NCBI GenBank assembly: GCA_018268465.1
Contig: JAFDWN010000009.1
Coordinates: 1 to 34,028 of the forward strand
Direction of reading: 5' to 3'
Origin: Actinomycetota bacterium
GTDB lineage: Bacteria > Actinomycetota > Actinomycetes > Mycobacteriales > Mycobacteriaceae
Length of the DNA: 34,028 bases
Position numbers and translations under genes: made by a program. The notes beneath the pieces are model-generated. The model was not told where the DNA came from. It worked only from the letters and a program-made list of their open reading frames with translations, and ran no database searches. Positions 1 to 34,028 of this stretch are shown piece after piece; within the stretch, counting starts at the first letter, position 1; every line of letters starts with the position of its first letter.

Positions 1-81
1 AACAGACGCGAAACCAGTATCAGCGACCCAGAACCTTCCCCCAGACGCAAAATTCGGAAAAGGGTGGCACCGCTACTGCGC

Positions 82-279
82 CTAAGCGTCTGTCTCCCCG
101 AAGCAGGGTGGGCCCCATAATCCGCGGCCGGCAGTGCGCGCTGACGCTTCGGCCGCGGCGATCTCGCCTGCCCGCTGCGGCGGCCTGGATACATCGAAAA
201 CGTAGCTTCGTGCTGCCCCTGCGGCCGCGGCAAGAACGGAGTAGTCGCCCTGGTCGGTCTCGACGTACGCCAAGGTGCG
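82..279 (-). pseudogene. Secreted thermonuclease, C-terminal half (disrupted)
   Basis: This is the C-terminal part of a staphylococcal-nuclease-like (SNase) protein. It starts at RTLAYVETD, directly after the catalytic-arginine motif, and runs through the helical segment GEIAAAEASARTAGRG to the conserved LWGPPC ending and a TAG stop at 82. The missing N-terminal half is the minus-strand fragment at 15087-15413, so the gene was cut by the integrative element. The open frame continues to 513 into element DNA without a natural gene start, so any product read from there would be an unrelated N-terminus joined to an inactive nuclease tail lacking the catalytic residues. The assignment rests on the rejoined sequence and is firm; expression of the fragment is unlikely. 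Confidence 0.85.
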
Positions 280-291
280 GTTAACTGCAGT
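275..291. other. Left end of integrative element (attachment junction)
   Basis: GTGCG at 275-279 is shared with the right junction and marks the crossover interval. TTAACTGCAGT (281-291) is the left copy of the imperfect terminal inverted repeat. To the left the sequence codes for the thermonuclease tail; to the right it no longer does. Confidence 0.65.
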
Positions 292-381
292 TGGATGATC
301 CACGTGGTGCGGCTGTGCAGGCTCAACTTGTCGGCCGGTGCGTTTAGTCTCCACGCAGATTGAACTTCCGGACCAGGGGCT

Positions 382-1608
382 GTGATGGATGACGGGATCG
401 AACCGAGACTTGTGGAGGTTCTCGATGTCCCGAGGCTTGGTGCGGTCGTTCGCGGCAATGCGGGCTCGTTGCCGTGGCGTTTGGTCGACGAGTCGGGTGC
501 CGGCGTAAACCACGTCAATCTGTGGTTGGCCGACCTGTTCGCGTGCGACAACTCGCCTGCGACGCTGCGCGCCTATGCGTACGACCTACTGAGCTGGAGT
601 CGTTTCCTCGGCGCACTGCAGGTTTCGTGGACTCAGGCAACGCGGGGCGAAGTCCGGGACTGGGTGAGGTGGTACCGGTGTCGCGCGAACCCGCAACGAC
701 GCCGCGGATCGAGTGCGGATACTCATCGGCCGACCCCAGGTTCTGTGAACGAGCGGACGGGCAAGGCCTACCTGGAGTCTTCCTACGCGCGGTCGTCGAT
801 GAATCGCAGACTGTCGTCGCTCAGTGGCTTCTACGAGTTCGCCCTGGAGTCGGATCTCGGGCCGCTCATCAACCCGGTACCGAAATCGCGCGACGATCTC
901 ACTCGACTCGACGTGCACCGCCAGCACTTCGATAACCCGCGCCCCCAAAAGCGCGCGCCTTATCGGCAGAAGCTAGTGGAACGTGCGCCGCGCGCGCTCA
1001 GCGACGACCTGTACGAGGAGGTATTTGCATCGCTGAGAACAAACCGCGACCGTGCCATTGTCGCTACGGCGATCTCCTCTGGTTTACGCGCCAGTGAACT
1101 GCTCAGCATGCGGCGGGGGATGCTCCATGCCGCCGACCAAACCGCCGATGTAATACCCAAGGGCGGGAATGGAAGTCGTGTCATGGTCCGTATCAGTCCC
1201 ACTGCGTATCTCTGGATCGCCCGGTACCTTGCTGAGCGCCCCGTGGGTCCGCCTGAAGAGCCAGTCTGGCTGACATTGCGCGGCACACCGCGGCCGCTGA
1301 GCTATTGGGCAATGCGACAGATCCTTGAACGCAGCAACGCGCTGCTGGGCTCCAACGTCACGATGCATGACTTCCGGCACACCTTCTGCATGCGTCTCGC
1401 CCAGGACGAGAACATGACCATCGCGGAAATGCAGGAGCTGATGCGGCACGCGTCGATCGCCAGCACCACACGCTACCTGCGACCCACCGTAGCCGAACTC
1501 GTCGACAAACTTGATCAGCACTGGAATAGACCCCCGTCACCGCAGCCCACGCCGGCGAAAGGCTATGCGGCAGAAGATCTCCAAGTTCTTTTCGGTCGGG
1601 CATTCTGA
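382..1608 (+). CDS. Tyrosine recombinase/transposase A (Tn554 TnpA-like)
   Basis: Site-specific tyrosine recombinase that probably cuts and rejoins the element ends together with the next gene. The 408-aa protein has an N-terminal SAM-like core-binding region (about residues 45-160) and a C-terminal catalytic domain with the complete active set: R236 in GLRASE, K260, H329-D-F-R332, H356 in LMRHAS, and nucleophile Y365 in TTRYL. Start GTG 382 or the adjacent ATG 385 are both possible; the frame is intact to the TGA at 1606-1608. That stop overlaps the start of the second recombinase by one base, implying translational coupling. It is the first gene inside the left end, as expected for a recombinase next to its own attachment site. 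TnpA-like rather than XerD-like is inferred from the pairing with a much longer second recombinase. Confidence 0.85.
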   Translation: MMDDGIEPRLVEVLDVPRLGAVVRGNAGSLPWRLVDESGAGVNHVNLWLADLFACDNSPATLRAYAYDLLSWSRFLGALQVSWTQATRGEVRDWVRWYRCRANPQRRRGSSADTHRPTPGSVNERTGKAYLESSYARSSMNRRLSSLSGFYEFALESDLGPLINPVPKSRDDLTRLDVHRQHFDNPRPQKRAPYRQKLVERAPRALSDDLYEEVFASLRTNRDRAIVATAISSGLRASELLSMRRGMLHAADQTADVIPKGGNGSRVMVRISPTAYLWIARYLAERPVGPPEEPVWLTLRGTPRPLSYWAMRQILERSNALLGSNVTMHDFRHTFCMRLAQDENMTIAEMQELMRHASIASTTRYLRPTVAELVDKLDQHWNRPPSPQPTPAKGYAAEDLQVLFGRAF

Positions 1609-3986
1609 TGGCGCGGGTGCTCACGCGTGCCCAGTCGCTGGCGAGTTCGTCTGCGTTTGCCAACCATCCAGTCGAAGTACTGCCTTCGCTGTCCCCGACG
1701 CCCGAGGACCATCCGTGGTTCGGAAACACTGTCACCTGCGCCGAACGTGAACGCATCATCACTGCGGGACTTCCGCTCGTGATGGCACGGATGAGTGAGA
1801 AGTACCGCAGCGAGGCAGTAGCCCGCAGCGGTGCACGGCTCTGGCTGAGTCGCCTATTGGACTGGCTGGATGGCTTTGTCGGCGACAGTTATCAAGACCG
1901 TTGGATCGCCAGCGATTCCGATCGCCAGCCGAAGGCGTGGTGCCCAGCCTTATCAACCGGATCGCATACACGGCTTGGGGCAAGGCTGTCGATCAACGCA
2001 CTCATAATGCTGGGGGTCATTCGTCCCGGCCATGACTGGTTGATCGAGAACAAGCAGGCGCGGTTCTACCGTGACTGGACGACCACGCACGAACCGAAGG
2101 CGTGGGATCGCTACTTCGCCGCCGCGGAGCACGAGGGCGCACCGGAAGTGAAGAAATGGCGAACCGCCACCCACCTGGTACGTATCAGCATCTGCAACGG
2201 GCTGCCAATCACCGAGCTGCACAGCCAGCATGTGTTGGCCTACCGAGACTTTCTCGTCTCGACCGGCAGGATGCCGGGGGATCTTCTCGCCATGTGGCAC
2301 TACGGACGCCGCGGCGGACTGTTCGCCGGTGAAGCCGACGACCTGCGGCACTACCTCATCGCCAAACGTCTCAGTCCCACCGAACTGGTCGACCGCTTCA
2401 ATGTGCGAGCTCCCAGCGTGCGAGGACTGTTGATCGCCTACCTCGCCGAGATCGCCGTCGGTCAGGACTACGCCAGCCTGGACGGAACCAGCCGAAACCT
2501 GGTGAAGCTGTTCTGGAAACCGATCGAAGACGCCAACCCCGGCATCGACACAATCAGTTTGACGAAGGCCCAGGCATCCGCCTGGAAAGAGTGGTTGCGC
2601 ACCAAACCGGATGGGACTCCGCGCCGGCACGCCGAGAGCATTCTGGGAGCGGTCCGCAGCTTCTACCTCGACGTGGCTGCCTGGTCCCACGAGGATCCCT
2701 CGACGTGGGCCCATTGGGCTGTCTCATGCCCGGTCAGCATCCGCGACGTCCGAGGCCAGCAGAAGCGCCGGGCCCAGCGGGCACACCGCATGCATGCCCG
2801 CACCCGCACCCTCACCCCGCACGTCGATGCACTCGTCGCTGCAGCCCGGCGGGCGTACGTGCAAGCAGCAGAGCTGCAAGCGGTCGCGACGACAGCGCCG
2901 TTCGGTGAACCGTTCGCCGTGCACGGGAGCACCTACATCAAGCACACACCGGGCAAGCGGGCCGACCGAGTGCGCATCCATGTTCTGCAGGATGGATCGG
3001 AGAAGCGGGTTGACATCCACTACACCGTGACACGGGCCTTCATGACCTGGACGATCATCGAGGTGTTGCGCCACACCGGTATCCGGATCGAAGAGATGCT
3101 GGAGCTGACCCATCTGAGCATCAAGCAGTACCGCAAACCCGATGGCACCGTGATACCGCTCCTGCAGATCGCACCGAGCAAGACCGATCAGGAGCGGATA
3201 TTTCCCTGCAGCCCGGAGTTGACCACCACCTTGGCGCGACTGGTCGAGTTCGTCAGCATCGATGGCCGCGTTCCGCTGTGCTGCCGAATCGACACACAGG
3301 AACGCCAGGTGTCGGCGCCGATGCCGCATCTGATCCAGATCCGAGAGGGTGGACGGTCGCGGGTAATCAACCAGTGCACGGTCCGAAAGTGGTTATCAGA
3401 GCTGGCCAACAGCATGGCCTTGAAGGACGCTGACGGTACTTCGCTGCATTTCACGCCACACGACTTTCGCCGGATCTTCATCACCGACATCGTCAACGCC
3501 GGGTTCCCGATCCATTTGGCCGCAAAGATGGTGGGCCACAACAATATCGAAGTCACGCGCGGCTACACCGCGGTGTATCAGAAAGATGTCTTCGAGGCAT
3601 ATGACCGGTTCATCGACAACCGTAGACAGGCACGGCCATCGGCCGAATACCGTGAGCCCACCCAAGCCGAATGGGACGAGTTCGTCGAACACTTCGGCCA
3701 GCGCCGGATCGCGCTCGGCAATTGCCACCGCCCCTATGGATCTGACTGTTCCCATGAACATGCCTGCATCCGGTGCGATTTCTGCGAGGTTGAACCGGCC
3801 CAGGCCGCAAGGCTCGATGAGATCCGTGACAACCTTCGCCTCCAGGTGGTCGAGGCCCAAAAGAACCGGTGGCTGGGCGACGTTAACCAATTACGCCTCA
3901 CCATTGAGCACGCCGACCGCAAGGCGGCGAGGCTGGCAGCCCTCACCGAGGCGGCCCCGGTACTCCTTGCCGCGCACACGTCCTGA
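1608..3986 (+). CDS. Large tyrosine recombinase/transposase B (Tn554 TnpB-like) with C-terminal Cys cluster
   Basis: Second recombinase of the element, 792 aa, far longer than ordinary XerC/D enzymes (about 300 aa). The catalytic domain lies around residues 475-660: R493 in HTGIRIEE, K525, H618-D-F-R621, H644 in MVGHNN, and Y653 in TRGYTAVY. The first 400 residues form an extended N-terminal region. After the catalytic domain comes a cysteine-rich stretch (C706, C714, C720, C723, C726, with H718), then a basic, charged helical tail; it could bind a metal. A long second recombinase with a C-terminal extension is typical of Tn554-type TnpB and of recombinase pairs or trios in actinobacteria. 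The ATG at 1608 overlaps the upstream stop (TGATG). The active site is complete, so the element may still be mobile. Confidence 0.83.
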   Translation: MARVLTRAQSLASSSAFANHPVEVLPSLSPTPEDHPWFGNTVTCAERERIITAGLPLVMARMSEKYRSEAVARSGARLWLSRLLDWLDGFVGDSYQDRWIASDSDRQPKAWCPALSTGSHTRLGARLSINALIMLGVIRPGHDWLIENKQARFYRDWTTTHEPKAWDRYFAAAEHEGAPEVKKWRTATHLVRISICNGLPITELHSQHVLAYRDFLVSTGRMPGDLLAMWHYGRRGGLFAGEADDLRHYLIAKRLSPTELVDRFNVRAPSVRGLLIAYLAEIAVGQDYASLDGTSRNLVKLFWKPIEDANPGIDTISLTKAQASAWKEWLRTKPDGTPRRHAESILGAVRSFYLDVAAWSHEDPSTWAHWAVSCPVSIRDVRGQQKRRAQRAHRMHARTRTLTPHVDALVAAARRAYVQAAELQAVATTAPFGEPFAVHGSTYIKHTPGKRADRVRIHVLQDGSEKRVDIHYTVTRAFMTWTIIEVLRHTGIRIEEMLELTHLSIKQYRKPDGTVIPLLQIAPSKTDQERIFPCSPELTTTLARLVEFVSIDGRVPLCCRIDTQERQVSAPMPHLIQIREGGRSRVINQCTVRKWLSELANSMALKDADGTSLHFTPHDFRRIFITDIVNAGFPIHLAAKMVGHNNIEVTRGYTAVYQKDVFEAYDRFIDNRRQARPSAEYREPTQAEWDEFVEHFGQRRIALGNCHRPYGSDCSHEHACIRCDFCEVEPAQAARLDEIRDNLRLQVVEAQKNRWLGDVNQLRLTIEHADRKAARLAALTEAAPVLLAAHTS

Positions 3987-4017
3987 CGCGAGCAGTAAGG
4001 GACCGTCCTTCTGACAG

Positions 4018-4377
4018 CTAGGTGCAGCAGTTGGGGTCGAGGACGACGCAGAGTGCCTGCAGGGCTTCGGGTTTGACGCGGTGAAAGACGTTCATGCCGC
4101 GCCGGTCGGAGATCACCAGCCCGGCTTTGCGGAGCTGGCCCAGGTGGTGGCTGACGGTGGATTCACTCAGGTCGAGCACCGCGGCCAGATCGCCGCTGGT
4201 CTCTTCGCCGGGGCGTGAGCTGAACAGCAGCGACATCATCTTGACCCGCACCGGGTCGGCGAGCGCCTTGAGCCGCATCGCGACCTGCAGGGCATCGGCG
4301 TCGCTGATCGGGCCCGCGGCGACCGGGGCGCAGCACACCGGGGCGGACATGTCGATCACGGGCAGCGCTTTGGGCAT
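4018..4377 (-). CDS. arsR: ArsR-family metalloregulator (Rv2640c-like)
   Basis: Winged-helix repressor of the ArsR/SmtB family, 119 aa. The recognition part is around residues 62-85 (DLAAVLDLSESTVSHHLGQL), preceded by the family signature LKALADPVRVKMMSLL. Candidate As(III)-binding thiols are C15-C16 near the N-terminus and C110, C117, C118 at the C-terminus (ending NCCT). The protein closely resembles Rv2640c of M. tuberculosis as recalled, which is likewise divergent from cadI. It is transcribed away from cadI across a 101-bp gap containing two inverted copies of GACATATATC, the probable operator for both genes. Arsenite or cadmium as the inducer is inferred from neighbours. The start is ATG at 4377. 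Confidence 0.88.
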   Translation of the reverse strand: MPKALPVIDMSAPVCCAPVAAGPISDADALQVAMRLKALADPVRVKMMSLLFSSRPGEETSGDLAAVLDLSESTVSHHLGQLRKAGLVISDRRGMNVFHRVKPEALQALCVVLDPNCCT

Positions 4378-4398
4378 GACCCCATCCTGCCACCTGTC

Positions 4399-4455
4399 TT
4401 GACATATATCAAAAAGGTGGCATCCTGAGGTCGACGCGCCAGTTCGATATATGTC
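4399..4455. promoter_or_regulatory. Divergent ArsR operator between arsR and cadI
   Basis: GACATATATC at 4401-4410 is repeated exactly in inverted orientation as GATATATGTC at 4446-4455. The first copy lies in the near-palindrome TTGACATATATCAA (4399-4412), the kind of site ArsR dimers bind. The two sites sit upstream of the two divergent genes, so each could block one promoter. This is AT-rich in a very GC-rich context. Confidence 0.7.
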
Positions 4456-4478
4456 TCATCCCTAGTGGGAGGTCCATC

Positions 4479-4955
4479 ATGTCCCGTATGCAACTCGCCC
4501 TCAACGTCGATGACCTCGACGAGGCGATCACGTTCTACACCAAACTGTTCGGCGTCGACCCCGCCAAGGTCAAGCCCGGCTATGCCAACTTCGCCGTCGC
4601 CGAGCCGCCGCTGAAGCTGGTGCTGCTGGAAAATCCCGGTAAGGGCGGCACCATCAACCACCTCGGCGTCGAGGTCCAATCCAGCGACAAGGTGCACGCC
4701 GAGATCGCCCGCCTGACCGGCGAGGGGCTGTTCACCGATGAGGAGATCGGCACCACGTGTTGCTTCGCCACCCAGGACAAGGTCTGGGTGACCGGGCCGG
4801 CCGGAGAGAAATGGGAGGTCTACACGGTGCTGGCCGACTCCGACACCTTCGGCACCAGCCCACAGCACCTCGACGATTCCGCCGACGGCGAGGGTGGGGT
4901 GTGTTGCGGCGGAGCCTCCAAGGAGGCTGACCCCGCCGCAGCGTCCTGTTGCTAG
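4479..4955 (+). CDS. cadI: CadI/ArsI: vicinal-oxygen-chelate dioxygenase-like C-As lyase or cadmium-inducible protein
   Basis: Glyoxalase/dioxygenase-superfamily protein, 158 aa, matching mycobacterial CadI and the ArsI C-As lyases that demethylate trivalent organoarsenicals. Likely Fe(II) ligands are Q5, H61 and E113, and the vicinal thiols proposed to bind the arsenical are C94-C95 in GTTCCF. Two further cysteine pairs lie in the C-terminal tail (C142-C143 and C157-C158), which could help bind soft metals. GGGAGG at 4467-4472 is a good ribosome-binding site for the ATG at 4479. It is divergent from arsR, sharing the operator region, and followed by a strong hairpin. Whether it works as a lyase or mainly as a Cd/As-inducible binding protein cannot be decided here. 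Confidence 0.88.
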   Translation: MSRMQLALNVDDLDEAITFYTKLFGVDPAKVKPGYANFAVAEPPLKLVLLENPGKGGTINHLGVEVQSSDKVHAEIARLTGEGLFTDEEIGTTCCFATQDKVWVTGPAGEKWEVYTVLADSDTFGTSPQHLDDSADGEGGVCCGGASKEADPAAASCC

Positions 4956-4965
4956 CCGATCGCAC

Positions 4966-4999
4966 CTGCCGCGGCCGTGGTCACATGGCCGCGGCAGGC
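4966..4999 (+). terminator. GC-rich hairpin after cadI
   Basis: CCTGCCGCGGCC (4966-4977) pairs perfectly with GGCCGCGGCAGG (4988-4999) across a 10-nt loop, just after the cadI stop. There is no T-tract, as is common for actinobacterial terminators. It lies before the ATG of the DinB-like gene and may reduce read-through. Confidence 0.5.
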
Positions 5000-5012
5000 G
5001 CATGATCGGGGC

Positions 5013-5525
5013 ATGGACCGCGATGCCATCGCTGCCGATCTGGAGCGCGCGCGTGTCACGTTCCACCAGCTACTGGCGGCCGCCGGCCCCGACGACTGGG
5101 ATGCGCCGACGCGCGGAACCCGGTGGACCAACGAACAATTGCTGTTCCACATGGTGTTCGGCTACGTGGTCGTGCAGCGGCTGCTGCCCCTGGTGCGGGT
5201 GATGGGCCGACTACCTGACCGCGTCAGCGGGGCATACGCCCGGTTGCTCAACGCCGCGACCACGCCGTTTCATCAAATCAACTACTACGGATCATGCGCC
5301 GCCGCCATGGTCTACAACCGGCGCAGGATGGGCGCCAAACTCGACCGGGTCATCGACTCACTGCAACACCGGCTCGCCCGCGAGACCGACGACACCCTGC
5401 GGCGCGGCATGCATTTCCCGCCGGGATGGGATCCGTTCTTCTCCGACTACATGACGCTGGAAGACGTCTACCGCTACCCCGGGCGCCACTTCGACTTCCA
5501 CGCCGCCCAACTCACCTTCACCTGA
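5013..5525 (+). CDS. DinB/MDMPI-like four-helix protein
   Basis: A 170-aa protein of the DinB/YfiT-like fold, a superfamily of putative metal-dependent thiol (mycothiol or bacillithiol) transferases. Probable metal ligands are H46 in the helix LLFHMVFGY and H159 and H163 in the C-terminal RHFDFH motif, giving the usual His triad. RWTNEQLLFH near residue 38 is the typical DinB opening helix motif. The ATG at 5013 is chosen because an upstream in-frame GTG (4977) lies inside the hairpin following cadI. It sits between cadI and the acr3 operon in the same direction, so a mycothiol-linked role in arsenic detoxification is plausible. That role is inference; the family includes many uncharacterised members. 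Confidence 0.75.
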   Translation: MDRDAIAADLERARVTFHQLLAAAGPDDWDAPTRGTRWTNEQLLFHMVFGYVVVQRLLPLVRVMGRLPDRVSGAYARLLNAATTPFHQINYYGSCAAAMVYNRRRMGAKLDRVIDSLQHRLARETDDTLRRGMHFPPGWDPFFSDYMTLEDVYRYPGRHFDFHAAQLTFT

Positions 5526-5555
5526 CGTTTCATTTGCCAACAACTTCGATATCCG

Positions 5556-5565
5556 TCAATATTGA
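5556..5565. promoter_or_regulatory. Probable operator/promoter of second arsR
   Basis: The perfect palindrome TCAATATTGA lies 3 bp before the arsR ATG at 5569, in an AT-rich patch starting CGATATCCG. AATATT (5559-5564) could serve as a -10 box, giving a nearly leaderless transcript that the repressor would block. The assignment is positional. Confidence 0.45.
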
Positions 5566-5568
5566 TGT

Positions 5569-5943
5569 ATGTCGAAGTCGCAGGAGTCGTTGACCGACGG
5601 GGACGCGTGCTGCCCACCCGGGGCGCTGCTGCGCGAACCCCTTACCGCCGCGGACGCGGCGGACATGGCGGTCAAACTCAAAGCGCTGGCCGATCCGGTA
5701 CGCCTGCAGCTGTTCTCCGCGATCGCCAGCCACGCCGGTGGTGAGGCCTGCGTCTGCGACATCTCCGCCGACATCGAGGTGTCACAACCGACCATCAGCC
5801 ACCACCTCAAAGTGCTGCGCGACGCCGGGCTACTGACCTCACAGCGCCGGGCCTCCTGGGTGTACTACGCCGTGGTGCCCGACGCGCTGGCCAGCCTCGC
5901 CGTCCTGTTCGGCATTGACGCAGCCGCCGGGGTGTCGGCATGA
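5569..5943 (+). CDS. arsR: ArsR-family repressor of the acr3-arsC operon (Rv2642-like)
   Basis: ArsR/SmtB winged-helix repressor, 124 aa. Features in order are N-terminal C14-C15, the LKALADPVRLQLFSAI signature, the CVCDIS motif with C61 and C63 at the start of the DNA-binding region, and the recognition helix region QPTISHHLKVLRDAGLL (about 74-90). CVCD is the classic As(III)-sensing motif of ArsR, and C14-C15 may add a third thiolate. It resembles Rv2642 as recalled. Its stop overlaps the acr3 ATG (ATGA at 5940-5943), so it is the first gene of arsR-acr3-arsC and should autoregulate that operon. A palindrome directly upstream is the likely operator. Confidence 0.9.
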   Translation: MSKSQESLTDGDACCPPGALLREPLTAADAADMAVKLKALADPVRLQLFSAIASHAGGEACVCDISADIEVSQPTISHHLKVLRDAGLLTSQRRASWVYYAVVPDALASLAVLFGIDAAAGVSA

Positions 5944-7058
5944 CCGACACCACCACCCCGGCCCCAGCGGTCGTGGGCAAGCTCTCCACCCTGGATCGGT
6001 TCCTGCCGCTGTGGATCGGCGCGGCGATGGTCGCCGGGTTGCTGCTGGGCCGCTGGGTTCCCGGCTTGAACACCGCGCTGGAAAGCGTTCAGCTGGACGG
6101 GATTTCACTACCCATCGCTCTTGGCCTGCTCATCATGATGTACCCGGTGCTGGCCAAGGTCCGCTACGACCGCCTCGACACCGTCACCGGCGACCGCAAG
6201 CTGCTGCTGTCCTCACTGGTCCTGAACTGGGTGCTCGGCCCCGCGCTGATGTTCGCGCTCGCGTGGCTGCTGCTGCCCGACCTGCCCGAATACCGGACCG
6301 GCCTGATCATCGTCGGCCTGGCCCGCTGCATCGCCATGGTCATCATCTGGAACGACCTGGCCTGCGGCGACCGGGAAGCCGCCGCCGTCCTCGTGGCGCT
6401 CAACTCGATCTTCCAGGTCATCATGTTCGCCCTGCTGGGCTGGTTCTATCTGTCGGTGCTGCCCGGCTGGCTCGGCCTGGAACAGACCACCATCGACACC
6501 TCCCCGTGGCAGATCGCCAAGTCCGTGCTCATATTTCTGGGCATCCCGCTGCTGGCCGGCTACCTGTCGCGCCGGCTCGGCGAGAAAACCAAGGGCCGTG
6601 ACTGGTACGAGGCCAAGTTCCTGCCCCGGATCGGGCCGTGGGCGCTCTACGGGCTGCTGTTCACTATCGTGATTCTCTTTGCGCTGCAAGGCGACCAGAT
6701 CACCCACCAACCGTTCGACGTCGCCCGCATCGCCCTGCCGCTACTAGCGTACTTCGCGATCATGTGGGGCGGAGGCTACCTGCTCGGCACCATGCTCGAT
6801 CTCGGTTATGAGCGCACCACCACCCTGGCGTTCACCGCCGCGGGCAACAACTTCGAACTCGCCATCGCCGTCGCGATCGCCACCTACGGCGCCACCTCCG
6901 GCCAAGCCCTGGCCGGCGTCGTCGGCCCGTTGATCGAAGTCCCGGTCCTGGTCGGGTTGGTCTACGTGTCCTTGGCGTTGCGCAACCGGTTCCACCACCA
7001 CACCTCCCAACACCTTCCTGCCGACGGCTCGACGACGAGAACGGAACCCAATCCATGA
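5940..7058 (+). CDS. acr3: ACR3 arsenite efflux permease
   Basis: Polytopic inner-membrane arsenite exporter of the ACR3 (BART) family, 372 aa, with about ten hydrophobic segments. The essential thiol and family signature are visible at C130 in GLARCIAMVIIWNDLACGD, and the conserved glutamate in the discontinuous helix is E306 in AGNNFELAIA. It expels As(OH)3 made by the arsenate reductases encoded immediately downstream, using the proton gradient. Its start overlaps arsR and its stop overlaps arsC (both ATGA). In M. tuberculosis, as recalled, Rv2643 carries permease and reductase domains in one chain, whereas here they are separate genes. Confidence 0.93.
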   Translation: MTDTTTPAPAVVGKLSTLDRFLPLWIGAAMVAGLLLGRWVPGLNTALESVQLDGISLPIALGLLIMMYPVLAKVRYDRLDTVTGDRKLLLSSLVLNWVLGPALMFALAWLLLPDLPEYRTGLIIVGLARCIAMVIIWNDLACGDREAAAVLVALNSIFQVIMFALLGWFYLSVLPGWLGLEQTTIDTSPWQIAKSVLIFLGIPLLAGYLSRRLGEKTKGRDWYEAKFLPRIGPWALYGLLFTIVILFALQGDQITHQPFDVARIALPLLAYFAIMWGGGYLLGTMLDLGYERTTTLAFTAAGNNFELAIAVAIATYGATSGQALAGVVGPLIEVPVLVGLVYVSLALRNRFHHHTSQHLPADGSTTRTEPNP

Positions 7059-7723
7059 CTGACAGCCCCGTCACCCACGAGCTTCGCCACGATCTGTCCA
7101 TCGACCAGCAACTCGCCCTGAAAACCGCGGCGACCCGGCTGGGCGGTGAGTTCGATGGCACCTTCGGTACCGAAACCATCGAACGGTTCTTGCATTCGTC
7201 CTACGACCAGTTCGCCGGCCGGGCCACCATTCCGAACTTCCTGCCGCTGTTGGCCGAACGGTTCGCCCGCCAACGCCTGCACGCCCTGGCGAGAGTGGAA
7301 GGAAAGATCAGCGACGGCAAACCGACCGTGTTGTTCCTGTGCACCCACAACGCCGGCCGCTCGCAGATGGCGCTGGGCTACTTCACCCACCTGGCCGGTG
7401 ACCGGGCCGTCGCCTGGTCCGGTGGATCCGAACCCGGCAACGAGATCAACCCCGCCGCGATCGCTGCCATGCACGAAGTCGGTATCGACATCACTGGCGA
7501 ATACCCCAAACCCTGGACCGACGAAATTGTGCAGGCGGCCGACGTCGTCATCACCATGGGCTGCGGGGACGCCTGCCCGATCTTCCCCGGGAAACGCTAC
7601 GAGAACTGGGAACTGCCCGACCCCGCCGGCCAGGGCCTCGACGCCGTCCGCCCGATCCGCGACGACATCGAAGAACGCGTCCACCGTTTGTTGGCCGACC
7701 TGAACGTGCCCGTCACCCGGTAG
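7055..7723 (+). CDS. arsC: Arsenate reductase ArsC (LMW-PTP fold, three-cysteine type) with N-terminal helical domain
   Basis: Reduces arsenate to arsenite for export by ACR3. The catalytic domain begins near residue 90 with P-loop C96-THNAG-R102-S, the CX5R motif of the low-molecular-weight phosphatase fold. C170 and C174 in GCGDACP are the relay thiols, and D189-P190 supplies the general acid. This three-Cys pattern is characteristic of thioredoxin-coupled ArsC. Residues 1-85 form an additional helical domain found in actinobacterial ArsC proteins; its role is unknown. Length is 222 aa versus about 130 for the bare domain. It is the third gene of the overlapping arsR-acr3-arsC operon. Confidence 0.9.
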   Translation: MTDSPVTHELRHDLSIDQQLALKTAATRLGGEFDGTFGTETIERFLHSSYDQFAGRATIPNFLPLLAERFARQRLHALARVEGKISDGKPTVLFLCTHNAGRSQMALGYFTHLAGDRAVAWSGGSEPGNEINPAAIAAMHEVGIDITGEYPKPWTDEIVQAADVVITMGCGDACPIFPGKRYENWELPDPAGQGLDAVRPIRDDIEERVHRLLADLNVPVTR

Positions 7724-7753
7724 CCGCGAAAACCTCAAGGGAACACACCGAAT

Positions 7754-8221
7754 ATGGCTGACACATCAGTGTTGTTCGTCTGCGTCAGTAACGCCGGAAA
7801 ATCGGTCCTGGCCGCCGGGCTCATGCGCCAGATCGCCGGACCGACCATCCACGTCAGCTCGGCGGGCACCCGCGCCAAGACCGCCGTCAACGACCTCTCG
7901 GTACAAGCCTTGGCAGAAGTCGGCGTCGACATCAGCGACCATCAGCCCGCCCAACTCACCGCGCAGATGCTCGACGACGCCGACCTGGTCGTCATCGTCG
8001 GCAGCCAAGCCCACCTCGACGAGTACTGTCCCGGCGTCACCATCCAGCGGTGGGATACCGACGAACCCTCCTTGCGCGGCATCGACGGAATCGACCGCAT
8101 GCGAATCATCCGCGACGACATCACCACGCGCGTCCAGGCCTTGGCCGCCAACCTTTCCACCGCGATCACACCACCCACCGGCCAGCCATCCCGATCCAAC
8201 GCGCGTATTGAGCGAAGCTAG
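7754..8221 (+). CDS. Mycothiol-type arsenate reductase (LMW-PTP family)
   Basis: A second, shorter reductase of the same fold, 155 aa. The P-loop is C10-VSNAG-K16-S, with lysine where classical phosphatases have arginine. This CxxNxGKS form is what I recall in actinobacterial arsenate-mycothiol transferases such as Corynebacterium ArsC1/ArsC2, so it is not a defect. The acidic loop is RWDTDEPS (D101, D103), and no relay cysteine pair like that of the upstream ArsC is seen; C92 is the only other cysteine. It would form an As(V)-mycothiol adduct released by mycoredoxin. It lies 30 bp after arsC in the same direction and probably belongs to the operon. Confidence 0.82.
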   Translation: MADTSVLFVCVSNAGKSVLAAGLMRQIAGPTIHVSSAGTRAKTAVNDLSVQALAEVGVDISDHQPAQLTAQMLDDADLVVIVGSQAHLDEYCPGVTIQRWDTDEPSLRGIDGIDRMRIIRDDITTRVQALAANLSTAITPPTGQPSRSNARIERS

Positions 8222-8225
8222 ATGT

Positions 8226-8489
8226 ATGCGTGTGGAACTTCTCACGAGCCCGGGATGTCCGAATGCGGCGGCGGCTCGGCGCTTGCTCGCCGAGTGTCTG
8301 TCTGAGGTTGATATCGCTGAAGATGTGGTGGTGGAAAGGGTCGGTGGATATCCATCGCCAACAGTGCTCGTTGATGGTATGGATGTCATGAAGCCGGGCA
8401 CTGAGCTGGCAGCTGATGCGTGCCGATTGGACCTTCCGACCAGGGATCGCGTGCTGGCGGCGCTTCGGAGTGCGACGCCGTTGACGTGA
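8226..8489 (+). CDS. Small thioredoxin-fold protein (MerB-adjacent/alkylmercury-lyase-annotated family)
   Basis: An 87-aa protein whose first strand and active-site loop read RVELLTSPGCPNAAAARRLL, with a cis-proline-type turn YPSPTVLVDG. This is the shape of small actinobacterial thioredoxin-like proteins often annotated as alkylmercury lyase or thioredoxin. Only one cysteine (C11) is at the active site; C30 and the later C in ADACRL are the others, so dithiol redox by a CxxC motif is not available. ATG 8226 is preferred to an upstream TTG at 8208 that overlaps the previous gene. It is the last gene of the arsenic run and converges on the ATPase gene. Function is unproven. Confidence 0.65.
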   Translation: MRVELLTSPGCPNAAAARRLLAECLSEVDIAEDVVVERVGGYPSPTVLVDGMDVMKPGTELAADACRLDLPTRDRVLAALRSATPLT

Positions 8490-8527
8490 TCGATCCGGGG
8501 TCTTACCCCGATGTTGCGGCCCCGAGT

Positions 8528-10507
8528 TCAGCTGGCTGCCGTGGTCTTCTGGTTGCGGGTGTGGGCCAGCCGGTGGGAGTCGGTTCCGGTTTCGATGATG
8601 GTGCCCCCGAGGGGCTTGGTGCGTCCGGCGCGCACGCCGTTGGCGATGACGACGATTTCGGCGAGTTCGTGCACCGCGACGACCGCGGCCAGCCCGAGGA
8701 CACCGGTGAGGGCGAGCGGAATGAGCACCGTAATCAATGCCAGTGAGAGGCCGACGTTTTGCAGCATGATCCGCCTCGCGCGCCGCGCGTGGGCCAGTGC
8801 TTGGGTGAGGTGGCGCAGGTCTTCACCCATCAGCGCGACGTCGGCGGTTTCGATGGCCACGTCGGTGCCCATCGCGCCCATGGCGATACCCAAATCGGCA
8901 GTGGCCAGGGCCGGGGCGTCGTTGACGCCGTCACCGACCATGGCCGTCGAGGAACGTTGGCGCATTTGACCAATTAGCGCGGCTTTGTCTTCGGGCCGCA
9001 GATCGGCATGCACGACCTCGATGCCCACCTGCTTGGCCAATGCGTGGGCGGTCGCTTGGTTGTCACCGGTGAGCATGGCCACCTGATACCCGCCGCGGCG
9101 CAGCTGGGCGACGACGTGGGCGGCTTCGGGCCGCAGCTCATCGCGCACCGCGACTGCCCCGATGATCTGGTCGTTGTCTTCGATGAGCACGGCGGTGGCG
9201 CCGGCGGCCTGCATGGCCGCGACCTGGCCGGCCAGCGGGCCGGGGTCAAGCCAGCCGGGGCGGCCCAGCCGCAATCGACGGCCATCCCGCGCGCCGGTCA
9301 ACCCGGCACCGGTGACCGCCTGCACGTCATCAGCCGGTTGCACGGGGCCCTGCGCGGCGGCGAGAATCGCTGCCGCGAGGGGGTGTTCGCTGCGGGCCTC
9401 CAACGCCGCCGCCACATCCAGCACGTGCTCGCGGGTGGCGCCGTTGGTGGTGGCGACGTCGATGACGGTGGGTGCGTTGGCGGTCAGGGTGCCTGTCTTG
9501 TCCAGCGCGATCGTGCGGACCGCGCCCAGGGCTTCCAGCGCCGCCCCGCCCTTGACCAAGACACCGAGCTTGCTAGCCGCGCCGATCGCGGCGACCACCG
9601 TGACCGGCACCGAGATCGCCAGCGCGCAAGGAGAGGCCGCCACCAACACCACCAGGGCACGTTCGATCCACACCAGCGGATCGCCCAACACGCTGCCGAT
9701 GGCGGCGATGAGGACCGCGGCGATCATGATCGCGGGGACCAGGGGTTTGGCGATGCGGTCGGCCAGGCGCTGGGCTTCGCCCTTGCGGGACTGCTCGGCC
9801 TCCACGATCGCCACGATGCGGGCCAACGAGTTGTCAGCAGCAGTGGACGTGACCTCAACCTCCAGCACGCTGGTGCCGTTGATCGACCCGGCGAACACCT
9901 CATCACCGGGCCCGGCCTCTACCGGCACGGATTCGCCGGTGATGGCCGAAACATCCAGCGCCGTGCGCCCCGACACGATCGTGCCGTCGGTGGCGACGCG
10001 TTCGCCGGGCTTGACCAGCATCCGGTCACCCACCGCCAACTCTGCTGGGGCGATGGTGGTTTCGGTACCGTCGCGGAGCACGGTGGCCTCATCGGGCACC
10101 AGCGACAACAACGCCCGCAGACCTCGGCGGGTGCGGGCGAGGGAGTATTCTTCGAGGCCCTCGCTGATGGAGAACAGGAACGCCAGCATGGCGGCCTCGC
10201 CGACCTCGCCGAGGATCACCGCGCCGACCGCGGCGATCGTCATCAGCGTGCCGACCCCGATCTTGCCCTGCGCCAGCCGGCGCAGCGTCGAAGGCACGAA
10301 CGTGTAGGCACCGATCACCAAGGCGAGCGCATACAGGCCGATTTCGACCGCATGGGGGCCGCCGGACCAGCCGACCACATAGCCGGCCAAAAGCACCACG
10401 CCCGCCACCGCGGCGGCGCGCAGTTCGGTGATCTCCCAAAGCCGTTCGGGTTCCTGCTCGTCCTCGCCGGGGCGGTCGTCGCTGCCGCAGCCGCACGCCT
10501 CACTCAT
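8528..10507 (-). CDS. Heavy-metal P1B-type ATPase with SPC metal-site motif
   Basis: Metal-exporting P-type ATPase, 659 aa, in the cytoplasmic membrane. Visible motifs are TGES (190-193) in the actuator domain, the transmembrane metal site SPC (292-294), phosphorylation site D336-KTGT, HP at 375-376 in the nucleotide domain, and GDGVNDAP (525-532). The final helix carries H613-E614. Eight membrane segments are visible. The short N-terminus has only C5, C7 (EACGCG) and no HMA domain. SPC rather than CPC, with HE in the last helix, recalls the P1B-4 class, which handles Co, Cd or Zn; I cannot fix the metal. It overlaps the upstream CmtR-like regulator by ATGA, so the two are co-expressed, and that sensor argues for Cd/Pb. 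Confidence 0.87.
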   Translation of the reverse strand: MSEACGCGSDDRPGEDEQEPERLWEITELRAAAVAGVVLLAGYVVGWSGGPHAVEIGLYALALVIGAYTFVPSTLRRLAQGKIGVGTLMTIAAVGAVILGEVGEAAMLAFLFSISEGLEEYSLARTRRGLRALLSLVPDEATVLRDGTETTIAPAELAVGDRMLVKPGERVATDGTIVSGRTALDVSAITGESVPVEAGPGDEVFAGSINGTSVLEVEVTSTAADNSLARIVAIVEAEQSRKGEAQRLADRIAKPLVPAIMIAAVLIAAIGSVLGDPLVWIERALVVLVAASPCALAISVPVTVVAAIGAASKLGVLVKGGAALEALGAVRTIALDKTGTLTANAPTVIDVATTNGATREHVLDVAAALEARSEHPLAAAILAAAQGPVQPADDVQAVTGAGLTGARDGRRLRLGRPGWLDPGPLAGQVAAMQAAGATAVLIEDNDQIIGAVAVRDELRPEAAHVVAQLRRGGYQVAMLTGDNQATAHALAKQVGIEVVHADLRPEDKAALIGQMRQRSSTAMVGDGVNDAPALATADLGIAMGAMGTDVAIETADVALMGEDLRHLTQALAHARRARRIMLQNVGLSLALITVLIPLALTGVLGLAAVVAVHELAEIVVIANGVRAGRTKPLGGTIIETGTDSHRLAHTRNQKTTAAS

Positions 10508-10881
10508 CGCGCAACCTTCTTCCGCTCAGTCGGGTGGCCGTAGTTGGGGCACAACGCCACCGCGTTGCCGGTGGCCTCCAAGACAGCTTCGGCGGCCCGC
10601 AACATGTCCAGTAGTTCCGGGCGGGCCAGCCGATACACCGAGGCGCGGCCCTGCGGCCGGAAATCCACCAGCCCGCAGTCGCGCAGGCACGCCAGATGCG
10701 CCGACACCGTCGACTGCGCCAACCCCAACTCGCCGGTCAGATCCACCACCCGCGCCTCACCGACCGCCAGCCGGCGCAGGATCGCCAACCGGGTGCCATC
10801 CGAGAGGCTGTGAAACAACGCCGTCGCCGCATCCACATTCCCGCACATCGCGGGATCGACCGAACCACTTTTCATCGCCAC
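10504..10881 (-). CDS. CmtR-like ArsR-family Cd/Pb sensor
   Basis: ArsR/SmtB repressor, 125 aa. The DNA-binding helix is QSTVSAHLACLRDCGLV (about 56-72), and the CLRDC pair inside it corresponds to the Cys57/Cys61 pair known to bind Cd/Pb in M. tuberculosis CmtR. A third thiol is in the C-terminal LCPNYGH, similar in placement to CmtR Cys102. It is translationally coupled to the ATPase gene (ATGA overlap). GTG at 10881 is used because a good -10 box ends 7 nt upstream, which predicts a leaderless mRNA starting at that codon; ATG 10875 is an alternative. It is divergent from the methyltransferase cluster, so it may regulate both directions. Confidence 0.82.
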   Translation of the reverse strand: MAMKSGSVDPAMCGNVDAATALFHSLSDGTRLAILRRLAVGEARVVDLTGELGLAQSTVSAHLACLRDCGLVDFRPQGRASVYRLARPELLDMLRAAEAVLEATGNAVALCPNYGHPTERKKVAR

Positions 10882-10887
10882 ACGACG

Positions 10888-10918
10888 ATGATAGCGTCCA
10901 ACACTATTGATCGGTCAA
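10888..10918 (-). promoter_or_regulatory. Probable leaderless promoter and operator of the cmtR-like gene
   Basis: On the minus strand TTGACC (plus 10913-10918) is followed after 19 bp by TATCAT (plus 10888-10893). The expected start of transcription is the GTG at 10881. The -35 region overlaps the inverted repeat TTGA-TCGG-TCAA (10907-10918), a possible repressor site. The 19-bp spacer is longer than ideal. Confidence 0.4.
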
Positions 10919-10991
10919 CCCCGCCAACATCGATACAACCCGATGGATGAGGACGCAGGGCGGGGACGGGCCGACCGGGAAGGAGCAGGCG

Positions 10992-11630
10992 ATGGCACTG
11001 ACTGCACTGGGCCTGTTCGCGATGTTGATGCTGGTGATCGGGGCCTGTCGGCGCCGGATCCAGCTGGCCCGCATCGGCGACAGCGGCAACCGGCGGGGTT
11101 GGCGGCCCGACGGCACCCTGGAATGGTGGGCGCTCGCGCTCGCCGACGTGGGCTATCTGCTGGTCGGCGTCGGCGCCCCAGCGGCGGCCCTGGCCGGGCT
11201 CGCCCCACTGCGTTTCGCCGACCATCTGCTGGTTCATGCGACTGGGATCGCGGTTGCGGTGGTGGGCATCGGGCTGACCTTGCAGGCCCAGCTGGGGTTG
11301 GGGGCCTCGTGGCGGATCGGGGTTGATGAGACCGAACGCACCGAGCTGGTCACCGGCGGCCCGTTCGCGATTGTGCGCAACCCGATCTTCACCACACTGC
11401 TGCTCACCCTGACCGGCCTGACGCTGATGGTGCCCAACCCGATAGCGATCGCCGGCCTGCTGATCGCGATCGCCGGCATCCAGCTGCAGGTGCGCGAAGT
11501 GGAAGAGCCCTACCTGCGCCGCGTCCACGGCCACACCTACCGCGACTACACCACCCGAGTGGGGCGCTTCCTACCGTGGCTCGGCCGCACCAGAGATGAG
11601 ACCAATGATGCTGCCCGACACTACACCTGA
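10992..11630 (+). CDS. Isoprenylcysteine carboxyl methyltransferase-like membrane protein (copy 1)
   Basis: Integral-membrane protein of the ICMT/PEMT-like family, 212 aa. An N-terminal hydrophobic helix (ALTALGLFAMLMLVIGA) and further segments precede the conserved C-terminal core: SWRIGVDE, RNPIF, EEPYLRRVHG and YRDYTTRVGRFLP. In ICMT enzymes the RHPxY/RNPxY region and the final EE motif form the SAM pocket; here RNPIFT and VEEPYL are visible. AGGAG at 10981-10985 supports ATG 10992. Its last 35 bp overlap the cyclase gene. A second copy at 13693-14304 shares these motifs. Bacterial ICMT-like proteins rarely have known substrates; the context suggests a metal-linked role, which is inference. 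Confidence 0.78.
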   Translation: MALTALGLFAMLMLVIGACRRRIQLARIGDSGNRRGWRPDGTLEWWALALADVGYLLVGVGAPAAALAGLAPLRFADHLLVHATGIAVAVVGIGLTLQAQLGLGASWRIGVDETERTELVTGGPFAIVRNPIFTTLLLTLTGLTLMVPNPIAIAGLLIAIAGIQLQVREVEEPYLRRVHGHTYRDYTTRVGRFLPWLGRTRDETNDAARHYT

Positions 11631-12309
11631 CTTCGACACGGTCGAGGCGACGGCGGCGTTTGTCGACCTGGCCGGCTACAGCATCCTCACCGAAATCTGC
11701 GGCGACCACGAAGCCGCCCAGCTCGCCGCGCGGCTTGCCGACCTGGCACAGGCTGCACTACAACCGGGCGTGAGGCTGGTGAAGACGATCGGGGACGCGG
11801 TCATGTTGACCGCCGACACACCCACCCAGATGCTGGCCACCCTCACCGACCTGGCAGAGCAGGTCGCCGGCGAGGACGGGTTCCTGGCGCTGCGCGCCGG
11901 AATCCATCACGGACCCGTCATCGCCCGCGGCGGCGACGTGTTCGGCCACACCGTCAACATCGCCGCCCGCATCACCGCACTCGCCGGGGCCGGCCACGCC
12001 GTGATCACCGACCCGATCGCGGCTGCCGCTACCCGACAAGGCCTGTCCACCCCAGCGATCGGTGCTCCGCCGCTGCGCAGCATCACCACCCCGATTCCGC
12101 TACACACGCTGGCCCTGACCGAGGCCCGCTACCCCCGCGACCCGGTCTGCGGCATGCGGATCAACCCGGAAACCGCCCGGGCGCGACGCCGCTACCAGGA
12201 CCGGGATTGGTGGTTCTGCTCGACCGACTGCGCCCACCAATTCACCACCACCCCAAGCACTTACACATCGACACTCCCGGTCACCGCCAGTGAACGGCAG
12301 CCGACATGA
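11596..12309 (+). CDS. Class III nucleotide cyclase fused to a YHS metal-binding domain
   Basis: A 237-aa two-domain protein. Residues about 18-175 are a class III cyclase catalytic domain: metal aspartates D24 (FVDLAGYS) and D67 (TIGDAVM), adenine-selecting K63 and D114 (GDVFG), and transition-state N121 and R125 (VNIAARI). All key residues are present, so it should make cAMP, most likely as a homodimer. Residues about 182-223 are a YHS domain (DPVCGMRINPE ... WWFCSTDC) with C185, C208 and C212, a small domain common in metal-transport proteins. The pairing suggests a cytosolic cyclase controlled by a soft metal. It overlaps the upstream ICMT gene by 35 bp and the next methyltransferase by ATGA. 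ATG 11605 or 11608 are alternative starts. Confidence 0.82.
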   Translation: MRPMMLPDTTPDFDTVEATAAFVDLAGYSILTEICGDHEAAQLAARLADLAQAALQPGVRLVKTIGDAVMLTADTPTQMLATLTDLAEQVAGEDGFLALRAGIHHGPVIARGGDVFGHTVNIAARITALAGAGHAVITDPIAAAATRQGLSTPAIGAPPLRSITTPIPLHTLALTEARYPRDPVCGMRINPETARARRRYQDRDWWFCSTDCAHQFTTTPSTYTSTLPVTASERQPT

Positions 12310-12950
12310 GCCGCCCCTGGGGCCGCAACCGGCTCAAATTCGCCCTGGCCGGACCGCTGTTCGAAGCCGGCAACCGGTTCATCCCCGGCCGACCCCATGA
12401 CCGGCTCGCCCAGCTCGTCGCCGACCAGAAACCGAAACGAGTGCTCGAACTGTGCGGCGGCACCGGCTACGCCGCCCGCCTGCTCGCCCGCAAATCCCCG
12501 AGCACACGAGTGGATTGCCTCGACATCTCCCCGGAAATGCTGGCCGTCGGCCGCCGCTACCTCACCCGCGCCGGGATCGGTACCGTGGCGCTGCATGAAG
12601 GTGACGCCGCCGCACTGCCGTTCGGCAATGACACCTTCGACGTGGTGATGAGCGTGTTCGGCTGGCACGAACTGCCCACCGACATCCGCCACCGCGCCAT
12701 CGACGAAGCCATCCGCGTTCTACGTCTCGCCGGCCAGGTCATCGCCATCGACCTCGACCCACCACCCACCGCCCGCACCATCTTCGAGACCTACATGCGG
12801 CTCGCCGAACGACCCCACGCCCGCGACGTCCTGGGCACCGGCCTGGCCGACGCATTCACCGCACACGGACTGGCCGTCACCACCCATCTGCCCGCGCGCA
12901 GCTGGGCCGCCCCGTTCCAGATCGTCCACGCCCACAAAAGAGGTATCTGA
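12306..12950 (+). CDS. Class I SAM-dependent methyltransferase (copy 1)
   Basis: Soluble Rossmann-fold methyltransferase, 214 aa. Motif I is VLELCGGTGYAARLL (about residues 46-60), followed by the acidic ribose contact CLDIS, then GDAAALPF and the motif IV-like FDVVMSVFGWHEL. The closest general type is UbiE/methyltransf_11. Cysteines are few (in ELCGG and VDCLD), so it lacks the conserved cysteine set of arsenite methyltransferase ArsM. Its start overlaps the cyclase gene (ATGA) and its stop abuts the DsbA-like gene, so it is embedded in one transcription unit. The substrate is unknown; membrane lipid or thiol conjugate are guesses from its neighbours. Confidence 0.8.
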   Translation: MSRPWGRNRLKFALAGPLFEAGNRFIPGRPHDRLAQLVADQKPKRVLELCGGTGYAARLLARKSPSTRVDCLDISPEMLAVGRRYLTRAGIGTVALHEGDAAALPFGNDTFDVVMSVFGWHELPTDIRHRAIDEAIRVLRLAGQVIAIDLDPPPTARTIFETYMRLAERPHARDVLGTGLADAFTAHGLAVTTHLPARSWAAPFQIVHAHKRGI

Positions 12951-13613
12951 ATGGCGCGCACCAGCCGCATCCTGCTCACCGCGTTCGTCATCGCCGCCAT
13001 GGCGATCGGGGCGCTGGTCTACCTGTCAGTGCGCGACCGCGACTCGACCACCACGGCACAGCCCGATACCGGCGAGGCCGGGCAGGTGGTGCGCGAGAAC
13101 AGCCACCGACTCAACACGGTGCCCGACAGCACGGTGACGTTCGTGGAGTTTCTCGACTTCGAATGCGAGGGCTGCCGCGCGGTCTACCCAGAGATCGAAA
13201 AAGCGCGGGCCGAATACGGCGACCGGGTGAATTTCGTGATCCGCTACTTCCCGCTGCAAGCCCACGTCAACGCCGAGCGGGCCGCCCGCGCGGTGGAAGC
13301 CGCCGCCCAGCAAGGCCAACTGGAGGCGATGTATCGCAAAATGTATGACACCCAAGCCCAGTGGGGTGAAAAGCAAACCCCAGCCGATGACGTATTCCGC
13401 GGATTCGCAACAGAACTCGGCCTGGACATGGCCGAGTTCGACGCGGCCTACGCCAATCCCGCCACCCTCGAACGCATCCAACTCGACATGGCCGACGGCC
13501 GCGCCTTGGGCGTGCAGGGCACCCCGACCTTCTTCCTCAACGACACCCGCATCCAGCCACACAGCTATGAAGACCTAGCCCAGGCCTTCGATCAAGCGCT
13601 CGCCGAGAACTAG
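12951..13613 (+). CDS. Membrane-anchored DsbA-like thiol oxidoreductase
   Basis: A 220-aa protein with an N-terminal signal anchor (RILLTAFVIAAMAIGALVYL, residues 6-25) and an extracytoplasmic DsbA/thioredoxin fold. The active site is C72-EG-C75 in FLDFECEGCRAVYP, and the cis-proline loop is GVQGTPTFFLN near the C-terminus. The helical insertion between them (about 95-165) is typical of DsbA relatives. ATG 12951 follows directly on the TGA of the methyltransferase, with AGAGG upstream, so it is co-translated. It would oxidise or isomerise thiols outside the membrane; in this cluster it may protect envelope thiols from soft metals. The fold is clear but the client is unknown. Confidence 0.87.
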   Translation: MARTSRILLTAFVIAAMAIGALVYLSVRDRDSTTTAQPDTGEAGQVVRENSHRLNTVPDSTVTFVEFLDFECEGCRAVYPEIEKARAEYGDRVNFVIRYFPLQAHVNAERAARAVEAAAQQGQLEAMYRKMYDTQAQWGEKQTPADDVFRGFATELGLDMAEFDAAYANPATLERIQLDMADGRALGVQGTPTFFLNDTRIQPHSYEDLAQAFDQALAEN

Positions 13614-13692
13614 GCGCGGCCTGCCGCATCCATCGGCTTGACCGCCCCTCTCCACATCGACACTCATCTCAGTCCGGCCAGGAGGTTCACCC

Positions 13693-14304
13693 ATGCCCGC
13701 CACCGCGCTCGTTCTCTACCTGGTCTTTGCCGTCTTAGGGTTCGGCTGGCGCAGCTGGACCCAGCACCGCCGCACCGGCTCGACCGGGTTTCGCGGCATC
13801 CACGGCCGGCCTGGCTCGCTGGAATGGTTCGCCGGCGCCGGATTCATCGCTGCCATCCTCGCCGGGGCGGCCGCACCGCTGCTGCAACTGCTCGGCATCC
13901 TCACCCCGATCGCGCTCCTGCAGGCGCCGTGGATTCAGGTGGGCGGGACGGTGCTGGCGGTGGCGGGTATCGCGGCCACCCTCTACGCCCAGCGCGACAT
14001 GGGCGAGTCCTGGCGGATTGGCGTCGACCCCAGTGAGACCACCACATTGGTGCTCCGTGGTGTGTTCGGGCTGGTGCGCAACCCCATCTTCACCGCGATG
14101 CTGATCTTCGCCGCCGGCATCACCCTGATGACCCCCAACCCGCTCGCCCTGGTCGCGTTCGTCGTGCTGCTGGCCACCATCGAGCTGCAGGTCCGCGTCG
14201 TCGAAGAGCCCTATCTCAACGCTATCCACGGCCAGGCCTACCGGGACTACTGTGAGACGGTCGGCCGGTTTGTTCCCCACATCGGACGCACCCGAATCGT
14301 CTGA
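13693..14304 (+). CDS. Isoprenylcysteine carboxyl methyltransferase-like membrane protein (copy 2)
   Basis: A 203-aa paralogue of the protein at 10992-11630, with the same arrangement: N-terminal membrane helices, then SWRIGVDPSE, RNPIFTAML, MTPNPLAL, VVEEPYLNAIHG and YRDYCETVGRFVPHIGRTR. The shared C-terminal half is nearly collinear between copies, while the N-terminal helices have diverged, so the duplication is not recent. AGGAGGT at 13680-13686 gives a strong ribosome-binding site for ATG 13693. It is followed 26 bp later by a second SAM methyltransferase, repeating the ICMT-then-methyltransferase order of the first half of the cluster. The substrate is unknown. Confidence 0.78.
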   Translation: MPATALVLYLVFAVLGFGWRSWTQHRRTGSTGFRGIHGRPGSLEWFAGAGFIAAILAGAAAPLLQLLGILTPIALLQAPWIQVGGTVLAVAGIAATLYAQRDMGESWRIGVDPSETTTLVLRGVFGLVRNPIFTAMLIFAAGITLMTPNPLALVAFVVLLATIELQVRVVEEPYLNAIHGQAYRDYCETVGRFVPHIGRTRIV

Positions 14305-14330
14305 CTGGCCGACTCGAATCGAGGTGAACC

Positions 14331-14960
14331 ATGGCCACCGGTGATCGCACCGCCCGATGGAACCGATACTGGGACAAGAAATCCCGTACCTACGACCGCG
14401 AAATCGGATTCTTTGACCGCCACCTGTTCGGCGACTCCCGCCAATGGGTCTGCAGCCAAGCGGCCGGCACCACCCTGGAAGTCGCCGTCGGCACCGGCCT
14501 CAACCTCGAGTTCTACCCCGACACCGTCACGCTGACCGGGATCGACTGGAGCGAACAGATGCTCGACCTGGCTCGTCAACGTGCCGCCGACCTCGGCCAC
14601 CCCGCCACGCTGCAACAAGCCGACGCCCACCACCTACCGTTCGACGACGCCACCTTCGACACCGTCGTCTGCACCTTCGGGCTCTGCGCCATCCCCGACC
14701 ACACCAAAGCCCTCAACGAAATGACCCGCGTCCTGCGCCCCGGCGGACAACTCATCCTGGTCGATCACATCCGCAGCAGCGTCGCCCCCGCCCGAGCCGT
14801 GCAACGCTTCCTCGAACTGTTCACCGTTCCCCTCGGCGGCGAACACTTCCTGCGCCGCCCCCTCAACCACATCCGCAACGACCCCAACCTCGACATCGAA
14901 CGCGTCGAACGCTTCAAACTCGGCCTCGTCGAACGCCTCACCGCCCGCAAACCCACGTAA
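14331..14960 (+). CDS. Class I SAM-dependent methyltransferase (copy 2, UbiE/PmtA-like)
   Basis: Soluble methyltransferase, 209 aa. RYWDKKSRTYDREIGFFDR at the N-terminus is characteristic of UbiE/phospholipid N-methyltransferase relatives. The SAM site follows: motif I LEVAVGTGLNLEFYP, acidic GIDWSEQML, ADAHHLPF, and the post-motif LRPGGQLILVDHI. The C-terminal FLRRPLNHIRNDPN is a further match to that group. GAGGTGA before the ATG is a good ribosome-binding site. It is the last gene of the element before the right end; the next 110 bp hold no gene. Lipid or small-molecule methylation is possible but not shown. Confidence 0.8.
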   Translation: MATGDRTARWNRYWDKKSRTYDREIGFFDRHLFGDSRQWVCSQAAGTTLEVAVGTGLNLEFYPDTVTLTGIDWSEQMLDLARQRAADLGHPATLQQADAHHLPFDDATFDTVVCTFGLCAIPDHTKALNEMTRVLRPGGQLILVDHIRSSVAPARAVQRFLELFTVPLGGEHFLRRPLNHIRNDPNLDIERVERFKLGLVERLTARKPT

Positions 14961-15074
14961 CCCGAGGCGAACTCACCGACCATCCAGCTAGAGCTGTCCC
15001 ACATCAACAGCTCAGCCGCGCCCTCGAAGGCTCCAAAGACTCCGACTGATGACCGGCCCCGGTGAACGGATTGA

Positions 15075-15413
15075 CTAGTGCAGATAAGTGCGTCCGTAGC
15101 GGTCGTGGGCATCCTGGCTCGCATCAGTGACCAGCGCGACCCGACGATTCAGCAGTGTCGCTGTCGCGAACTCCGTCGCCTGACGGCCCCAGCACTCCTC
15201 GGTGCCTTTCGTCTCGGGGGTGTCGATGCCGAGAACGCGCACCCGCAGCCGTCCGCGAGCGTCGTCGACCACGTCGATCGTGTCGCCGTCGACGACGCGA
15301 AGCACGGTCGCTGTTGCGTCCGCACTGGCCGCCGGGGCGGCGCAGGCCGATGCGGGGGCGGCCAACATCGCAGTCGCACCCACGGTCAGGACGGAAGCTA
15401 AAGATGGTCTCAT
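15075..15413 (-). pseudogene. Secreted thermonuclease, N-terminal half (disrupted)
   Basis: N-terminal portion of a secreted SNase-like thermonuclease. Residues 1-30 form a signal peptide (VLTVGATAMLAAPASA). The nuclease core follows: VVDGDTIDVVD, then R59 in RVLGIDTPE with E67, C74-W-G-R, and DRYGR with R108. R59, E67 and R108 match the catalytic R35, E43 and R87 of staphylococcal nuclease by spacing. The frame ends three codons after DRYGRT in element DNA, so the last beta strand and C-terminal helix are missing; they lie at 82-279. The rejoined protein would be 172 aa. It lies 56 bp downstream of the XRE-like gene on the same strand, probably once one operon. The truncated product would probably be unstable and inactive. 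Confidence 0.87.
15077..15092. other. Right end of integrative element (attachment junction)
   Basis: GTGCG at 15088-15092 matches the left junction. Read inward on the minus strand, TTATCTGCACT (15087-15077) matches the left-end TTAACTGCAGT at 9 of 11 positions. Nuclease coding homology stops here: the frame gains only YLH and a TAG at 15075-15077. Confidence 0.65.
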
Positions 15414-15469
15414 GCATCCATTTTCGATGCTGTCGGCGGTGCTGCCTGCGGCCGATTGTTGCGCCAGGA

Positions 15470-16249
15470 TCAGGGGCTGGCCAGAGCGTCAATCAGGCTT
15501 TCCACCCTGGCGGCATCCTCGATGCTGAGCACCTCGCCCGCCTCGGCCGACTCGACCAACTCCACAGGGATTCCGCCTACTACGGCCGCCTCGCCGGCGA
15601 CGAGGTTGGCCCGGCGCCGGACTGCATATAGTCGCTGCCCTAGCGTGGCGTCAGGATGCGCTGCCGCCTTGAGCATGAGGTCGTCGTAGCGGCCCCGAAT
15701 ATGACCGAGGGATTTCACCACCTCGGCCGGAGAGCCCTGGCTATGTCGCATCGCGCGAATTGCCAACGCCTCCAGCTTGCGCAGGTCAGTCAGAATGCTT
15801 AACGCCCGGCTAGGGAAGTCCGGGGACGTCGCCGCGGGGAGGTCGTCGATCGCGGTGTCAAAACGGTCCAGGGCCAGCTCCAACGCGTCTACCACCAGAA
15901 TAGCGTCGGCCGACCCGCCGGGCGGCGCGGGCGTTTTGGTGGCGGCCACCGCGGGCGTGGGCGGCGCTAACGTTTCTGCGGGTGGATCGCCGCCGGCACG
16001 AATGCGCGCTATTGTTCCCGCCGGCCACTGCAAACACTGCTCAAGGGCGTGTCTACTGCGCTCCCTGGGCCACAAGCGGCCTTTCTCGAGACCGATCAGC
16101 GACGGGGCGGTGATCACCTTCCGGCGTGCCAACTCGCGCTGCGAGATCTTTAACTTAAGGCGTCGAGCTGCGACAGCGGCGCCCGCGCGGGCAATCCCGT
16201 CGTCGATCTCATCGGCCTCCACCGCGCCAGTGTAGCCAGCGGTCATCAC
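15470..16249 (-). CDS. XRE-like helix-turn-helix regulator
   Basis: A 259-aa protein with an N-terminal HTH (about residues 25-65: LKISQRELARRKVITAPSLIGLEKGR), typical of XRE/Cro-like repressors. After a proline/alanine linker (about 90-115) comes a helical region with no fold I recognise. Start GTG 16249 or ATG 16246. It is divergent from a small WhiB-like gene, and the gap holds a symmetric array of four TTTAGCAC sites that is a natural operator candidate for it. Downstream on the same strand is the disrupted thermonuclease. A role in plasmid copy, transfer or entry-exclusion control is possible but not shown. Confidence 0.65.
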   Translation of the reverse strand: MMTAGYTGAVEADEIDDGIARAGAAVAARRLKLKISQRELARRKVITAPSLIGLEKGRLWPRERSRHALEQCLQWPAGTIARIRAGGDPPAETLAPPTPAVAATKTPAPPGGSADAILVVDALELALDRFDTAIDDLPAATSPDFPSRALSILTDLRKLEALAIRAMRHSQGSPAEVVKSLGHIRGRYDDLMLKAAAHPDATLGQRLYAVRRRANLVAGEAAVVGGIPVELVESAEAGEVLSIEDAARVESLIDALASP

Positions 16250-16343
16250 GATTTCGGAACAACAGCGGGCACGTCACGGGCTGACTCCAGTGAAGAAAGC
16301 GCTAACACTTGCAGTCCCTCAGCGCCCGACAGTGGGCCAAACA

Positions 16344-16396
16344 TTTAGCACAGAGATTTAGCACTCACTAGTGCGGTGCTAAATGTTAGTGCTAAA
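16344..16396. promoter_or_regulatory. Symmetric four-site operator (TTTAGCAC x4)
   Basis: TTTAGCAC occurs at 16344-16351 and 16357-16364, and its reverse complement GTGCTAAA at 16376-16383 and 16389-16396. Repeats are 13 bp apart within each arm, and the arms mirror each other about position 16370, where the palindrome CACTAGTG (16366-16373) lies. The array sits between the divergent XRE-like and WhiB-like genes, 38 bp before the GTG at 16434. Direct repeats inside inverted arms suggest cooperative binding of two dimers. Confidence 0.75.
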
Positions 16397-16433
16397 GTTC
16401 GGGTTATTCGATAGCTCAGTGGGAGGAGCGACG

Positions 16434-16733
16434 GTGACCGTGACACTCCAACGACCAACGGTGCGCAGCAGCACTCAGCCCTGCGTGTCTGACCCCGACA
16501 GGTGGGCCGCTGGCGGCGACGACCCGGAGCTCAAGGCGCTCTGCCGAGGCTGCCCTCGGCGCTGGCAGTGCGCCAAGGACGCCCTCGACACCCCTGGCGC
16601 CGAAGGCATGTGGTCCGGGGTGCATATCCCCAAGGAAGGTCGGGGACGCAAATTTGCGCTACGCCAGCTGCGATCACTGGCCACCCATGGAGGACTTGTC
16701 GTTAAAGGCGCGCCTGGCGACGACGTCAGCTAG
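16434..16733 (+). CDS. Small WhiB-like (Wbl) iron-sulfur protein
   Basis: Actinobacterial WhiB-family protein of 99 aa. The four cluster-binding cysteines are C17 (QPCVSDPDRW), C37, C40 and C46 (CRGCPRRWQC), in the C-Xn-C-X2-C-X5-C pattern, followed by the turn GMWSG (58-62) and a basic DNA-binding tail (PKEGRGRKF). GTG 16434 is chosen because GGGAGGAG (16421-16428) sits at the right distance; the frame opens earlier at 16383, but that start lies inside the operator array. Wbl proteins bind [4Fe-4S] and act with sigma factor as redox or NO-responsive regulators. It is 367 bp upstream of rep in the same direction and probably helps control plasmid genes. Confidence 0.85.
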   Translation: MTVTLQRPTVRSSTQPCVSDPDRWAAGGDDPELKALCRGCPRRWQCAKDALDTPGAEGMWSGVHIPKEGRGRKFALRQLRSLATHGGLVVKGAPGDDVS

Positions 16734-16837
16734 CGACGCGGGCCGCGACCAGGCGTCAGAGAACCAGAGTGATCGGTGTGAAAGATGGTGCGGCGTGTCC
16801 TACCCGCCGCTGCGGAGCCCGTGAGGCATGCTCAGAC

Positions 16838-16881
16838 GGGCGCGGATATCCGCGCCCGGGTCGGCGCGGATATCCGCGCCG
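16838..16881. repeat. Two tandem perfect palindromes, core GGCGCGGATATCCGCGCC
   Basis: GGGCGCGGATATCCGCGCCC (16838-16857) and CGGCGCGGATATCCGCGCCG (16862-16881) are perfect 20-bp palindromes sharing an 18-bp core. Their centres are 24 bp apart, which would place bound dimers close to the same face of the helix. They lie 220 bp before rep. Rep binding sites (iterons) or operators are the likeliest reading. Confidence 0.7.
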
Positions 16882-17015
16882 GGGGAAGTTTAGTGTGCGC
16901 CACACCGAGCGCCACTGAGACGGAGAGGAGGCAGCCGACCAACCATATCGCCGGCGTGTAAACCCCGGCGGCACAAGTGAAAACCTCACAGCGAAGCGCC
17001 TAACGGACAAACCCC

Positions 17016-17094
17016 CGGTCCTGAGACCGAGGGTCGTCAGGTTCGAGTTGCCGCTCGAACCTTGGTGTCTTCGCGCGTCCCCTCCCTGAAGGGA
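17016..17094 (+). promoter_or_regulatory. Structured leader of rep mRNA
   Basis: Three potential hairpins follow each other: CGGTC-ctga-GACCG (17016-17029), AGGTTCGAG-ttgccg-CTCGAACCT (17039-17062, nine perfect pairs) and TCCC-tgaa-GGGA (17083-17094). The last includes the GGGA ribosome-binding site of rep six bases before the ATG at 17101. Translation of rep could be controlled by refolding or by an antisense RNA; no such RNA is demonstrated. Confidence 0.5.
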
Positions 17095-17100
17095 ATCGTC

Positions 17101-18306
17101 ATGAACGACGCATCCCACGGTAGCGCATGCCCGCCCGACGGTCTACCTGCAGCGCACCGTGACACCGCAACTCTGCTGACGCACCGCTACTACGGGTCGA
17201 GCGCCCTGCTGCGGCGGCGCGGTACCGCCCGCACCACACCCGAATCGATCCGCCGGGCCGGGGGCGAGTGCTTCGACCGGCTCCCCCGCATCGTCCTTGA
17301 AATCGAGCCGGTGGCGGCTATCCCCTGTTGGAGGGGTCGCGCCCGGAAGTGGGTGCACGAGACCGTGCCTACGGCCTACCGCAGCCGCTACGACAGTCAT
17401 GTCCGCCCCGCCATGCCGGGTAACCCTGTGAGCCTGAAATCGGTGATGGCAGTGGCCGAGGCGCGGGCATCGTTCGCTGATCACCGTACGGGCCGAAACT
17501 GCCGTCCAACGAACGACCGTCTCGCCGAAATTACCGGCCTCTCGATCCGCACCGTACAACGGGCATCGACCGCGCTACGGCTGCTCGGTGTCGCGACCGA
17601 AGTGATGCGCGGCCGGCAGCGCTCCCGTGACGAGCGGTTCGCCAGCTGGCGCGTCGGCGACCGCGGACGCGGATGGGCCTCAGTCTGGGCTCTGCACGAT
17701 TGTCGGTTCCGATCGCTGTCACCCCATCCCGAAGGGTCTTCTTTTAATCTTTTTAACTCTTGTAAGAAATCACTCACTACCACAAACCGGCGCAAAAGCG
17801 CCGGTCGCAGCGCCGCTTCGCGTCGCCCACGCCCCGACAACAGAGCGCTGCTGCTGGCAAACCGCTGGATAGCCGATCCGCAAACTCCGGCCTGGGCCCG
17901 CCGGTATCGAACCGGCGGACCGTGGGCGGCGGTGCTGACCACAGTCGCCCAACACGGCTGGACACCTCGGGATCTCAACCAGCTGCTCACCGATTGGGTC
18001 GGTACCGGCCACTGGATCCCCGAAAGCCCGTACAAACCGATCGGGCTGCTCGGCAAGATCATCGCCAGTCACGGCAACCCCGCCGAACGGCCCGCAGCCC
18101 TAGACGAGGCCCGTGAGCAGGCCGAACTGCTCGCCGTCAGGCAACGCATTGATGCCCAGATCCAGAACCGCGAAACCCAGCGTCGGGCCCGCGAGGCCGG
18201 ACGTGCTGCCCTGCAGGGTCCAGGGCACCAGGCCGCGCGGGCGATCCTCGACGAGATCGCGCGGCGGAGGAAAGGGCGCGGCAGCGGTGCCGGGGCGACC
18301 CCATGA
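17101..18306 (+). CDS. Putative plasmid replication initiator (Rep) with winged HTH
   Basis: A 401-aa basic protein that I take as the replication initiator, because of its place next to two partition loci and its build. Residues about 138-162 (NDRLAEITGLSIRTVQRASTALRLLGV) form a helix-turn-helix, with R/K-rich flanks. The middle (SLSPHPEGSSFNLFNSCKKSLTTTN) is encoded by an unusually AT-rich stretch. The C-terminal half holds WTPRDLNQLLTDWVG and a charged coiled-coil-like tail (about residues 330-395). ATG 17101 has GGGA six bases upstream. It overlaps the next WhiB-like gene by ATGA. Similar HTH proteins occur on mycobacterial and rhodococcal plasmids as recalled, but the replication role is inferred. 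Confidence 0.6.
   Translation: MNDASHGSACPPDGLPAAHRDTATLLTHRYYGSSALLRRRGTARTTPESIRRAGGECFDRLPRIVLEIEPVAAIPCWRGRARKWVHETVPTAYRSRYDSHVRPAMPGNPVSLKSVMAVAEARASFADHRTGRNCRPTNDRLAEITGLSIRTVQRASTALRLLGVATEVMRGRQRSRDERFASWRVGDRGRGWASVWALHDCRFRSLSPHPEGSSFNLFNSCKKSLTTTNRRKSAGRSAASRRPRPDNRALLLANRWIADPQTPAWARRYRTGGPWAAVLTTVAQHGWTPRDLNQLLTDWVGTGHWIPESPYKPIGLLGKIIASHGNPAERPAALDEAREQAELLAVRQRIDAQIQNRETQRRAREAGRAALQGPGHQAARAILDEIARRRKGRGSGAGATP
17737..17785. other. AT-rich island inside rep
   Basis: About 49 bp with runs such as TCTTCTTTTAATCTTTTTAA interrupt an otherwise strongly GC-rich gene. The protein stays in frame and reads SSFNLFNSCKKS. It could be a duplex-unwinding element if the origin lies within rep, or simply a divergent linker. 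Confidence 0.4.
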
Positions 18307-19046
18307 ACCATTCAGCCGAACCGGACGCCGTGGCAGCGACTGTGTCGCTGCCCTGCCACGCCGACCCCGATCAGTGGTTCGATCCCGCCGCGCGGACACA
18401 GTCGTTGGCCGCCTGCCTGCGATGCCCGCGCCGCCGGTGGTGCGCGCGCCGCGCGCTGACATGCCGGCCTTCGTGGGGAATGTGGGCGGGTGTGTGGATC
18501 GACGGCCGCTTCGCCCCTGTGGCGCATCGGCTGAACTCCATCGCCGCCGATGCTCCTCCCCCGCGCGCCACCGGGGCCGTCGCCGCAAGCACGCCGCTCC
18601 CTTGCGCGACCGGAGTCCCCTCCCCCGCCGGCGCCCGCTGCTCCACGCCGGCACCCGCGGCCGCGCTGGTGTGGGCACGGGCCAGCGGGCACTGCGAGAT
18701 CATGGCGCCAGACTGCCGCTTGTCGGCGGACTCTCTTGAGTCCCGTCTCGGCGAGCAACCCGGCGAGAGCACCGCGTCAACCCTGTTCGCCGTCTGCGTA
18801 CGCTGCGCCAATTTGATCGCGAGCCTTGACCCAAGGCTGGCCCGCCGGCTCGGCTACCGTGTCTGTTCCCGAGATCGAGCCCCCGACGCGCCCTTTCTGT
18901 GGCGCCAACAGCATTGGGTCACCCTGAGTACCGACGGCGCCTGTGGTGACGCTTCCCCACCAGCACCCGGCCGCGCCGGGCGAGACCGACCAAACCTGGT
19001 TCCCAATGGGCCTCCGGATCAGCGGCTGCGTCGTTGCACGGGATGA
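18303..19046 (+). CDS. WhiB-like protein with an extra C-terminal four-cysteine domain
   Basis: A 247-aa protein, over twice the usual WhiB length. Residues 15-70 are a Wbl domain: C18 (LPCHADPDQWF), C38, C41 and C47 (CLRCPRRRWC), then GMWAGVW. After a proline/alanine-rich linker with two isolated cysteines (C101, C113), residues about 125-220 form a second module with C131-X6-C138 and C165-X2-C168 (CVRC) and a conserved-looking LARRLGYRVC ... FLWRQQHWV. The second cysteine set could hold zinc or another cluster. The gene overlaps rep by ATGA and is therefore coupled to replication gene expression, suggesting redox-linked control of the plasmid. Not resembling the seven chromosomal WhiB proteins is an impression, not a search result. 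Confidence 0.72.
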   Translation: MNHSAEPDAVAATVSLPCHADPDQWFDPAARTQSLAACLRCPRRRWCARRALTCRPSWGMWAGVWIDGRFAPVAHRLNSIAADAPPPRATGAVAASTPLPCATGVPSPAGARCSTPAPAAALVWARASGHCEIMAPDCRLSADSLESRLGEQPGESTASTLFAVCVRCANLIASLDPRLARRLGYRVCSRDRAPDAPFLWRQQHWVTLSTDGACGDASPPAPGRAGRDRPNLVPNGPPDQRLRRCTG

Positions 19047-19606
19047 AGGCTCACCCCGAGCGCGGCAGTAACCCGCACCGGCACCGATGCAGCGCTGACC
19101 TGCAATATCCGGGCTAACGACGGGACAACACCGGATGATTCACGCGTCTGAAGACGCATGGAGGCCGTGTAACCAAACGGACGTCACGCGGAACCACGCC
19201 GGGCGTGAAACGTCCGTACGACCGGACGTACTGACGCTTGACCCTCGTACAGATGGCGGGTCGAACGCCGATTGACCTGCCGAGCTATAGACGTCCGGCG
19301 CACCGGACGTCGGTTTTGGCGTATCCCGGGCGCAACGTCGGGTGGTGCACCCAGACTGACGGTCTCGCGGACACACGGCCAGACGATGGAGCGAACACAC
19401 CGCCGGCTACACGGCCCGAAGCCCAGCCGTCCACCCGCACCGATGTCCGCCGGCTGAGTCGTCCACTCGCACCGGCGGCGAATCTTCCGTGCCGCACCCC
19501 AATCACACAAACGACCACACGTCCCAACAGTCACTCCAGTAACGGTTCGATCACACTGCGGTGCGGCGCCACGGGAATCCGTGCGCCGGGACATACGTTG
19601 GCCGCC
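19047..19606. other. 560-bp region before first parA: candidate centromere
   Basis: No separate gene is supported. An open frame continuous with parA extends back to 19238, but its composition and the palindromes inside it argue against translation. The region contains two ACGTCCG-N6-CGGACGT palindromes and a half-site, consistent with a partition site or parA operator. Confidence 0.55.
19210..19310. repeat. Two ACGTCCG-N6-CGGACGT palindromes (candidate parS/operator 1)
   Basis: ACGTCCG-tacgac-CGGACGT lies at 19210-19229 and ACGTCCG-gcgcac-CGGACGT at 19291-19310, 81 bp apart; the second extends by one more pair on each side. A lone CGGACGT is at 19178-19184. The sites precede the first parA, as expected for a centromere or autoregulatory operator bound by its partner protein. 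Confidence 0.65.
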
Positions 19607-20536
19607 ATGACGATGAGCGGACCGGCCCGAACAATCCTCGTGGCCAACCAGAAGGGCGGCGTCGGGAAATCCACTACGGTTGCCGCGGTGGCGGAAATGA
19701 TCGCCGCGGCGGGTAAGCGGGGACGACGGGTGCTCGTCGTCGATGGGGACCCGCAGGCCAATGTCACCGTCGAGGATCTCGGCGTCACCGGCGACCGCGG
19801 CCAGTCACTGTCGCAAACGCTGCAATACGGGGCCCCACTGGTACCAGTGCGCAACGTACGACCCAACCTCGACGTCGTGGCTGGGGGACCCCAACTGGCG
19901 GTCGTCGGCGCCGCAGCGCACCTGATGTCCGAAAGCGGCATCAATATGGCGACCAACTTGGAGACCGCGCTGTCGGCGCTGTGCGAATCCGAAGGGTACG
20001 ACCTAGTCGTCATCGACTCCGGACCCGGAGACGTCCCACTGTTGGACACCTACCTGGCCGTCGCCAACTACCTCCTCATACCCACCCGCGACGATCAGGC
20101 AAGCCTGGGCGGCGTCGAACGCCTCGCCCGCCGGTTCTGGCGTGCCCGCAAACATGGCGCGTCAATTCAGCTGCTCGGCGTGCTGCTCTTCGACGTCAAC
20201 CCGCGCGCCGTCAAACGCAACCAGGAGGTGTTCGCCCAGGTCCGCGAGATGCTCGAGGGAAGCGGGACCACGCCCTTCGACATCACCATCCGCTCGGCGC
20301 CAGCCGCCGCCGTCGACATGCGCACCCTGCACAGGACCGCAGGTGAGCTGGTCGCGCTGGCCCACGACGACCGTCGGAGCCGGCTGGCCCGGCTGCGCGA
20401 CAAACAAAGTCCCGAACGAGGACTGTGGACCAGCGACCCCAGCGGTCTCGCCGCCGACTACCAGGAACTGGTCCGCGAGATCATCGGCCGGCTCGTCCGC
20501 TTCGAATCCACACCCATGGAGGTGAGCGCCGGATGA
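19607..20536 (+). CDS. ParA-type partition ATPase (first locus)
   Basis: Walker-type partition ATPase, 309 aa. The deviant Walker A motif is KGGVGKST (residues 16-23), followed by VLVVDGDPQANV (switch I region) and YDLVVIDSGPGDVP (Walker B). It lacks an N-terminal HTH, so it is closer to ParA type Ib than P1-like ParA. ATG 19607 is chosen because the ParA fold begins immediately after it; the frame is open back to 19238, but that stretch is low-complexity and carries the palindromes. It would move plasmid copies by an ATP-dependent nucleoid gradient, with the overlapping downstream gene (ATGA) as its DNA-binding partner. Confidence 0.85.
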   Translation: MTMSGPARTILVANQKGGVGKSTTVAAVAEMIAAAGKRGRRVLVVDGDPQANVTVEDLGVTGDRGQSLSQTLQYGAPLVPVRNVRPNLDVVAGGPQLAVVGAAAHLMSESGINMATNLETALSALCESEGYDLVVIDSGPGDVPLLDTYLAVANYLLIPTRDDQASLGGVERLARRFWRARKHGASIQLLGVLLFDVNPRAVKRNQEVFAQVREMLEGSGTTPFDITIRSAPAAAVDMRTLHRTAGELVALAHDDRRSRLARLRDKQSPERGLWTSDPSGLAADYQELVREIIGRLVRFESTPMEVSAG

Positions 20537-21243
20537 CCCCGACCCGCCAGAAAGCCAAACCGGTCTTCGATCCCTCCGCGCTCGACCAAGACCTCGACGA
20601 CCTGTGGCCGGCCCCGAAGACACACCAGACACCGCAGCCGGTCGCGCCACCGCCGGCACCAGCAGCGCCTTCGACCCCGCACACAACTCCGACGCCACCC
20701 CTGGCGGCGCCGACGAGTTCTCCTGCCCAACCTGCCGCGCCCGAAACTCCGTTGCCGACCGCCGTTCCGCAGATCGCCGTTTCACCGACAACTCCAGCAG
20801 CGCAACCCGCCAACCACAGCGGCGATGCACAGCAGCCGAACAAGGCTCGGATCCGCCCGCCAGAGGTCCTGCTGTCATCGGAGGTCTACGACGAGCTCTA
20901 CCGAGTTCAGCTCGCGGAAAAGAAGGTTCGCCGCGGTCTCGCGCGCACCATGGGCGCCATCGTGCTCGACGCTATCGAAGCCCACGCCACCCGCCTGGCC
21001 ACCACCTGGGCCAACCAACAGGACGCGGTAGGGGAGGGGCAGCTCTTCGAACGACCCTCCTCGAACGCAGTGCCGCGCCGCCGCAGGCACGCCACCGCAC
21101 CACGCACCGTGGTGCTCTCCGGCGTCACCGCCGCCAACGGGCAACGACTCGACAACCTGGTCCTCGCGTGGGGGGCCGGAACACGCAGTGCGCTCGTAGA
21201 ACAAGCCCTCCGCTACGAGTTCGACCTGCTACCGCACCGCTGA
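20533..21243 (+). CDS. Putative centromere-binding partner of the first ParA
   Basis: A 236-aa protein without a ParB domain. Residues 1-105 are a proline/threonine/alanine-rich disordered region, whose first part (VFDPSALDQDLDDLWP) may contact ParA. Residues about 110-165 (IRPPEVLLSSEVYDELYRVQLAEKKVRRGLARTMGAIVLDAIEAH) and 190-236 (RTVVLSGVTAANGQRLDNLVLAWGAGTRSALVEQALRYEF) each have a beta strand followed by two helices, compatible with ribbon-helix-helix DNA binding. Position and ATGA overlap with parA make a ParB-like function likely. Its target would be the ACGTCCG-N6-CGGACGT sites. The fold is inferred from pattern only. Confidence 0.6.
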   Translation: MTPTRQKAKPVFDPSALDQDLDDLWPAPKTHQTPQPVAPPPAPAAPSTPHTTPTPPLAAPTSSPAQPAAPETPLPTAVPQIAVSPTTPAAQPANHSGDAQQPNKARIRPPEVLLSSEVYDELYRVQLAEKKVRRGLARTMGAIVLDAIEAHATRLATTWANQQDAVGEGQLFERPSSNAVPRRRRHATAPRTVVLSGVTAANGQRLDNLVLAWGAGTRSALVEQALRYEFDLLPHR

Positions 21244-22029
21244 GACCCACCGCGGCCCCGGCCGCAAACGGTAGCCACCGGCGCGCCGGTGACATCACAC
21301 CGATCACGACCGCGCTGAGGCGCCGGATGCATCGCCGACACCGACTCCACGCCCAGCGTCACGTGACGGATCGGCCGACGTATGGCGAGGTGGCCCGCTG
21401 CAACAGCGAAGCGCCCCAGTCGACCCTCCGGCAGCCACGGACTGGCGTCTCGACCCCGGGCCCAGCGCGAGACCAATTAACCGCGGTTAATTGCGCCGAA
21501 CGGCGTCTGCGCCCGCACGTCCGACGCAGCCGGCGCGGCCAGCGCCGGGGGAGCAGAGGGGCCGAGAATCCGGGAGGACGTCCTCGGCTCAACAAAACCC
21601 AGACACTGAGGAGAGGCCCGGACCACCCTGAATCACCCCGCGGCGCCCAATACCGACCTCCAACTGCCCGACCCGCCGCCCGGTGATCGTGGCATGCCGA
21701 TTAACCGCGGTTAATCGGCAAACCCCTCCTCTACAGTGCGCCACGATGACGGCACCACCCTTTCCGCGCGACCTTTCAGGGTGGACTCCCTACCGCGCGA
21801 GCCTGCCGAGCGACCGGAGCGGTTGCCAGCCGAAACCGACCCGTGCACGGGGGAATGTCCCGCGCAGCCGAGCGCAGCCCCAGTTCCTGCGCCCGAGTTT
21901 CAGTCGAGCCGTCACAACGATGTGTGACCCCGCGTGTCGGGTCGCCGCCAAACCCGTTGCACCGTAGGGTAAGTCCGTCTGATCCGAAGTACCCCGTTAC
22001 TGCGGGGGAAGCAAACGGGAGGCCCTCAC
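21244..22029. other. 786-bp gene-free region with two long palindromes (candidate parS 2)
   Basis: Short open frames here have no recognisable protein character. The only clear structures are the two TTAACCGCGGTTAA palindromes and, at the end, GGGAGG (22018-22023) serving the second parA. Confidence 0.55.
21474..21720. repeat. Two extended TTAACCGCGGTTAA palindromes (candidate parS/operator 2)
   Basis: CAATTAACCGCGGTTAATTG (21474-21493) is a perfect 20-bp palindrome. A second perfect palindrome of 26 bp (21695-21720) has the same central ATTAACCGCGGTTAAT. Centres are 224 bp apart. They lie upstream of a parA-parB pair and are unrelated to the palindromes before the first parA, so they are the best candidate binding sites for this ParB. 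Confidence 0.7.
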
Positions 22030-22743
22030 GTGGCGATTCATGTTGTGCTCAATCAAAAGGGCGGTGTCGGCAAAAGCACCATCTCGGTCAACCTGGCCGC
22101 TGTCACCGCCGACGTCCTCAACCGCGACGACGACCCTGACGCCACCTCGCCGGTGCTGGCGCTGTCAGTCGATCCGCAAGGATCGGCGGTATGGTGGGCC
22201 TCGCGCATGAACGACCTGCCGTTCCACATCGCGCAAGCTCACGACGATCTGGCTGGACTGGCCGCGCTCAAAGAACTCCCCGGAATCCAGCACGTCTACG
22301 TCGACACTCCAGGATGGATCGACCTCGACGGCGACGGCAACGGATCAGATCCCCTCGGGCGCGGGCCCGCCGCAGATGTGCTGCGCACCGTCCTGGACAT
22401 GGCCGACCAAGTCATCGTCCCCATCGAGACCGAGCCGCTCAGCTTCGATCCGACCGCCCGGACTATCACCAAAGTCATTGAGCCACGCGGACTTCGGTAC
22501 ATCGTGGTGATCAACAACTGGGACCCGCGCGACGGAACCTACGACCTCAACCAGACGAAGGATTTCGTCAAGGCCAACGGCTGGCCGCTAGCCAACACCG
22601 TGATCAGGCACTACAAGCTGCACGCCAGAGCCAGCGCCGACGGTCAGGTCGTCACCGAGTACCCGCTGAACCGGGTGGCGCTGCAAGCCCGAGAAGACTT
22701 CTACAAGTTCGCCCTCGAGCTCAACGTCGCGGCGGTGCGCTGA
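22030..22743 (+). CDS. ParA-type partition ATPase (second locus)
   Basis: A compact 237-aa ParA/MinD-family ATPase. The deviant Walker A motif KGGVGKST is at residues 10-17, DPQGSAVWW forms the switch region, and HVYVDTPGWIDLDGDG is Walker B. There is no N-terminal DNA-binding domain. GTG 22030 is preceded by GGGAGG with seven bases spacing. Its stop overlaps the parB start (TGATGG), so stoichiometry is coupled. Only about a quarter of residues look alike in the two ParA proteins of this plasmid by eye, so they are not a recent duplication. Confidence 0.87.
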   Translation: MAIHVVLNQKGGVGKSTISVNLAAVTADVLNRDDDPDATSPVLALSVDPQGSAVWWASRMNDLPFHIAQAHDDLAGLAALKELPGIQHVYVDTPGWIDLDGDGNGSDPLGRGPAADVLRTVLDMADQVIVPIETEPLSFDPTARTITKVIEPRGLRYIVVINNWDPRDGTYDLNQTKDFVKANGWPLANTVIRHYKLHARASADGQVVTEYPLNRVALQAREDFYKFALELNVAAVR

Positions 22744-23585
22744 TGGCACGGGGACAGCGCACCAACCTCGCCGACCTCGCCGCATCTGTGGGCCACAGAT
22801 CACCGGTGGATCGCAGTGCACAGCGTCCAGACGGTATCCAGGGCCACGCCATCGTGTTGAGCGACCTCGCCGCCAATCCACGCAATCCGCGCGAAGACGT
22901 CGGGGACCTCGCGGATCTGGAATCGATCGCCGACATCCAACTGCAACCCGCGCTGGCAGTCACCAGCGCCGCATACCTCAAACTCTTTCCCGAGGACCAG
23001 ATTTCGGCACGCTACGTCGTGATCAACGGGTGCCGCCGACTCGCCGCAGCCCACAAGTACGGCCGCAGCGACCTCGCCGTCGTCATCAACGACGAGATCG
23101 CCCGCGACCGAATCACCCTCATCTCAGCGTGCATCGCCGAAAACGTCGACCGCCAGGACTTCGACGTCATCGAAGAGGCGCGCGCTGTGGAGGCGCTCGT
23201 CGCCGAGTGCGGACGTGCCGACGAAGCCGCTGCACGGCTCCACAGAACCGCGGCGTGGGTCTCCCAGCGACGCGCCCTACTGAAGCTGGCACCAGAACTG
23301 CAAAGCGCGCTACGGCGCGGCGAACTGGCCATCCGCGAGGCGCGGCAACTGGCCAAAGTGCCGCTCGCCGAACAGGTCGCGCGGTGGCAGGCCACCCTCG
23401 ACCGCACCAACGACCCAGACCAGGACAGCGGCAAGCCCCGACCCCCGAGCCGCTCCCGCGTCATCGCCTCGGCGCTGGCCGATTTCGACAACCAACCCGA
23501 ACAGCTCGCTCACGCCCTACGCACCTACCTCGGCGCCGACGGGATAAGCAGGCTGCTCAAACTACTCGGTGAACTCGCCGGCTGA
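22743..23585 (+). CDS. ParB-family centromere-binding protein (second locus)
   Basis: ParB protein, 280 aa. The N-terminal ParB/Srx (CTPase-like) domain spans about residues 35-120, with NPRNPRED and the motif NGCRRLAAAHKYG, corresponding to the GERR/GHRR nucleotide-binding motif of ParB. A central HTH region follows (VAECGRADEAAARLHRTAAWVSQRRALLKL, about 155-185). It starts one base inside the stop of the upstream parA. It should bind its own parS, probably the TTAACCGCGGTTAA palindromes upstream of the operon, and spread from there. A motif of the GHRR class makes CTP-dependent clamp behaviour plausible, though the first residues differ (NGCRR). Confidence 0.85.
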   Translation: MARGQRTNLADLAASVGHRSPVDRSAQRPDGIQGHAIVLSDLAANPRNPREDVGDLADLESIADIQLQPALAVTSAAYLKLFPEDQISARYVVINGCRRLAAAHKYGRSDLAVVINDEIARDRITLISACIAENVDRQDFDVIEEARAVEALVAECGRADEAAARLHRTAAWVSQRRALLKLAPELQSALRRGELAIREARQLAKVPLAEQVARWQATLDRTNDPDQDSGKPRPPSRSRVIASALADFDNQPEQLAHALRTYLGADGISRLLKLLGELAG

Positions 23586-23591
23586 ACGGCC

Positions 23592-24035
23592 CTACTGATC
23601 GACGAGGTCGCCCAGATGACCCGGCGTCATGAACTGGCCTAGCGCATCCAGATAGCGCCGCGCCGCAGCGCGGTACTTCGCCGCCGAACCCTGATCGGCA
23701 TCGCCGGCATCAAGAAGATCTTGCTGAGCGGCGATCAACAACCGGTTGGCCTCAGCAAGCGACACCACCTGCGAACGCAGATCCTCCACCAGAGCATCTG
23801 CGGGGGAGTGGACCGCAGCCGCCGGCCCCGGGGCAGCAGGCAGCTCGTCGGCGTAGACGTACCACCGCAGCCGTTCCGGCCGCGGCAGAGCGCCACCGCG
23901 AAGCCGGCCCGCTGTGATCGCCTTGATCAGCGTGCGCGGATCCTTACCCAGCCGGGACGCAGCCTCCTTCAACGGCACCACTGGACCCTGTGGTTCCGTC
24001 TCGACCCCGGCGGGTGGTGTCTTGGGCTCGCTCAT
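23592..24035 (-). CDS. HTH (excisionase/MerR-like) protein with C-terminal coiled coil
   Basis: A 147-aa protein of unknown function. Residues about 18-65 (VPLKEAASRLGKDPRTLIKAITAGRLRGG ... WYVYADELP) look like an excisionase-type winged HTH that binds DNA as a small adaptor. Residues about 80-130 (ADALVEDLRSQVVSLAEANRLLIAAQQDLLDAG) are a likely coiled coil for dimerisation. It converges on parB with only six bases between stops. Such small HTH-coiled-coil proteins are common accessory genes on mycobacterial plasmids; a role in segregation or transfer control is possible but not shown. Confidence 0.6.
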   Translation of the reverse strand: MSEPKTPPAGVETEPQGPVVPLKEAASRLGKDPRTLIKAITAGRLRGGALPRPERLRWYVYADELPAAPGPAAAVHSPADALVEDLRSQVVSLAEANRLLIAAQQDLLDAGDADQGSAAKYRAAARRYLDALGQFMTPGHLGDLVDQ

Positions 24036-24109
24036 CCCTGCTTACGTCGGCTGTTTGGTTCTCGTCATCCCGTCTAGAACATTATGCTCCTAGATAAGGA
24101 CACTTGTAG

Positions 24110-24164
24110 CGACATGCGGAAGCCACCTGACTAGGAATGTCGCTAATTAACGACATAAATGTCG
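24110..24164. promoter_or_regulatory. CGACAT operator array upstream of the small RHH-like gene
   Basis: CGACAT occurs at 24110-24115 and 24151-24156, and its reverse complement ATGTCG at 24137-24142 and 24159-24164. The middle pair forms the near-palindrome ATGTCGCTAATTAACGACAT (24137-24156). The array ends 42 bp before the ATG at 24206, which is typical for autoregulation by a ribbon-helix-helix repressor. Confidence 0.6.
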
Positions 24165-24205
24165 TACACTAGGACCATCTTCGTGCACCGCGAAAGGGAA
24201 CGGCG

Positions 24206-24370
24206 ATGAGTGGCAAAGGGACCGAGACTCGACAACTCACCGAGGGTGTGTTCGTGCGCTTCACGGCCGACCAAATGGAGCGACTGCGCGGCGAGGCGCA
24301 GACCCGAGGCGTCAGCCTCCCCTTTCTTCTGCGCGAACGCTCATTGGGCATCGAACGCGCCGCGTCGTAA
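24206..24370 (+). CDS. 54-aa ribbon-helix-helix-like protein
   Basis: A short gene starting at ATG 24206 after AAAGGGA (24194-24200) and ending with TAA at 24370. The sequence has a beta strand VFVRFTADQ, a helix MERLRGEAQTRG, the turn VSLP, and a second helix FLLRERSLGI. This is the order of ribbon-helix-helix repressors and of the N-terminal part of MobC-like relaxosome proteins. It lies directly downstream of the CGACAT operator array, supporting an autoregulated DNA-binding protein. It could be a plasmid copy or transfer regulator, or the antitoxin of a lost toxin-antitoxin pair; no toxin gene is adjacent. The converging DUF2637-like gene ends 39 bp beyond. Confidence 0.6.
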   Translation: MSGKGTETRQLTEGVFVRFTADQMERLRGEAQTRGVSLPFLLRERSLGIERAAS

Positions 24371-24409
24371 GGCCCGAACCCCAACGCCCACGCCGACGAG
24401 CGGCCTTGC

Positions 24410-25477
24410 CTACCTGGCCGCGGTGCTGGTCTCGGCCAGCTGTTCGGCGGCGGAGAGAATTCGACTCACGGTGCTGTGATGAACCTCGTGACGACGTCCG
24501 ATTGTGCTCGGTGGGGTACCAGCGGCATTGTCGGCGAGAATCTTGGCGATCAGATCTGGCTCTTTCGTGGTGATCCCCTCGCGCACCAGTGACTCCGCCG
24601 TCGGGAGCCAACTCTCAACGGTGGTCTCCACGCCCGTCTCAGTGCACAACTCAGACTGGGGCAGCGCTGATGTGACCGCGCGGGCAGGTACGGCCCTCAA
24701 TGCCCGTTCCAGTGGGCGCTGCCCATCGGCGCCGCTGTCGGTTAACGGGTGTCCGTGGCGCACAGCGGCCGGCGCGAAAGCGGATGCGTAGGTGCTGCTG
24801 GACTCACGGTTGGGCATGGGCCCGGCTTGCGCCTCGCTAGTCGGCGCAACTGCCGAGCTTCGAATCGGGTTCGGCGGCAGAGATCGCGGTCGATCCTCGA
24901 CCTTCTGCTCGGTCTCGCCCTGCTCGATATAGCCGCCGGTGTGCGCCGGAGTCGACGAAGGCGTTGCTTCCGGCATCGCTTGGACCGCGTGCGACGGCTT
25001 GGCCCGCTTGGGCCTGGTCAGCGACAGCAAGCACAGCGTCGCGTGTGCGATCGCGGCATCGATGACCGCAGGCCAGATCCACGCCATGGACTCTCGAATC
25101 CCCAGCATGACCGCGAAGGAACGCAGCGCGTCGAACGACAGCGCGAATGATCCGAGAGCCAACGCGGTGGTAAGGGCCAGCGCCACCCAGTACACCCAGC
25201 CAACCGATCGAACGCGGACGAGCCAGGTCGCCGAATGGGTTGCTGCCAGAAGAATTGTCGGCGGCACCAGAGCCGCGAGGGCGGCCAGCCAACGGGTTTC
25301 CGATGGCGCGATCAGCAGAGCATGACCGACATTGCCGGAAAGCGACATCGCTGCCGCCAGGATCAACCAGCCGAGAAAGAAGGTGCCAGCGCGGCGGCGA
25401 TCGTCGACGGCCGGGACGGTCTCGGTGGAGGGTTCCGAGGACTCCAGTCCTGCTACGTCGTGCTGGTGCAGAGTCAT
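24410..25477 (-). CDS. DUF2637-like membrane protein with C-terminal HTH
   Basis: A 355-aa protein. The N-terminal half has four hydrophobic segments beginning FFLGWLILAAAMSLSGNVGHALL, followed by WLAALAALVPPTILLAATH, WVYWVALALTTALALGSFAL and WPAVIDAAIAHATLCLLSL; this pattern, with GNVGHA and PP in TM2, matches DUF2637, a family common on actinobacterial plasmids. A long polar linker leads to a C-terminal DNA-binding-like segment (IAKILADNAAGTPPSTIGRRHEVHHSTVSRILSAAEQL) resembling resolvase or transposase HTHs. ATG 25477 is taken; the frame is open to 25537. A membrane protein with a cytoplasmic HTH could tether DNA to the membrane or act as a one-component sensor. Family assignment is from memory of the pattern. 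Confidence 0.7.
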   Translation of the reverse strand: MTLHQHDVAGLESSEPSTETVPAVDDRRRAGTFFLGWLILAAAMSLSGNVGHALLIAPSETRWLAALAALVPPTILLAATHSATWLVRVRSVGWVYWVALALTTALALGSFALSFDALRSFAVMLGIRESMAWIWPAVIDAAIAHATLCLLSLTRPKRAKPSHAVQAMPEATPSSTPAHTGGYIEQGETEQKVEDRPRSLPPNPIRSSAVAPTSEAQAGPMPNRESSSTYASAFAPAAVRHGHPLTDSGADGQRPLERALRAVPARAVTSALPQSELCTETGVETTVESWLPTAESLVREGITTKEPDLIAKILADNAAGTPPSTIGRRHEVHHSTVSRILSAAEQLAETSTAAR

Positions 25478-25491
25478 GCCATCGAGCCTAA

Positions 25492-25860
25492 AGTCGGCCG
25501 GCGGATCCCTCCTGCACAAAATCATCGGGCCGAACATCGCGGCTGGGACGAGTTCTTGAGAAGTACGGGACCCACGATAAAGACAGCGGCGAACTGGTAG
25601 ACGACTCCCCGAACGGGAGCGAGGCGTTCGATCAATCCCTGCCCACGGAGACCGGCTATCCGGAGTGGCTCGCCAACACCATGCTCAAGTGGTTCCCGAA
25701 AGACCTAATCAAGAAGTACGGCGGACATACAAGCTTCAGTGTTGCTAGCGACGACTCGCTGTACCTGCTGGCTGAGTACGCCAACAGATCGCCGCCGATC
25801 TGCGGGCGCGAGGGCACACTGTCGAGCCTTCTCCAGTCAACCTCATCTGAGGGCGTCTGA
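25492..25860 (+). pseudogene. Remnant of an unidentified gene
   Basis: An open frame of 123 codons without a plausible start and ending at TGA 25858-25860. From 25558 it has ordinary protein character (EKYGTHDKDSGE, GYPEWLANTMLKWFPKDLIKKYGG, DSLYLLAEYANR), while the preceding part does not, as if the 5' end were lost. I do not recognise the family. It lies just before the hsdM promoter region, so it may mark the edge of the restriction-modification insertion. It could also be an intact short gene with an unusual start, for example the ATG within NTMLKW at 25681. Confidence 0.35.
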
Positions 25861-25944
25861 CGCCGCTGCGTCGGGAATGCCGTTCAATCGGTACCGGCTT
25901 GGAATACTGGCGGCACGACCGGGCACTGAAGGGGGCCAAACGAC

Positions 25945-27528
25945 GTGGCAAGGGCCAAGAAGGTCAAGACCGATACGAGGTCGCTCGAGCAACGACTCTG
26001 GGCGGCCGCGGATGAGCTGCGCGGCAATCAGGAGCCGTCGGAGTACAAGCACGTCGTCCTCGGCTTGGTGTTCCTGAAGTACATCTCCGACCGCTTCGAG
26101 GAGCGGCGGCTTGCGATCGAGGCGGCGCTGGCGGACCCCGACTCCGACGACTACATCCCCAATGAGGCGCGGCGGGCGAAGTTCATCGAGGACCGCGACG
26201 AGTACACCAGCCACAACGTGTTCTGGGTGCCGCCGCAGGCCCGCTGGCAGCACATCCAGGATCGCGCCAAGCTGCCCAGCGTCGGCCAGGACATCGACAC
26301 CGCGATGGACCTGATCGAGAAGGAGAACCCCAGCCTCCGCGGCGTGCTGCCGCGCAACTACGGGCGCGAGGGACTCGACAAGGAACGTCTGGGCAGGCTC
26401 GTTGACCTCATCGGAAGCATCGGGTTCACCACGACCGACGACCACGGCTCCGACGACGTGCTCGGGCGCGTCTACGAGTACTTTCTCGGCCAGTTCGCCG
26501 GCAAGGAGACCGGCAAGGACGCCGGCTCGTTCTATACCCCGCGGTCGGTGGTGCGCACCCTCGTCGAGATGTTGGAGCCGTTCAAGGGCCGCGTCTACGA
26601 CCCGGCGTGCGGTTCGGGCGGCATGTTCGTGCAGTCCGCGGAGTTCGTGAAGGCCCACGGCGGCAAGCGCAACGACATCTCGGTCTACGGCCAGGAGTTC
26701 ACCGACACCACCTGGAAGCTGGCCAAGATGAACCTAGCCCTGCGGGGCATCGAGGCCGACCTCGGCGAGCGGTCGGCGGACTCGTTCACCCGTGACCTGC
26801 ACCCGGACCTGCGGGCCGACTTCGTGATCGCCAACCCACCGTTCAACGTCAGCAAGTGGTGGGACCCCAAGCTCGCCGACGATCCCCGTTGGAAGTACGG
26901 CACGCCGCCGGAGGGCAACGCCAACTTCGCGTGGGTCCAGCACTTCATCTACCACCTCTCACCTCGGGGCACCGCCGGGTTCGTGCTCGCCAACGGGTCG
27001 CTGTCCTCGAAGACCGGCGGCGAGGGCGACATCCGCCGCAAGCTGGTCGAGGCCGACCTCGTGGACTGCATCGTGGCGATGCCCGACAGGCTGTTCTTCA
27101 ATACCGGTATTCCGGTCAGCCTGTGGTTCGTGTCGAAGGACCGCCACGGCAACGGACACCGCCAGCGCCAGGGCGAGGTGCTGTTCATCGACGCCCGCAA
27201 GCTCGGCACCATGGTCAGCCGGCGGCTACGAGAACTGAATGACCAAGACATCGCCAAGATCGCCGACACCTATCACTCGTGGCGCAATCACGACGGCGAC
27301 TACGACGACGTTCCCGGCTTCGCCAGAGCGGCATCGCTCAACGAGATCAAGCAGCACGACTTCGTGCTCACTCCAGGTCGCTACGTCGGCACAGAAGAGG
27401 CTGAGGTCGACGGCGAACCAATAGCGGACAAGATTGAGCGGCTGACGAAGGAGCTTCTTGCCGAGTTTGACCGAGGCCGTGAACTTGAGGCGGTAATCCG
27501 CAATCGGCTGGGAAGCGTGGAGAGGTGA
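25945..27528 (+). CDS. hsdM: Type I restriction-modification methyltransferase subunit HsdM
   Basis: N6-adenine methyltransferase subunit, 527 aa, which with HsdS protects host DNA. The N-terminal HsdM helical domain (about 10-150) contains LEQRLWAAADELRG and VVLGLVFLKYISDRFEE. The catalytic domain has SAM motif I DPACGSGGM (219-227), preceded by the typical SFYTPRSVVRTLVEML, and catalytic motif IV NPPFN (297-301). GTG 25945 has GGGGG about ten bases upstream. Its stop overlaps the hsdS start (GTGA). All motifs are intact, so modification activity is expected. Confidence 0.95.
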   Translation: MARAKKVKTDTRSLEQRLWAAADELRGNQEPSEYKHVVLGLVFLKYISDRFEERRLAIEAALADPDSDDYIPNEARRAKFIEDRDEYTSHNVFWVPPQARWQHIQDRAKLPSVGQDIDTAMDLIEKENPSLRGVLPRNYGREGLDKERLGRLVDLIGSIGFTTTDDHGSDDVLGRVYEYFLGQFAGKETGKDAGSFYTPRSVVRTLVEMLEPFKGRVYDPACGSGGMFVQSAEFVKAHGGKRNDISVYGQEFTDTTWKLAKMNLALRGIEADLGERSADSFTRDLHPDLRADFVIANPPFNVSKWWDPKLADDPRWKYGTPPEGNANFAWVQHFIYHLSPRGTAGFVLANGSLSSKTGGEGDIRRKLVEADLVDCIVAMPDRLFFNTGIPVSLWFVSKDRHGNGHRQRQGEVLFIDARKLGTMVSRRLRELNDQDIAKIADTYHSWRNHDGDYDDVPGFARAASLNEIKQHDFVLTPGRYVGTEEAEVDGEPIADKIERLTKELLAEFDRGRELEAVIRNRLGSVER

Positions 27529-28712
27529 CGGGGGGACCAATACTCGCGGATGTTTGTACCGCGATTGTGGATTGTGAACACAAGACTGCACCTGTTGATC
27601 CGCACGGTGAATACTTCGCCGTGGGCACCCCGGCGATGCGCGGCAACCGAATCAACTTTGCCGACGCACGAAGGGTATCGCGTGAAACATTTGAAGCATG
27701 GACACGGAGGTTGTCCCCCCAAGAGGGCGACCTGCTGTTCGCTCGGGAGGCCCCAGTGGGGCCAGTGGTCAAAATCCCACCTGAGCTAAACGTTGCGCCG
27801 GGACAGCGCACAGTCTTGCTCCGTCCTGACCCGAGACGGCTCGATTCAGGCTACGCATACTACCTATTGGCTTCGCCGTCACAGCAGGCACGCTTGTTGG
27901 CGAAGGCTGAGGGGTCCACCGTGCCACACCTAAACGTTGCTGACGTGCGATCTTTCGAGTTGCCGCCGCTGCCGCCCGTGAACGTGCAGCGCGGCATCGC
28001 GGCGACGCTCGGGGCGCTCGACGATAAGATCGAGTCGAACCGACGTATTCAATCTCAGGTTCTCGACCTAGCCGATGCGCATTACAGAGATGCTTGTTCA
28101 CATGCATCAACTGCGCTACCGCTGAAAGATGTCGGACGATGGCTGTCGGGTGGGACGCCGAGTACCTCCAATGCCGAGTATTGGGGCGGCACTCTTCCTT
28201 GGGTTTCAGCGGCGAGTATGAAGACCGTCTTCTTGCGTAGCAGTGATAGGAACCTGACACCGTCCGGCGCGGAGGCCGCGACCAACATCGTGCCTGTCGG
28301 GACAATCCTGTTCGTGGTACGCGGTATGAGCCTCAAGTCGGAGTTCCGCCTCGGTATTGCACAGCGCGAGATGGCTTTCGGGCAGGACTGTAAAGCCATC
28401 ATTCCTAATATCAGCCCCTCTGTTCTGGTGGTCGCTTTGCAGGCGAGCCGATCGCTCATTCTCGACCTCGTGGACGAAGCTGGACACGGGACTGGACGGC
28501 TCCCGACCGACCGACTGGAGAAGTTCGTCATCAACGTACCCACATGTTCAACCTTCGCACCTCTTGCGGATTCGCTGCTCGCACGCGGCGCGGCCGCAGC
28601 TGAAGAAAGCGACGTGCTGACCAGGCTGCGCGATCTCCTTCTTCCCGAGCTTCTCTCCGGTCGTCTCCCGGTCCCGGAAGCCAAGGAAGCGGTGGCCGAG
28701 GTGGGCGCGTGA
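27525..28712 (+). CDS. hsdS: Type I restriction-modification specificity subunit HsdS
   Basis: DNA-recognition subunit, 395 aa, with two target recognition domains. TRD1 spans about residues 1-145 ([19 protein letters not shown]). The central conserved region is [38 protein letters not shown] (about 146-184). TRD2 follows ([27 protein letters not shown], about 200-330), and the C-terminal conserved helix is [29 protein letters not shown]. The gene is visibly less GC-rich than hsdM and hsdR, as is common for exchanged TRDs. It overlaps hsdM and hsdR. The recognition sequence cannot be read from the gene. Confidence 0.93.
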
Positions 28713-31700
28713 CCGCCGTTGACGAGTCGGTGATCGAGGACGCCGCGCTTGAGTGGTTCGCCCAGCTTGGCTATGAGCGGGCGCACGGCCCCAATTTGGC
28801 TCCGGGGGAGGTGAGCTCGGAGCGCGACTCTTTTGAGCAGGTCTACCTCCACGGGCGGTTGCGGAATGCGGCCCGCCGAATCAATTCAGGTGTTGACGCC
28901 GACCTGGTCGAGGAGGCGATCAAGCGGCTGGAGCGGGCGGAGTCGCAGAGTCTGGTTGACGAGAACGCCCGCGTTCACAAACTGCTGACCGAAGGAGTGC
29001 CGGTCGAGTACCGCGCCGCGGACGGCTCGGTGCGCACGACCAGTGTGCGGCTGATCGACTTCGACGAGCCGGCCAACAACGACTGGCTGGTGGTCAACCA
29101 GTACACGGTCGTCGAGGGCGGCAAGAACCGCCGGCCCGATGTGCTGGTGTTCGTCAACGGGCTGCCCTTGGGTCTGCTTGAGTTGAAGAACCTCGCCAAC
29201 GAGGTGGCCACGTTGAAGAAGGCGTGGACGAAGATTCAGAACTACCGCACCGCCATTCCGTCGGTCTTCACCACCAATGCGGTGTCGGTGATCTCCGACG
29301 GCACCAGCGCAGCGATGGGTTCGTTCACTGGCGGGTTCGAGCACTACGCCCCGTGGAAGACCATCGAGGGACGCGAGGTCGTCACCGACCTGCCCGCGCT
29401 GGAGGTTCTGGTCAAGGGCGTGTTCGAGCCGGAACGGTTCCTCGACATCCTGCGTAACTTCGTGGTCTTCAGCGACGAGACCGTGACCGACCCGACGACG
29501 GGCCAGAGGACCCGGGACCTCATCAAGCGGGTCGCCAAGTATCACCAGTACTGGGCGGTCAACGCGGCGGTCGAGTCCACGGTCACCGCCGCATCCCCGG
29601 TCGGTGACCGGCGCGGCGGGGTGGTCTGGCACACCCAGGGTTCGGGCAAGAGCTTCGAGATGGTGTTCTACGCCGCCAAGGTCATGCGCGACCCGAGGAT
29701 GGCCAACCCGACCCTGGTGTTCATTACCGACCGCAATGACCTCGACGACCAGCTGTTCGGCGAGGTGTTCGCCCCCGCCTCGATCCTGCCGGAGTCCCCC
29801 CAGCAGGCCGACACCCGCACCGAGCTACGTGATCTGCTGCGCCGCTCCTCGGGCGGGATTATCTTCACGACGATTCAGAAGTTCAGCCCGGGTGAGGACG
29901 GGGACCGAAACCCCGTGCTGACCGATCGGCGCAACGTCGTTGTGGTCGCCGACGAGGCCCACCGCTCGCAATACGGCTTCGGGGAGAAGCTCGACAGCCA
30001 GGGCCGGCTCAAGGCTGGGCTGGCCAAGCACTTGCGCGACGCACTGCCCGAGGCGACCTACCTCGGGTTCACCGGCACCCCCATCGAGTCCACCGACAAG
30101 TCCACTCGTGCGGTCTTCGGTGACTACATCGACATCTACGACCTGACCCGTGCGGTGGAGGACGGCGCGACGGTCAAGATTTTCTACGAGTCGCGGCTGG
30201 CGAAGGTCGAACTCAGCGCCGAGGACTACGCCGCCCTCGACGCCGCCGCCGACGAGATCACCGAGAAGGTCGAGGAATCCGAAGCCGCCAAGGCCAAGTC
30301 GCGATGGTCGCGCTTGGAGGCCATCGTCGGCGCCGAGGAGCGCCTGAATCTCATCGCCGCTGACATCGTCGATCATTGGGAGAAGCGCCGTGAGGCCCTG
30401 TTCGGCAAGGGCATGATCGTCGTGATGTCGCGGCGCATCGCCGTGCGCCTCTACGAGAAGATCGTCGCCCTGCGGCCCGACTGGCACTCCGATGATCCCA
30501 CCCAGGGCAAGATCAAAGTCGTCATGACCGGCTCCACGGACGACCCGCAGAGTTTCCAGCCCCACGTCTATTCCAAGGACGTGCGCAAGGACCTGAAGGC
30601 GCGGGCGAAAAACCCGGACGACCCCCTCGAGTTGGTCATCGTCCGCGACATGTGGCTCACCGGGTTCGACGCCCCGTCCATGCACACGATGTATGTCGAT
30701 AAGACGATGCAGGGCGCGGGACTCATGCAGGCCATCGCCCGCGTGAACCGGCGGTTCCGCGACAAGCCGGGCGGGCTGATCGTCGATTACATCGGGATCT
30801 TCGCCAACTTGCAGAAGGCCCTCGCGGAGTACTCGCCCTCGGACCGCGACCAGGCGGGTGTTCCCATCGAGGAGCTGGTGGCGGCGATGCTGGAGAAACA
30901 CGACATTGTCGCCGGGCTGCTGCACAGGTGCGACTTCGACTCCTCGCCGGACCTGTCCGCCGCCGAGCGGCTCGGCCAGCACGCGAAGGTGCTCGACTTC
31001 GTGATGGCTGACCCCGACCGCACCGAGCGGTTCAACGATCAAGTGCTGGCACTGGCCAAGGCGTTCGCGCTGTGCGGGGCGCGGGACGAGGCCGCAGCGA
31101 TCCGCAACGATGTCAGGCTGTTCATCGACGTGCGCTCGGCAATCCTCAAGATTCAGAACCCCGAGTCCGGGCGCGGCGGGTCGGGCGCCGTCGAGATCGA
31201 CACCGCCATCGGACAATTGGTCAACGAGGCGGTCACCGCGGACGAGGTGGTTGACATCTACAAGCTGGCCGGCGTCGAAACCCCGGAATTGTCGATCCTG
31301 TCCGACGAGTTCCTCGACTCCCTCGCCGACAAAGAGAAGCCGAACCTTCAGATGGGCCTGCTGCGCCGGCTGATCAACGACGAGATCAAGACGGTCCAGC
31401 GCACCAACATCGTCCAGGCGCGGAAGTTTTCGGAGCAGCTCGAGGAGGCGATCAACCGTTACACCAACCGATCCTTGACGACCGCGGACATCATCGCCGA
31501 ACTGGTGAAGCTGGCCAAGGAGATGCGGGACGCTCAGAAGCGCCACGAAGAACTTGGCCTACGCGAAGACGAGATCGCCTTCTACGACGCCATCGTTCAG
31601 AACGATGCCGCGGTGCTGGAGATGGGTGACGAGACCCTCAAAAAAATCGCGCACGAACTCGTCGACGCGATCCGATCAAGCGTGACCATCGACTGGAACC

Positions 31701-31849
31701 TCAAAGACAGCGTCAAGGCAGCCATACGCTCAAAGATACGGCGCCTCCTAGCCAAGTACGACTACCCGCCCGACCGGGAAGAAAAGGCGATCGAACTCGT
31801 CCTACAGCAGGCTGAGTTGTTCGCAACCAACGGAACGAGCGACGGATAA
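28709..31849 (+). CDS. hsdR: Type I restriction endonuclease subunit HsdR
   Basis: Translocase/nuclease subunit, 1046 aa, the usual length. The N-terminal PD-(D/E)XK nuclease has D144 (RRPDVLVF), E158 and K160 (LLELK). The SF2 motor follows: Walker A TQGSGKS (309-315), [18 protein letters not shown] box (415-418), TGTPIE, and later motifs including [18 protein letters not shown] and AIARVNR. The C-terminal helical region assembles with HsdM and HsdS. GTG 28709 overlaps the hsdS stop (GTGA). It is intact, so the operon encodes a full restriction enzyme. Confidence 0.95.
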
Positions 31850-31869
31850 AAAGCCTCCTCACCGGGTGT

Positions 31870-31907
31870 CGTGACTCAGGCTTGCATCGCGGTCCCGCCG
31901 AGTCACG
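31870..31907. terminator. Possible bidirectional terminator between hsdR and converging gene
   Basis: CGTGACTC (31870-31877) pairs exactly with GAGTCACG (31900-31907). The 22-nt loop is partly self-complementary, and the stem begins 20 bp after the hsdR stop and reaches the end of the minus-strand gene. No T-run follows, so the call is tentative. Confidence 0.35.
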
Positions 31908-32599
31908 GGGTCGTTGCAGCCCCTGGCTCAAGGACCATGTACCGAAACTCGGTGCCTGGTGGTTTGCTGTATGGCCGCCACCGGCAATGGTATTGAGCGG
32001 TCAGGCAGACGGGTTCCGAGTACTGTTTCCCGGCCCACTCAAGCGTTGTCCGCTCCACTGAGCGGTTTTCGCACAGCGCGAAAGCGCGGCCCACGGTCTT
32101 CGTCAGAGTCGCCGGAAGCCAGTAGGGCACATTGGAGAGGATGATCGAGGCTCCCGCTTCGATGATCCCTTCGGCGAGGAGCAATTCGATGCGCTCGGCG
32201 TCGTGCCAGAAGTCCGCAGCCTCTATGTCCGATGCGGCCCGCACGCAAGAAATAATCCTCGGGGTCGCCATCAGAGATCACCGTGCCGGTGTACGTCCTC
32301 CGTGGGTACTTCAACTCCAATCCGACACGCTGATCGTCTACGACCGCCAGAATGTCAACTGTCAAGAACTGCTTGCTACGCAGCGGCGCCTCGACTCTGA
32401 TGCGCCGCTCTAGGCGGACGCCCCGTACTCCATGTCGGGTCATCAACATCGCCAGGGCGAGTTGGAAGTCGGCTTCTGAGTGAAACAGCGGCCTCGTCTT
32501 CGCTAGTTCCGACATCCACTCAGCTATGTGCTGGCTCAGTCCGCCACGAATCATGTCAGCAGGCATGACCGGGCATGGTAATCGCTCTCTGCGTGGCAA
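31903..32599 (-). pseudogene. PD-(D/E)XK nuclease-like gene with a frameshift
   Basis: Two minus-strand frames together make one protein. The first (32599 to about 32240) reads ADFQLALAMLMTRHGVRGVRLERRI, then VDILAVVDDQRVGLELKYPRRTYTG, a D ... ExK arrangement of PD-(D/E)XK nucleases, and ends in GDPEDYFLR. The second (about 32240 to 31903) continues AASDIEAADFWHDAERIELLL and ASIILSNVPYWLP, the expected continuation for this recalled family (EDYFLK ... DI..YDFWKD..RLE ... LTN..YW). Removing one G from the GGG at 32238-32240 (CCC on plus) joins them as FLRAAASDIEAADF. Starts at 32599, 32566 or 32554 are possible. It faces hsdR, so a defence role is likely. The frameshift may be decay or a sequencing error. 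Confidence 0.65.
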
Positions 32600-32686
32600 A
32601 GGACGATGAGCCTCGGCGTTCCCTTCGAGGCCCGCACCGAGGTATAGGGGGCACGTCAGGCAGCTGATCGACCAACGGCGCCAGCG

Positions 32687-33883
32687 TCATCGGTTCTGAC
32701 TTGCTTCGAGCCGTTCGAGGGGACTGCCCGGGAGGGCTGCAGGGGTGGGGGTCTCCATGACGGCGCTTTCGATGGCGCCCTCGATGGCGCTGCTGGAGTA
32801 CGTCGGCGGTGCGTGCTTGTCGAAGTCCTCGTGAGCCCAGGTCTCGGGGGCAAGGGTGATGGTGATCGACAGCGGTACCGTTAGCTCTAGGGTCGCGAGT
32901 TGCGCGTGGATGGCCTCGGTGAGCCGGGTCGCGTACTCGGTGTATTCGCGTTTCTGCTGCTCAGCGAGCGCGTCGACCAGGGCAGTGATCGACTGCATGG
33001 CCTGCTCATAGGCGATCTCGCCGCGGGTTGGATCGCGGGAGGCCTCGGCCTCCGCTGAGAGCTCGGAGAGTAGAGCCACGTCGTCAGCGTCGCCGTTCCA
33101 GCCATCGTGGGTGATGACCAGGTAGCCGTTGTCGTCCACGTCCACCCAGTCCACGGCTGCGATGCGAGGGTCGTTGGGGGAGAAGGGGCCCGGCGGCAGG
33201 TCGGCGGCCTCAGGAATGGCGTCGGCGCGGGCATCGAGTTCGAGTTGTGCGTCGGCATAGGCGTCGTCGCTGCCGTCGTCGATCTGGGCAAGAATGCTTT
33301 CCACCCAGAGATCGACCACGACCGGCTCGGTGCGATGGCGCAGTAAGTCTTTGTCGTCAAAGACCGTGGCTTGTAGTGTGCGCCGCACCATTTCGGCCTC
33401 CCACGAGCCTGGCCGGCCTGCCAAAGCTTCCTCGATACTCCCAACGTTGGCCGCCGCGCCCGCCAGGGCCAGCGTTACGAAGGCGGCCCAGTCGATGCGC
33501 AGCGCGGCGCGTGGATCGGGATCGACCTCCCATTGGCCTGACGTCGCTTGCCGCATCGGTTGATTGGTCAGCCGGGTTGCCTCGGTAAGCACGCTGATCG
33601 CGTCGTGGAGAACCTCATCGTGAGGCCGCGGTGTGGACGCCTGGTCGTCGGTGAGGTACCCGGTGTCGAAGAGAGCCGCAGAAACGACCTCGCGATAGGG
33701 CTTGCCGATCACGCGGGCGACGGCCGCCAGATTCTCGCGGTCCGGGAGGCGGCTGACACCGTTAATCCGCCACTTGCGCAGATTCTCACGAGACATGCCG
33801 ATCCGGCGGGCCACCTCGGATTCGCTAACGCCGTGGGCGGCCCGATACCTGTCGATCAACTCGACGAGGCGGGGGATTGCCAT
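32687..33883 (-). CDS. Large XRE-family HTH protein
   Basis: A 398-aa protein with an N-terminal XRE HTH (about residues 10-65: YRAAHGVSESEVARRIGMSRENLRKWRINGVSRLPDRENLAAVARVIG). Residues about 90-250 contain helical segments and a stretch unusually rich in Asp/Ala (DDGSDDAYADAQLELDARADAIPEAADL). Residues 290-340 look like a coiled coil (EQAMQSITALVDALAEQQKREYTEYATRLTEAIHAQL). Function beyond DNA binding is unknown; phage- or plasmid-type regulators have this build. A -35/-10 pair upstream places transcription start at the ATG 33883. No partner gene is visible on the right before the window ends. Confidence 0.7.
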   Translation of the reverse strand: MAIPRLVELIDRYRAAHGVSESEVARRIGMSRENLRKWRINGVSRLPDRENLAAVARVIGKPYREVVSAALFDTGYLTDDQASTPRPHDEVLHDAISVLTEATRLTNQPMRQATSGQWEVDPDPRAALRIDWAAFVTLALAGAAANVGSIEEALAGRPGSWEAEMVRRTLQATVFDDKDLLRHRTEPVVVDLWVESILAQIDDGSDDAYADAQLELDARADAIPEAADLPPGPFSPNDPRIAAVDWVDVDDNGYLVITHDGWNGDADDVALLSELSAEAEASRDPTRGEIAYEQAMQSITALVDALAEQQKREYTEYATRLTEAIHAQLATLELTVPLSITITLAPETWAHEDFDKHAPPTYSSSAIEGAIESAVMETPTPAALPGSPLERLEASQNR

Positions 33884-33890
33884 ACCGCCA

Positions 33891-33919
33891 AGTATTCTGC
33901 GACAGTATGCCTACGTCAA
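33891..33919 (-). promoter_or_regulatory. Leaderless promoter of the XRE-family gene
   Basis: Minus-strand TTGACG (plus 33914-33919) and AATACT (plus 33891-33896) are 17 bp apart. The -10 box ends seven bases before the ATG at 33883, so the mRNA would start at the A of ATG, a common mycobacterial arrangement. Further upstream CAACTCTGAGTTG (33940-33952) is a possible operator palindrome. Confidence 0.5.
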
Positions 33920-34028
33920 GTGTCGGTGTGCATATGTGCCAACTCTGAGTTGACATAATCGCTATTATCAAGCACTCGATCTGTCGCGGCAGCCTGCGGA
34001 GACTTAAGCCTGAATCCACCGATGAATT
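33920..34028. other. Right edge of window, upstream of XRE gene
   Basis: Besides the palindrome at 33940-33952 and AT-rich sequence (ACATAATCGCTATTATCAAG, 33953-33972), nothing coding is supported. Confidence 0.4.

Follow-up and report, generated by a model that had tools for sequence, protein, structure and literature searches.

Two pieces of a thermonuclease (SNase) gene lie on the minus strand of the window, the 34,028-bp stretch of mycobacterial DNA analysed here, and arsenic and cadmium resistance genes lie between them. What split this gene, and is the position of the break a matter of chance? The ORF at 15413-15075 (...DAHDRYGRTYLH*) matches positions 1-52 of the Pfam SNase profile with 28.3 bits (cut-off 21), and the ORF at 279-82 (RTLAYV...GLWGPPCFGETDA*) matches positions 48-105 with 20.2 bits, just below that cut-off. 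The first of these ORFs runs on for four codons into the end of the intervening element. Counted on the window protein, R59, E67 and R108 lie where an earlier note on this DNA had placed them, and we take them to be catalytic, after S. aureus nuclease. The central claim of that note, that the gene is split just after its catalytic-arginine codon, is borne out by the ORFs, the Pfam matches and the junction translations.

We judged the continuity of the gene on natural element-free SNase genes. Elsewhere the two halves do not occur as full-length genes of their own: natural relatives hold both in one gene, and the site is read through without a break in element-free genes such as those of M. crocinum, M. 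chubuense, M. rufum and M. madagascariense. Comparison with 17 other copies upheld the proposed ends of the element and refined them to 275-15087 (14,813 bp). The features of this region are as follows.

82..274, minus: SNase 3' half, codons past the insertion, (T)LAYV...GLWGPPCFGETDA* (ORF, Pfam, junction translation)
275..15087, plus: probable Tn554-related element, 14,813 bp, with arsenic/cadmium cargo (ends defined against 17 other copies)
275..280, plus: left 6 bp GTGCGG, element-carried (GTGCGG in 11/13 left alleles, GTCCTG in 2, subgroup III)
281..289, plus: left terminal motif TTAACTGCA (sequence)
382..1608, plus: short tyrosine recombinase, TnpA position, 408 aa, R236/H329/R332/H356/Y365 (Pfam PF00589 and PF02899)
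1608..3986, plus: long tyrosine recombinase, TnpB position, 792 aa, R493/H618/R621/H644/Y653 (Pfam PF00589)
4018..4377, minus: ArsR-type regulator, cargo (profile search; Rv2640c family annotation in the gilvum copy)
4479..4955, plus: ArsI/CadI metalloenzyme, cargo (NF041414)
4977..5525, plus: DinB family protein, cargo (profile search)
5569..5943, plus: ArsR-type regulator, cargo (profile search)
5940..7058, plus: ACR3 arsenite efflux transporter, cargo (TIGR00832)
7055-7723 and 7754-8221, plus: two LMWP-type arsenate reductase-like genes, cargo (profile search; ArsC annotation in a relative)
8528..10507, minus: heavy-metal (Cd-family) P-type ATPase, cargo (TIGR01512/TIGR01525)
10504..10881, minus: ArsR/SmtB regulator, cargo (profile search)
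10947..14960, plus: two ICMT-like methyltransferases, a cyclase/YHS protein, two SAM methyltransferases and a DsbA-like thioredoxin, cargo (profile search)
15079..15087, plus: right terminal motif TGCAGATAA (junction comparison)
15088..15093, plus: right 6 bp GTGCGT, minus-strand codons for G-R-T, probably the target's own (seven versions in 14 right alleles)
15088..15413, minus: SNase 5' half, signal-peptide-like start, up to the catalytic-arginine codon (ORF, Pfam, junction translation)

The element resembles Tn554-related transposons

The two recombinase genes are adjacent, run in one direction and share an overlapping ATG. Their catalytic residues are kept in 31-34 of 32-34 aligned relatives at the TnpA position and in all 36 at the TnpB position. 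By our own reading, TTAACTGCA is an imperfect inverted repeat of TGCAGATAA (8/9 match), and TTGACTA[A/G] stands before the right motif in 18/18 copies. The element is very probably a transposon of the Tn554-related actinobacterial type that moves by tyrosine recombinases and inserts site-specifically, with the SNase gene as its attachment site.

Such transposons were described by Van Houdt et al. in 2012 (PMC3414803) as mostly plasmid-borne, with one normal and one long (611-828 aa) tyrosine recombinase. In the sections of that paper available to us, the group is marked by adjacent short and abnormally long recombinases in one direction, and this arrangement is what we find here (408 and 792 aa, both PF00589). 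Members listed there match our recombinases at 34-40% identity: the short one at 36.7% (NC_008270), 37.4% (NC_008697) and 40.0% (NC_008537), and the long one at 35.9% (NC_008697), 36.1% (NC_008537) and 36.2% (NC_007491). The same sections describe the group holding these members as without TnpC and give no insertion target for it, whereas here the target is one SNase codon. Likewise, we recognised no TnpC in this element: the 18 element ORFs scanned contain no DUF6262, although a very divergent TnpC would escape such a scan, and the M. chimaera TnpC as query in three elements gave a best E of 0.28. Nor did these 18 ORFs include transfer or mobilization genes of the element's own, as an ICE or IME would carry.

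Tn554 of Staphylococcus requires TnpC, and its target is radC (att554). In the descriptions available, it has in common with our element two tyrosine recombinases, specificity for a protein-coding gene, insertion without target duplication and a 6-bp junction footprint. Our element differs in having no recognised TnpC, in its target (SNase in 17 of 18 copies, a site beside mobF in one) and in an apparently reversed polarity of the 6 bp.

Strand-biased integrative elements (SEs) offer a second comparison. As far as the available parts of two papers describe them (PMC9345347, PMC10214605), SEs belong to Gammaproteobacteria, have the core genes intA, tfp, intB and srap, and carry the target's 6 bp at attL and the donor's at attR; SE-6283-like elements insert in bcp. 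Like our element, they have a short and a long recombinase at the left end, terminal motifs that form an imperfect inverted repeat, a 6-bp spacer and insertion in orthologous protein genes. SEs also form circular copies that leave no empty donor site; for our element, the assembly of strain CR10 offers no more than a hint of a circular copy. The actinobacterial element instead consists of two recombinase genes followed by cargo, with the target's 6 bp apparently at the right. Closest in cargo is an M. chimaera element of TnpA-TnpB-TnpC(DUF6262) type (NZ_LT703506), whose metal cargo, behind two tyrosine recombinases, is 88.6% identical over 53% of the query; its recombinases, however, are only distantly related (best E 1e-8, TnpB), and TnpC is present. 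Our literature search of open-licence PMC papers found no report of an SNase target for such transposons.

Nearly all copies across mycobacteria occupy the same codon boundary

Our sample of the element's clade comprises 18 copies delimited at both ends, with TnpB 88-100% identical to the window's. Of these, 17 lie at the D-x-Y-G-R/T codon boundary of SNase, in one orientation and with base-exact junctions. The insertion point is therefore not chance, and we rejected both chance and an annotation artefact. The 17 copies are not all independent: UBA43 and UBA35 have both flanks in common, as do M. gilvum, M. pyrenivorans and M. chlorophenolicum, with M. vanbaalenii sharing only the left. At a 97% cut, the interrupted genes fall into 13 left and 14 right alleles, the right ones 63-83% identical to one another. 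Full-length copies of subgroup I are 99.91-99.95% identical. The window and M. gilvum elements agree at 14763/14770 positions, compared with only 198/288 and 209/346 in their flanks, and two subgroup II copies agree at 15129/15133, with flanks 65-68% identical.

The sole delimited copy outside SNase, in BiH015 (about 21 kb, TnpB 88%), lies beside a mobF relaxase gene. The window's SNase 5' half has no match in that genome. In a plasmid search, the right flank had no counterpart; the left flank hit many plasmids at their mobF relaxase end, with no record covering 80% of the query. In another relative (G587), only a remnant of tnpB is left and no element ends can be recognised, and neither of two candidate stretches in viral contigs proved to be a relative.

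We rejected SNase as the target of the whole Tn554-related class. None of 18 relatives with 33-44% identical TnpA had an SNase match in the fetched stretches, in a search with the window halves and the M. pyrenivorans C180 gene that a very divergent SNase could escape. The SNase preference is therefore a property of the clade, not of the class.

The left 6 bp appear to travel with the element

In most alleles the 6 bp at the left junction are not those at the right; the target is not duplicated. The left 6 bp are fixed within subgroups, with GTGCGG in every one of the 11 left alleles from subgroups I and II and GTCCTG, which reads G-R-T with an AGG codon, in both of subgroup III. The right 6 bp occur in seven versions among 14 alleles. 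Wobble positions of the target vary freely, and what the sites have in common is the pattern of codons that encodes a conserved motif of the protein. The window's right GTGCGT is best read as the target's own. The earlier note had taken the GTGCG shared by 275-279 and 15088-15092 as the joint of the two halves; both copies are indeed present, but by the comparison the left one is element-borne and only the right one belongs to the target.

This polarity appears opposite to that described for SEs and Tn554, under which each target would supply the left 6 bp and the previous donor the right 6 bp. The available parts of the same papers (PMC9345347, PMC10214605) state such a rule for SEs and attribute it to Tn554-related elements as well. 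Moreover, of 14 element-free genes, a hand-picked set that omits scarred and more distant ones, 7 have a GTGCGG of their own. Even so, we consider it improbable here. Eleven GTGCGG in 11 alleles drawn from targets would have p of about 5e-4, the uniformity extends to each subgroup, and donors with a left GTGCGG cannot yield seven right versions.

Interrupted alleles very probably do not descend from one insertion

The shared site might instead reflect one ancient insertion in an ancestral SNase, after which the flanks diverged and the elements stayed uniform by recombining with one another. Recombination within the element does occur, as seen in M. gilvum and M. vanbaalenii, whose left flanks are identical (278/278) and whose right flanks differ (216/343). 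We compared SNase 5' halves in a tree with 10 rows from interrupted genes, 17 from element-free genes and 2 from scarred ones. Of 23 element-free genes, 4 had no usable row; the M. vanbaalenii row holds the last 40 residues only, owing to an upstream frameshift, and four later copies (G427, G662, G457 and G598) stand outside it. Interrupted alleles interleave with element-free ones, with nine label changes, at least four of them forced by starred branches, and a single clade of interrupted alleles is rejected (AU p = 8.1e-9). Moreover, the three subgroups use the same site despite differences in the order of their cargo, in length (7.6-18.7 kb) and in the left 6 bp. A single ancient insertion is thus very unlikely. 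A hot spot in the plasmid backbone, with the codon incidental, is scarcely credible: the window does share a WhiB/regulator/lytic transglycosylase neighbourhood with M. gilvum, M. vanbaalenii and M. poriferae, but junctions are base-exact in 17/17 SNase copies, the contigs that carry copies G427 and G598 are 5.7 and 6.2 Mb long, and other kinds of SNase allele (wolinskyi, 852002, CR10) are interrupted too.

Repeated targeting of the conserved DRYGR motif, which the note had proposed, is favoured by the exact boundary in 17/18 copies, the 14 SNase alleles involved and the scatter of interrupted alleles in the tree. That a mobile arsenic/cadmium block enters one exact nuclease codon in so many alleles suggests that it recognises the DNA encoding a conserved protein motif. 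Here a mobile element is clearly fitted to the codons of a catalytic motif, and this fit would let one recombinase work on alleles that share only 63-83% identity.

Element-free relatives of the window's locus carry indels

Element-free relatives were expected to have a continuous SNase gene. They do have an SNase gene, but at the window's own locus it has a frameshifting indel at the site. M. poriferae pJCM12603 has the gene order of the window, and M. pyrenivorans contig C180 is 99.95% identical to it on the right side; both lack the element, and both carry a small frameshifting indel exactly there. We found no intact empty site of this locus; fully open SNase genes occur at other loci.

A model for insertion

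We infer transposition itself from the comparison of copies, and likewise the strand order on insertion. The short and long recombinases would act on the terminal motifs TGCAGATAA and TTAACTGCA, which in a putative circular form would flank a 6-bp spacer. The 6-bp target would be GTNCGN within the SNase codons for G-R-T, where R is the presumed catalytic arginine. Insertion would proceed without target duplication, the element's 6 bp going to the left junction and the target's staying at the right, as the comparison of copies shows. SNase would thereby be interrupted, and arsenic/cadmium resistance would pass among mycobacterial plasmids and some contigs of chromosome size. Such movement would explain the spread of one resistance block over many mycobacterial species. 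The large TnpC-less group of actinobacterial transposons thereby gains a known target and precisely mapped ends, and the 14 alleles form a natural set of target variants. It becomes possible to test directly how specific the element is, which mismatches in the 6-bp core it tolerates and in which direction strand transfer runs.

A more far-reaching version, which we hold as a tentative and rather doubtful possibility, makes the catalytic-arginine codon a universal dock on mycobacterial replicons. It combines a copy-out circle, reversed polarity, an SNase-captured 6 bp fixed to the left end, and indel scars left by attempted insertion or loss. If true, SNase pseudogenes would record past visits of the element.

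The split thermonuclease gene and its element

The SNase-type thermonuclease gene is indeed split by a metal-resistance element, as the earlier note had claimed: its 5' and 3' parts flank a segment of 14,813 bp whose ends were located by comparing copies. The contig that forms the window is one of 72 in its genome (C72; 6.88 Mb in total). Its main features are as follows.

15413-15088, minus strand: SNase gene, 5' part (ORF translation, Pfam match, junction comparison)
274-82, minus strand: SNase gene, 3' part (ORF translation, Pfam profile search, junction comparison)
275-15087: element between the SNase parts, 14,813 bp (ends by comparison of copies)
382-1608: short tyrosine recombinase gene, 408 aa (Pfam), overlapping the long recombinase gene
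1608-3986: long tyrosine recombinase gene, 792 aa (Pfam), overlapping the short recombinase gene

In profile searches, the arsenic and cadmium cargo comprises ArsI/CadI, ACR3, a Cd-family P-type ATPase and two ArsC-like phosphatase-fold proteins, along with three ArsR-type regulators, several methyltransferases and accessory genes. The insertion presumably inactivates the SNase.

The element belongs to a described transposon class. As defined by Van Houdt et al. 2012 (PMC3414803), actinobacterial Tn554-related elements pair a long recombinase with one of normal length, and some lack TnpC; the window's recombinases match class members on NC_008270, NC_008697, NC_008537 and NC_007491. Both recombinases are likely to carry out the insertion. 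The passages of Van Houdt et al. that bear on the target raise possible attB sites and name none (PMC3414803). The window's own genome holds another, distantly related recombinase pair of this class on a different contig (L012, C25:1333-4867; 41% and 34% identity).

Other copies occupy the same codon

Two records in the plasmid collection, M. gilvum pMSPYR101 and the M. vanbaalenii JOB5 plasmid, match the window at 95-99% identity. Their elements are identical to the window's at 14763 and 14758 of 14770 positions, respectively; identity falls at the element ends, and the SNase flanks are only about 60-70% identical. With the long recombinase as query, genome contigs yielded 11 loci at 88-100% identity. 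When left and right ends were compared, the latter in some cases located on other contigs, 10 of the 11 proved to split an SNase gene after the D-x-Y-G-R codons and before those for T-L-x-Y. Among 396 genomes of the genus, 59 had a match at E <= 1e-100, 16 of them with a clade-type recombinase (86-100% identity). This search newly contributed the copies in genomes G427, G662 and G598; like that of G457, found earlier, all three lie at the same site in SNase. Genome G587 has a tnpB remnant, with no recognisable element ends within the 20 kb fetched.

Overall, 17 of the 18 copies with both ends are in SNase at one codon, which supports and extends the bold reading that the element targets a conserved SNase motif. 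The exception, in Mycolicibacterium sp. BiH015 (L101/L144, C1:560573-581725, about 21 kb), adjoins a mobF relaxase gene on a 0.81 Mb contig, with GTCTTG as its left 6 bp and GATGGA as its right; in the BiH015 genome, nothing matched the 5' half of SNase from the window. Plasmids and contigs shorter than 1 Mb account for most copies. The contigs that carry the G427 and G598 copies measure 5.7 and 6.2 Mb, so these two are probably chromosomal.

The copies form three subgroups. Subgroup I is 99.9% identical to the window over common parts (14.1-16.1 kb). Subgroup II, about 85% identical with rearranged cargo, comprises 852002 and M. vinylchloridicum (15,133 bp each) and M. wolinskyi (7,628 bp). 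Subgroup III, with TnpB 88% identical and lengths of 18.7-21 kb, holds G457, G598 and the BiH015 copy outside SNase. In M. wolinskyi, whose element is the smallest, the long recombinase match falls in two overlapping pieces (G279:C12 107177-109551), suggesting a frameshifted gene.

Repeated entry into SNase

Grouped at a 97% cut, the 17 SNase copies have 13 different alleles on the left and 14 on the right. The same element does recur in other thermonuclease genes; the right alleles are 63-83% identical among themselves. Genomes UBA43 and UBA35 have both flanks in common and are not independent. The same applies to the flanks of M. gilvum, M. pyrenivorans and M. chlorophenolicum, with which M. 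vanbaalenii has only the left in common: its left flank is identical to that of M. gilvum (278/278; L009 and L008) and the right flanks differ (216/343). This would be explained most simply by backbones swapped through recombination inside the element.

A tree was built from the 5' halves of SNase, with 10 rows interrupted, 17 element-free and 2 scarred (the last being element-free genes with a small indel at the site). On it, interrupted alleles require nine changes, at least four forced by starred branches. They are unclustered, with 410 of 500 shuffles as low, and a single clade of interrupted alleles was rejected (AU p = 8.1e-9). It follows from this pattern that the element has entered SNase on many occasions.

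The 6-bp core and its polarity

Variation in the target falls on the wobble positions of the motif's codons (right side GT[GCTA]CG[N]CC[GA]TA etc., 10 alleles). Eleven left alleles have GTGCGG as their left 6 bp, and the two of subgroup III have GTCCTG; the right 6 bp occur in seven versions among 14 right alleles, GTGCGG in 4. Natively, GTGCGG is present in 7 of 14 element-free SNase genes, a hand-listed set. Since the left 6 bp are unlike a sample of targets (p about 5e-4 for GTGCGG in 11/11) and the right 6 bp resemble one, allele comparison indicates that the left are element-borne and that the right are the target's own and stay in place. The GTGCG noted at both junctions does mark the exact ends; its left copy comes with the element and its right copy belongs to the target. 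We read GTCCTG as G-R-T codons in which AGG specifies the arginine, which would fit capture from an SNase gene.

This polarity is the reverse of that described for strand-biased circularizing integrative elements (SEs), in which the end nearer intA receives the 6 bp of the target and the opposite end those of the donor, a transfer also ascribed to Tn554-related elements in the relevant passages of PMC10214605 and PMC9345347. Insertion into a conserved protein gene is already known in kind, as bcp orthologs host SE-6283-like elements according to a passage of PMC9345347. Of 18 relatives with TnpA 33-44% identical, none had an SNase match within the stretch fetched. M. chimaera NZ_LT703506 (L010) has a related cargo for arsenic and cadmium, which there follows another pair of recombinases and a DUF6262 (TnpC-like) gene; the cargo has thus switched vehicles.

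At the inner ends, TTAACTGCA and TGCAGATAA form an inverted repeat matching at 8 of 9 positions, so a circular form, the likely intermediate, would place them on either side of a 6-bp spacer. In genome CR10 (G401; contigs C2, C27, C33 and C46, loci L177, L100, L179 and L178), the contigs holding the element stop precisely at the 6-bp core on either side and share 78-base overlaps with the two SNase contigs. Each element end is on just two contigs of the genome, one solely through the 78-base overlap. An unreported short edge joining the ends, from a circle or tandem copy, would explain the contig breaks, which hint at such a form.

Element-free loci

SNase is patchy, with a Pfam match in 67 of 401 genomes of the family. 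Two relatives without the element do exist at the window's locus, and in both a small indel shifts the reading frame at the insertion site. M. poriferae pJCM12603 (L113) is syntenic with the window (WhiB, regulator, SNase, lytic transglycosylase). M. pyrenivorans C180 (L086, 1744 onward) is 99.95-99.97% identical to window 15091-25553, whereas its left flank is only 82% identical over 276 bp; the two backbones thus diverge exactly at the insertion site. Three more element-free SNase genes are likewise frameshifted by small indels at these codons (G188, L147; G348, L148; G524, L204). In this non-systematic sample of assembled contigs, the five site indels may be scars of excision or abortive insertion. 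Two further element-free genes are damaged elsewhere, by a frameshift in Ca. M. methanotrophicum and an in-frame stop in M. gallinarum.

Outside the element, the window has a 22-bp repeat at 16839-16884 (GGCGCGGATATCCGCGCC.., twice in tandem, near-identical, each unit palindromic) and, from ORF reading, three ORFs at 25945-31849 resembling a type I restriction-modification system (HsdM, HsdS, HsdR).
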